A stretch of DNA of 64,000 nucleotides from Opisthorchis felineus. Its lineage: Eukaryota; Platyhelminthes; Trematoda; Opisthorchiida; Opisthorchiidae. Location: assembly GCA_004794785.1 (NCBI GenBank), contig SJOL01000802.1, positions 2,764,010-2,828,009 on the forward strand, written 5' to 3'. The translations under genes and the position numbers were made by a program. Below, one piece after another: positions 1-64,000 of this stretch (within the stretch, counting starts at the first letter, position 1; the number at the start of each line of letters is the position of its first letter). The notes beneath the pieces are model-generated. The model was not told where the DNA came from. It made no database searches and saw nothing but the letters and a program-made list of their open reading frames with translations.

Positions 1-2629
1 GGGTTGAAAAAAAATAACGTCTACAGCATGAACAACCTTCCACCTGTTTATACTTCCTCTCAGAGACAACCTATCTTCGCCCAGGAATTAGGCAATCAAT
101 CTGTGTACTACGCATACCATTCCTTCTTGATATCCGGTATTTTTCGTGCCATATATGAGGCATGTGACTGAATGAAACTGTGGCCAACTGCATGCCAGTG
201 GTAGCCTGAGATCAACCACGCTGCTGATTGGAGTTTTTTGGACATAAATCCGGGGACATCAGGTCCATACGTATGAATGGTATTACAATCTAGGCGCAAA
301 ATATCTACTTTCTCGAACAAGCCAGATTTGAACACCAGTGTTGAGTTGATTCTCCGTGGAATATTGGGGCGAACTCTCGAATGAATGAGTGGCCGGCAGT
401 GACGATTTGCATTTTCCAGCGTCTAATATGAAATGTCAGTTCAGAAATTCCAAAGGGCTATCTTAGTGAAAGCGTTGAGGGCAAAGTGTTACCAAATTCC
501 GCAGGTATTTATGATCATGTGTGGTTCAGCAGTTTTCTCAGTCGCGACAACTCGGAACTTTACTTTGTATATCTGGGCGGACTGTGACACCTCGTGCGAA
601 TGTTCACTTGAAAATTCTCACTGAAAATGAACAAAACGTCCGCTTGTACCTCCGTCTCTGACGAAACTTGGACATTAACCATCGTTATTTTGCTCACAGT
701 ACACGAGGTCGTGACACGTTGGCAAGTTTGATCGGTGTGCTCGCATAAATGTACGTGCGTGTGAGCGTTCTTGCAAGTGGGAAGACTTCTAGACCAGTTA
801 ACATGCAGTCATGACGTGAAAATCACATCCAAAAAGCAATGATCAGCTTGGCGGGTTCATCCAAGACAGCCTCATCGGCTTTGCAAGATCACGGAATCAG
901 AACAAAAACGAGCACGTCGTCAGAAGGTTCCATCGTCATCCAGTGAACATCAATACAGCAGAATTCGCGAAACCTCATCCCTCTGATATAACCTTGAAAA
1001 GATCGGTGGGTGGCGACTTTTGTCCAGTTTTGATGTTTACCAACCAAACTCAGAACCTGCGGAGGATGCCATCTGCTGTTTCGGATCTCTGACCTTGCAA
1101 TGGTATAAGCTCCAGTCTGGTATGGACACGCTGAACCACCTACCACTCGGCAGTTTTGAATTTCACGGATCGAACCCGCGGTGACTGCTGCATAAATAAC
1201 GCGTCTTCTCTCGCGGTGCCTGCCCGCACGCAGGTGAGGGAAGACAACCAGTCTCGTTATGGCAAATGAGTCTGTCATGTCAAGCAGAGGTCCGACAATT
1301 GCCACGGAAAGATGCATGCTTTTATCCTCTATGTTCGAGTATTGTGAGTTGCAAAAGTCATCCACGAGAATCCAAAGTACACCCATTAGTTTGCGCTGCT
1401 AATTGGTAGATAAAAAGCTGCCTAACGAGACACTAAAACGGCTTTGCAAGCCTCTCCGCCCGGGATTAAAACGATTTGTGCTAACGATATCTTCTCAACG
1501 CTTTGACGGGACTACTCGACCACACGTAGTTTTGCGATTTATTCGACTTCCTAATTTCATCAAAGTTAACACAGAATAGACGGGGGAAAAACACGTATGA
1601 AGTGGCCAATCATCAGTTGTACAGGTGTGGTAAATAGATAATTAGGGTATGGCGGGACCAAGAGTAAAATAACAGGGAAGTTTGGAACACATCTAGTTGG
1701 TTGTCATACGTGAAAAGACGACAAACGGAGGCACAAAAAATCGATACCACGAAACAACGGAGAGGAGAAGGTGGTTGCGATAAGGTTAAAAAAGGGTCCC
1801 TTTAGTTTATTCTTGGTTCAGCCCCCATGGTAGTTCCATACTTGGAACCATGTCTTTCTGAACAAAGGCTCGGTCTGGGCAGTCGAATGGAGACAGTCCG
1901 CACCCATGCTAAATGTACTAGCAGCTAAAAAGCCTAAGAAGGGTTCTGCGTTTCGACGAAGTTTACTGCAGTACGTATTGTAGACGGTTCTTGGCACTTT
2001 CGTGGTCAAGTTGAGCGCCTGGTTGAACAACTAGTCTGCAATTCGGACCAACGGTTGCCTTGCTGTTCTACAGAGGTAATTCGTTCAACATATCGATTGC
2101 ACTTAACACGCTTGCATCTGACCGCGCTTTCGACTGATCTGAAGGTCAAACGAAGGTCAACTCCGCCTGCTACTGTCGTCACAGCTAAGCTATTGGGGAG
2201 AAAAACCGGCCCGAAGAATGCACACTGTAAATAGGAATTACTACCTGGTATTTGAGAGAACTCATTGCCTGAAGGCTAGTTTTTACTATTTTCATCAGTA
2301 GATGAGAAAAGATGAGCCAATCGATAGAACCGCAAAGGGTAAAGTGCGTGGGATAGTGATGCTTGATCAAAAATGCACTTTACATCACAAACAATAAAAA
2401 AACTCTTGGTAGTTAGGGTCACTCGATAAGTGAATTCCTAATCCGACAGTACGTGGTTAGAAATGGAGCACACAATCTGATGAGGACAAAATCGCCAAAC
2501 ACAAAATTCTTTCTTCAGTCCAACCAGTAACTCATCATCCCCAATTACTCTTGCTATATTTTGCAAGTAACTACTAATTACGCATTTGAAAATCTATTCT
2601 GGAGAACCAAGTACCCTTACAATACAGTC
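1..2629. other. No supported gene
   Basis: I see no recognisable gene, RNA or mobile element here. An open frame of 165 codons at 889-1386 (-) has no recognisable domain. In 64 kb read in six frames a few frames of this size are expected by chance, so I do not call it. The stretch is probably intergenic or intronic DNA with repeats too old to recognise by eye. Confidence 0.5.
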
Positions 2630-2705
2630 TCATCTTTATTTAGATACATCACGAGTGGATAGCACTCGAATTTCCAACGAGCTTTCAACCGGATGTCTCA
2701 CTGAT
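2630..2705 (-). repeat. Weak relic of tRNA-headed hammerhead SINE
   Basis: On the minus strand the stretch reads like the ribozyme end of the repeat seen at 38455-38582 (-): a TGATG box, a stem-loop with AAATAAAGATGA, then a decayed GAAAC (GAGAC). Several core positions are mutated. It is a fossil at best, and chance similarity is possible. Confidence 0.3.
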
Positions 2706-3540
2706 AAAAGCTGCTACGTCGCAATTTAGCTAGGAAGTGCCTGATGAGCACAGAGTTCATTTAAACTTTAATCAGAACACACTTTTCAATCACGTGATTC
2801 AGTGTCCACTTGTTTCCTAAATGAGGAACTATTCGTTCATGCCATCACTGTTCTGAGTTGAAGACTATCAAATCTTACTCGGGAAAAGTCGGCGGAAAAG
2901 TCGGTCCCAAAAAGTACCGAGAGGAACAAGTCAGTGGACCTGGTTGACACCAACTGGTCATGACGGAAAACACATGGAATACCTGGTATCCATTTCTGCT
3001 CGTAGGTTTTTGAAGAACACAATACTTTCTACAAATGAGGACAATTCCCCGACAGGTCTCAAGAATGTACGGGGTTACATGACAGAAGTAGCTTTAATTT
3101 GCATGGTCCATACAACCTGAAAAGTGGTTCCAGAATTCTGCCAAACGTAGAAGAGCGAACGTGTCCGACTATTCAGAATTTGTTTTAACTGCGTCCAGCA
3201 CATTCTGGCAGATTTGTGAGTGTACACTCGCCTCAATGGGTACACTTTCTACGTTCAACTCCCAGAATGACCGTAGATACGCACTGTCCGTGGGTTTTGA
3301 TATGAGTGGGACAAAAGTTCCGCAATTTCCACACAGCAGCAGAAGAATGGAGAAAAGTGGAGGACTGCTTGAACCAGAGATACAAAACCGGGGAATAACA
3401 CGGATTAAATAGTTTAAAGAACATACATTCACTCGTTTGCACACCAGTTCGGAGTAACAGGATACTCGATTGAATTCCGGCTGGATCTCTGGTTACAACC
3501 AGATCAGTGTACAAATGGATTCAGTTCACGAATTTTTATA
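2706..3540. other. No supported gene
   Basis: Several short overlapping frames on both strands at 3160-3510 have no recognisable domains or splice-site support. Nothing else is seen. Confidence 0.45.
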
Positions 3541-3567
3541 TAATTTGAGTTCAGGTAGAACACCAGG

Positions 3568-3622
3568 ACTGCATCTATCTGATGATCCGGAGCAGGAAGG
3601 CAGAAACCGGTCGTTAGTTGTC
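3568..3622 (+). ncRNA. Hammerhead ribozyme, RZ copy 1a (decayed)
   Basis: The CTGATGA and GAAAC boxes and the CCGG/GTC site are intact. The helix II sequence between them is badly degraded and should not pair well. Probably inactive. Confidence 0.55.
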
Positions 3623-3885
3623 GGAGCGTTTTCAGCAACCTTATGAGTAGTGTGTTGCGTCCAAACAATGTATTGCGACATCTCAAGTATCGTACCAACT
3701 AAAAAAAATGAGGCGGCCTCATGCAGCACATTCAGTTGAAGATAATCATCGTAAACAGGAAACTCAGATGGATTAAGCCAAGTCTGTGGTCAAAACCATT
3801 TTCGCGTGCTAATGAGAGTATCTGTCGAAACCTGTCCAGTTTGAAGGGCTCAAGTTGAGCTTGAGGTTAAGGGGAACTCGGGGAC

Positions 3886-3940
3886 TGCGCCTACCTGATG
3901 ATTCCGAAGAGGAGGGGCGAAACCGGTCGTGTGCTATCCA
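3886..3940 (+). ncRNA. Hammerhead ribozyme, RZ copy 1b
   Basis: CTGATGA (3895-3901), GAAAC (3919-3923), minimal helix III CCGG (3923-3926) and GTC (3926-3928) are all present. Helix I pairs GCCTAC with GTGTGC at five of six positions, allowing G-U. Helix II keeps only about three pairs, because the GCCC arm has become TTCC. The core is intact but helix II is weak, so activity is doubtful. Confidence 0.6.
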
Positions 3941-3985
3941 AGGAACCTTAGCAACCTTGTGCATAGCTACCTTAATGAAAACATA

Positions 3986-6900
3986 CCTCCACTTTTGGTG
4001 TCAGACGGTGAGCACACACACATCAACATTTCGACCACGGTATCAAGGAATATTACGAAAGAAACACGCGAAAGCTAGTCAAACCTTTTCGAAGGTGAAA
4101 ATGGGTCTTAGTAATGGTCTAGATTATCGGGGTGAAGCGTGGATGATTTCAGTGTCCAATTTCTCCACACTTCCACAGGGGTACCCTTCCTTTCCCTTCA
4201 CAAAAACGGCCTGATGATGACACCTCGATTAGTGCTCAGCTCAGCAAAAAACAACGATCAGCTATACTAGTGCATAAATGCACTTGTAATCGGGTCAATC
4301 TGCACTTCCACAAAACCGTTTGAAATGATTCGGTACAAACTGGTACATACGGAGAAACGTCTTTTCATGTGGACATGCAGTCAAGACCGATCACGCTGGA
4401 ATGTAGATTTGGTGGTTCAATGGGCGAGGATCTCTCTGAAACGCCGCATGTGCCGCGAGACAAAACGTACTAGACTTGTTCATCTACTAGATCCCGGATT
4501 CACGGAAAATACTCGTTTCCTACAAGGTCATGGATATTCAGTAGCGTGAAAGAAGCATTACTCGCATCTGTTCACATGCCTCACTGGATATATGAATGAA
4601 TTACTACTCACTCGCTTCCTGACTGACTCCGCAGTGGCTTGTCTCGATCGAGCATTGTTTGTTCAAATTTGTCAGCTGTTTCACTTCCCGTGTATATTAA
4701 AACAACCGTGCCACGCTCACTGGATTAGCTAAGCGGGTGTTCATCCTGAACTAAATGCCATGAAAAGCTCCAAGGATTGATTGAAGAACTGAACTCGCAC
4801 TGTCGGGTGATTTCCGTGTCAACTTGTTTTCATAAGTTTTGTGTTTTCTCATAATCCCTCTATAGTCATTCATACCTCGTTTTAGTGATGTTCAGGGGTG
4901 GAAAACAAAAATTTAGTAAAACTATCATAACTGACGATGTGAAGGAACAAAAAATTTCATGTTTGACATGATGGACTTGACTGATTTATGTAATGTGCTC
5001 GCAAGATTCGGAATCATGCCTGACGTTGATCACATTCACGTACTCCACACGCATACCACCGGACTGGATAGTTAAAAGTTATCCTCGAGTAACGAAGACG
5101 TTTGTATGCATAAAGCAGGCCTCAGAATATGCTTTTCTATCACAGGATACTTTACTTTTTCAGCAGTGCTTGTCTACACAAACGCTTCTTGTTCTTCTTC
5201 TTATGTCAGGTGACTTCTTGCTCAGTTCAGCAACTTAAAGACACCCCCCTGAATGGTATAGTTATCAAATCCGGGGCTCCCTGAGAAGTATGCGGTTAGA
5301 TTTACAGGCCTTGTGATACAAACTAAGTAACTGAATTGTAGTGCGCTTTTCTCACAGCGACCTCCAACGGTGGGGGTCAAAAGTGATGGTTTCAGGAGTT
5401 CGAACACGCCAGAGATAAGCACCGACCGACGGTTGTCTGTGAATAACTGTGTTTGGCAAAACTTAAAGTGTATTCTGTAACCTGCGGGGGAGAAGTACAG
5501 AGTCCACCCAGATGTTGCCATCACAAGGACGGTAGGGTCGATAGACATAAGCTAATATTAGTAATACGCAATCGTTTTGAAGCTACCTTGAGTAAAACTT
5601 GGCGACATGGTGATTCTGGCGATAATATGGAGGAACCGCATGACGTGAATACTTGCATTGAAAACTCTGAGCTTGAACCTACCACAGCAACCTGATAAAC
5701 TCCAGTCAAGACCGAATTCATAGTGGATTTCTCTGCTAAGACCAACCCCTTTCTGCCGTTAATCGCTCCAAGTCTGCATGTTCCCAGGTACCGGGTCCCC
5801 CATATAGATCGTGGTCGGCTTTTAACGGACTTCTAAACGAAGTAGACCACCTTGATCCATGTGTTTTTTCCCTATATTAGCTTCCCAAATATTTGCTACA
5901 ACTCCTGACTCATGGGAAGCAAATATCTGAGGGGTCTAGACCGTGCACTTGCGATTGTTTTCCGCCTGTGCTTTTTTATACGTGCGTCAACTCGTCATCC
6001 AGTCAATCAATATTCCTTTCAGTACTGACTGATTGACAGTGTGTCACGTGATTGTCCCGCTGACGCGCGCTTGCCTAGTAGCGATCGGCAATGTGAAATA
6101 TAGACTGAAAACTCCATTGTGTAAACCTGAGAACACGAAATGGTGAATGCTGATAAACTGTGCATTGCACCAGGAATGAGGCTCTTACATCCATCTGAAT
6201 TCCGAACTGTCCCTCTAACCAAGAGAGAGCGTTTCTTTTGAGTCACGAACAGTATCTTCAACTGCCCACCCTATTTCTATTCAATGTCCGTTTTATGTAC
6301 TGTGAGTCAAATCTGTCAGTAGGTTATATAACCATGCATTCACCTAAAAGAGATTTCTCGTTCCTACTATGCCTTGTCATCGCCCAACAAAAATCCCCAC
6401 TCTCTGTTTGCAAAGACAACTGCTAGATTTTTTGTCCAACTCGATGACACTCTGTCCACACACACACACTCTGTCAATTCAGATGCGAGGAAGCTTCACA
6501 CACCCAAACAGATGGGGGTTTGTACACGTCCTAGTTCCCAGGATGGTTGATTTATCCCCCAAAAGAAAGGGACCCCTCGGTTATTTCCAGTTTGCTGCTA
6601 CGTTCAAGGGTCTAGTATGACCGCTACGAGACCAGCATTGGCTGTAAGGTAACTATTGCAATTTTTCCCAAATCAATAGCCTTCGGAATTCACTGTACAA
6701 TTGCAATGTAAAATGAAGCGAATGAATTGGAATAGCAGGGTCCAGAAGCCAATAAATCAATGTACATGCATCAGACTTCCATTAATTACGGCCGTTTTCA
6801 TTGTTGGATACAGTTACAGTTTCGACCCTTAGGATACATAATCTTTGTCTAGAATGATCCTTCCAAAGAGATTTAGGTTAGTGCACCAGGTTGATGCATA

Positions 6901-7384
6901 CATACAGTTATTTTCTAAGGGTAGCCCAGTTAAAGAGCGGCCGTCACTTTAGAATTCATACCAAGAGTTTGTGGCTAGGCACGACCCCTGGTGCGATCTC
7001 CTCTGAACAATATCTGTCGGATATGGTACGTCAGTTACTCCCTATGAAGGCAATTCTTCCCTGAGATTCTCAGTTACACGAACTGACAAAAAGAGTTGCA
7101 TTCACCAAACACATCCAGCTTCCCTTCGTGTCAACCAAGTGCGATGGTATCAAAATCTGTTTACATGAGCCTTTTCCACCCAAAGAAAGATCCTGGTCGA
7201 AGAAACACCTCTATGTTCCCTGAGAGTAGCTTCTTCGGCTTCATGGAAGTCAGGTAACTGGTGTCTTGTTAGTCAGCCACTCATCCTCCAGTCACGGATA
7301 CCGCATCAATTGGTCAGGTATCGACTGCCTTCTCTAGTGACGACTTCTCACATGGAAGTACTACTCATCTTGTGAAATTGTTCT
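3986..7384. other. No supported gene
   Basis: Short open frames only, none with a recognisable domain. A short CA-rich run lies at about 6453-6471. No repeat copy could be assigned by eye. Confidence 0.45.
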
Positions 7385-7920
7385 TCCTCTAACCAACTTA
7401 TGGATTAAGTGCTGAAAACTCCCACGAACGGTTTCGCCCTCCTTGGTGCTCAACAGGTAGGCGTAACCCCCCAGTTTCCGTCAACCTTATGTACTACTTG
7501 TGTACCCAAAATTGGACAGATTTCGACAAATACACTCATTTGCATATCAATTTGGTTCTGACGGGAGACTCGCCCGGAACCCAGCTGAATCTCTCGTTTA
7601 TGATGTTTTTAAGCAACTGAATGTGCTGCGCCAGACCGCCTCATGTTTCAGTTGGCACGATATTCGAGATATCTCGATACGTGTATAGACGTAATACACT
7701 ACTCATAAGGTTGCTGAAAAATCTTCGACACCCCATGACCAGTTTCGCCCTTCTTGGGGCTCATCAAGTAGGCGCAGTCCCCAGGTTTCCGTCAACCTTA
7801 TGTTCTGCCTGAATCCAAATTGGACAGATTTCGATAAATATGCTCTTTTTATATCGATTTGGTTTTGACGGGAAACTCACCTGGAGCTCGAATGAATCTC
7901 TCGTTTATAATGTTTGTGGT
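7385..7920 (-). repeat. RZ repeat, tandem array on minus strand
   Basis: The stretch contains two RZ ribozyme regions in the same orientation about 311 bp apart (minus-strand GAAAC at 7431-7435 and 7742-7746). The family body lies between and after them: a block with AACCTTATG, a block with TTCGACAAATACACTC, a GGGAGACTC block and a GAATGTGCTGC block. Both ribozyme cores carry single core mutations: CTGTTGA in the first and TTGATGA in the second. This is a head-to-tail array of at least 1.5 units, ending near 7920. Confidence 0.75.
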
Positions 7921-9151
7921 TTGAACAATTTTGGGACTGAGTGGTACGAGTTAATCACACCGCTGGTAGGCCGCCTGTAGCCTAAAACTCCATTGAATTG
8001 ACTGTAATCAGCCGGGTGCTCATTCACGGCTAGCATTGATCCGCCATTCAGAGGGTGGGTGCATAAGTGTACTGAAACATGGACATTGATTGTTGACACC
8101 AATAAATGTGAACTCACAGTCGGTCTTCCACAGCTATTTTATCCAGACCGGTATGTGGTCTCCGAAACTTTGTTCACCATAACAGGTTTCATTTCCTTAG
8201 TCAATCTGAACCCGTACTACTCTCCAGTGTCACAATGTATTTGAAAATCCGTTTCAGGTTCGCAACTGCTGCTCACGCGAAGAATTTGCATTCCACAAAT
8301 GCCACGCGCTTCTGCGTGAACGTCTAAAGTGCGACAGAGTCCAGCTGCGTGGGTTGTCACGCAACCAAATTCCACAGCCCCCGCTAGCACAGTCGATCAA
8401 CGGACCCTCATCACCAGAATCAACAACGGCCACTTAGAACGGCCGCCAGTCAAGCCATGTGTCTGATTGATGTGACCGCATGTGCAACGTTTCAGTTGGT
8501 TGCGAATGCCTGAAATAAACTGCATGACCCACGACCACTGCATTCTCATAGAATGAAGTGCCAGTGATGAACACTAGGTCGTTGGTTCGTTGTAGACCCG
8601 TAAGCCACAAACCCTGAAGTAGCGGAATCAGAAGAATTGTTCTCTGCAGGGGGTGTTGAATTTAGGGAATATAACGTGATGATTTCGTGCTATATTTAGA
8701 TTCACTCTCTATGAAACCAGTGGATAATCGATGAGGCAATGCACATGCTTTCAATGAATATTTTCTCGAAGATTCACTCGTTATACTTCTCTATTTATGG
8801 TCTTTACTTAGACCATACAACTTCCTCTGTTGCCTAATTGTTTGGCGCTGATGTACGCCAATGAAATCAAAGTCTGCTGCAGTAGATCGGGTCTTCTAGA
8901 AAAACGTATCGCTTTTTGCACATTCAGGTTCCACTAAACTTTCGTTTGAACTGTCCTCCTGGTGTACTGGAGAAGCAGTCGGCCCGATTTTTGCTCATAT
9001 TAAAACTCATCAGCTATACTTGGAATCGGTCTTGCGGGCTTTGAACTCCGGACATACTATCGTCATGTAGTCTTGAAGATAGCACAGTCAAGACCGGCAC
9101 ATCCGTCATACTGGGTTAGGTGTGAAATTCAGTGGCAAGAATGAACACTCA
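7921..9151. other. No supported gene
   Basis: No gene, RNA gene or repeat could be supported here. Confidence 0.45.
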
Positions 9152-10700
9152 TTACCATATATCACGCATAAAAGTGCCATGAGTACGTAGAGAGCCCAAA
9201 TTGGCAAGCAAACACAGGTCAATGACTGTGACCTTAGGAGGTCCCAGTCCAATAATAGCCTTGGCGGACTGAGGGAAGCATATCCCTCGATATGAACTGA
9301 TCATCAGTTGGTGGACCAAAACGTCAACACCACAATCGATTACGCGTAGGGCTGACAGCATGGCGTGGGAACAATCATCATCACCATAATTCTGCCTCTT
9401 CTCATTCCATACAGTCAATTCGCGCACATCCGACACTATGCTTTTGTCTATCACAGTTGCTGGGCGTTCTCGAACAGCGATTAGGTTAGGCTTGATGAAG
9501 GACGTCGACATAGGTGTTCTCAGCTCCTCGAAGACGGTGTCCCCCAGGCGATGGAGACGTTTCAAGAGTTCCCTTGCAACCCGAGTATGACGAGCACATC
9601 TGGCATCATGTGTGTTCCATCAGGACTCCGGAAAATGCACCAAACTATCCGGTTGACCACAGTCGCCACGACAGAAGATCGTCGGACACTTCTAGCTCTC
9701 GTCCTGAGCAGGTTGAACCGGAACTGGATACCACGGATAACTATTCGAGGAAACGCGTTCTGGAAGCACAATTAATCGATCCGAGAGACGCAAAGCTTCC
9801 AAGTCTCTCAAACCGTGACCATCAGGGCTGCTGTGCAGATTATCGCCTCCAGCAGCCATTAGTCCTTCCTTGGTGTTCATGCAAGCAACCTGGATCTGGA
9901 ACCGAAGGCCGAGACCGCGAACAACCTTGCCAAATGCAGAACCACTGACCGCGTTACACAGAAACTTTTCCGCATCCGCCTTCCGTTGTATCGGGATGGT
10001 TGAACCTAGGCTTGGGATACCGAGTCCCTCAGATTGTTTATCGGCGTGGATGTGGCTGATTGGAGTGTCCTCCGGCAGCTATAGCCAGCCACTAATAGAC
10101 TGCCTGATGCAATTATCCGACCTTTGGAAGGTGTGTTGGTGGACTTCGCCCAGCATGAGGGAATAAGTCAGCCTCGATATCAGATAGTTCCATTCTAATA
10201 GGCATGCGTCACTTCGTTGAGCAGTTTCAACAGCAGCTGTTGCCGATGGTTGCAGGCTCATTTCTGCTTGAATGTAAACGGGACGTCCACATGTGTCACA
10301 TTATCTATCGGACCCAGAGGATTGATGGGTTTCCAGGCGAAGCAAAAAGGTTCGACTGAAGCCGAAGTTGCCCGATGTGTTCTGTCCCTACAAATCACCA
10401 TTGCTTTCGTCCCACGGGGGTCGATCGTCAGCTCAGCCCTTCCCAATTTCACCTCAGTAGCCCAAGCTCATCTGTAAGGCCAGCCTAACCTTGTGTACAC
10501 AAGACACAGTCGTCGGGAAAGGCAAAACCATCCAATAAGAAGTCACGGAACTGGTAGCCCAGTTGCAACTCCCACAAACCAAGAACCTTATCCACCGCCA
10601 CGGCGAACAATATTAGAGGGAGCCCTGCCTCACTTCGTCTATTTTTGAAGGACACGATCACAAACATTAAAACCAAATACCAGCGATAGATGTGGAAGGA
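9152..10700 (-). mobile_element. R2-like non-LTR retrotransposon remnant (RT thumb to endonuclease)
   Basis: Minus-strand frames, broken by several frameshifts and stops, follow the order of an R2-clade LINE. At about 10500-10650 an RT segment carries FAFPDDCVLC, matching the FADD catalytic box with A changed to P. At 10260-10450 a segment has INPLGP and PFTFK, like the end of the RT core. At 10080-10260 is an ISRLTYSLMLG thumb-like segment. GLGIPSL lies at about 10010-10030. A CRDC finger with trailing His residues lies at about 9560-9675. KPNLI followed by VID and IVSD at 9420-9495 resembles the start of the restriction-like endonuclease. R2-type proteins combine an RT, a CCHC finger and such an endonuclease; the order here agrees. 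The 5' part is missing. The element is dead. NeSL or another endonuclease-bearing LINE clade is an alternative. Confidence 0.72.
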
Positions 10701-12865
10701 TTTACAGGAGAACAATAGATAAAACGAGAGAAATGCGCCATTCGAAGGTGTGCCATCAATAGTCACCAGGCAGATGAAATGATTTCCAACGTATTGTCAC
10801 ACAATAACAGGTGAAAATTCTTACATGTTTGGAGATTTCACTTGTTTACCTGACGTCAGCAACGAAGATCTGATGACCATCTTCATTTTGCCCATCGACC
10901 GACACGCCTTTCAAGATTTACTGATCAGGTAGAGGATTGGGAATGATCGGAACCTGCAGATGAACTTTGTTCATTTGTGAGCAGTCTTTCATGGGTACAC
11001 ACGTCAGTCTGTTAAAGAGTTCTGACAGGTGAATCGATGGGTCGGTTGTACATTCAGACGAATGATTCATATTGCTGAAAATGCTAAGACTCGAGTTCAA
11101 CTAGGCTGTCAGTGCTCAAAAGCAGAGCTGTATTAGCACAACGAAAGATGTTGTCTACGTTTGCTAGTAACGTGACACATCGTGCCACCACAAAAGCTCT
11201 CCTCAGCGCTGAAACCACCTCGTGACACAGACTTATGAACACTTAAACCCCAATGCCTTGTTTCTTACCCCTGAAATTCTGCTTTAACAATTTCCATTAC
11301 TAACTTGGGAATATTGCCCAAAATCTTAAAGAAAAGCGAGACACAACGTAACAAGCAGGTTTTGTGTTCAAGTGGGTTTTGAATAAACCAGAAAAAGATC
11401 AGACGATTTGTGAGTAGTCAGCATTTCTATGTGACTATTCAACATTACTCACCAAATGTACAATGCTTACCTAGTCAGGGACGGTGGATTTAACCGGATG
11501 TTCAAAATGAGCCCGTGTTTGGACCTAAACTAGTTGACAAACTCAAGGCTTTCAGCCGTGACCGATCACATCAAAATCCACCTGACAAGTTACAGTGGGA
11601 AAGAGAGGCCTCAGGTGACTGAGATTTTTGATAAAGCATTCACAAGAGTGAGACACTGTACTCAGTAAAAAAAGTGTCCAGTAAACATTCCCAAGTAGAC
11701 TGTTTTTTGACCACATTGAAGAACTTCCATAAATAATCGACGTCAAACGAGACTAGCCTAGTCATCAAGACGATACAGTCTAATGAACAACTTTGCGACA
11801 ACGAAGAAATTCCGTCCGTATTAGTCACAGTATTAGGAAATCTACTTTTTTCCAAGAAATCTTCCTTCTTTCTAGGTCTCTCTCTTTGGGGAGATAAGTT
11901 CTCAGCGAAGGCTAGTTTGGACCGATTGGTCAGGTGGTCTCTTCATTGAGAACAGCACCACAAGGTCTTTGGTATGTTCCAACCCCACTCAGTAACACAC
12001 TTAGCTTAGGTTCCATCTTATTAAATCTTTGTAGGTTGCCAATAAGGATCTGAACGGCTGGGTATCAACCACTTGGTTGCCCCCACCTATGTTCTTCTGA
12101 TCATCTACCGAGATCACGAATGTGGACAGTTCCGGAAGCTAACCCACACACATCTCTATGTCCTCTTTTCGAACACCGTAAGCAATTTGGACGGAGAATT
12201 CTTGGGAATGGGTCATCCATTCATTTGTTAGCCCTACCCAGTTCATTGCTTCTCCACACCTGAAGTCTCATACACAGTAACCATGTCTTCCACAATGACT
12301 CCTTCGTGAAGGATTTTGTTTTCCATCAGGAGACTAAATGTTGAGGGAAAAACTGAAAAGTATCCATCCCCTGGAAGTAGGCTTCATCCGTTGTCGACAT
12401 ATTCCGAAACTTCTCACGACTTTAAATATATCGTCATTTCCAAACTCTGTTTGTTCCAGGGGTGTCAGCCAGGTTGCTCTCACCTTGCCGCGCTGTTTGA
12501 AAGCTGTGAAAGTGACCTTTGGTCAACTTGGCGGAACTAGTTCAACATCCTAGTGTAAATTCAACTGAAGTGGTAGAACTAATAAGCACGGGGACAATAT
12601 GCTCACCTTACCTGAGTGTTTGGTCACCAAGACCACGAAATATGGTCCAAGCATAAAAACAAAGTTTCACACAACAGCTCAATTCATGTACATCTCAACC
12701 TAACCAACGGCCTTTAACAAGGATCTGATAGGAGGAATCGATAGGATCTGTAAGCTGAAAACCCTTAAATAGTGAGGGATCTTCAGGATTGGTTTGTCCA
12801 TCAGCTAACCAGCCAGTCAAATTACTTGAAAGCCACCTCCCGACCAACCAGTCACATTAGAGCTA
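10701..12865. other. No supported gene
   Basis: No recognisable domain in either strand. Upstream parts of the R2-like element would be expected here if it were full length, but I could not recognise them. Confidence 0.4.
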
Positions 12866-13010
12866 TTAGATACTGTTTATACACTACATAGGCACAGGAG
12901 GAATTCACCCACTCGACACCGCACTGGCAATGTCACCCAAATTGGTTACGAAACGTTTGCAATCCAACCACCAAGCTCGACGAACAGATTAACAACCAAG
13001 CAACGCACTC
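12866..13010 (+). mobile_element. Penelope-type 3' fragment with decayed hammerhead motif
   Basis: On the plus strand this matches the 3' region of the Penelope-like element at 34.66 kb (-). The shared order is a TATA-like stretch, an AGGAGG block, CACCCAC, the ribozyme-like boxes, then AAGCTCGACGAACAGAT. The first box is mutated (CTGGCAA, 12924-12930). GAAAC (12950-12954) and GTTTGCAA are intact. The arm GTCACC faces GGTTAC across a short loop, forming helix II with one mismatch. It is a short solo fragment with no coding sequence. Confidence 0.6.
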
Positions 13011-13367
13011 ATAACACAGGCAGACCAAGCAATCGAACAACCGAACATATAACCAATTCACCTGAGATAAGGAGGTTTTGAGTCATGATTGAAACGTTAA
13101 CCGTTTATTAAATCGCCATCCGGATGCCAGACATTTTCGAAATGTGAACGTACTAATCGGCTACAGGTGTGGGAAATTTAGTTTTATAATGGCTATAGAA
13201 GACTCTGTGAAATTTCGTCAAATATGAAAACCTATTGAGGCTACTAAAGACCTGTGCTTTGATTCGAATATGTCGCAGTTTGCATTGTGGAGTATGTTTG
13301 CAATAACCGATTTGGTTTCGCTTTTCTGTCCTTTACGAATTGATCGATCCGTTTCCAACGACAAAAG
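13011..13367. other. No supported gene
   Basis: Nothing recognisable. Confidence 0.45.
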
Positions 13368-13503
13368 CAGGTTAAACTTTCGACAAATACACTCATTTGC
13401 AAATCAATTTGTTTTTCACGGGAGACTCAAGTGAGTCTGTCGGTCGTGGGCTGTCGAAGAGTTTTCAGCAACCTTGTGAGTAGTTTCCTTCAGGTTAAAC
13501 TTT
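13368..13503. repeat. Tiny RZ insertion (110 bp) flanked by 13-bp target duplication
   Basis: The direct repeat CAGGTTAAACTTT occurs perfectly at 13368-13380 and 13491-13503. Between them is a 110-bp insert. Its left part is RZ in minus orientation (CGACAAATACACTC onward). Its right part is RZ in plus orientation (GGTCGTGGGCTGTC to GTAGTTTCCTT). The switch lies near the palindrome AGACTCAAGTGAGTCT at about 13422-13437. The CTGATGA box is absent. The perfect duplication shows a true retroposition-type insertion. The inversion suggests a fold-back during copying. Confidence 0.85.
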
Positions 13504-14866
13504 ATTGCGTTATTTTATTTTATAATAGCATTCATAAATTCAGAGAAACTGACCAAACCACTGCAACAACCTGGATCAATTTTGCTACAGCAAACAAATA
13601 TTTGGCACCTGAGGCGTCCTTCTAGTAGTCAGAGGCCATTCTACCAGCTGCCGTTAGCTAGAGGTTTGACATAACTTGTCCTCTTTCAGAAACAACAACG
13701 GAAGGGGTCATCTAACACTATTTCCAGGCCTGTTCTCAATATTCATGAACAGCATCCGTCAGCTTTCCGATCCAAGTAGTTGTTTGAGCAGACCTATGTG
13801 TCCCCAAACAAGTGGGATAAAGCAGAGTAGGGGGCATTGCAAGAGTACAATTGACCGTCAGTGTTGATTCTTCCCACCTGTGGACCAACGGCAATCAGCC
13901 GTTATTTTTTCTATTTATTTGACTACTCATGAGTAGCGTATCTTGAGCTTTTATTATGACGCCGTTTTGCTTACCCGCCGTTCATTGCTTGGGTTTCTAT
14001 TCCCGCTTAAGGTCTGCCTATCCTCTAGTTACTAATGTCGAGATTTTATCGCCTTTCTGCCTTAGCTTGTAATTTCGCGTCAACTCCACCCATCTACGAG
14101 TGTGTGCTCCATAGGAAAAGCAGGTAGCCCGGGAGTGGAACTCGACGTGCCGGCAGCCCTATTTTTGTATTACCTTTGTATTGCACCTTACCTGATAGTG
14201 CTTGTTTGGATTTTGTTTTAAACGAGCCCAAGCGCGCATTTCAATTTGATACGTAGCACATGCTACTCCGCCACACCATCAGCCAAATACCGCAGGCATA
14301 TTCAATTTGTGTCAAATTTTCCAGATACCCGTTTTCCAGACAGCCACCCGAACGTGCTGGTTGTCTTCTGCGCCGTTGTCTCTGTATACGGCCTATTTAC
14401 ACTGTCTGACTGAGCATATCGGAAGCCCACTGTCCCTGTTTCTGCTTCTACCGACTGCGTTGTGGTTCATCGTCCGTTCTGTCTAATCCGCCATATTTAT
14501 TAACCCATTTCTCAATAGAACCAGTTCTTAATACAGCGTCTACTACATACATCCGTCTGTTCCTAGTGCCCAGTGAATACAAACTACTTATAGTTCGATA
14601 GCTTTAACTGTCCTGTAAGATCCTTAGCAGCCTGGTTCTTACAGTCTGTAAACTGAAATATCGTACGATTGGAACAAAAAATAGGAGAAAAGCAGGAATT
14701 TTCAGTTCTCGAGGTTCTCTTTGTTGACCGTTTAGCACGTGGACCAATTAGGGTCATATTCTTCGTTGATGTAGCCGGTAGTTGTGGAAAGGAGCACTGT
14801 TCGGTCTGAATAAAAAAGGAATGGCACTAAAAACAAGGTCATTGAAAGTCCCTTACCGAACTATGC
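13504..14866. other. No supported gene
   Basis: Short open frames only. No repeat family could be assigned. Confidence 0.45.
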
Positions 14867-15085
14867 CTGTCTGATCAGCCGCAAGAAGGACGCGACTAGT
14901 CGTGGGCTGTCAAAAAATTTTCAGGGTACTTGTGAGTAGTATGTTCAATCAAGAAAATAAAATGCGATATCTGGAATGTGGTACCAGCAGAAATGCGATG
15001 GCCTTTTAGCACCACATTCAACTGAGGAATACCATAGCTGACAGATTCAGCTTGGATGGACAACAAATAAGTTTATAAGATTCTA
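14867..15085 (+). repeat. RZ repeat, partial and diverged
   Basis: The left end keeps a ribozyme outline: CTGATCAGCC, AAGAAGG, GCGAC in place of GAAAC, then GTCGTGGGCTGTC with a good helix I 3' arm. The family body follows (TTTTCAG, GTGAGTAGTATGTT, GCGATATCT and a CATTCAACTGA block). Two core boxes are mutated, so the ribozyme should be dead. Confidence 0.65.
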
Positions 15086-18000
15086 CTCTGCCAAAGTTCC
15101 ATCACTTGTCCTAGCTGGGCACCGCAGCGATATGCTGACAAAAGTCCAGTGGCGTCAGAACTTTGGAAACTTGCTGGAAATAAAGCAATGTCTGTAAAGG
15201 CTGAGGCCGTCTCACTCTTTAGGCTGCCCTTTGGCCAAAATGACTGCATTCTAGAACAGATCAGAGGGCGAACCGTGCATTATTAAGTCGCTTGGATTGA
15301 AAATAACACAAAACATGGCAGTTACGATGAAAGAAATCACGCATTTCAGGCCACAGTGCCTCGCAGTGCAAAGAGACAGGTACGGATGTGAAGTTACGGG
15401 TTCATGTTACCTGGCATTTCAGAAACAAGAAGTCAATGTTAAGGTTAGGTGGCCTACACTCTTCACAGTTCCTACTTACTGCCGGGATTTGTGTGCTAAT
15501 TTGTCTTCAAGGGACCGAGCCTGTTGAGGGTGATGACGTCCTTATGAGGCTGTCCAAAGCGTTTTTCAAAACAATTCGGTTTGTGAGTGGAAGTTGGATG
15601 CAAAAAATGTCCGTCGAACCACAGTTATCCTCCTTGGAAAGGAAGTCGATTCAGGTTAGCCAATGTGTAGCTTCTGTTGTTCTAGTGGATCCTCCTTTGG
15701 GGGTTATGTTCGACCAGTACTGTAACGTCGTATCCTCAACTAGGAGAAGAGGACCTATTTATCTCAAAACTACCCCCTCTGGAGAACTGCAGGGAGAACC
15801 TTTTGATGACTGGCCTTCTGTGGGCACTTCCATCCGAGACTAGGGACATTTATTGGCGTTTTTAAGCTACTTGAAAATGATCAGTAGCTCATCTCGAGCG
15901 TCATTACGTAGGCCATAATTCGCCGATGGATGTGGTAGTAGTCTGTCCGTAAGCGTTGCCCCCGTCTCTTGCCTGTACATTACCACTTCTCAAAAGAGAC
16001 GTTTTCGGATCGACCTGTACTAGCCAATCCGCTCACCTGGCTTTTATACAGTTTGCAGGTTTGTACTTACTTTTCTTACAACAGCGCTTGATTGATCCAC
16101 GAGTAAACGGGTCTCGCTGCTCAGTAATTGCATCAACTGCAAACATTTTCAGCAAGAGGCTTACCCAAAGTCACTAAATTTCTGGGACTGGATGTCTGAG
16201 TAACACTCAAGTAGAGGAGTCAGAAGACGGGACAGCTGTCCAAATTAGGTTGTCAGATATCACAAAAAACGTGCTGCTCATGTGAGAGTTGAATGAGTGT
16301 TCAAACATACAGCGAACATTGGCCAGTTCAAAAGAATTGCTGAGACTCTTTCAACATACAGAAAAATCTATGAAACGGAGGATCTTTTTTAGCCGCATGC
16401 TGGAAAGCTTTTTCAGAACTGTGGTACGCGAAACTCAAAGCTTTCTGTGCGAATTACAGTGGGATTGTTGATCAGACGCGGAGCAGCATAGGGAAGGTGA
16501 TGCCATCCAGAAGCGAGCAGTGGTGATTCTTTTTTTGTAAAAACATGCCTAAGTTTTGGATAAATACTTATGGAATGCACTATAGATTGTTGCATAAAGT
16601 CGAATATTACGCCATCGTACATACAACAGCTTCATATGTAATCCTGCAAGAAAACCAGACTATTTGGGGAACAGTCTGAGTTTCCGAATGTGCATTGGAA
16701 CGACAAAACAGTCTAAATGCAGCAAATACCAGAACTATCCTTTTACTTCCATCATCTCACTCCAGAAAAGTTTGCTTAAAAAATTGGTGGAGCCCACGCT
16801 GGGTAAGTTTTCACTTTTGGCGCAAATCCCCACCCTGAATCAATGAAGAACCGAACAGCATTACATTTTCAAGTGGCGGAAGTTATCGGCGTCTCATGTT
16901 AAGCACAGATTCTTGTGGTCGGAATTGAGGTCTCGTCCTTCCGGTTCTGATGACTTATTTCGTGATTTCGCTAAGCCAGCGTTTGCAAATTTGGTTGGTA
17001 TTTTTGGCTGATACGCGTTACTCTGGGGGGATAGAACGGTTCGATAAAATCTCAAAATAAAGCCTGTATCAACAGCCAAGCAGACCAGGCGGCAACAATT
17101 GCTTGTTGGACGAACCGTCACCTTGCTCACAGACACACCAAAGAAAACTCAACACTAAAAATGTGTAGCCACTGGCCTAGAGATAGTGCTTTCAATCAAG
17201 CTATAAACAGTAATCATTGTTTTGCAGGAACCGAGGACACTAATTAGAATATCTATGCTACTTCTCCGCAGAGGCTGTCGGATGATCAATGGAATGAATG
17301 CAGCAAGCCAGTGGGTATGGGTTGCCTCACGCTTCGGAATCCAGAACTTACACAAGCAATCTTGAGGGGTTTGTCCGATTCCCTGTGTATGACATTATGG
17401 TTATGGAATAGAGATAGTCTTCATAAACTGGACCATTTATGAAGACCATTCATAATCTAGACCATTTCTATTCAGGGGTAAACCGTAGGCCTCCGAACGT
17501 CAGCTCGATTGGGCTGAAAGCTCTCTATGGAAGCGTGCCAGTTCTGCACACTCTACGCTATTCACAGAAGGATGCTTGGTGATTTCCAACGTCCCCGTCA
17601 TCACTTGCCGTGGAATGGATCGTAGCCTTCCGCCGCAAACGTTTAGCACTTTCTAAGATTTTTTGTCCTACCTATGGAGTAAATGAGTCTCTTTTATACG
17701 CGGAATAGGTCTGCATTTATTGTATGTATGTTCATTACCCGCTTGTACTCACCGATTTTGGTGGTAGTCTGTTCTTTGAAGGCCTCAGAATAGTCGCTAT
17801 ATTTGTGGGTTTTTTTTCAATAGGTATTCCGTCGCATGGCTTCAAGGTCATATGTTGATTGATTCCTACAGTGCTGATGTCTGACATGGAAGGTACATTG
17901 GAAATTAATCCTACCCAAGCTACTTATTGACTGTCAGTAAGATGAACAAGCTTAGTAATTTTCAATAGATATTTCGTCCAATAAAACTAATCTTTGCAGA
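15086..18000. other. No supported gene
   Basis: An open frame of 151 codons at 15388-15843 (+) has no recognisable domain, and its length is within chance expectation. Nothing else is supported. Confidence 0.4.
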
Positions 18001-18150
18001 AAAGCACTGTATAGCCGTTTCATCTTTATTGGACATACTCAGCAGTGCGTATTTCATGAAACTGCAGTGGAGAGTTTTCGAACTTAGGACCTTCCGGCTG
18101 GTAGGTTGAATATTGGACCCTTTGGCAACGAGCGGCTGATGACCACTCCC
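18001..18150 (-). repeat. tRNA-headed hammerhead SINE (Sma-alpha-like), decayed
   Basis: In minus orientation the element has a box-B-like GTTCGAAAACTC, then a ribozyme region at 18004-18048. The helix I arms GCACTG (18043-18048) and CAGTGC (18004-18009) are perfectly complementary over 6 bp. GAAAC precedes GGCTATA, giving a short helix III and an ATA-type cleavage triplet. The first core box has drifted to CTGAGTA with an extra base. Helix II keeps a GTCC arm facing a decayed partner. Schistosoma Sma-alpha elements are also Pol III-type repeats with a hammerhead; this resembles them in layout. Confidence 0.6.
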
Positions 18151-18884
18151 ACTTGGACACGATATAGTGTCGCTCATCCTTTATTCAACCAATCCACATC
18201 AAATGGGCACATGCGTTGCCTTGGTTCTCGAACAACGACTTCTCTCATGGTAGTTTCAATCAACCTGTAAGATCGCTCAGTCAAATGGTGTTCGACCACC
18301 TGCAAATAGTCTATCCCAATCAAGAGAACTGTGATCTTATCTTTTCCGCCTTTATGATCTTGTATGTCCTTCCGGCTTCGCATTTTTGACCTCGGGTCAA
18401 TTCCAATTCTGTTGTTTCAGTGTAGCCTAAAAGCCATGGCTTAACAGACGTGAGTAGGGGGGCTATCCGGGAAGAATTGGGAGACGTCTCCTGTGGCTTG
18501 ATAACCAGCGAGGTGGGAAGAAATCGCTAATCCAATAAGATTTGGTCGAACAAGATCTGGTTCTCCTGATTCCTCACCACTCTTGCTGATCGCTAATTCA
18601 GTTGATAATTCCCGAAAACGAAGTCCTTAGCTGTTTGCAACCAACTTTAAAAGTTTGGGACCAATCGAGAACGTCTGGTGGATTTATCACTCGTTTCGAT
18701 TTTGTCGTAAAACATTTTGTCAGGCCGAGTGAGGAAACTGCCAAATAGATCGAGTTTTAAAATAGATATAGGAGCTATTCTCGGGATCACTGTCCGTTAG
18801 CGCAACAGATGTTACTTGCGAACACTCATCTTCCCGGCTGATTGGTAAACGGATGACTTGTCAACAGTTTCAATCATTCTTCAG
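18151..18884. other. No supported gene
   Basis: Nothing recognisable. Confidence 0.45.
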
Positions 18885-18975
18885 TAGGAGCTCGGTGTGC
18901 TCGCAGAGCTTGGCAGTTTGTTTGCTACCATTTCGTCAACTTGTGAGTTGACATCATCACCGAGCGGTTAGGTGG
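18885..18975 (-). mobile_element. Penelope-type hammerhead-like motif, solo fragment
   Basis: On the minus strand the order is TGATGA (18954-18959), one extra T, a perfect 7-bp helix II (arms 18946-18952 and 18935-18941, loop CACA), then GAAA (18931-18934), a CAAACAAACTG stretch and CCAAGCTC. These match the same elements at 34.68 kb. The base before TGATGA is G rather than C, and the base after GAAA is T. The perfect helix II suggests it decayed from a structured ancestor. Confidence 0.6.
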
Positions 18976-21900
18976 GTTACCAATCTTATCAGCCTTGGAT
19001 AATATCGCATAAAATGATAGAATTATCCAGTCTGCACTTCATTTCGACAAGTTATGCCTTGAGCTAAAATGAGGAATCCATTGATGACGGCCAAAGCCTG
19101 ATAGAAAAGCCTCTTTAAAGGTCCTCACTTAGTTACCAGTGCTGAATATGGTACCTCCGAATATGACACAGGGCGAGGCATGGGAACGAACAAATTTTGG
19201 GTTGTTCCGCAAGCGTCATGTGGCAGAAAATTTTAGAGATTCGGCCGCAGACACCTTCAATAATACTAGGCCTGGTCAAGATAACTTGAACCGAATACGA
19301 CTGAAAACGGTAGGATACGAAAGTTTGGTATAGAGTAACCAATAAGAATACCCCCTCATAGTCCATTCTTGTCCACAAAACCTGATACATCCATGAATAG
19401 TAATTTTCTGCGGTTCGCGAGGTTGCCTCCGTTGCGATGCCTACTCCATAACGGCACTCAAAATGAGCTACTGATAATCTGCGAGTAGCTGAAAAAGGAC
19501 AGTAAATTTATAAGGGCGGTTGTCCTAAAGAAGCTCATCCATCTCATGCTGAATGCACTTTTGTACCAATAGATACTGTCAGAGTCAATCACCCATTGGG
19601 AAAAGGCTTCATTTTTATTGGCTGTTTCAGACGCAGCTTGAGAAGGAGGCAAGCGCGGAGAAACGAACGGAACTGCAGAGGTATATTTTGCCATTTCCAG
19701 TAAACAGTACAACCTTAAGCTACATAGTGAACTGATGTCAAATAAAGTTGGACTCTTCATTTCATCGATTTTCTACTCATTCTGATTCCCAGCACTTCAA
19801 GCGCGTGTTGTATGTGGGTGGCAATCCTCCTTCATGCATCTCGCTGAGCAACCTTATTCATCTGCTCGAATGAGTTCAACTGGATTGATGAGACAGGAAA
19901 CGGTAATCATCGAGTCACAGCGAACTCCGAAATTCAGTGTTAAAGTGACCAGTCTCACCTCCTGGAACCTGTAGGGGGGTGAAGTAGCTGCCAAATAAGT
20001 GAGCACTGGGGTAGAGGTGATGTTTCACTGACCCATGAAAAACTCAGTAAAAGCTCGTCACTTGTATCAAACCCCCCTCGATTTCCTTGCTACTGAGCCA
20101 CCGTATGCCAGTTTGTGGCCCCAGGTTACACGCAAGAGCCTGAAGTAAAGCTGGTAAAACTACCCAGCCGGAAAACAGGACCACCAACAGCTAGTTGACG
20201 CATAGTGGCCGGTGTATGCGCGTTAGATGTTGTGGAACTGATCGCTGTAGCGGTTAGGGGGCATTGTTCGAACCTCACATAATTTTCCTTGGGTTTTCCA
20301 TAAAAAATCGTCATTAATAATGTATTGGATGCCTCAAAGCGGGAAAAATTGGGATAAATTGAGAAAAAGCTGAGTTTCCTGACGAAAATTTCAATCATTT
20401 CATACAGGCGGCTGCGAAAATGGTCAACTTTTTTCAGAGGTTTTTTTCGGTACTCACTCCAACCAAAGTTCTATTTTCACCGTCCACTATTTTGCGTGAT
20501 ATGAGCGGTCACTGTTTGATGACGACGTAGAGCCAGCTACCATTCCTTTGTGCCTACATGATGTTATTTGCTTTTTCTGTGTCTTTTTTACTGCGGAAAT
20601 CACCAGATATTTGGATGATCTGATAACTCCTCGAAGAAGAGCGGCTGAAGGAGAAATCGACTTACCCACCCCATAATTGCACAGAGTTTTTAAAGGGTCA
20701 CAAAGTTCGTCATCATCTCTGTCACCGAAACTACGGACCTTGAAGACAGCCTCTCTGGACATCCCGCAAGTTGCACTTCCACCTATTGGAGAGGTAGCGA
20801 ACAGCCGCATAATCTGGCCCTTCAAGGTTGGATACCAGTGGAGTTATTGGAAAGTGTCTAGCGGAAAAGCGGCATCTCTGACACGAAAGTTAGCTTCGAG
20901 AGTTTACTTCAATTTCGGTTTGATTGGACAGTCAGAATAGGGAGCTGAGGTTTTCGTCCTAACACATCTCACTCAAAAGGATCACTGTACGACTCAAGAA
21001 AGCCCTTAGACGACGAGACCGCGTTTGACATCATTTCAGAACACTAGAGGAAGTTATGCCGATTACAGACAGGTACGAAGCAAGCTTATGACTATAGAGA
21101 TTGTTAAGAGAAACCGACGGAGTCTGTCTCTGTTCCCATCCGCTCTTCACTCCAACCGCTTCCGGATGACGACAAGATGCAAGAGTTCAAAAAGGAGAGT
21201 CTTTGCTAAATATGAATGACCATCCGACCTGAGACCCAAGTTGCAGGCCTCCAAGCCAACTGATTTTGATATCATTCTGGAGGTACACCAGGATTGTGCC
21301 TTACTCCTGTAAACATCGAGGAAGCGGTCTCTTGAAGGATGGTATTGGCGTACAGATCAACTATTGGTTTGATGAACATCCGTTTAGTAACAGACGTTTC
21401 TACACAAAGTGCTCTCCAGTCGAACAAATTGTGAATTCTCATGTCTTTCTATGACTGGGTATTGTTTGCGCGTTCGTTAGGCGAATTGCAAAGTCCTTCT
21501 GGGAAATTTCAGACCACGTTTTTCTTGTGCGCCAACGTGAAGAGGATTGTTGTTGTGCCGCGACCCCCTCCCCGCGTGAGATCTCCAGTTCTCCGCAGCT
21601 CATCAAGACAGGAAGAGACTTCGTCGACTACTGTTACTTCTGCTACGTCATGGCACACTGTTCGTAGACTTTACCGCATCAACAACAACTTGCCGCCCGA
21701 AACCGAAATACGTACCTACAAAGCAAAGGTCCTTGCGTATTCTCGACCAGCATAATAATCGAAACATACACAGCTACAAGGCACAGTGTTTGAAGCGAAT
21801 ATTATGTATCATCTTGGCTAAACAATGCCGGCCAGTCTTCTAGGTAGGCGCAGTGTGGGGCGGGTGCCTGATTGGAAAACTGAACGCCAACAAACGAAAT

Positions 21901-22166
21901 CTTGATCAACAGACGAGATGAATACGTGTTTTGGTTACCTACTTATTATATTTCAGTAATACATAAATAGTATACAACCAAAGAGGAAATTAAATCAATT
22001 GTCCAAATACTGTGGCATTCTTTGAACCTGCCCTAGAACTCCGGCTCTGTCTGCTCGCACACAGCCGTCCACCTAGGTCATGCGTGTAAACGCTTGTTGT
22101 CTCAAAATGAGAACCAGAATGGGAGCCAGGTAACTCAGGTTTAAACAGGTGCTCTTTAGACAGAAG
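18976..22166. other. No supported gene
   Basis: Only short open frames on both strands. No domain, RNA gene or repeat was recognised. Confidence 0.45.
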
Positions 22167-22506
22167 GCTGTCAATATATTTCGACAAATACTTTCATTTG
22201 CACGCTCATTTCGTTTTAACGGAGGAGACTCAAGTCAGTCCAGCTGAATCTCTCGCCCATAATAGCCTGTTTCCACTGAATGTGCTGCACGAGGAAGCCT
22301 CATGTTTGATATGGCACATTAGATGGGAGGTCGCACTACATTGTCTAGACGTAACATACTACATTAAGGTTTCTGAAAACTCTTCGGCAGACCACGACCG
22401 GTTACGCCCTCCTTCGAACTCCCTGAGTTGCCGTCAATCTTACGTTCTACTTAAAACCAAACTGGATACACTCATTTGGAAGGCCATCTGGTTTTAACGG
22501 GAGACA
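22167..22506 (-). repeat. RZ repeat, about one monomer, ribozyme core lost
   Basis: Minus orientation. It starts at the common edge TTCGACAAATAC and continues through GAATGTGCTGC, GTCTAGACGTAACATACTAC and GAAAACTCTTCGGC to GACCGGTTACGCCC. The ribozyme is broken: GAAAC has become GTAAC, and the CTGATGA region is deleted or scrambled. Part of a second monomer follows. Confidence 0.7.
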
Positions 22507-22539
22507 ACTTAATCCCAGGTATATTTTTCTAAGAAACAT

Positions 22540-22770
22540 CAGGCGACGTTTGTGCAGAACATCCAGCCGAAGAACAACGTAAACAAGAGTTTCAGCTGGA
22601 GGCATTTGAGTGTCTTGTGAAAACCAAGTTCGTGTGCAAATGAGAGTATACGGCGAAATCTGTCCTATTTGGATTCAAGTAGAACATGACGTTGACGGAA
22701 ACTCGGGGACTGCGCCAACTTGATGAGCCCCAAGAAGGTTGGAAACGGTCGTTGGTAGTTCAGTGGATTA
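22540..22770 (+). repeat. RZ repeat, plus orientation, decayed hammerhead at right end
   Basis: The body runs from GGCGACGTTTGTGCAG to GCAAATGAGAGTAT. The long helix I 5' arm (GACGGAAACTCGGGGACTGC) is followed by TTGATGA (22720-22726), the helix II arm GCCCC and GGAAACGGTC. The first box has T for C, and helix II is damaged. It faces the copy at 22167-22506 in the opposite orientation. Confidence 0.68.
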
Positions 22771-24454
22771 CAACTTCAAGGCATAAAAGAAAAGAATGCA
22801 AGATGCTAACGCACACATGGAGCTAATAGATCTGTCGAGATAATTAGCTAGGATTGCAGCGACTGCGGTCAGGTTCTGAAGAGTAGTCTTGACCTTACTG
22901 ACCATCAGCCAACAAACAGAGACTAGTTTGCAAAACCTTGTCGGGCCAGATAAGTCCACCACACCTACCTCGGTTCTCTAAGGATATCAAATTGCTAACC
23001 CTGGGACAACTGTAGGAGCGAATGTTCGTGAACAGCACCGTATGGACCAAGACACAGCAACTAGGCCTATTACGCCGTGAGAGTGTGGTCTCAGCTTGGC
23101 TTTCTGCTGTGTCTTGCGAACGGTGTTGCAACTCCTATAGCGATCCTGGGCTTCTTGTTCCGCCTACCATGATATATCAAAAGGCAAAATGGCTTGCGAC
23201 GATCTTTTGTGGGGACAAAGGGAAATTATTGAAACTGTGTTTATCGGGTTATCACGGAATGTTCCACAAGTTCGCGCTAGAATCTTCGTGAGGGAGCGAG
23301 AAGCGCCGAGCTACATATGCTCGACCCTGATTGGCCGATATTCTGACCAATCACGGCATGCCTACGTGCTCCGTTACCGACTCACCTCCGGACACTTCCA
23401 CATTTAAATTATTTCAAAGGGAAAGAATGATGAGCACAACAGAAAATAATCGTGGAACGAGCAACTGATTGAACTGAAAGATAGGCTCTGAGATCACAGT
23501 GAACCAACGTGCCCATTAAAGAGGGATTCTCCCCTACGCTCATATCATCCGCATGGAACGCTGGAGTTCTCATCGGAATTATGAAGCAATTTACATTCGG
23601 ATTTCCCAATATCCGTTTGAGGTTTGACAACCCTGAATAGATAGGAATAGTAATGATGCAGCAGAGGCTTAGGGTTAGCTGCGGAAGATAAAACCGAAAA
23701 TTCGTTCAAGCATGTGTTCTCAATTTAGACCGAAATGGAAGTGCAATGCATGTACAAGATAAGTTTCAAGGTTCCTTCTCGGGATGACGACCCGAAGGAG
23801 CGCAACCATTGAGATATAGCAGTAGACTGTCCGTGCCCAGACCACAGGCATTTCGACCTGTAGCTCAGGCTTCATTCGCTGAGCAATATTGCACTTTCCT
23901 TATGAAGTACATGAAGGTATAACCTCATATTGGCTGACTGGTCCATCGGTATGTAGTTTGTTTCGTTAGTTCAGTCCTGCTGTCCGGCCACCCAAGCTGA
24001 ACCTACTCATTTTAGTGAGATTGGACTTTCGACACCAGGAAACGGTAAAACAACACCGTACAACCGATAAACGGCTGACGATCAAATGAAGCGGACAGTG
24101 GCATTTTCACAGTTACACACACAATCATCACACCAGGATGTGCTTAGTTTCAATTAAGTGTGCGGTGAATTTCAAGCATTTCGTCACTGGACAGAACGAC
24201 AGAAACGACGGAGATCACCGAAACTATGTTTCTCTCAGAGCTCAAGTGATAGACGTTAGTTGGAAAATCCGCTTTTACGCGATCGAACCCCCCTCAGAAC
24301 CCGAGTTACTCGTGCTCAAAACATGTCATTTTCCGATAAGCTGAGACTTTATTCAATGACATACCAAGAAAATCCATGACAAGACACTGGTCTCGCTCAC
24401 CAGAAGTAGGCTTCTCCACCTATTTTCCTGACAGTTCAACAGTACGACTCGCGA
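22771..24454. other. No supported gene
   Basis: Nothing recognisable beyond short frames. Confidence 0.45.
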
Positions 24455-24672
24455 AGCAAATTCAGTTGGAGAATACAATAAACGAGAGATTCAGTTGTGT
24501 CTCTCGTGAAAACCAAATTGATTTGCGAATGAGTGTATTTGTCGAAATCAGTCCAATTTGGTTTCAAGTAGAACATAAGGTTGACGGAAACTCGGGAACT
24601 GTGCCTACCTGATGAGCCCGAAGAAGGACGAAACCGGTCACAATCAGCAATCTTGGGAGTAGTTTCCTGTAT
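24455..24672 (+). repeat. RZ repeat, one monomer with intact hammerhead core
   Basis: Plus orientation, from AATTCAGTTGGAGAATAC to GGGAGTAGTTTCCT. It contains AAACGAGAGATTCAG, a GTGTATTTGTCGAAATC block, AACATAAGGTTGACGG and the ribozyme. The right edge GAGTAGTTTCCT is the same as at 13490 and near 33660, so it is probably a real family boundary. Confidence 0.72.
24600..24645 (+). ncRNA. Hammerhead ribozyme, RZ copy with intact core but weak helix I
   Basis: CTGATGA (24609-24615), helix II GCCC/GGAC with one mismatch, GAAAC (24630-24634), CCGG (24634-24637) and GTC (24637-24639) are present. The helix I 5' arm GCCTAC is intact, but the sequence after the cleavage site (ACAATC) no longer pairs with it. 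Cleavage is therefore unlikely. Confidence 0.6.
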
Positions 24673-27269
24673 ATATTTGTTCTCCTTTACAACCATTCCT
24701 AGCAGTCTGGAAAATACAAAAATCCTGGAACACATGTCTTATCTGATCACATGTTACACGGGGTCAGTGAAAGTGACCTTGGCGTTCAGACCTTGCTGGT
24801 TAAAACAAAGGTGCGCTCAATACCACACTGAAAAACATTGGTAACATCAGGGATGCGGTTCGAAATGGCTGGTCAAACCAAACAGGCCTCAACAGATGAG
24901 CTGAATCAGCAGTCGCGATGTGGTCAATGATGGACAGCACCGTGATATACGTTCATCTATTCTAGCTACCGGGCAAGCCCAACGCGGTAACCAGTTCACA
25001 CGACTAAATACCTGTTTGCCAATTGATAAATTAATCCATGTGTTTTGATGTAGCAAGCTTCGATTCTACTCGCGCGGGGCTCAAATAATCGGCGGAACTC
25101 CACATCAGTGAGAAAGTTAGAACAATGATAAACTCATCGAATAGCTCATTTGCAGGACAGTTCACCAAAGTGGCGAATTAGGCTGTGGTGAAAATCACCG
25201 CTATTGACCAAAGCAATCAATTTATTCCAGCTGCAGATGTGTTCTGGGTTCGAGCTGGCAGTACTGCGGGCGACCAGTTCACCTGCAACAAATAACATTG
25301 AGTCTGGTTGTTATTTTTATCTGCTTTGGTCTACAAATGTTCCGTCTTGACTCCATCAGACATATCGAACTGGGAAGCCTACAACGACGTTAGAGGTGAC
25401 TTCACGTGACCAACATTACCTAGCCTCCTTTCTGTCTACCGGATATGTCTTATGGGTGGTGCGGGTTCTAAGTAGTTGTCCCCACTAATCTGAACATTCT
25501 AGCCTATCGACCATGAGTGTTGGTCATTTGAAAATTCTGCCCTACTTGCCACTCTTCGGTCTTATTCACCCGGGTTCATATTGAGTGAAGAGCACGCACC
25601 GCAGACCTATCCTGAGCTGCTGTACGATAGCGTAGTTCGACGTATCCAAAAACAGACGTCAGAGGGGAAAAGATGTGTCACAGTTTGACTGTGGAGTTTG
25701 TTCTAACGTGACCTTCGTGAACGGAGACAACCCCAACTGGATGTTCTGAAGGGAAAAACAACCGCATCGATCAACGGAATAAATGTCATCAGTGACTCGG
25801 TCAGTCTGCCGAGAAGGAGCAGTTTTCTCTTGTCGGATAGAAACCTTTCGAATCAAAACAAGCGGCTCGTCCGCATGCGATATTACAGGTCGTCTGTGAA
25901 TCAGCCAGTTCGGCGTCACAGTGGACTGGCTAGCCGGGTCATCGGGACTCGGTAGGAGCCAAGAATGACTAAATTGCGTGAAAATAAACAATAAATACAG
26001 CGGTGCGCCCCCGGGATCCGCACCAGAAAAGGTGCAATTTCTGGAACGCTTCCGCAAGCGACACAATGCAGCAGTCTCCACATTTAGCTCACAAAATCCT
26101 AGGCTCAGTGGAACATCTACGATCGGGCATTGTGCGGTTAGGTGATACCTTGAGTTAACGGAAACAGTCATTGCAATTCGGTTAAGGCGTCCCAAATCTC
26201 ATCACGATCTTTGTAATAGGAGAAAACGGATCTACTTGCTGACGGCCCTGAACCGACTTTTTGGGTTGTAAATGAGAGCAGTCCTCAAAGTACAAACACC
26301 CATCCGTAGTCATTTGAAGAATCTAGGAAAACAATTTGGGGTTTTGGCGATCGTGTTAGTCAGTCAGGTATCAAAGGCGATGAGCTGAGACCGGTTTCCC
26401 GCCATATTTTCATTCTAATTTTGCTTCTTACTAGTGAGAAGGAGGAATGCCCTTCGCCACGGAGTTGGTTATTAGAAAACACCAACTAAACAGTTACAAA
26501 CTATCGGATAGGAAAGTAAACCTCTCATGTGCACCTTGTTTTTTTAAAAAAAAACTGAATATCCGTATTCTTTTTGAACGCGTCTTCTTGAACTTTCCTG
26601 GATATTCATTGACTATCACGTAATTGTAAACGAATGCTGCAAAACAGATCTGCAAATTCCGTAATAAACCCCACCTTCCAATAGACGCGAAGCGGAGTTA
26701 CGAGAAAACAGACTACTCGCAAGCCTCATCAGTAGTATCCGCCGTTACACTAGTATTACTGGAAAACTTGAACTGCTTGATAGTGGATTCGTCAAATAGT
26801 TTAAAATCGTGCACACAGGACCAGCAATGTGGATAATTTTACGAAAATAGGTTTCTTATTACCTTATGTATCATACGAATGTACTGCTGGATGGATGGAA
26901 GCGGTTACGGGGTGGGCAGACTGAAGTTTGCTTACCGGTTGTAAGGGTCCCTCACTACGAAACCCTTTCCTCAGCAGGGCAATAGACCCGAATTCACTGG
27001 AACCACGACAAAATTACTGATCCATAATCAAACTTACTCAAGATGATAAGACAGTAGAATAGTTGAAGACGGTAGCGATGATCTACTCACGTGATCAAAC
27101 GCACAAATCTCAGCTGGCACCCACACTAGTTCAATGAGTCTCAGTTCTACGGAAAGACTACGCTTAAATGCATTTCAACGTACAGTTGCCTGAATACGAC
27201 CCATAAGCATATGGAACGTCCAAAATTTTGAAGAGTAGACGCGGCTGACTGATTACAGACTGATTCGTT
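24673..27269. other. No supported gene
   Basis: An open frame of 178 codons at 25659-26195 (-) has no recognisable domain, low-complexity signature or clear splice support. I do not call it as a gene. Nothing else is supported. Confidence 0.4.
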
Positions 27270-27800
27270 GTTCAGCTGCTCTGGCAACTGTTTGCAAACG
27301 TCTCACCACTATTCGAGGAGATATCATCAGTACGCGGCCGGATGGGTAGTCACTATTTTTGCTGCTGTACTTATATAGTTCGTAAAGAATAGATTTAAGC
27401 TATAATGCGGTTGGTTGTTCAGAGATCATTACATTTGGAGCCTGACTGGTCCGTTTGCGATCTGTCACTTCGTGGCCTACCTTTCTGGAGCTCCGCTCCT
27501 GTTCCGATCTGAACTTCCTGATGTCTGCCTTCCATTGTTCTCGTCTTCAGTCTGATCGGTCAATTCTCAAACTATGGTCTCTTCCCCTGGGTAAGGTTGG
27601 CTGATTTGCACGACTTTTCTCCGCAGAGTTCCAATTATTTTGGCCTCTATGCTCCCCGGATTTCATGGTCCTTGTTCAGAGTTACACAATACTGTCCAAT
27701 TAATTGTGGACGTACTTTTGTTCTAGACACGCTGGGTTCCTGTTTGATTCCTTGTACGGCTAAGACACGTTAGTTGTTATAGGGTATCTACCCATAAAGC
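27270..27800 (-). mobile_element. Solo 3' region of a Penelope-like element
   Basis: On the minus strand this follows the layout at 34660-35180. The hammerhead-like boxes lie at 27300-27330 (CTGATGA at 27324-27330; GAGAC in place of GAAAC at 27300-27304), then GTTTGCAAAC. A TATATA-like stretch lies upstream near 27370. Beyond that is a long T-rich (plus-strand view) tract like the one between 34.8 and 35.2 kb. No coding part is visible, so this is a 5'-truncated or solo terminal copy. The right boundary is approximate. Confidence 0.55.
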
Positions 27801-30600
27801 CACTAAATAAGGGATCCTCACAGTTAGGTTGTCCTGAGGGCATCTTTGTCTCAGAGATTCCAGACTATCTCGCAGGTATCGATCAGTTACCAGAGGAAAG
27901 TCCTACAGGTCAATCACGGTGCAGTCGGCAACAATAGATATGGGTCACCCAAAGAAACTACCTGACATTTGGAAAAATGCACCCTGAACTAGAAATGGAT
28001 CGATACCACCGTGCGCTTTTTCCAGTCGATGCGTTTCTAGAAAATGTCACTTTCGATCAGTCCACATTAGGTCATATGATATACTGCGCTATTACGGGTA
28101 GTCTTACACACAAATCAACCCAATGGTGGACCAGAAGGTAGTAACTTATAATCAGTTTTCAACGTTTGTGGGCTCGAATCTTTCCTAGATGAATGGAATA
28201 CACGTCACGAATGAATCTTGATAAACGGGAAACAGCTTTCCAACATATGTTGCAGTACGAAATCCGGAATTGAAGTCCCTGCTCAAATTCTGGGATCGTC
28301 ACTTCAATGCAGCTACCAGTAATGTGGTTTTTCCGATTCTTGGAACGAACAAGACAGGGTAGATACGTGTGGTGTGTAGTCACACCACACATCACATTTC
28401 CCGACAATGACTATGTAAAATGTCACTCTGAAAACGTCTCCATATACTTACTAGTTGAGTGATTGATGCTTTGTGGGTAGGGCAAACCACCGAGAAATGT
28501 CTCGGTTATCTTTGTTCTGTGGACAGTGGATTTGTTAGAGAACACACTGCGGGTGGACAACCTTACACGGCGCTGTTGGCTGAACAGCTTGGCAGTGAAT
28601 ACATTTCACTTCGTCTGCCTGAACACACGTCTTTCTCTTGTGGAGATTTCGTTTGTGTTGGTCTTAAGCTGTCAAATGAATGTCTTGGGCTTCGCGAAAT
28701 TTTACGTTTTGATTGATGGGGCAACACAGGAGCCGGTAGCTCATTCCAGGACGCCCAAACGAAGTCGAACAGGAGTTAGCATGCTAACATTTATAAAAAA
28801 ACAGGAAATGAGTTAAGCACCTCGTTGGAAGCCACAATTTATTATCCTGAGAACCACTCAGAACGACTGACCAAAAAGTACCAAGCTCTCGAATGAGACA
28901 GGCTGATAATGCGCACAGGCGTCCGATCACTGGGGTTCACCTCTCAGATATTTCGAAGCGTGGCAGTCCACCGTCCTAAGATGGAAACTGTTACTACAAG
29001 CACGTAAGGCTGCAGAATCTTAGTACCCACTCGATAAACTCATCCCGAGACGTACTGATAAGCCCCAAACGCTGCCACTGCATTTAGGCCAAGGATGTAT
29101 GTTTCGGCAAAAGCCTAACACGGCGATCGCAAAAGAATACTCATAGCTGTGTAACCGGAAAACTGTTGACTCCGTGAATACGATTTCATCGGATCCGACC
29201 CGAAAACTCCGAATAAACTGTGGACAAAGGTTAACCGTTACAGTGTGCGGTAGAATCTCGATAAAGTCTGATAATCAACCGGTCACTACAGAGGGCTGGG
29301 TCTGTGCATAATAAAACATCACCCAGAAATTCAGCTTCGTCGCTTATATGCTGGAGTTGATTGAAAACACGACCCACACGCAAATCAGAGTTCGGAGTCG
29401 ATCGAAATCCGGGAACCAAGGCGGAGTGATGTGCCCCAACTAGGGAGAACAGACAGACGTCGTCGGTAGGTTTTCACCAGTCATTCAAGTAGTGTAATGT
29501 TCCAAAGAGGAACTCTGAAATCGTGAATACGGGCCCAACTGAACTACCAGACAGCCTTTGTGCTGAACATTCAGTCGAAAAACGGCGCAGATGCGAGAAA
29601 TCAAACCCAGTATTACGTCTCGGTTCGAAAATAAGTGTTTAATCTCGCATGTGTCCAGTTCTGCGCTCGGATGTTACTTTTGCCTGGAGATCCCGAAATA
29701 GTAGTGAGTGACCAGCAGATCCTGACTGATTGGACCACAATAATTACGAGGAACATCAGTCCGATAACCTGAATATTGACACAAATAGGTTGAAACTCGT
29801 AGTGTGCTACCGATCAATCGAGCTGATCCCAATTGTGTTCCATTAGGTGAGCGAAGGAAGAACTTGATGGAATCGATGTTCTCCGTAAGAGGCTACCCAT
29901 AGCAGATTCGATCTATGTACAGTGCCTTAATACTAAGCTATATATGAACACTGGGACCACTGTACAGTTTAAGTTACCATCAGACTGCTTATCGCACTAT
30001 CGTCACACCTGAGCGGTGTGACGACCACTGCTCGTTACCAAGCTTTATAAAGACTTTCGACTAAAGGTGACTGAAAAGTTCATGTCCGCAACCCGTCTCC
30101 TTGCTGTTTTGATGGCCGAGTTTTTCAAGGTCAGTAGAGGGCTTTCAAGGTATGCGCGTTGGCATTGCTCGCAGCATTGATCAGCGAAATGTAACTGCAG
30201 TGCGAGTCATCTGTGGATTCCAACAAGTCCGCAAATAGCCTGAATGTTGATGCTGATAATGTTGATTTCAGGACTGATAATCAGATAACAGATGACCTGA
30301 AGCGCTTTTGATGTGACTTGGTCGGATTACAAAATTTCATTGCACAATTTCAAACCAGGAATGAATAAATCACTCTCTGAAAGTCACCACTTCACCACGT
30401 CTTGCCCAAAATGTCCCTTCTTCAAGAACGTGCATGCACCGATTTGTTGTTTTTGTCCCCATAAGCAACGAAATTTCACGCTTTCCACAACCAAACGATT
30501 GCACCCTATAAAGTATCAAAGCGGGTGCTATCGATCGATAACTCCACCCTGGTTTAAGTGCACTTGGTGGACACAATAACTGTCAGTTGGCCTTGATGCA
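27801..30600. other. No supported gene
   Basis: Only short frames on both strands. Nothing recognisable. Confidence 0.45.
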
Positions 30601-31420
30601 ATTAGCCGATCACGTGTACAGTCCGCGGGAGTACATTGTTTTTGGGTGGTGTGCAACAACGAGCCGAGCAATCAGTGGATACACACACACACACACACAC
30701 ACAAGAGTGGATCAACCAATCGAATCTATTTGCATGTTGCCAGAAGATGCCGCTGCGGGACAGCGACGAATCGAAAGAAACAAAGGCGTCTCACAGTGTC
30801 CGGGACGAAAGAGCTTTCCGGCCGAAAATTAGAACCATGCAGGCTTATGAAATCTGGCAGGTGAAGGGGGGGGGGGGCGGACACTCAAAAATGGAGATTG
30901 GAGGGGAATATCATAAGGGGATCTTCAAACGTGGTGGCATCACTGATGCTGTTTGGATTCGGCTCCCAAGAAAGGAGTAAAAGTGTCAGGGCTGAACGAA
31001 GAGTACATCGGGGAGTTGCGCAACTTTCGTCTGCAACATGCAAACCTGGTGAGCGGGACAGTCGTCAGCCAGTACACTGAAAGTGAGTACCTACACAATA
31101 CAGACGACGAACAAAAGCGAGAAGGCGACGGTGGTAAAGCAGGAGCAACAGCGGCAGCGGCGGCGGCGGCGGTCTATACATGTTACACCCAAGGAAGTCA
31201 ATGATTACATGTGGGTTAGGGTAGACGAAACAACAGTCGCTGTGCATCAATCATATTGTACACATAACCCAACAGAGCGATGACCGAAACAACAAAGATA
31301 AATAGAGCAAAACAATACCAAGACAACAGCAACTCCCCTCCTTCTCTTGAAACAAAAAAAAAACAGTTTGGCGGCAATTATTATTTGTGTTGTTGTTGTT
31401 GTGTGGAGCCGCCATTTGGA
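30600..31420. repeat. Cluster of simple repeats
   Basis: In about 800 bp there is an AC run (30681-30703), a run of twelve G (30866-30877), a CGG-type triplet run (31150-31173) and a TTG run (31388-31402). Several overlapping frames of 60-114 codons cross this region, but they are driven by the repeats. The mixture, with higher G+C than the surroundings, could be a promoter or 5' region, but no transcript signal supports that. Confidence 0.6.
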
Positions 31421-31559
31421 TCAGAATCCTGGACAATGCGGTAATAGCCCTCGGTGGATAAGGCATCGAAGTCTTCCAAATCGGTACTTTCCAAAAAGAG
31501 CAGCTTTTCCGCCCCTGGAATTTGAAAAAAGGTAGACACAATGTTTGGAGGAACCCGAG

Positions 31560-31650
31560 GATCAGGGTGACCCGAAAGTGACACAATAAAAGCTGATCGA
31601 CTAAAGTCAGAAGAGTTTTCAGCGACCTTATGAGTAGTATGTTTCGCCAT
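31560..31650 (+). repeat. RZ repeat fragment, ribozyme destroyed
   Basis: AGAAGAGTTTTCAGCGACC and TTATGAGTAGTATGTTTCG match the sequence that follows the ribozyme in other RZ copies. The ribozyme itself is not recognisable. Confidence 0.55.
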
Positions 31651-33512
31651 TGGTGGGAATGAGCAGCAATGAGCGCCTCAAGAAGAGGACTGATCCGTGG
31701 GATCGACATACTGCTACCCACACGTGACTCACGTAGTCATGGTTTGACAGACTCCGTGATGAATGATGTAGGTCCGCGGTTTCCTTGTATCTTGCATGCG
31801 GTCGGTACCATGTGCGCTGCTAATGAGGGAACTGCTGCAGATCGACCCTCGAGACTGAAGTCGATGGGTAGGAAAATAGAGGTGCAAAAATTTTGAAACT
31901 ACTCGCTACTTAACGAGGTTTTGGTCAAATAGGTCAACCTTTCAGTCGTGTTTCCTGAGGGTGCGGACAAGTCCGTTTCAAACAGATCTTCCGACGGGTT
32001 TGGTAATTGAAAATATCTCATTTACGTAAACATATCTCGTGCCAGAAAATTGACCTTCAATCTGACGCATCATTGATTTGCTCTTCTGAGATACCCTCTC
32101 AAGCGCCAAGCTATTTACATCTCCGCGTTGTGCACTGAAACCGATCGAATGTGGTCAGCCCCATAAAAGGCATCTATGGAAGATGAAAACCTAGCGAGTG
32201 TTTATCTAATCTTGCACGGGTCAAACCAAGAGAAATGTAACATCCTCTTGGGGAGGAAAACATAAAGCCAGTAACGAACAGACTCTATCACAGTCCTGAA
32301 ACAATCCCGGGGACTGTTCCCCTCCTTAGCGTGTGTGCAAAATGAAAACAGAAGGTACCTAATCCATCATAGGGGAATCAACCGAGAACATTCATACCTT
32401 CAGTGTATCCCCTGAAACGATGACATAGTTAGCTTAATCCTTACTCACAAGAATCAGTCAGAACACATAGAACCCGCGAAAAAAATGTAGGGGAACACGC
32501 ACGTTCTTACCGTGGAAAATAAGCGCGGTATAAATTGCAGTTCACCTCTTGTTCGGGTGAGCGAGTTTTTCCTGACACATTCTTGGCGTTCCGCCTGGAT
32601 GGACACTTGTTTAGTTATCATTCAAGAATAGTCACTAAATCAGTTGTACAACGGGTTGTGGTCAGGATTGAAAGTTGATCAGTCCGACATCCCTGGGCTA
32701 GTTGGGTAAGAACCATGAGGACTCTCTTATCCACATACCGGTGGAAATGCTGGCCATATTAAATATCTCGTTGACGGAGTCTATGCGTCAAGGTCTCACT
32801 CAAAGGTGAATATTGTTCATTGGTTCATTCCACAGGTCAAGACACCACTTAGCAAGGGTTCTACGACCGGAATCGATTTGTTACACAAAAGCATCATGAT
32901 TGTGATATTTCCATACATTTGGATTTTCGGTAACACCTTTTCCGGACACTGATTCGGTCGAACGACAAGCAATTCAATCCAAAGGACAAACCTAAGGCTG
33001 TTTGAACCCGATACATTCCCATACAATTGTCCACTTTCATCAGATTAGCATCAACCGTTGTACTTTCAGGTTTGATTCACTCACGGCCGAGTTGAAGGAG
33101 TGAGTGTACTGATAGAGGTGAACGCTGAGCATGATTCTGAAGCATGCATTCAGGAATTCAATGATAACAATTGTGAACACCAGTAGACAAACCGATCAAC
33201 ATGCAGTCCTGATCCTCAGCTAGCTGAAAGCCGACGGGACGTGACACAAGGCCCAGATATAACTTTGAACCCGAGCTGATGATTGCCATGCCATGCAGAC
33301 AAAAGGATTACACATAGTTATTAGGGAGGTTCTGAGGCCAAACGAACGAGATAGGTGGCCAAAAACTTTGTCAATGGAGTGGCCCCATAATTTTAATATT
33401 CCCGTGTATTTTTCAGGCCAAACGAATTCTATCGAACAGGTAATTTATCCTTCTGCTTGGAATTCCTGAGCAGAAAACCAGGTCCATTAGGAGTAAATCT
33501 GTGGTGGAAACG
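31651..33512. other. No supported gene
   Basis: Nothing recognisable. Confidence 0.45.
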
Positions 33513-33836
33513 TTAATGATATTTTCATAAAGGAAACTAATCACAAGGTTGCCGAAAACTCTTCGACGGAAACTCGGGGACTGCGCCTACCTGATGAACC
33601 CCAAGAAGGGCGAAACCGGTCATAGGCTGTCAAAGTTTTCAGCAACCCTGTGAGTAGTTTCCTTTATGAACATATACCGCGATATCTCGAATATCGTACC
33701 AACTGAAACATGAGGCGGCGGCCTTTGTGCAGCACATTCAGTTGAAGAACATCATAAACGAGAGATTCACTTGAGTCTCCCGCGAAAACCAAATTGATTT
33801 GCAAATAAGTGTATTTGTCGAAATTAACGATATTTT
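33513..33836 (+). repeat. RZ element with target duplication and snap-back hairpin
   Basis: The best preserved RZ insertion. It is flanked by TTAATGATATTTT (33513-33525) and TTAACGATATTTT (33824-33836), a 13-bp duplication with one mismatch. The body in plus orientation runs from the ribozyme through GCGATATCTCGAATATCG, the GAGGCGGCGGCC block and a CATTCAGTTGAAG block to GTGTATTTGTCGAAA. The left end is an inverted copy of the sequence 3' of the ribozyme: 33524-33560 is complementary to 33634-33670 at 34 of 37 positions. The ribozyme sits in the loop of that hairpin. Confidence 0.85.
33582..33630 (+). ncRNA. Hammerhead ribozyme, best-preserved RZ copy
   Basis: All core parts are present: CTGATGA (33591-33597), GAAAC (33612-33616), palindromic minimal helix III CCGG (33616-33619) and GTC (33619-33621). 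Helix I pairs GCCTAC with ATAGGC at five of six positions, the miss being the pair next to the cleavage site. Helix II has three G-C pairs plus an A-C mismatch at its base. A helix III of only two base pairs usually works better as a dimer in known natural hammerheads. Activity is plausible but not certain. Confidence 0.7.
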
Positions 33837-34655
33837 ATTTTGGTGAAGGATGGATTGAGAAGCATTCACCAGTGATATTTACTGAAATCAGTCTAGTAAT
33901 AACAAGCGATTCACACACACACGAAATTTGAACAAACCTCGATTGAAAAAGTTTTCTGAGAGAAAATTAATTCAGCACCTTCAAGTGTTACCCCAAAAAG
34001 GCAAAAAAGAAACGTGGAGTGGGGATCGATCATTGGATTCATTCTTTTTTGTGACTTCCTTTATCTTCGAAAATGGTAGGATGGCACGCATTTTGGACAA
34101 ATGTGTTGAAAAATGGTTAAACCGATGGTCTTTCTGCCTGGCTTGAACAGAAACCAACTTCACCGGATCATGTGATGTTTTGGAAAAAGACGGCCTAGAA
34201 AGCAAATATTCCGGTTTCACTTTTTTACGACTACGGTGCTTGTGGAAATTGCTCGGTGTCGCTGCGAACGATCGGGAGGAACCAGCTGGTTTCACTTCGG
34301 TACCCGGGGGGCACGCTAGTCGAGAAAAATATCGGCTCAAACACGGTTTGATCGACCAGCTTCCTCATTCCCACCTTTATCCTTTCATCTGAAATAAGTG
34401 CGGGTGAGAATAGGATCACCCTCCTGTATGATGAGACGAAAAGCGAACAGGGCACGATCTTAGGAATTCGGATAAAACAGGACAAAGTGAGGTAACCGAA
34501 ATTGAAACCGGGTCGACCTTGGGTTCCACTTTGTGGGACTTTGAGGTAAACACTCCCCGATCCTGATATTAGTTTTCCAAAACGTCCACTAAAAAATTCC
34601 GCAGACTACTATCAAGTTTACCGTAGACATTCGGACTTTGACTAAATGGTTGTTG
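33837..34655. other. No supported gene
   Basis: An open frame of 119 codons at 33981-34340 (-) has no recognisable domain. It overlaps other frames and is not called. Confidence 0.4.
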
Positions 34656-34684
34656 ATCAGGTGGTTGTTGATCTGTTCGCCGAG

Positions 34685-34745
34685 CTTGGCAATTGACTTG
34701 CAAACGTTTCGTCACCATACGAGGAGGTATCATCAGTGCGCAGTT
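34685..34745 (-). ncRNA. Hammerhead-like motif in the 3' region of the PLE
   Basis: On the minus strand: CTGATGA (34730-34736), a U, helix II with ACC facing GGT (more pairs if a mismatch is allowed), then GAAAC (34706-34710) and GTTTGCAAG. PLEs are known to carry hammerhead motifs in their terminal repeats, so position and boxes fit. The extra U between CTGATGA and helix II recurs in sister copies at 12.9 and 18.9 kb. I could not assign a convincing helix I by eye, so catalytic ability is unproven. Confidence 0.6.
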
Positions 34746-35187
34746 GGGTGGGTACCTCCTGTTTGCCTGCGTGCGTTTATATAGCATTCAAAGGCTATCT
34801 GTTATCTCCTAACGTGATTGGCTAGTTGGGTAACAGCGTTTTCCGCGAATTTATTGGCCCGTTCGTGATCTTTGTTGCGTTGTGGCTTGCGTTCCCTCAA
34901 GTCGATTTGTCATCCTGAAGCCTTCTATTTTTAGTGGTTTCCTCCTCCTCCGTTTTGATTGGCCTCCTTCTTGATTTGCGTTGCGTTGTGGTCTGATTTT
35001 TCTTTTTCGGGAGTGATTGGCTGGCTGCACCGCCTTATTTTCTCCACTGTATTGACTGGCGTCCTTGCGATTGTCGGTTAGTTTGGTACTTTGGTTTATT
35101 GCCTGGGTGCTTACTCCAATCCAAGTGATGTGTCCGTTTGGATCGTACTCCCTGCTTCTTTTACGAGTTCCTCGTCTGGTTGCTTGT

Positions 35188-36480
35188 TCAGTTCAGAGCT
35201 ACGTGGTTCTTGCGTTCTCTTTCTCTTAGCGGTTGATAAATAGGGTTAATTTCAATATGCTTGTTGATAGCTTTTTCGGTGGAGTACCACGCTTCCATAA
35301 ATTCGCGTTCTTTCTTCGTTATCGCTTGAGCCAGTATGCGAACGCCGCTCCAGTCGAACTCGTGTCCTTCCTGATCTTTGTGCACGGAGGTGACAGAAAA
35401 TTGGTCGTGTCTTTTTGTAGCGACCTTATGTTCATGTATTCTGGTGGAGAGCTTCCTTCCTGTTTGTCCTATATATCGTTTGTCACAGTCCTTGCATGGG
35501 ATCCTGTATATGACATTGTTCTTCATCATTGGATCCAGTTTTACTTTTGGGTTCGATAGTGTCCTCCGCAAAGTGTTCGCAGGTTTGTAAGCCACTGTCG
35601 TGTTGTGCTGTCGTAAGAGCTTCGCGGTCATTTCGGCGGTGTTCCTGAGTGTGACTCGTTTGCTTCCATTTTGTGCCGTTGTGTTAGTCGTGTTTGGCTT
35701 CCTGAGTGACCTCCAAATAAAGTTCCTTGGGTATCCGTTTCTCTGGAACAATTTGTAAAGGCGTTTTTCTTCTTTGATCTTGGATTCTGTTGTGCTGCAG
35801 TGTGTCTGGATCCGTCCAGGACGTGCCGGTTTTCCGTTGTTCTCTTCTTCGAATGTGAATTTGATGTCGTCAAAAACGTTGTTTAGCAGTTGGCTCACTG
35901 GTTGCAGTTCGTTTTTGTTGATTATCACAAAAGTGTCGTCGACGTAACGGATCCATTCTTTGGGATTTATGTCGGACAATACAATTTGTTCCAGCTTTTG
36001 CATCGTACTTTCTGTAATAAATCCTGAAATTGGCGACCCCATCGGTGTCCCTCGTAATTGTTCGTAATATTCTCCGTTGAACTCGAAATGTGTGACCAAG
36101 CATAAGTCGAGTAATTGGCAGAGGTCCTCTTTCTCCAGCGATCCAGTTGGCATGCCGCCGTTATCCAACAATTCGGCCACAGTTGTCTTGGCAGAATGGG
36201 CATCTACAGACGTGAATAATGAGCTCACATCAAATAAGACCATTATTTCATCCTGATCGATGTTTACGTTCTTCAGCCTCTCCAAAAATTGTCCCGCATT
36301 GTTGATTGAATGTAGAGACCCACCGATGAGATGTTTCAACTTCTTCCATAGTTCTTTTGAAAGATTGTACGTCGCCGTTCCCGGCAGTGATACTAGTGGT
36401 CGGAGGTGTATTGTTTTTTGTGTACCTTTGGGAGTCCGTAGAAGCGGGGAGTGGCCGAATCCCGAGCTCTCATTCTCCAA
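35188..36480 (-). pseudogene. PLE reverse transcriptase / GIY-YIG endonuclease, C-terminal frame
   Basis: A frame of 430 codons. RT motifs appear in order: FDVSSLFTSV (about residues 83-92), GTPMGSPISGF (144-154) and the catalytic YVDD (179-182). The usual LPFLD-type segment is missing: the sequence passes from FTFEEENNGK (about 208-217) straight to THCSTTESK, so some 40 residues are deleted relative to relatives. The C-terminal GIY-YIG domain has YRIPC (325-329), CDKRYIGQTGRKL (332-344), an Arg-His pair near 347-349 and a conserved-looking Glu at FMEAW. The first 20 or so residues are out of frame: the protein should enter from the adjacent frame at an A6 run (plus-strand T run 36414-36419), where one base appears to be missing. 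The product would copy RNA and nick target DNA in the nucleus. Confidence 0.9.
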
Positions 36481-36544
36481 TATTCCTCTTTTGTAATCTT
36501 ATGGAGATCTTGGAGCTTCTTTAAGTTCTTATTGATTTTGTTTG

Positions 36545-37441
36545 CTAGTTGCTTGCTTTGGTCACGTTCCGAGCGGCGATACGTGGGTGTGTCGTTGAGT
36601 AGCGCTTTCGCTTTGTTGTCGGTTTCTCCATGATCAAAGTTAGGCGTCCCTTGTCTGCCGGTAGAATCACGATGTTTTCATCCTTCTTCAGATTGTTCAT
36701 CGCTTGTTTTTCTTTGTCGGAAAACACATTGTAAGGCTTGCTGCGTGTGATGGCCGGAATGACGGTTTGCCAAATTTGTTGTTGAGCGTCTTCGTCGAGT
36801 CCGATAGATTTCATCGCTACTTCCAGGCTGGCTAAATACTCTAGGTTTGTCGCACCTTGGAAGTTGAAGTTGGACCCTCTGATGAGAACGTTTTCTCCAG
36901 CTTCTGTGAGTTGCCTTTTGGACAGATTTCTTATCCAGTCTTCGTTGTGATTACTTTTGTACTCATGGGTTCTAATCAGCCTGGAGAATTTGCTTTTCAG
37001 ATGAGCTTTCTTGTTCCTAGCAGTGGATGTAACTCTTTGTTCTATCGCCGTGCTGAGTTGCTCTATGAGGTCTGGTCCTATTGTCCTCAAACAGGCTTCT
37101 CTATGCTCGTTGGCTATTCTCTCGTATTTTCTAATGCGGTTGTGGGCGTTTGTAATCATGAGTCTGACCATCCGCCGACCATTCTGCCTAGCTATTATCC
37201 AAGCTTGTGGATGGTTTATTGGCAGTCGATAGGTTACGCTACGTGGGAGGACGCATTTCCGCAGGCATTCATGAAGGAAGTAGAGTTGTTGTCGTGTGGA
37301 GGCTTGTCGACAGGCGAAAGTCTTCCATCGACGAGCTGTTTTGAACGTAGAACGCCCGATGTTGTTGGTAATGTGTCGACTAGTGTTGACTGGTGTATGC
37401 AAGGTTAAAGGACTAGGGCACCCTAGAACGAGGAAATCCAA
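36545..37441 (-). pseudogene. PLE N-terminal region
   Basis: A frame of 298 codons forms the N-terminal part of the same PLE protein. It is basic and helical, and its C-terminal part has DENIVILPADKGRLTLIMEK, the segment (DKG box) typical just before the RT fingers of Penelope proteins. After that box the true frame is lost at an AAA run (plus 36623-36625), again by one base, and continues in another frame toward ATPRFYGLPKVHK at about 36435. The listed start is not an ATG (TTG), so the true N-terminus may lie further upstream or be truncated. Both breaks are single-base losses in A runs, so sequencing error is possible. Confidence 0.85.
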
Positions 37442-37519
37442 GGATGAAAAAAGAAACCGAAAGCAAACTACGCAAAGCTGTTAGTCTGGTTGTTCGAGAC
37501 AGACTCATCACAAATCACC

Positions 37520-37711
37520 AGATAGCTCGGTGGTTAAGAAGCGGACATATTGCCCGGAAGGTTCATGGTTCGAACCCAATCCCGGCATCTCGACTTCTCC
37601 TGTCTAGGCTTGGGCAACATGACAGCATCTCAGTCCTCGTGCTTCCCTCGGGTGGTTTGGCAGCCAGGCACCGAAAGGATGTTACCGCTGAACGATTATT
37701 ATTACTATTCG
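37520..37711 (+). repeat. S1 SINE (tRNA-derived), copy 1
   Basis: The family is described here once. The head is tRNA-like, with a box-A-like ATAGCTCGGTGGTTAAG and a box-B-like GGTTCGAACCC (both Pol III promoter elements). A unique body follows with CATCTCGACT, CTGTCTAGGCTTGGGCAAC and CCTCGTGCTTCC. It ends CGAAAGG, GTTA, GCTGAACGATTATTATTA. Length is about 180-195 bp. It has no coding capacity and would depend on a LINE enzyme. This copy is complete, with a degenerate ATT tail. Confidence 0.9.
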
Positions 37712-38454
37712 AAGCCCCAAAGCCATGGGTTGCGGGCACAGTTTACGGGCAGATTACGATCGGATACTAGACCTTGGCAAAGCGGAATTTCGCATAGATG
37801 CGGGTGTCATATAGAGTAGAGCAGTCATGCACGACGGGTCATACACCTACAATCGCAGTTCCATAGATTTTTCTAACATGAAAAGACAGCATTTGGCTTC
37901 CTTAAAGGAAAACTACCAATATTCGGTTAGTTATGTGGATTGAAACGTCCTAGAGGTCGGTAGCAAAACCTTAGTGAAAATACTGAGTGATAGTAATAGG
38001 GTTATTATTACAACGAATGAAACACCTTCTAGGACTGAACTAGTACAACGATGGGACAATGAACCAGACACGTGAAAACAACGCTTACCAACTGAGCGAA
38101 ATCGTTTTTTCTTGTGACGAAACAGGCGAAAGAGGCCCGAAGTTGAGGCGTCGGAGCGGCGAGGCTGACTCAAAGGGGTGTAGGTTCCTGGAATTTCTAT
38201 ATCAGATAGAAAGAACGCACAAGGACGCGTTCAGGGCTGGTGGATGAACAAATGGGTTGGTACTAAGCCTGTACTCATGACGTAATCATATTCTTTGGAG
38301 TTTAGTAATGGTCAGATAGTGTGAGAAAACAACCGTTCACAAGTGGAGAGTAGTCAGGTTGTTCTCGAGTCACCAGGTGAGCGATTCAAGATGTTTTCAA
38401 TTGAGCTTTCGTTCTGTGAGTGAAGCCAACCTACTATGAAAGGCGGACAACCAC
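37712..38454. other. No supported gene
   Basis: Nothing recognisable. Confidence 0.45.
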
Positions 38455-38582
38455 GGTACAACTGTTTCATCTTTATTCGGAAACATCAGCGGTGTACATC
38501 TCACGAAACTCAAGTGAGTTTCGAACCCGCGACCTCCTGGCATGCGGTCACGAGCGGCTGATCAGCAGTGTGCAGAAACTAA
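38455..38582 (-). repeat. tRNA-headed hammerhead SINE, copy on minus strand
   Basis: The minus strand has a GGCCAGGAGG-like head region, box B GGGTTCGAAACTC (38516-38530), a GAGATG spacer, then CTGATG (38484-38489), a stem-loop with TTCCGAATAAAGAT, and GAAAC (38464-38468) followed by AGTTGTA. The last base of the CTGATGA box is T, and one helix II arm has drifted. GAAACAGTTGTA matches GAAACAGCTGTA in the copy at 38.8 kb, where CAGCTG would form a palindromic minimal helix III. Confidence 0.6.
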
Positions 38583-38659
38583 TCAATAAGTGACCACGTG
38601 ATGTGGTTTCCGTGAGTGAAAAATGAGTGCCACTATATCCTGTCCAAGCGCGAGTTAAT

Positions 38660-38830
38660 CACAATGCTGATCAGGCGCTCGTGGCCGAACAGTTAAATGT
38701 TCAAACTACAAAGCGGTAGATCGTGGGTTCGAGACACATCTACCGTAGTTTCATCAGTTGCGTACGGCTGATGATTGTAAATGAGGATAAACAGCTGTAC
38801 AGTGCTTCTGGACTCTTCAGTCGATCGATT
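38660..38830 (+). repeat. tRNA-headed hammerhead SINE, copy on plus strand
   Basis: The order is a head CGCTCGTGGCCGAACAGTTA (box-A-like), box B GGGTTCGAGAC (38725-38735), CTGATGA (38768-38774), a decayed helix II, TAAAC in place of GAAAC, then AGCTGTACAGTGCTTCTGG. CAGCTG is the palindromic helix III and GTA the expected cleavage triplet. The following CAGTGC is the helix I 3' arm, but its partner has drifted here. It lies 80 bp from an oppositely oriented copy of the same family. Confidence 0.62.
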
Positions 38831-39507
38831 AAACAACTTCCATGCATCAAAGGCGTTCGGTGTACACGATCTTCACTCAGCAACACAGGACGTAAAGATA
38901 AGGTTGAAGTGAGAAGTCCAAGTATGAAGGAAAGGACTCTCCTGAAGAGGGAGTCGGACCACCGACATCACGCTTACCGGAACAGTGGTCGATGAAAGCA
39001 TATCTGATTTTTTCAGAACTACAAGACAGAATGGACCTACCTAACCAATCTGTGTGATCGGTCATCTTGGGTTGTCTTGTCACCATCTTTAATGTGGTCA
39101 TTCGCTCAGACATCTGTTCACTCAGCGTCCTGTGAAACAACTGAGACAAAACTTTCCCTATTTTTAGCGTGACTTTGACGATGTTTTTGCAGTCAAGACC
39201 GGGTGTGTACTGAAATCTTCTGTGAAGTCCCATGCCGACAGACAGGTTCGTTCGTTATGCTGTCAAAGTGCCTTTTCTGCCCAAAAGTGGACGAAAACAA
39301 CGATGTTATTTGAAAATGCAGGTAGTACGACCCAACGTAGGGGTAACTAAATTCGAGGCTTTCATACCAAGCAAGCAGCTGGACTGATACGGATGAAAGT
39401 TGAGGAAAATCGGACAAGGAAAACGGGTGAAGAACGATACCTTTCCGCGAAACTTGTATCACAAAAAATGCAAACAGTAAACCAGCAGAGTGTAAACAAC
39501 AGGAACT
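38831..39507. other. No supported gene
   Basis: Nothing recognisable. Confidence 0.45.
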
Positions 39508-39646
39508 GGAGATAGCTCAGTGGTTAGAGAGCGAACTTACTGACCGGAAAGTCCAGCTTCGGCATCTCGACTGGCCCTGTACAGGCTTGGGCAACCTCTC
39601 AGCCGTTGTGCTGTGGCATGGCAGCTGGGCACCGAATGTTATTTTA
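39508..39646 (+). repeat. S1 SINE, copy 2 (shortened)
   Basis: The box-A region and GAACTTACTGACCGGAAAG are intact. Box B is deleted: after GACCGGAAAGTCCAG the sequence goes straight to CTTCGGCATCTCGACT. Smaller gaps occur in the body, and it ends at GGGCACCGAATGTTA. Without box B it should not be Pol III-active. Confidence 0.8.
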
Positions 39647-39917
39647 GAAATCCTCAGGAAATTATTTTGAGTTGTTTACCGTTCAGTGGGCTTTCAAAGT
39701 GCTAAAAAGAAAATTAGTCGGCTGAATGATCGAATCGCTGAATAAATAACCCCATTCCGTTGTGCGAAAACCCTGGGAAAGTCGTGCACTATCAGACGCA
39801 GGAAAAGCGCGTTTTCAACACCCTAATTGGTCGGTTGACTCACTTTCGTTCCGTTGGAACATAGTTATGCCACAGAGATTTGATCAAGCTCTATCCTTGG
39901 AAATTAAGCCTACCTAC

Positions 39918-40523
39918 CTATCTAATGAAGCGCTTACTGTCAGAGTGGTGTAGTCGGTCACTGTCTGGACAGATCCGTTTTGCTATCCTACTGTTTCGAA
40001 ACTTGACACACGACAGTGATTCGTTATCACTTTCGAACAGTCCTGCTCCTGGAGCCTGTCCTGAAGAAATTATTCGCACTGATCCGCACCAAAGTGGCGA
40101 ACCCATCAGCAATGAAGCTGCTCCTCGGTTGTGCTGGGATTCGAATCCCCGGAGATCTGACACGTGAGGTGGGGTGCAAGATGGAAGCACGCGAATTATC
40201 ACTTCTAAACAGGCGAGTGCTTGGGTTTGGTCTAATTTGAACAGAAGTTCTAGAAACCCCCAAATAACAATTGCCAAGTCCCCGAGGATAAAAACAACAA
40301 CCACATCATCAACATTCCAACAAAATGTTGAAAGCAAACTGAGCAGCACAACCGAAAGGTTAGTCGGACAACACATTCGTTCCATCCTCATTAAGCTATA
40401 TGCTGGGTTGAAGTAAACAGGTAGGTACACCTGCTTATAATCCGTGTATATGTTCAAGCCGTGAGTTGTTAAAAAAAACCCAAACAACAAAAAAGCGAGG
40501 CTGGACGCAGAGCACCTCATCAA
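39918..40523 (-). other. Unassigned 201-codon open frame, possibly within a repeat
   Basis: A hydrophobic N-terminal half (LAFLLFGFFLTTHG, then VVVVFILGDLAIVIWGF) is followed by a Ser-rich tail. No known family is recognised. A box-B-like GGGATTCGAATCCC lies inside at 40137-40150 on the plus strand, as seen in tRNA-derived repeats, so this may be a repeat rather than a gene. A frame of this length is only slightly longer than chance predicts for the window. Confidence 0.25.
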
Positions 40524-40569
40524 CTAGCTTCATTTTCACCAGTTAACGAGTTAAGATGGCAGTCAACGG

Positions 40570-40976
40570 AAATGTCACACATGGACAAAAAATCCACATT
40601 GCGTGTGGAGTTCGACGGTTAGAGGTCTGACGAACACAGTCTCCTGGTCCTCCAGGTTGGGGGTTGGAACATGTGGTGACTTGTTCCGTAGAAATGGCAA
40701 TGCATTTGCATTTCCTGGCAAACACCGCTGCCTTGCGGTTAGGCTTTTGAGCCAAAGGCTTTGGTTGAGGACCCTAATCGTCCTTCTGTCTAGGTGTGGG
40801 CGCCCTGACAATATCCCAGCCCATGTACAACCATGAATTGCATACACAAATAAACTCATGTCATATCGGCCGTCGCGTGGTGCCATCAGCCGGGTCGCCT
40901 TACTCGCTGCATACAGCAGGGCAAGTAAGCAAAAACAGGCTACTGCTGTCGACGATGATGATGATGCGTGCTGAAA
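40570..40976 (+). repeat. Retroposon fragment with GAT-type tail
   Basis: A plus-strand stretch ends in TGCTGTCGACGATGATGATGATG (tail at about 40957-40976). The same TGCTGTC plus GATGAT ending occurs at about 43450 and 56990. An internal stretch at 40785-40830 (TTCTGTCTAGGTGTGGG, CCCTGACAATATCCCAG) resembles the middle of S1, so the two families may share a module. No coding capacity. Confidence 0.55.
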
Positions 40977-41129
40977 GTTGGCGCAGCATAAGTCAATCAC
41001 CTAGTTTGTGCATTGGCGTTTTCCAAAACAAACACAGACCTTCAAGTAAACGTAAACGGAAAACGGGCGATGTCAGATGAAGAAGCGTCTGTGCAAGTAT
41101 ACTGATGATCAACAACGCTTCGTTCAACT

Positions 41130-41260
41130 GTAGTAAGTCCGCTCCTGTCGAAAATAGTCCCGGGTTCGAACCCGCTTAGGGGCTCGTGAGATGCGCGCTG
41201 CTGATGGTTCCCAGAAAGGGTGAAACAACTACACTATGATTCACAGCTTATCTTTGCACC
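41130..41260 (+). repeat. tRNA-headed hammerhead SINE, copy with near-intact ribozyme
   Basis: Box B GGTTCGAACCC (41163-41173) is followed by GTGAGATGCGCGCTG and the ribozyme. The boxes are CTGATGG (41201-41207; last base G instead of A) and GAAAC (41222-41226), with helix II TCCC/GGGT around AGAAA. The part after GAAAC (AACTACACTATG) corresponds to AGCTGTACAGTGC in the 38.8-kb copy, but is mutated in helix I. Confidence 0.62.
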
Positions 41261-41744
41261 ATGAAATTCCTACTCAATGGTTCTGGATAACTGAATGCGG
41301 GTGAAGAGTACCACCACCAGGGGTTCGATTCTTTATCCGTACTCTAAAATTCCGACAAAGTACACGGAGATTTCACTCCGAAAGACGGGATGAATTCAAG
41401 CTAAACAGTAGTGTGCAGGAATCTATGAAACCGCAACTATCCAGACTGCAGTCTAAACATCATCAATCAGCTATGATCAGTCGCATCTAAAAATGATTTA
41501 ACAACATTCGCTCCACAGTTCACACCATATGACCGGGCGTTGACGGCTTCCTGAAGTAGAAACCCGACAGAGGAATGCCCAACTGACTTGTAAGGTGTTT
41601 TTCTATCCAGTCAGATCACTAGGTTTTTTAAGTAGTATGATCTTTTTCGAAATTTCCGATGGAAGAGCCAGTCAACATCAGGCCAAGGCGCGTAAACTGC
41701 GTGACCAAAGAATGAGTGGAACGATGTTTCAACTGTACATTCCT
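41261..41744. other. No supported gene
   Basis: Nothing beyond a weak box-B-like GGGTTCGATTC near 41319. Confidence 0.4.
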
Positions 41745-41850
41745 GTTCAGCAGTGCTCAATTTCCGACCACAAATAGTTCGATTCGAATACGCAGTAGAA
41801 ATGCGCATTGCTGATGAGTCCCGATGAGTAGTGATCAGCCTTTAGGATTC
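41745..41850 (+). repeat. tRNA-headed hammerhead SINE, truncated in ribozyme
   Basis: A box-B-like GTTCGATTCGAATA is followed by AAATGCGCATTG, an intact CTGATGA (41811-41817) and the helix II 5' arm GTCCC. The 3' half of the ribozyme is not recognisable. GTCCC directly after CTGATGA is the arm the better-conserved ancestor should have had. Confidence 0.5.
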
Positions 41851-42888
41851 CAGCGCAGGTTGACGCAGCTTTAGAGGTCGATATCCAAAAATGTCGTCAA
41901 AACACATTCTTACCAGAAGGCAGACAGGCCGACTGGATACAGTCTGTGAAAAGAATAGCACAGTGAATTAAGAGGCTACATTTTTCACCCCTCTGGACAC
42001 CCATTTCGACGATGTTGAAGTCACATGCTTAGATGGGAGTTGGTATCCGTCTTCGGATCGGCCTGTAGCATCGTCGGTTACTATCAACCTAAACTTCTGG
42101 TAAACAATAAAATCAAGGTAGATGGAACGAAAAACTGGTGCAATTCACCAGTTATCAACAGTTACATGGTCTGACTGGTAATTTTACAAACCGCAGGTTT
42201 TGTTGTAACAGCCCTGGATATTAGACCGACCAGATGAGTGACAGGAAACTAGTCTGAATTCAATAGTCCAGCAGCAGAAACACTGGCGCCTAACTGTCAT
42301 GTGACCATGAGGAAGTAACGCTATAGTGAAAAGGGAGAAGTGGGGTAGAGGACAGAGCTTGAGCCCAAAAAAACCCCAGGGAAGGCAACCGAAAACAAGA
42401 TCTCGAAATTGGCGAAATACATCCGTTTGCAAACTAAGCTAGTGTTGACTGAAGACTCAGCTAAAATTCACCCAAATCCCAAGTGATTGTCACTTGGCGG
42501 CAAACAGAACCACATGCCGGTACCGCCAAGAAGGAAATACTCTTCCCGATAGAAGGGGCTGTATCTTATACGGGAAGGTATTGCACGTTGAATAACTGGG
42601 TTCATCAAACCACTGATTCCGAGATGTGCTGCACAGCGCCAGGATGTACTGTCCTACAGTAGGGAACGTCGAGCACAATCTAGTCCTATTGTTGTTGTTT
42701 TCGTGGCATGTTAACCTATAAGAATGCTGGCACCAGTATCGAAGCGGGTGCTAGTGTCGGGAGAGTGGTTTCTTTCCTCCATCAGCTAAACTGCATTTGG
42801 CTGAGGCGGGAGTACGACAGTATCCAGTTGGTGAGAGATAGAGCGTACGGTGCCGCAGCTCAACCGGTATGGATACGCATGTCGATTA
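41851..42888. other. No supported gene
   Basis: Nothing recognisable. Confidence 0.4.
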
Positions 42889-43072
42889 CGACGGATCGGT
42901 GGTTAAGGCGTGAACTTAGTGACCGGAAGGTTCGTGGTTCGAACCCGACCTCTGAATCTCGACTGTTCCGGTCTAGGCTTGGGCAACTTGGCAGTATCTC
43001 GGCCCGCGTACTTCCTTCGAGTGGCATGGTAGCTTGGTACCGAAGGAGTGCTACAGCTGAACGATTTTTTTG
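42889..43072 (+). repeat. S1 SINE, copy 3
   Basis: Well preserved from GATCGGTGGTTAAGGCGTG to ACAGCTGAACGATTTTTTTG. Box B GGTTCGAACCC is intact, and the tail is T-rich rather than ATT repeats. It abuts a LINE 3' end at 43080. Confidence 0.88.
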
Positions 43073-43079
43073 TGGCAGT

Positions 43080-43462
43080 AAAGTACCACTGTTCAACAGT
43101 GGTACCACGTTGGCGACGACGTCTCCCCTGATAGGGTCCACGCGACTCTTCTTGCACGCCGTTAGGCTGGTACAAGACCGAGCCAAGTGGAGTTCATGCT
43201 GTCGCTTTCAAGCCAGACTGCATCCTAAGTTTCCCTCATAGTGGTGTGCTAGGTTTTTGTTGGGTCAGGTTCGCAAAGGACGTTTGGTCAAGCCCCCTCT
43301 GATAGGTTCTTATTCCGATATGGTGCTCGGATGTGTCCATTCCGTTGCCGCACCACGTTCCTGGTCGCATCCCTTTATATGAGTATTATTTCCTCATGGT
43401 CGCATGGCAGTTAAGCACCATTTCTAACTACCGGTATATTGCTGTCGATGATGGAGGAAGAT
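43080..43462 (+). mobile_element. LINE 3' end (RTE/CR1-like), coding tail plus 3' UTR
   Basis: The frame reads a short C-terminal stretch, VRLVQDRAKWSSCC, similar in style to the DRxxW ending of trematode RTE/CR1-like proteins, and then stops near 43241. A 3' UTR follows with GGCAGTTAAGCACC and a tail TGCTGTCGATGATGG at about 43441-43458, as in the copy at 56.9 kb. No RT core is present. Assignment rests on these short signals. Confidence 0.5.
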
Positions 43463-43885
43463 ACGGCGTCCAATGGGCATGCAACTGATTGCTTTCAATC
43501 AAGCTGAGGTTAACCGCTATCGACCCAACAAGGAAGTAGACACGAATACAGGAAGATTGAAAATCTCGCTTCATACGCAGCCGCCCTACTGTGATTTTGT
43601 AGCTAGCAAGGTTGCTTTAACCATACTGACGTGTGTCCTCATGGTTCGAACACCAGTAGACGTGGGGATGATTAACCCCGAAAGCGATATTCGGCGGATT
43701 GCTACAAGTTGAACTAGATGGTCAAACGTTATCTAAGCATCTCAACACTAATGCCGTTCATGTAATACTTTGGTGGAAAGTTGGCTGCTGAGGAATGCGC
43801 CGAAGTCAGGCGGCAAAACAGCATCCACCGAAGAAAAACGAGGATTTTGCCAGATAGCTAGCAGCAGTTCATTCAACTCAAGCTA
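43463..43885. other. No supported gene
   Basis: Nothing recognisable. Confidence 0.4.
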
Positions 43886-43888
43886 CAG

Positions 43889-44290
43889 CTATGCGCCTCC
43901 CTCAAAACACATCAGTCTCAGCTTGCCTCTTGAATCTACTTTGTAGAACAAAGGATGCTCCGAACAAGAAAACCTCGGGTCAGTTCCTTCAGTAAACCTC
44001 TCCGGATGCAGGACTGTATTGAATTCATATCGACGTTCGTATGCAGACGCATCAGTGACGATTTTGTCCATCTGAACAGAAAGCCAATAGATCCTGGCTA
44101 CTGGAATTTTTCTCCCTACTGAGGTTACAAGGAGAACGCGTCCACTCTTTTCACAAATGTCCTACGTCATGGCAAATGACTGTAAGGATCCTCCACTGAT
44201 TTTTCGAAGGAGACATTCCCCAGGGTTATTAAACTGCGAGCTTCGTCCATCACCAACAGTTGCATGAACTACACCCATGTATGCACGCTG
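43889..44290 (-). pseudogene. Unidentified open frame with one in-frame stop
   Basis: A minus-strand frame reads like genuine protein for about 130 codons. It contains YMGVVHATVGDGRSSQF, then GECLLRKISGG, a TAG stop (44162-44164), GRKIPVARIYWL, ERRYEFNTVLHPERF, PLFYKVDSRGKL and a final stop. The codons on both sides of the TAG keep the same style. A possible acceptor (TTTCTGTTCAG) precedes the ATG at 44071. The upstream host exon ends in phase 1, which does not join this ATG directly. It could be a relic of a retroelement or a degraded gene copy. I do not recognise the family. Confidence 0.4.
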
Positions 44291-44886
44291 ACGTCGGTAT
44301 CAGGTACACCACTTACCCCACCCCCCACCCCCTCCAGATCATTACTGAATAAAACGAGGTACTTGACATCACCCATTGACGAGAACCGCTACTGCGTAAT
44401 GATGCCAATCAACTGTTGACGGCACCGCTCACGTGGGAGGGACATACGAAACAGAAGCTTTTTCAGTTGCATACATAGCAGACATTTATATAAGTAGGTC
44501 TAGCTGTTGCCAGCAGAGGTGTGCAAAGTTGACGGGAAAGAGTAAAAGTGGCCACTGGAGTGAACCACGCTTTAAACAGGTTTCACTGTATTATGAAGTC
44601 TGTCTGAGTCTTCCCAACTGCCAACGCAAGGACTTGGAGAATTTCAAACTGATAAGGAAGTTCACCAAAGACCACTTCCAAACTGAAACTTTGGTTACAC
44701 TGCTGAGCTGATATCTGTTGCCAAAGCGGCCTCTGACATCATACTAAGGCGCCACATTGTCTCTCTATCATTCATCGAAGATTTGACCCTCAAAACCTTT
44801 TGCCGGCAACAACAGCTGACTAATGCGCAACTGACGAAACAAAGGAGAGAGAGGGGGTTGTGAAAAATCCGAAATAGTTATCCTAC

Positions 44887-45471
44887 CTGCAGCTACACAA
44901 GCTGCTGGAGGCGCATAGCGTAGCGGAGGATCATGTGAACCGGATAAACTGGCAGTTTTGTTCTCAGCGTCGGAAGACTTGGGCTGTCGCGGTGACAAGG
45001 GTGAGGTGACATCTAATCCCAAGCCCTCTTGAGTTCCAGGTTGCCAACTTCCAGTAGCACCAGCTACTGCCATAGCCGAAGCAAGAGCCGCCGCGCTGAT
45101 CGGCGATGTCCCAGATTCCGATGGGAGACTGCTTAGTCCAGCTACAACACTGGCCAACTGGCGAGAGGGTCCCAAAAGTGCCAACGAGTTTGTACTGCTT
45201 CCGTGGGACTCTTCGGTACTTCGCTTTCCAGGTCGCAGCAGGGCTCCAGAGCCAAGAAGACGTGAAGTTCTCAACCGGCTAGCAAGTGACTGACTTCGTG
45301 AAGCAGTGCCAGAGCTCCCAACCAGCAAGGTTGAATCATCTTTGGTGAAATCGAAGTCCGAATCCGGAAATGGGAGAAGGATGCGTTGGGTAGGCCTTTT
45401 GGACTCATCAGCACCTAAAATGTTGGAACGCTTCAGAAGGCTGTCTGTCCTTTGGAGGCCTTCGGCAACAC
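44887..45471 (-). CDS. Internal exon of unidentified Ser/Thr-rich protein
   Basis: The exon is bounded on the minus strand by an acceptor with a pyrimidine tract ending ACTTCCAG (just above 45471) and a donor CAG|GTAGGA (after 44887). Its length, 585 nt, is a multiple of three, in phase 1 at both ends, so it could be skipped without a frameshift. It encodes about 195 residues, including KRPTQRILLPFP, an acidic DSDFDFTKDDS, and Ser/Arg-rich runs such as RSQSLASRLRTSRLLGSG, then a Ser/Ala/Gly-rich tail. No domain is recognised; it is probably disordered and phosphorylated. Its first codon completes as GGT with the G that ends the exon at 62162, so the two join cleanly across a 16.7-kb intron unless an unseen exon lies between. 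Confidence 0.75.
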
Positions 45472-45681
45472 CTGGAAGTGAGGAGAGAGAATCACAAAAA
45501 CATTTGGATTTAGTTTTACCAAACGAGACTCGGCATGCACTATCTCAGAGAGACTTATCCTTTGCACAAACCTCAATCTGTTTTGCTTCAGTGGAACCCA
45601 GCGCGATCGAAAAAGAGCTACCTAATAAGATGCCTGGTGAATTACGATCAATCGTTGGTCACCCTAATTGGAGAATCAATC

Positions 45682-45868
45682 GATCAACTGTTCAGCTGTA
45701 GCACACTTTTGGTGCGCAGCTGCCACGCTGCTCAAAAGAAGCCCGAGGGCTGATATAGTGCCAGGTTCCCCGAACCCAGACAGGAGCAGTCGAGGTGCCG
45801 GGGTTGGGTTCGAACCGCGAAGCATCCGGTCAGTAAGTTCACTCCTTAACCATTGAGCTAGCTCGAGC
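45682..45868 (-). repeat. S1 SINE, copy 4
   Basis: Minus orientation, same as the host gene. Box A side GAGCTAGCTCAATGGTTAAGG and box B GGTTCGAACCC are intact. The tail side is GTGTGCTACAGCTGAACAG with no ATT tail. Confidence 0.88.
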
Positions 45869-47155
45869 AGATTGGGAATCATGAGGCGATCTAGTTAAAT
45901 GCGTATGGGATCTAACTTGACTTCATGATAATTCCCCCATTCATTTGCTTACTCCCCCCATGTACTTTTGATCTCCACATGTTTTGCCTGCACATACACG
46001 CGCCATTCACCAGGCCGTCTCGTCCGACACTGGTATACTAGCGTGTGTGCGTGTGTGAATGCGCGCAGCTGACCCACTTACTCATGTGTGTTCGTGCCCC
46101 GTTTGTTGAGCCTAACCTGACTTATTCTGTCATGACCTCCGTGTAATCGCAACGCTAATCAGAATCACGAGACTGTCCCCGGAAGTGACCACCGAAACCC
46201 ACACTACAGAGCCAACATTCCGCTCGCCGTTGTTTGGTGTGCGGATGCTGACACGGCACTGCGCCGGTCAGTGATAGGATTGTGTACTTGTTGGCGCCAC
46301 GAGCATGGACAGTTGAGGTTTGTTGTATAACTCTGCTCACCTTTGTGTAAATAGTACCGTAGACTTTCGAACCCATTTCCTCATTTTGCTATTCGGAATC
46401 GTTAAACCCACGCGTGACCCAAAGTTCCGTATCGGAAACCTCAACAATGTGACTCTATCAAGTAACCCTGGTCGATCTCCCACCATTCACGTTGTCCTTG
46501 CGTAGGGTATGACGTGTGCTATTTTGTACTCTACATCAGCGCAATTATACAAGCATAACCAATGTTTTCTAAGTAGACTACAGAAAAAAATTTTGTTCAA
46601 CCCACTAGATAACTAAACCAACTTCAGGACTTGCGATGGGATTCACTCAACAACACTTTATGATGTGGATACTTGTATCTGACTCGCCTGCGTTGGTCAA
46701 ACTTTAAACGTCCCAGGAAATTTTCCTCATCCGGATAGCGGGAATCAGTAAACGAATGCAGGTTTAGAATGATTTCGTTTTGATAAGCTCTACTAGGAGC
46801 GAAACTCGAGTCCAGTGCTTAGCCCCTTTGGTGTGGACTCACCGGAATAATTACGCCATGATATGAGAAAGATTGTACAAACGAGAGTGTGAAACATGAA
46901 AACCAGTTTGATGGTGTTTAGAATCAAAAGGGTATGAAAACAAGCTTGGACAACCGTCCTCTGATCAGAGTTGAAATCACGATCCTCTGTAGCGGGTAAG
47001 TCTAACATACGAAAGAACCAGTGCAGTCGTACCCACAGGTGTCGACTTCAGACAGGAAAAATGACTTTACACTCAAACATGTATCTCTTGCAAATTAGAG
47101 CGCACCGCCCTCCACGCAAGTCAGGTGTTCACAAAGGAAAGTCTACTGATGCATC

Positions 47156-47333
47156 GTTCAGCTATAACAGCCTTTCGGTACCTAGCTGTCATACCAGCCG
47201 AAAGAGGCACGAGGGCCGAGATACTACCAGGATGCCCAAGCCTAGACAGGAGCAGTCGAGATGCCGGGATTGGGTTCGAACCACGGACGTATCGATTGGT
47301 AATTTCTCACCTTAACCACTGAGCTATCGCGAG
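47156..47333 (-). repeat. S1 SINE, copy 5
   Basis: Minus orientation. Box A GCGATAGCTCAGTGGTTAAGG and box B TGGTTCGAACCC are intact. About ten bases are missing around CCGATCGATACG relative to other copies. The 3' end is CTGTTATAGCTGAACG. Confidence 0.88.
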
Positions 47334-48105
47334 CTCACTACTGATGCATAGTCAATGTCACCGCAAGAGTTTAGGTCTCGCGGGTTGAATTACGCTTGAG
47401 GTTAAATCAGTGGTTACTAGGATATGCTTTATCATTAAGTGAGTCTAGAGAGCCTGGGGGCTAGTGAACACACCACAATCCAGGTGTAATGTCTAAATCA
47501 TGGTTGTGATACCCATCAGTGCAGTTGACAAGATTCTACATCGTGCAGTGTAAACTGGTATCATGTAAGCTGCCAGCTGACAAAAAGCTTGTCCGGTTCC
47601 CCATGCCTAACTGCAAGTATGTATGGACCGAGACCACGAAAAACATGATGAATCGCATCAAATGACAATTGCTGTTAGCCATCAGGTGCACTGGATTCCA
47701 TTTTTAGTGTGAAGAAGAAGTTACATAAGTACACAAAAGTTAGTTTTGTCCTTTTTACCGTCTTGCGATGAGACAGGGGGGGGGCAAACTACCGCATCAC
47801 CAATTCAACCAGATTTATGTCTCCAGTGAAAAGAGCTTGATAATGGAACGCACGCGCTTCGAACATAAATATTAGCGGAAGAACCGAAGTATTTACCGTT
47901 TTCGTAACTTTGTACGTGCCTTGGAACTGTGTGTGGGCGAGGAAGACAAAACTATGGTTATCCCTCTCACCTCCTCCGTCCTCGAAAAGAACATCCCTCC
48001 GAAGGGAGATCACTGTAAGTTGGTCACTTGAAGAATTATCCAAAAGTGAACTTCCTGGTCAGTATTTGGAGGACAACCATTATATTGCAGTGCAAATCGA
48101 TCATA

Positions 48106-48232
48106 AAGGAAACTACTCATAAGGTTACTGAAAACTCTTCGACAGCCCACGACCGGTTCCGTCCTTCCTGGGGCTCATCAGGTAGGCGCAGTCGCGGAGT
48201 TTCGGCCAACCTTATGTTCTACTTGAACCCTG
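48106..48232 (-). repeat. RZ repeat, ribozyme-centred fragment
   Basis: Minus orientation. It begins at the edge AAAGGAAACTACTCAT on the plus strand, covers the ribozyme with its long helix I, and ends in TATGTTCTACTTGAACC. Only about 125 bp of the monomer are present. Confidence 0.72.
48139..48195 (-). ncRNA. Hammerhead ribozyme, RZ copy with perfect helix I, mutated core
   Basis: Helix I is perfect: GCCTAC pairs with GTGGGC, allowing one G-U, and an outer helix with GTCGAAGAGTTTTC extends it. CTGATGA (plus 48175-48181, read on minus) and CCGG/GTC are intact. GAAAC has become GGAAC, a change at a catalytic adenine, so it should be inactive. Confidence 0.65.
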
Positions 48233-48319
48233 CAAAATGTTCTTCGGTTTCCATTCTCGCATTTTTTTGTCTTGAGAACATTACTCACGTACCCCCCCCC
48301 CAACAGCAAACGGCAGTGC

Positions 48320-48400
48320 TCAAACTCTTATACGGAGGGTCGCGGGTTCGAATCTCTCTAGCGATCTCCAAATAGCTGCACAGTGCTTCCTGGCTTATCA
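48320..48400 (+). repeat. tRNA-headed hammerhead SINE, ribozyme deleted
   Basis: GGTCGCGGGTTCGAATCTC (box B at about 48345) is followed directly by a short spacer and AGCTGCACAGTGCTTCC (48374-48390), the 3' end of the family. The CTGATGA-to-GAAAC segment is missing. Confidence 0.5.
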
Positions 48401-48936
48401 ACCCACAAGCATAGCTTTAAGTTGCCTCAGTGGTTGCATCAGCCGATATGATGACTGCGAAGTGATGTTTGAGGATTAATGTGAACAAATGCATTTTCGG
48501 GGCAGTGTACTTTTTGACATTTCGCGATAAAAATGGTAGAAAATAATTTTAAAGTACACTGAGGTGAAACAATCAGGTAGGAATTCTATCCGAGACAATC
48601 AACGGATTGGAATGCCGGGAGGAGACACTCTATTTTGAACCACAATGGATTGTATGTTCCTGGAAAGTCATTTTTGCTTGAGCAATATCCAACCATCAAG
48701 AGCTGAAAACATGCAAGTCGAGATTTCGTGCTGCACGTGAGACCAATCAATGCTGAAAAACACGGTTCGCCTGCCACACACTTACTCACAATCGTCAATA
48801 ATACGGACAACAAGAATCCTTAGGGAGACTCCAACCCGCAATCCCAGTTGAATAATATACCGATTGGATACGTATGTTGATTTACTCACAGCGCCAATTC
48901 TCCCCAACTACACAGTTCAAATTGACGATCACTGAC

Positions 48937-49094
48937 AAGGCACCCTTTCGGTATCTAGCTGTCATGCTAACTGAAGGAAGCACGAGGGCAGAGATACAGC
49001 TGGGTTATCCAAACCTAGACAGGAGTAGCCGGGATGCCGGGGTTGGGTTCGAACCACGGACCTTCCGATCAGTAAGTTCGAGCGTGCCATCTCG
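48937..49094 (-). repeat. S1 SINE, copy 6 (5' part decayed)
   Basis: Minus orientation. Box B GGTTCGAACCC and the body with CCGGCTACTCCTGTCTAGG are clear. The box-A region is mostly lost: CGAGATGGCACGC replaces the expected GCTCAGTGGTTA. Confidence 0.85.
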
Positions 49095-49985
49095 AAATCA
49101 TGTTAAGTGATCTGGTAGTGACCGGTTCCTCACTGGTTTCAGTTTGCCAAAAATGTCCTGCTTGTGTCGATCGACTGACTTACGTGTGAATACTTCCCAG
49201 TCAGGTAGTTCAACGGGTGCCAACCGGTCATAGTGATGCAACTGGTTCATTCATTATTTGATGGTTTAGCCTGCTTTTCCTAAAGCCATGCTAACTTTTT
49301 CAATCGACCGTTTAAGGATTATGCCACCATCGTCCGATGCGTTCTTTCAACTAGGGCATACAGCGATGGATTCACAAGAAACTTATTAAGCATCGTTTTC
49401 GAGCAGGAAGCGCGTCGTTTGGCCATTTAGTACTGCTTCAATGAAAACCGATTGCGTACCCTTCGGTTTCTGTAGTACTGCCCACCTGGTATTGTATCAC
49501 CTGTGCTTGGACACCAATATTTTTGTGACGAACACTGCTCGCCGTATTTACGGACTGGCAAGATAGGACTATCTTCAGTACAGGTACCTTATATACCCAG
49601 GAAATCAGAAACAACTGGAGTTAGGGACGAGCCAAGGGGAAGACACACCAGACGTATAGCGGTTTTATCATTATTTCGAACAGCATTTGGGTACGCCTCA
49701 TGGTTCCGAACCTCTGAACCTAGTTATCAACATAACATGACTACTCGGTATTCAAAAACACCAAAAAACTGTTGCGTGAGTTTAGTGGACTTATAAGTAT
49801 CTCGCACACTGAGAGAAAACATTGGAGACACCAACAATCAATTTCAATTCAATTTATCAGCTATAAACCGTGTACCATAGGCACATTGGTTCCAGCTGCT
49901 ACAGTTTCGATCACCGGAAAACGGGAATGTGGAACGTATAACCAAGCCTTGGAGGCTTGGTTCAGTTTGTTCGGAAATTGGGTAG

Positions 49986-50440
49986 CTACGCATTGAAGGC
50001 GATAGCTTTGATACACGAGCTCCACTGACTGCGCGATTGGGCCATTTCTGCCAATGTCATTAACCACTGGTGATTTGAGTCCCGGGGTCCCCATCCAGGG
50101 GGGCGGCAGTTGCTCACCCGACTAAGTTTACTGGTTAGTCGGCGCCATTGGTGTCGAAGGTTGGCGAAAGCTGCCCTTGCTTTCCAGATTCGAGAAGTAA
50201 TGTCATCTCCAGGCGGTCCACCGGAACTTATACAACTGCACAGATAAATAAATTTATCTACCACGTCGATTGGCTCACCTGCAAGCATGAGGTGTGGGTT
50301 TGATCCCACCCAGTCTTGTAGTAGCTGTTTACACTTTGAAGGTGTGAAGCGCATGCCAAATCGTGCGGCAGAGTTATTTAGGTTATTTAAAACCGTTTGC
50401 ATTTGGTAACGATCTGAACCAAGGGAGACACCAACGAAAA
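49986..50440 (-). mobile_element. LINE RT fragment (RTE/CR1-like), internally deleted
   Basis: The minus-strand frame has SAARFGMRFTPSKCKQLLQDW, DVVDKFIYLCSCISSGG and KARAAFANLRHQWRR, the RT thumb style common in trematode RTE/CR1-like elements. Directly after RR it jumps to CRPPGWGPRDSNHQWL and MAQSRSQWSSCIKA, which look like the protein C-terminus. The roughly 100 residues normally in between are missing. The element is a dead 5'-truncated copy. The residue at 50442-50501 is less clearly part of it. Confidence 0.75.
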
Positions 50441-50569
50441 AGACGTATATTGGCCGGTGAAACTTAACCCCAAAAACCTTACTCCGTTTGTTGACACGCA
50501 CTTGTCAGAGTACAGCGACGGTATTCACAAGTTAATTTTGTGTGCAGATCCGCGATGTAATAAAATCGC

Positions 50570-51240
50570 GCACGCACACACACACACGCGGATAACCTTG
50601 TATTTACAAACCGCAAACGTGCCATGGCTGCAATCCACGTTCTCCCGGAAGTACCGATCGTGGTTTATCAAAAAGATAAACAACTTCCCCGTGGGAATCG
50701 GATCTAAGGCTGTTGCTGGATTGCTCCGTCATGCTCAGAGCACGGAGTAGTCCGACAAGGAGGAGCGAGCCTGATACCGCGAAAAATCGCATCACAATGA
50801 GGTCTGGCGATAAAATCATACCGTTTGTGTGTGTGATAGCGTGAGAATAGTAAAGTTTTCTCTCAGACGGTCAGCATCTCCGTATTTATGGAGGCGGTGA
50901 TGCCACCTTCCTGGACTGGGGAAACCTCTCTCTAACCGTCCAACGCTTGGCTGTCGGCATATTATTCAACATGAAAAACCAGTAGTATGGAGCTGCAACC
51001 GTAGCCTTGTGGGTGAGGTTTTTGAGTTAAAGGCTGAAGGTGGGGAGCGGCAAACAAACCTCCCTTTAAGGCCTGAATGACCGGAAAGTAGCATCTCCCC
51101 GCGCAACACGGAAACGCCTCACGAAGGTTCCACCGGTTGTTGCTGAAGCGATTCCCTTTATTACTAAGACTGTTCCTATCCCTATAATATTATTATTTAT
51201 TATATCAATTATTAATGAATAATGATGATAGTAATAATAA
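50570..51240. repeat. Simple repeats and unassigned repeat-like sequence
   Basis: An AC run lies at 50571-50587. From about 51183 to 51240 there is a TTA/AAT-rich tract resembling a retroposon tail. The intervening DNA has a retroposon look (CGGTCAGCATCTCCG, GGCGGTGATGCCACC) but no recognised family. Confidence 0.35.
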
Positions 51241-51454
51241 GCAAACGTCTGGTTCCAACGCCCAGATATCGTTTTCTACGTAACAACTCTCAACATCCGC
51301 ACTGAGTCAACAGACAGTCCTTGCTCATAGACTCGCCTCGATGAGGGTCAACATAGGTAGTGTCCCCGAAGCACACCAACAGTTCCCATCGATGAGAAAG
51401 TGAACCGGAGATATATATGGAAATACTGGTGCGTTAGCTTTTTGTGAAGCAGGC

Positions 51455-51545
51455 AACAATTGATCTGTTTGTCGAGCTTGACAGTTTGTCTGAGAACGTT
51501 TCGACTCGGGAACAGCATCAACGCATGGTTGAGTGAATCGACCGG
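51455..51545 (-). mobile_element. Penelope-type hammerhead-like fragment, strongly decayed
   Basis: On the minus strand TTGATGC (51515-51521) stands where CTGATGA is expected. CGAAACG with GAAAC at 51498-51502 and the trailing CTGTCAAGCTCGACAAACAG agree with sister copies at 18.9, 27.3 and 34.7 kb. The core box is broken. Confidence 0.5.
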
Positions 51546-52549
51546 ACGGGCTGAGAACAAAAGACTTTTCAATACAATCTACCGGTTGTTTTTTTCAAAC
51601 CCCTCAGAAACGATTGCCTTTAGATCGGTTTCAAGCAACTTCCGACATCGTTTGATTGGACTGTTGTGAAGAGTCGACCATAAGTAATCAGATTAACCGG
51701 ATCTCTTGCAATCAAAGACCCAACCAATCAACAAGAGTGACTCTCACAGAAGTCGTTCCAGGCTCAATAAGATGCCAAACCAGACGCCCCAATTGGAATA
51801 GCCAATGAACGCCTTGATGGAAAATTTGACGCAGAGTGACAGCTTCATACAGACCGCAAATAAGAACCGTAAGTACGAATTCCCAACATAAGCAGAAACG
51901 TGTCACTGGTGTCCTCCAACGAGCAGTACACCAGGCACCGCCTATCAATGGCACTCGTGCGAGACTGTCATTTATTTTGGAATAATTTCGCTGATTCAGG
52001 TCACGCTCTATTGTGAACCTCCTCAAAGTCCGTATCCCATGAAGAAAAGTACAAATCCAGCCAAACCTGAGTGCTCAACTCAACGGACTCCTGAATTGAA
52101 TCGTTTTGACTAAAGGGAGAATGGTAATGAATAAGGACCGCAGTGGACCCAGCCTTCGAATCGAAGCGAGACTTAACTAAGCACTGCAAAACATTGACTA
52201 ATGTAAGGAAAACCATACTCATGGGAGTTTACGGTGGGCCTGAAGGCGAAATGTGGAATGCTTAAAAACGGATATCAGCCGCTATCATTGGATAGATAGG
52301 CTCACCTATATGACATGGTCCCAAAGCTGTTCTACTCCGGCACTCTTAACCGTTAATCCTAGGCTTTTTTTAGGTCTCTTTCTAAGTTTTCTCGTGTCAC
52401 TTCATTGACAATTAATCTAAACTCTTCTCAGTCAGTATCGCGGTACTGTGTTATCCGAGTCCGGTGGACGCTCGCACATAATTCATGCTTGAGAAATCGT
52501 ACCGAAGTAAACATTGTTCTCGCTCGACTGAGTCAACTGAGTCTGTTCT

Positions 52550-52718
52550 CCTCTTCAGCCGTAACACCCTACGGGTACCTAGCTTCCATGCCACAAGGGT
52601 TGTGGTACTGTCAGGTTGCGCGAGCCTAGACAGGAGCAGTCGGGATACCGGAAATGGGTTCGAACTAACGACCTTCCGGTCAGTACGTTCATGCTTTAAC
52701 CACTGAGCAATCTCGGGC
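52550..52718 (-). repeat. S1 SINE, copy 7
   Basis: Minus orientation. Box A GAGATTGCTCAGTGGTTAAAG is clear. Box B is slightly off (AGTTCGAACCC). The body GACTGCTCCTGTCTAGGC and the 3' end GGTGTTACGGCTGAAGAG are retained. Confidence 0.87.
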
Positions 52719-54439
52719 TTTTGATCCGAATGAGACAAGTAGGTTATCGATGCTGACCGTCTACCAAATCGCTAGCGCACGATCTGCCCCAGAAAAATGA
52801 AAGTGGTACGAAGTTTCGATAGCTAAATATCAGACTAAAATGAATTCAACCCATACTGGGTACCTAAAAAAAACTCACCAGATTTCAGCACAGCATGTGA
52901 CTGGTTAGGTTTATCGGACGGAGAGCCCTAGAAAGGAATGGAGAAAAAATTATCCATGTGACTGACATCCATACTGTTGATCCCATGCAGATAGACTGCT
53001 TGATGCACATGCAAGTGAGTCATTCAAAAGAAAGGCATTTGAACAGGAAACCGGGTCCATCTGCAGCGCTTCAGTTAGAAAAGGGTTTACAGAACGCTTG
53101 TTGACATTTATGAAGACATTGGTCCCATCGCGCGAGAAAATGTCAGAGATTGTACAGAAAGCAGGCGCAGACTGTGGGTGGGAGGGACAATTTTAAGAAG
53201 TGAAATCGCTGAAGCTACGTGTCCGACATTCTCCAGCTAGTGCCCATGCTGCCGACCAATGGTATGCACATGGAGGGGTTGGGATTTAGCGCACTGCCAG
53301 GCTGGGTACTTTACATAACCTCTTCATATGGATGATTATTGGTCATGACAGGCAACATCAACCCTTGAACATGGTGACTTAATCGATCGAACCCTTGGTT
53401 GCAATGTCGCCTGGTCATATTTTTCCCCACAGAGTAACATGAAGGCAATCCGTACAAGAGTAGGATCCGAATTAAGACGCATAGAAACGCCAAGTAACTT
53501 CACTGTAGTGCTGAGTTCAAAGGTTTTGAATTTTCAATTTTTTCCTAAATCTTTCATCGACCTGCCGTCCAACCTGATATTCTCGAAATCTTTCAAAACT
53601 TTAATATGATGGCCTATCTAGTTTCCACAAGTCGTGACCAGCCATACGAAATTCCCCCTATGTCAACGGCACCCAGGTTGTTTGACCTTGAATGGAAAGA
53701 CGTTATTTGGCGTCACAGTTTGAAAGCACACGGTAACAGAGGTTACAACAGCCACAGTTTACAGCTGGATGTGCATCGCGCGAAGAGTACTACTGGCTAG
53801 CATGTCAATCCTCCACATGACCTTTTGACCCAACACCATTGTTTGACAATTCATGTGTTTTCGTAGAAAAATGCTATACAGTTATTCAAACTCTGCGGCA
53901 GGTTGACGGGGCGAACCATCATCCTGTGAATTTCTTCCGCAATACCGGTTGGAAAGAGTGTCTGGTTGGATAGAGAGAGGAGGAACTTTGCTAATCACCC
54001 CGGAAGATTCGCGTTAAATGACAACTATACGATGTGTTTTACTATGTTCATAGCCAGCAGGAGTTAAAATAAACAGCGACCTCGGACGTACACTTGACAC
54101 AGACTGCCAAAGGGACCAATCAAGCCATCTCATCTGAGAATACCCAGCAGTGGAACATGCGCGAGCAAGTTTACAAGTCACCAAACAATCGGTCGATCAG
54201 TGTACAATCGCCCTCAAGGATCACTTCAACTGCACAATAGCCTCCGAAGGGAAGGAATCGTAAGGTGGAGATGCTCAGCCACGTGATGGAAAGCGAATCA
54301 TAATCCTCCGCACGGTCGCGTGGTACCATTCTCGCTTGTCACTGGCGTCCTTTTGGGGCAACACGACCATGACAACCACATTGTTCCGGTTACAAATTGG
54401 ACGTACTTGCACACCTACGACGGACCAGCCAAGCAATAT

Positions 54440-54960
54440 TGATCAGCGCGTTGACAATGGGAAAACGTGCGCACTCTCTGGCGCGCGCACGCACTGCGAT
54501 GTGCACGAGAGACAGTGCGTGCCGATACAGTGCACACAGCTGCATTGTACCACGTCAGTGCTGCCTACCGTAGTTAAGGTGTCGCACAGAGGGAACAAAC
54601 AAGAACAACAGCAACCTGGGTCCGGGTGGTGGACGCATGATGCGCAGGTGTGTGTGTTGCATGCAAGTGTGGTAAGCGAAAGGTGGTGTCACAGCGCGTT
54701 AGTAACAGCTGTTCTGCGCTTTGATAAGGAACAAGAAAGATGGTATCGCATACCTGGGCAAGCTCAGTAACCTGTTTGCGCTAGCGAGGATGATGATGAC
54801 GACGACGGTACACATGGGTTATTTTTAGCGGCGGCAAGTGAACGCGCACGCGCTCGAGAGAGGGTAAGGACATCCGAAAACGGAGTGCACAAACAAGAAC
54901 AATAACGGACTGACTGACTGATGGGACCAAACGAGGACACGGGAGAGCGAGACCAATTCA
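54440..54960. other. CpG- and G+C-rich stretch
   Basis: Runs such as CTGGCGCGCGCACGCACTGC and GCGCACGCGCTCG make this more CpG-rich than the neighbourhood. It has a CGATGATGATGACG-type run at about 54790. An open frame of 144 codons at 54336-54770 (+) crosses it but has no recognisable domain. It may be a CpG-rich regulatory or repeat segment. No promoter element can be named. Confidence 0.35.
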
Positions 54961-55439
54961 CTTTCGGCCGAGGGAAAACGGTTGATGAGACGGTTGCACC
55001 TGAATAAAAGTATGTACGGTTGTTTCTTTGGATTCGAAGAAGAGGGAAAGTTTTTTTCGGCCTCTCGTGACTGAACAGTCGCTTGGTCTAATGGTTGGGG
55101 AAAACCTAAGCAAGACCTTTCTCTCATGACGTTTACCAAGAAGGACTACGCAAGGTCTGGCCGAAATCTGAGCAGGACGACCGGCAGAACAGAAGGGGTT
55201 ATGGGGAGGCAAGTGAGCCACCACGGGTATCGTCCACTTCTGGTCAGAATTGAGGGGTGCCAGACGTCTGGCTAAAGTGTGACCGGGAGGGATTTAGGAG
55301 TGTAGGTTTCATGCGGAGCCTCATATCCCGGGTACGAATGGTTCTAGGCAAGCTTGAAACCGAAATAAGCACCGTCGCCAGTGTGGATGCCCAGCTAATT
55401 TCGGATGACTAACTGAGTTCAACGTTTGGACGTTACAAC

Positions 55440-55555
55440 ACACTACTAACGATGTTGCTAGAAACTTCATATGCAGCATATTCAGTTGAAGCAGAACATC
55501 ATAAACGAGAAATTCAGTTGAGTCTCCCGTTAGAACCACACTGGTGTAGACAATG
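55440..55555 (+). repeat. RZ repeat fragment
   Basis: Plus orientation. GCAGCATATTCAGTTGAAGC, CATAAACGAGAAATTCAG and GAGTCTCCCGTTAGAACC match the RZ body downstream of the ribozyme. It lies 170 bp from the oppositely oriented array at 55725. Confidence 0.6.
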
Positions 55556-55724
55556 AATTGAAGTGCAACATCAGCAAGCCAACAGGAAACTATCTGATGT
55601 GAGGACGGAAAATGAGCAAAGGTAGCATTGTATTTCACTAAGGTCCCAAGCTGGGTGTCTCCTTCACCCGCCCGCCTTTTCTGCGTCACCTGTACCACGG
55701 GTCGGTTATCAGAAAGAATGCATC

Positions 55725-56345
55725 ATCACTACTCGCAAGGTTGCTGAAAGCTATTCGAAAGCCGAGTACAGGTTTTGACCTTCGTGCGGCCGGTCAGGTA
55801 GGCAAAGTTCCCAAGGTTCCATCAGTCCTGTGTTTTACTTGAGCACCAAATTGTAGGCAAATGGAGAAGCATACTCACTTAAAAACTACTTTGTTGTTAA
55901 CGGAAGACCCAAATGCATCCAGCTGAATCTCTCTTTATGATATTCTCCAACCGAATGTGCTGCACAAAGGCCACCTCATTTGTCAGTTGGTGCACTATGC
56001 GAGATATCGCAGTAGATTGTTCAGACGTAACACACTACTCGTAAGGTTACTTAAAACCCTTCGACAGCTCACGGCCTGTTTCACCCATCCACTTTGGGCT
56101 GATCAGCTGGGTGCAGCCCCCGAGTTTCTGTCAAGCTTATGTTCTAATTGAGCCCAAATTGTAGGAAATTCGCGAAACACGCTCATTTGCACCCCAATTT
56201 GGTTTTCACGGGAGACTCAACGGAAACCCAGGTAAATCTCTTGTTTACGGTACCCTTCAACTGAGTGTTGTGCATGAAGGCCGCCTCATACTTCAATTGG
56301 AACGCCAAGTATATATCCTTGACATACTACTCATAAGGTATGGTC
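55725..56345 (-). repeat. RZ tandem array, about two complete units on minus strand
   Basis: The recurrent start motif (ACTACTC, AAGGTT in plus view) appears at about 55728, 56030 and 56330, giving a repeat period of about 300 bp. Each unit has the GAATGTGCTGCAC block and the GATATCGC or equivalent block. The first ribozyme region keeps GCCTAC and CTGACC, but the GAAAC box is lost. The second has CTGATCA, helix II GCCC/GGGT and an intact GAAAC, with helix I weakened. Both are likely inactive, but the head-to-tail layout is clear. Confidence 0.75.
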
Positions 56346-56362
56346 TGCTCATAGAAACCAAA

Positions 56363-56445
56363 ACTGGGCTGCCAAAGAGCTTTCAACAACCTTGTAGGTT
56401 ATTATAAGCTAAGAAAGTATACTTCGATATCTAGACGGTCCGCAA
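56363..56445 (+). repeat. RZ fragment in opposite orientation to the array before it
   Basis: GGGCTGCCAAAGAGCTTTCAAC, trimmed of the ribozyme core, is followed by AACCTTGTAGG and CGATATCTAGAC. These are RZ plus-strand blocks directly after the minus-strand array. Confidence 0.5.
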
Positions 56446-56879
56446 GTTAGGGATAGTCGTTTGTCGACGGAATAAAGGCAGATTAGCACAATCGCTAATG
56501 TGAATTTCTTCAGGTCGCATTCAGACAATCAGGCATTACATTACATCATGCACATAAAATGAAAACATGCCATGGAAATGCAAAATCAGAGGCAACGTTG
56601 CAAAATGTCCACTTTTCAGTGACCTAAGGGTATGCGCGTCTTCCCGTGAGAATCACGATGCTGAGAGACAGACTGTAAGTAAACAGCAGTCTGTCAACGT
56701 GACCACACAAGCCGAAGCCGGACACAGATCCAATCAGCTGCGGATTGATCCGGCTGATGGTGCCATACTCCAACATGACGCTCAAATATGTTTAGCTTAA
56801 CACCGTTCAAAGGTACAGCCACCCTGTTCTTCATCGTTTTCCTTAAGGAAATAGGGCTTCTTCACACTAACCCCTACCC

Positions 56880-56998
56880 TTTTCTTTAAACTCTTTATTA
56901 GGGCATTCTTCCCCCATGTTTGTAGGGCAGTTAAGCGCCAGTATGTGGCACTGGTGTATTGCTGTCACTGATGATGATGAGGACGATGATGATACGGA
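56880..56998 (+). repeat. LINE/retroposon 3' end with GATGAT tail
   Basis: AGGGCAGTTAAGCGCCAGT and CACTGGTGTATTGCTGTC are followed by a GAT-rich tail (about 56970-56995). It matches the tail at 43.4 kb. The upstream part is not recognisable. Confidence 0.55.
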
Positions 56999-57826
56999 CA
57001 TAAATCAATAGCATGGGGCGGTGAATGAACAGGGAGATGCAATCTCATCAAGGTCAACCACACTGGCCGCTGAGTCACTCATTCTGTTTGCACAATTGAA
57101 TAAAAGGTAAACAAGCGACAAAACAGCTGAACAAACATATCAAGGTCATGCCCCGCACCTAAGGTAAACTACCGTGTCTATCACCATGCCACGTCACTCG
57201 CTGTGCGCGCACACACATGCACAGGCCGTTGCTTGCTTACCTTGGACAGTGTGCTTGGTCCTCCACCTATCAGATGGATGCGGAACAAACAGAAATATTT
57301 TCCACGTACTTACTGGGCAGTGTAGATCAGTGGTTTCCAACTTCTCCCACACCGTATTTCTCTTTCTGTTATTCTTCCTACCAAATTTGGTTGGCTCCGA
57401 AATAAACGATTTCAAGTGGCACAAAACTACTCATAAGTAGCAAACAGAGATAACTTAAAGTTAATAGGATGGTCTGATTAGCGTGAACCCTCACAACATC
57501 CCAACAGTTTGTTTAAACGCGCATCAAGCTAGCCATTATAAGCTCTGATTGTATTCGGTTCTGTTCCATAAAGGGCTAGTGAAAATGTATTCGGTCAGAG
57601 CGACCAGACAAGCATCCACCCCCTTCCACTGTTGACAATTTTGAGCAGCCCGAAAGCGATGTAATTAACATGTGCCATTGGTAAGTATGAAAACACATCT
57701 AGAAGCTCCATGCCAGTTAAAAAGCCAGCTAAAGCGCCCTGATAAAGAAGGCGGAACTGTTAGACTGAATAGATTGGACTACATTTAGACGAACTGAGCG
57801 CTACCTAATCGGATGAAACCAGCACG

Positions 57827-59380
57827 ATGACAGACAGTGAGACAGATAAGCAAGGGATTTGGAGAAACTCAGCTGAACAACTGCTTCAAAAGGCTAAGAA
57901 ATGCAGGCTCCGGGGGCCAACCGGGACTTACACACCGCGCCTTTATGGTCCATCGAAAGTGCAGAAGGATGGAAATCCCATTCGACCAACCTTAGATATG
58001 GACAGGTCATACAATCGCAAAATGCTTAGCTGGTCCATGCACACCGACACGGAAGCAGCTGTGAACCTCTGGCATGAAAAAAATTCTCTTGGTTTGTAGA
58101 TAACATGTGCGATTTTCAGCGGAGCGAAAGTATCATGGGATCTTTTGAGGATACTTAACTCGCCATTATTGTCAGCAACACTGATACTCAACTGCAATAG
58201 GAAAAATTGTTCAGCTGTAACGCCATGCCTTTGGAAGGGAGCACGAGAGCTGAGATACTACTAGGTTGCCCAAGCCTAGACAAAAGTGGTCGAGACGTCA
58301 GGTCTGAAACACGAACCTTCCAATCGGTCAGTTCGCGCCCCAACCGCGGAGTCATCTCCAGTCCACTTCGTCATTTACAAATGTACACTTCCTGTGATAG
58401 AGGTGAACCTACAATGAATATTCCACTGTCGGATTTCGAAGAGCTGCTGTTAGGGTGTCCATCAGACGTACAACAGACGGCAAAATTATACGGTATGGCA
58501 GTAGTTCCGTCAAATAGTCCGTTGCTGTCAGACGTCGACACTAAAAGAACTGTGGATTGCAAATTTATTTGAAAGAACCCACGATGTGTCAGAAATACTA
58601 GAAAACTTTAACCCGGATCATCCAGTGTTTGGTTTCACCTGCGAAACAGAAATGGACGGATTATTTCACTTCCTGGATATCGATTTGCGTAAGGAACCTG
58701 ACGGCGGAACAGATCTAGGGGTGCAGACAAAACATTCATTTTTATCTTTGAACTACGAGTAAAACTTGGTCAGATGCTTGCCATACAGAGCCCATAGAAC
58801 CTCGACTTATGAAATCTTGGATGGGGATCTGCGGCCTCGAGAGGAAATGGAATTCTTAAGAAGTTCCTGCGGTGACATGTGGCCCGGAGAAACAGACCAA
58901 AGGATGTGAAGTAGACAGTGCTCGAGAAGCGACCGTACACTCAACTGCCAGTTAAGGGCGACTTTACATCGGAAGTCATCAGAAAATTGCTAACTAAACC
59001 AATTAGTAGAACTTTCAACGCTGAAAAAATCTCAGGGTTTTCTTCACACGTATGCCTATGATCAAGCCTAATCCAAGAGGTGGATTACCAGTCCTTATTC
59101 ACTTGTGATTGTTATACAAGTTGAATTGGTCGTACGATTTGACGACCGTCCCATGAATACCGGATTCCTTTCCAATGAGAAATGAAGAAAACCGGTGACA
59201 GCGCGATCCACTCAACAGAATCTGGTCACCTGAGTAACCCAGACAAGTTGCTTGCAGTGGTTTACCCTGTTTCTGCATGCGATTCCAAGGTTGTACGACA
59301 CAGCTTACTTGCAACGGCCGAGGCTGCCACCATCTAACTCTGTCAGGCCACACATTACCTACAAAAGAACCAGGTTCAAG
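57827..59380 (+). mobile_element. Second Penelope-like element, decayed, interrupted by an S1 SINE
   Basis: Plus-strand frames give, in order, a PRLYGPSKVQKDG segment (Penelope LPKIHK box) at about 57940, then an S1 insertion (58203-58361). Later at about 58600-58700 comes FTCETEMDGLFHFLDIDL, matching the FTxExExxxxLPFLD segment. At about 58950-59060 is LPVKGDFTSE followed by TFNAEK. A GIY-YIG-like stretch (FTCDC, then IGRT) lies near 59095-59140. Many stops and shifts make it inactive. The YVDD region was not found and is probably deleted. It is a different lineage from the 34.66-37.44-kb element. Confidence 0.75.
58203..58361 (-). repeat. S1 SINE, copy 8, inserted in the second PLE
   Basis: Minus orientation, interrupting the PLE open frames. 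The body TTGTCTAGGCTTGGGCAACC is clear. The head is decayed: box B is GTTCGTGTTTC, and box A GATGACTCCGCGGTTGGG is altered. Confidence 0.85.
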
Positions 59381-59714
59381 TAATTAGAATTCACTGACTT
59401 AGGCTTCCTCCAACAGTCTACCCAGAACCACCGTTAGAATTATTCCGGGTCCTCATTTACACATCCATCAGAAAGTCAAAACGGACTTTCCAGTGCCTAA
59501 GAGAATTTCGCTTTAACCCCATGAGTTTCGCCATATATTTAATGATTGTATTGGCCAGCTGAGACCTTACTGAAAGCAGTCGTTTGCCCGATAAGATTCA
59601 TGACAGTTCGAGCAAACCGAGTTCTGCTGTTTCCAGGACAGAAACTATCAATTATATCTTTGGAAACCCGAGTTCTTTAAGCACCATTTGGATTGACAGA
59701 TGAACACCTCGGGA

Positions 59715-59925
59715 ATCTTCTTGACGGGACATACTACTCATGAGAGTTGCTGAAAACTGGTATGTTCTATCAATGAAATATACTATAATATCTCGGATAT
59801 CGTATCAAATGAAACACAATACGGCTTTTGTGCAGAATATCATAAACGACAGATTTGATTGAGTCTTCCGGTAACACCGACTCAATTTGCAAATGAGTGT
59901 ATTTCGGAAATCTAAGGGGTCCCCC
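59715..59925 (+). repeat. RZ chimera with orientation switch
   Basis: The left end (CATACTACTCATGAGAGTTGCTGAAAACT) is RZ in minus orientation. From about 59760 the sequence is RZ in plus orientation (GTATGTTCTATC, ATATCTCGGATATCGT, TTTTGTGCAGAATATC, CATAAACGACAGATTTG, to GAGTGTATTTC). The ribozyme itself is missing. It is flanked by no obvious target duplication. Confidence 0.65.
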
Positions 59926-60266
59926 GTAGCGAGAGCCCAAAGCGCAACACAATTACAACGGAACCAACATATAGGTGGAGCAGGTCTAGTTACACCTGAC
60001 TCAACTGTCACAGCCAGTCAGAACGGGTACATCTGGTGGGACGAACCATCGGTTTGATAAACAGACTGACACCGTGTGGCAAGATCTACTCCACACGGAT
60101 GGGTTCGCACCTAATCAAGACGAGATCGAGTGTAGCTGGACCATAGGAGAGACTATTGTTGCACGTACACAAAGTTTGGTCGGTTAGTTTTGCAGCATGT
60201 TGCAATTTTACATGGGCCAGATTTAGCTAATTAGCACGTGCCTTGTAGAAACAACATCCGAACGCA

Positions 60267-60282
60267 TACACACACACACACT
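60267..60282. repeat. AC dinucleotide run
   Basis: A short AC microsatellite in the intron, with no other feature nearby. Confidence 0.8.
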
Positions 60283-60566
60283 GATTTGGCCGTGCATGTC
60301 CACAGGAACAATAACAGACAAATCATGAGAGTAGGAAAGGACAATTGTAAGGTGTTTGAAAAAATCAAATGAAGAGGTCCAATAGTTTGAGGCCAGAAAC
60401 AAAGCCAAAAACAAACCAAACCATGAAGACTTCATGTTCTAACCACAAGGGTTTACAGAACAGAACAAGAAAACTATTGTGCTGGGTTAGGGTTGATCAA
60501 GGTAACCTACAATCAATAGGTCTATTCCTCCAGTTCCGAGTTCCGGGTAAATTTGCTTTCAAGAGG

Positions 60567-60764
60567 GCTCGAGATAGCTCAGTGGTTAGGGCGAAGGCAT
60601 ACTGACCGGAAGGTCCCTGGTTCGAGGCCAACCTGTGCATCTCGACTGCTCCTGTCTAGGCTTGTGTAATCTGGCAGTATCTCAGCCCTGGGGCTTCCTT
60701 CGGGTGGCATGGTAGCTATCCGCCGAAATGATGTTACAAATGAACTATTATTATTACTTATTAT
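60567..60764 (+). repeat. S1 SINE, copy 9
   Basis: Plus orientation, antisense to the host gene. Box A GAGATAGCTCAGTGGTTAGG is intact. Box B has G-G-T-T-C-G-A then GGCC. The tail ATTATTATTACTTATTATCA is well preserved. Confidence 0.9.
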
Positions 60765-60980
60765 CACATGCAAGAACCACCTTTTTGAGGACATTTAAAC
60801 CCACATTCCACTGTATGCCACCTCTAGGAACAGTTGACATAGTATATGCATCCGAAATCTGTTCTGTCCTGCCTTGCTAAGCAACATATCCATGATCCAT
60901 TGGGCGAGAGAAAAGTTTAATGGGGAAAAGCCATTAGTAAGATCACCATTAACCAGGAGTTCAGTCGGTATTTACCCGTC

Positions 60981-61153
60981 GGGGGCGAGATGGCTCCGTG
61001 GTTAGCGGGCGAATCTACTGACCGTGATGTCAGTGGTTCGAACCCGACCCCTGCGTCTCGACTTGTCCTGTCTAGGCTTGGATAACCTGGCCGTATCCCA
61101 GCCCTCGTGTTTCCTTCGGGTGTCATGGCAGTTAGGCACAGCTGAACGATTCT
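60981..61153 (+). repeat. S1 SINE, copy 10
   Basis: Plus orientation. Box A GAGATGGCTCCGTGGTTAGC and box B GGTTCGAACCC are intact. The body lacks a short piece near the 3' end (GGCACAGCTGAACG) and has no ATT tail. Confidence 0.88.
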
Positions 61154-61494
61154 GAATTGACTGGCGCCGAAAACCGTTCAATTCCAAAGAACAAAAAGGT
61201 GGAGCTATAGTGGAAAACCTGGGTGATTCGAAGGTTTTGTCGCGAAATGTATTTCACCGTTGATCAGGCATGCAGAATCACAACTCAACACCATCAATTC
61301 GGGACGAGATGGCCAGTCGCGAAACGAAACACAAATTTTGAATGGCAAACATTCTCAAACAACGGCGTCCACTGAATTCTGAAATAGGCTTAGGTTCTAA
61401 TCCGATCACATACGATAACATGTGTACTTTCATGACGCTCGAAATGAGTGGAGTTGGAGAGTTAGGATAACAAGAAACGAACTACCTGCCACAA

Positions 61495-61679
61495 TCGTCC
61501 AGCTGTAACACCCTTTCGGTGCCAAAGCTGCCACGCCACCGGAAGGAAGCACGAGGGCTTGGATACTGCCAGGTTGCCCAAGCCTAGACAGGGGAAGTCG
61601 AGAGGTAGAGGTCGGGTTCGAACCACGGACCTTCCGGTCGGTAAATTCGCGCTCTAACCACTTGAACCATCTCGCCCCC
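61495..61679 (-). repeat. S1 SINE, copy 11
   Basis: Minus orientation. The 3' side CCGAAAGGGTGTTACAGCTG is close to consensus. Box B GGTTCGAACCC is intact, and box A reads GAGATGGTTCAAGTGGTTAG with one inserted base. It is 340 bp from copy 10 in the opposite orientation. Confidence 0.88.
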
Positions 61680-62161
61680 ACCTGCTACAATATGTCCAAT
61701 TAGACTCTAACCTGCCCTGATGCATATGAATCCGTGTCCACTGAGTCATTCAAAACGAGGTTACCTCCCTACAACATTGGTGTTGTGCCTGGAGAATGTC
61801 GAAAAAGGAGCCCATTTGGGACTCCGCTATTCTTCTTAAGGATAAATAGGCACGTTGTTAACAGACCCAGGACGAAAAGCAAAGGATAGCCTCAAAATGA
61901 GCCGGACCAATTGGAAGATTGTGGATCCAGGAGTCGTTTAGGACCTGGTGGTGTGAATCTCAATAGCTACGTGTAACAATGCGTGTGATGAGCTATAATA
62001 TACGTTGCTCAACAGGAACGAGAAACGCTTAGTTGTGTAGAACTACTCTATGGAGAAAGAGTAGGGAGGCGAGTGAATGCCATCTTGGTGAATATCATGC
62101 GGTTAGGACAGACTGAATAGCCCTGTTTAGCTGGCTGTTGTAAACGTGTAACGCAACTTAC

Positions 62162-62840
62162 CCGATGGAGTGCTCGACTCCATATTGCTTGATGCGTCCG
62201 ACGGGAACATCTGCTGCCCGGTAACTACCTCGAAACGATTAGGACTTCGAGGAGGTTCCGAACTGACAGCACTAGTGGCGGTGAGGCATTCGCCAGCAAC
62301 GACAACCTTGTCCATTGCTTTCTGCCTCGTATGCAACGGCGTCGGGGAGGAGGGAATGTCATGCTGAACAAGCTGGTCTAGTTGCGCACGTCGCAAAGGG
62401 ACGGGAGAAAATAACTGGGCAGTACGCACGGTCGGGGAACCACCGCCACTGGTACTTGTCTTGACATCAGGCAAAGGCGAATACTTTGAGACGGTGGTAG
62501 ATCTCCTTGTAAGTGTGGCTGCCTGTGAAGGGTTGGCGTCCTTCGGCTCAGACGCCTCTTCAATCCCTTCGTTCTCCGTAATCACATCGGTGGTCTTCAG
62601 CGACGGGATGAACTTTGAAGGGGTGCCGAACTCCAATGAAGTGGAATGAGACAAAGAGCTGAAGTGAGGAATATTGGGGGTAGGAACGGAAGAACAGCCA
62701 AGAATAGGACTGTCTTGCGCACTGACCGACTGTGGACCAGTCCGTGACGAGCTAGTTCGACTTATTGCGGAAAGATGGTGTCCAGATGCACGTAGCCTAG
62801 CCGCCAAGACTTCTTCATTTGCTTTCTCCATAAAATGGAA
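62162..62840 (-). CDS. Internal exon of unidentified Ser/Thr/Pro-rich protein
   Basis: A classic acceptor (TCTCTGTTCTCTCTCACAG) sits immediately above 62840, and a perfect donor G|GTAAGT starts at 62161. The exon is 679 nt, entering in phase 0 and leaving in phase 1. It encodes about 226 residues: FHFMEKANEEVLAARLRASG at the start (probably a short amphipathic helix), then a Ser/Thr-rich stretch, acidic ENEGIEEASEPKD, a basic TRRSTTVSKYSPLP (possible phosphorylation site), LFSPVPLRRAQLDQL and several SP/TP motifs. No known domain is visible. It could belong to a scaffold or cytoskeletal regulator, but that is a guess. Confidence 0.82.
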
Positions 62841-63710
62841 CTGTGAGAGAGAACAGAGAAATGGTCAAACGTTGTCAGTAATCGAGGTTACTTTGGAGTA
62901 GGGTGGGAGAAATGATCAAAAGACCTCGAACAAGACTGATTTTGCTTTATACCTTTTTCAGTAAGCGATTGGATGATGGTTGTTCACAAATAGACAAGTT
63001 GAGGAGATGACAAAATGAGGTAAGTAGGGACTCGAGCAGCCAAAGAGAGATTATTTCGAGCCTATATTCCACAGGAGGTGCGTCCCCCTTGTGATGCCCT
63101 GAAACCGTTGGCGATTGGCCAAGAAATAAAAGTCATCCAAATTTTCGACCGTGGCACTCTGTAGACCGGTCACAAAATAGCGAATCAATCCGCAAATTCA
63201 GACCTTGAGCTTTAACCACTGAGTCATCGTGAGCTCACTAACCACGAAATCGAAGATGCTTTGAAGACCAAAGTCACGTGGCATTTCACCACGTAACGGA
63301 GCATTAGCTCTGCTGAAAGCAACAAATGTGGACGCTGACTGCTCCGGCACGATGTGCATATCTGTTCAAAAGGATGTTCTATCCCTACATCTGATGAATA
63401 TTCCCATAAGACAACCAACCCAACGATTAGCACACACACCAGCTTTGTTGAGTCAGGTGACTTTTGCTGACAAGATTTGGTTGCCAGTCAAGCTACCGAC
63501 TGGCTTCTCAAATAATTTGCCGTGCTGCAAACACACTCATCAGAAATAGGTGACTTTTACAAGTCCAGCTTATTCAACCACCGGAGAGCCTCAAACATCA
63601 TCTACTCCACATGACGGTTTCAAGAAATAGCTCCTGCTTCGTTCAACAGTAAGCCAGTGATTAGAAAAGTATTCTTGGCATAATTACGCAACCCCAGTTG
63701 GGTTATTCAC
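62841..63710 (-). other. Intron of the host gene (870 nt)
   Basis: Runs from donor GAG|GTGAAT (63710 downward) to the pyrimidine-rich acceptor at 62841. Within it, 63208-63235 is a fragment of the S1 box-A end in minus orientation (GCTCACGATGACTCAGTGG). Nothing else is recognisable. Confidence 0.65.
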
Positions 63711-64000
63711 CTCTGCTGTGATCGTAGGGGTCTGGTAGATTCCACCAGGAGCGAAATTGAACGTTGTGGTTCCGACCGAAGGCGCAGTCATCAGTCCGGG
63801 GCTGCTGCTCCCACTCATATTCGAGCCGGGTGTGAGCACAGGGTCCGCTCGACTGATTAAAGGTAGACAACGTCGAAACTGAGACGTATCCCAAATCCCT
63901 GTTGAAATCGATTCTGTATCTGTATCCACATCAGGGATACTGGGAGCGAAAAGACTTTGGAGGAGCAGCTCGCTACGACCTTTGGATACGGACTCTACAA
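63711..64000 (-). CDS. Exon of the same host gene, continuing beyond the window
   Basis: The frame is open to the window edge (residues SELLLQSLFAPSIPDVDTD near the edge). It ends in phase 0 at donor GAG|GTGAAT, which matches the phase-0 start of the exon at 62840. It encodes at least 96 residues: a segment with LRLPLIS-like character (CLPLISRADPVLTPG), then Ser/Gly- and Thr-rich FNFAPGGIYQTPTITAE. The gene's start, promoter and earlier exons are outside the window. Confidence 0.68.

Follow-up and report, generated by a model that had tools for sequence, protein, structure and literature searches.

Insertions of a hammerhead ribozyme repeat family in Opisthorchis felineus resemble those of Penelope-like elements

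The 64,000-nucleotide stretch of Opisthorchis felineus DNA analysed here (contig SJOL01000802.1, positions 2,764,010 to 2,828,009 of the forward strand; hereafter the window) carries scattered copies of a short hammerhead-bearing repeat, RZ, and raises the question of what kind of element RZ is and which enzyme copies it. The available parts of the literature on animal retrozymes leave the enzyme that moves them open, and name Penelope-like elements (PLEs) as strong candidates on the grounds that the two kinds of element are found together, form tandem copies and both possess type I hammerheads (PMC7229834; PMC7761336). RZ is a new family of a known kind, a noncoding and non-autonomous metazoan retrozyme; the novelty lies in the anatomy of its insertions, which matches that of Penelope elements. 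In the portion of open-licence PubMed Central literature that was covered, nothing was found that deals with opisthorchiid fluke retrozymes or with retrozymes inserted head to head.

The 307-bp RZ unit is best seen in an array on another contig (L009; G000 C14:131000-136500), where ten 307-bp steps follow one another without error and the adjoining stretch reads N. With position 1 set at the first base past the expected cut, GTC|GTGGGC, the hammerhead and its outer helix span unit 255-307 and 1-21, and the core in L009 is complete: CTGATGA, GCCC-CAAGAA-GGGC, GAAA, a two-pair helix III, GTC, and a helix I of GCCTAC/GTGGGC. All parts named in the initial annotation (helix I GCCTAC/GTGGGC, helix II GCCC/GGGC, GAAAC, a 2-bp helix III and GTC) are present, and the outer helix that it described, GAAACTC/GAGTTTTC, pairs when read from the sequence, with one bulged U. 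The covariance-model check that it called for gave a match below threshold only: this young array aligns end to end with Rfam Hammerhead_HH9 at 36 bits (E 2.2e-7), under the gathering score of 52. Covariation was dropped as proof of the hammerhead, because among 104 distinct copies (identical and incomplete ones left out) base pairs are kept no better than under independent decay. Across the 630-Mb genome there are 2,939 occurrences of the exact 26-base core and 2,414 of a 23-mer of the body, each with zero occurrences of its reversed control; same-strand spacings of 293-309 are found among the listed places, and the core has no occurrence in viral contigs.

Within the window, a BLAST search with the circular 307-bp unit found 17 segments at about 13 places, and shuffled windows gave no match in any of 20. 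The pattern CTGATGA-N{4,30}-GAAAC occurs five times where 0.41 is expected, a count reached by none of 100 shuffles; one of the five is a different motif, that of a PLE (34736-34706, minus strand). A scan that added the RZ upstream motif returned 11 matches, seven of them RZ cores (plus strand: 3579, 3895, 22720, 24609, 33591; minus strand: 7737, 48151) and the other four chance; degenerate RZ hammerheads lie at 7417-7456, at 56063-56106 and, on the minus strand, near 55824. The dispersed hammerhead repeat reported initially is confirmed. The claim of at least a dozen copies stands for the body and fails for the hammerhead, of which only about 10 are recognisable. At gathering thresholds Rfam reports nothing in the window, and Hammerhead_HH9 matches five of its RZ copies below threshold (E 0.033 to 8.4); Tandem Repeats Finder gave no result there, because the copies have diverged. 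The RZ features of the window follow, with unit positions and with the end windows into which outward ends fall: A (unit 203-216), B (34-62) and a minor site C (9-22).

3566..3961, plus: RZ copy with two hammerheads (3579-3612, 3895-3928) 316 bp apart; unit 264..33, 74% identity
7421..7915, minus: RZ tandem copy with hammerhead 7737-7767 and degenerate hammerhead 7417-7456; 5' end at unit 129, 84% identity
13368..13380, unstranded: left 13-bp target duplication CAGGTTAAACTTT, flanking the insertion 13381..13490
13381..13490, unstranded: head-to-head RZ insertion (BLAST to unit, target duplications); arm 13385-13429 inverted, outward end unit 208 (A), arm 13441-13484 forward, outward end unit 39 (B)
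13491..13503, unstranded: right copy of CAGGTTAAACTTT, 13/13 identical
14865..15020, plus: RZ fragment, unit 271..119, 72% identity
22186..22464, minus: RZ segment (BLAST to unit), outward end unit 208 (site A); a target duplication was sought and none found
22533..22755, plus: RZ segment with hammerhead 22720-22750 (BLAST to unit, motif scan), perhaps forming one insertion with 22186..22464 as left arm
24455..24639, plus: RZ copy with hammerhead 24609-24639 (BLAST to unit, motif scan)
33513..33525, unstranded: left target duplication TTAATGATATTTT, 12/13 identical with the right copy
33526..33823, unstranded: head-to-head RZ insertion with hammerhead 33591-33621 (BLAST to unit; Hammerhead_HH9 E 0.033); arm 33536-33567 inverted, outward end unit 39 (B), arm 33565-33816 forward, outward end unit 208 (A)
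33824..33836, unstranded: right target duplication TTAACGATATTTT, pairing with TTAATGATATTTT
48112..48230, minus: RZ copy, 3' end unit 39 (B), 5' end unit 228, hammerhead 48151-48181, 92% identity
55727..56299, minus: RZ tandem copy of about 1.9 units with degenerate hammerheads, 3' end unit 40 (B), 75% identity
59788..59906, plus: two short RZ fragments (E 1e-3 and 4e-3), the last trace of the family in 3541..59925

Two of the nine places tested in the window (13381-13490 and 33526-33823) are head-to-head copies bounded by duplications, and both join an A end to a B end. The term retrozyme-like, applied to the family from the outset, proved apt: units of about 307 bp stand singly and in tandem, and copies are dispersed in their thousands. 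Set against the features of metazoan non-LTR retrozymes, RZ has a complete type I hammerhead core per unit (its Hammerhead_HH9 score being below gathering), a unit of 307 bp, within the range of about 170-400 bp and also tandem, and target duplications longer than 4 bp (9-15 bp, median 13). The unit is too short to hold the reverse transcriptase and GIY-YIG endonuclease of an autonomous PLE. No Pol III B box was found in it with up to two mismatches allowed. At site A a working second hammerhead was considered and rejected, as the rest of the motif is kept in 5 of 30 distinct copies (CAAATGA in four, CGAATGA in one); one window copy reads CTAATGA there.

To describe the insertions more widely, 78 loci chosen by hammerhead core were mapped on the circular unit, giving 103 places. 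Clear target duplications flank 23 of these, in a count which, for RZ and PLE alike, left out places less than 40 bases from a locus end or under 60 bases long; mispaired flanks gave 1 in 303, and at places of at least 93% identity the proportion was 16 of 32. All 41 two-segment places are head-to-head and none is tail-to-tail; ten places are more complex, with a reversed step in L066 (+-+) and L007 (--+-+). Neighbouring copies in opposite orientation repeat this bias, with 6 and 3 pairs of the order (-,+) and none of (+,-) among the 100 listed places of each search. In a head-to-head copy the left arm is inverted and the right arm forward, and both outer ends are therefore 3' ends of the sense RNA. 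At many junctions target and element overlap by a few bases, which fits base-paired priming.

The outer ends are also fixed in position. The 23 copies bounded by duplications have 38 outward 3' ends, of which 17 lie in A, 16 in B, 4 in C and one elsewhere; a uniform model gives 1.6e-23 for at least 33 ends in A and B, with windows that were set after viewing the ends. Among copies with at least 88% identity and no recognised duplication, A, B and C together account for 36 of 41 ends. A fairer check than the core-chosen loci comes from ten further loci chosen by the body, two of which touch an edge: A and B take nine of 13 outward ends, the other four falling outside, and duplications were found in 3 of 8 usable loci. 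End pairs at the 15 head-to-head places with a duplication are A+B (10), A+C (3), A+other (1) and B+C (1), and at the 26 without one A+B (14), B+other (6), B+C (2), A+other (2), C+other (1) and B+B (1); thus A+A never occurs, and B+B once, in 41 head-to-head places.

These ends bear on whether a LINE-type element moves RZ by target-primed reverse transcription, the head-to-head forms arising as in L1 twin priming, which in the available account likewise leaves inverted 5' parts between target duplications (PMC2837659). We regard this as unlikely, given that RZ has both its outer ends at fixed sites of the 3' type, 33 of 38 of them in A or B, and that a T-rich motif after the nick is common to both target strands, nick|[C/G]TT being preferred, with T occupying +2 in 34 of 46 and +3 in the same number. 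A motif common to both strands is in keeping with an enzyme that cuts the two in the same way. An open frame at 49986-50504 (minus strand) of the window resembles, by eye, the terminal part of a LINE reverse transcriptase, with no Pfam family at E 0.001. Snap-back self-priming, considered as a source of the inversions, is also unlikely, because the inner arm ends sit at different unit positions (65 and 197 in L006; 126 and 188 in L022).

The arms themselves carry traces of RNA copying. Some are longer than one unit (506 nt in L047, 401 in L064 and 397 in L015), and B-ended arms (e.g. in L006 and L022) cross the cut site; since arms cross that site or extend beyond a unit, the template was uncut or had been re-closed at that point. 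In seven of the eight one-armed, duplication-bounded copies the 5' end falls at 124-128 or 226-237, adjoining the 3' feet of stems 82-124 and 178-232 of the predicted fold, where pairing probability at the foot is 0.98 and 0.67, respectively; the circular fold of the unit is computed at -100 kcal/mol, against -78.0 (sd 5.2) for shuffles. Such 5' ends are as would be expected of a reverse transcriptase halted by RNA structure. Private variants common to the tandem units, seen in some of 16 arrays (L014, L013) and lacking in others (L076, L072, L052), give partial support only. The notion that RZ is a satellite spread by DNA recombination, its hammerhead a relic, accords with the error-free L009 array and with the decay of copies without selection on helices; for dispersed copies it is already contradicted by inserts of up to one unit between target duplications, by ends at fixed sites and by 5' ends at stem feet, and we consider it hardly tenable, although some arrays may have grown by DNA recombination.

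The window also holds a PLE at about 34647-37480 (minus strand), separate from RZ and split into two open frames:

34647..34796, minus: PLE 3' end with its own hammerhead-like motif (34736-34695), 90% identity to the 3' end of PLE family A
35188..36498, minus: PLE open frame, with RVT_1 (36 bits) and GIY-YIG (23.5 bits) both over cut-off
36545..37480, minus: upstream open frame with no Pfam family, probably the N-terminal part of the same PLE

Neither this element nor the head-to-head RZ insertions appear in the initial annotation. Among the proteins most similar to the window PLE, those with a species name include matches in Opisthorchis viverrini (79% across 47% of the query) and in Clonorchis sinensis (81% across 45%); the genome contains many relatives whose open frames are longer. 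Short PLE 3' ends with the PLE hammerhead motif lie in the window at 12896-13008 (plus), 18894-18977 (minus) and 27268-27388 (minus), and at about 37500-37720 (minus) a tRNA-like GGTTCGAACC box marks a stretch that resembles a SINE.

Genome-wide, PLE matches number at least 190, some of them large head-to-head pairs (e.g. C841, C845), and 240 occurrences were counted for a 40-base word from the hammerhead motif of PLEs; this motif has no Rfam match up to E 5. In 17 of 18 listed head-to-head pairs, the sample analysed, target duplications of 9-17 bp (median 13) were found at every place, and at 16 of the 17 family A places the arms end at +90..96 and +123..135 from the motif start, the exception being L099 (90 and 95). 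Neighbouring PLE copies in opposite orientation are (-,+) in 18 cases and (+,-) in none among 100 listed places, and 3 of 10 PLE ends that turned up incidentally in the window or in other loci were head-to-head. In PLE loci L097-L113 the inner ends of the arms recur as well; most lie 4-18 nt upstream of the hammerhead motif, as though the RNA stopped or copying broke off at that point.

Given this likeness, RZ copies might be solo pLTRs or shortened PLEs in place of an independent retrozyme, as PLE 3' ends likewise carry hammerhead-like motifs and form short head-to-head pairs. We think this quite improbable: the 307-bp unit was compared with five PLE loci from families A-D and shares with their 3' parts only 13-15-base words at E 1, a chance level, its hammerhead is a full type I that matches Rfam HH9 where the PLE motif does not, and RZ alone forms a ten-step identical array. 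A shared tail was likewise set aside, as only the 12-base PLE end offers a match, 9 of 12 at site B; that this is its best place on the unit is suggestive. The target preference after the nick, compared between RZ and PLE family A only, is not common to the two: in family A, +1 is A in 17 of 34, +2 is T in 10 of 34 (Fisher p 1e-4 against RZ) and +3 is T in 18 of 34 (p 0.06). Family A is therefore probably not the driver of RZ. RZ shows the marks of Penelope-type mobilisation, namely two internal start sites, one per target strand, and head-to-head joining.

We thus favour, as the likely account, that a Penelope-type reverse transcriptase copies uncut or circular RZ RNA from two internal sites, one for each cut target strand, a mechanism that we infer from the insertion scars. 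The ends, duplications and orientation are features of the copies themselves; the Penelope-type enzyme is suggested by the resemblance of RZ insertions to PLE insertions in the same genome. The type I hammerhead, evident in sequence and fold, should cut multimeric transcripts into monomers of about 307 nt. The RNA copied would be uncut or re-closed at the cut site, to judge from the arms, and most likely a circle, though an uncut multimer would also fit. A Penelope-type protein would then cut the two strands of the target at points about 13 bp from each other, and the DNA 3' ends so formed would prime copying at A or B (or the minor C), the site as a rule differing between the strands. Both cDNAs would grow inwards, tend to halt at stable RNA stems, and be joined head to head between 13-bp target duplications. 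More tentatively, as the start sites lie about half a circle apart, a dimeric Penelope-type enzyme could possibly keep hold of a single RNA circle while copying it from the two cut strands simultaneously, and hammerhead-like folds beside sites A and B may be what the enzyme binds. If this account is true, animal retrozymes would be parasites of PLEs, recognised through paired sites and not through a shared tail. The RZ scars offer direct evidence on how retrozymes are mobilised and a clue to the copying enzyme, and the predicted start sites A and B permit an exact in vitro test.

Among known systems, the Sma-alpha and Sj-alpha repeats of schistosomes, described as SINE-like, are by description similar to RZ, each being a short trematode repeat with a hammerhead. 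Metazoan non-LTR retrozymes (Cervera and de la Pena 2020, PMC7229834), in the available parts of their description, share with RZ the type I hammerhead, target duplications longer than 4 bp and thousands of copies, form repeats of 170-400 bp from dimers to long arrays, and count platyhelminths among their hosts. The main text of that paper has no occurrence of 'inverted', 'head-to-head', 'twin' or 'opposite orientation', whereas RZ has head-to-head copies and two start sites; circular RNA is shown there for metazoan retrozymes, whereas the RZ circle is predicted from sequence. PLEs (PMC11167929; PMC3846280, the latter in the parts available) resemble RZ in their head-to-head inverted ends, target duplications, hammerhead motif and cutting of both strands, and have an optional tail of 30-40 bp between two start sites; RZ, in contrast, codes for nothing and lacks sequence similarity to them. 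In vitro, an Anolis PLE cuts and extends both strands, copying from two adjacent internal sites with the tail between them, and its hammerhead is dispensable for insertion (PMC11167929); the rotifer PLE, in the portion of its description available, has inverted pLTRs, an optional tail and 8-10-bp duplications (PMC3846280). The insertion pattern of RZ and of the O. felineus PLEs fits both the Anolis in vitro work and the rotifer pLTRs, with start sites 143-164 nt apart on the circle in RZ, against about 39 nt in the PLE.
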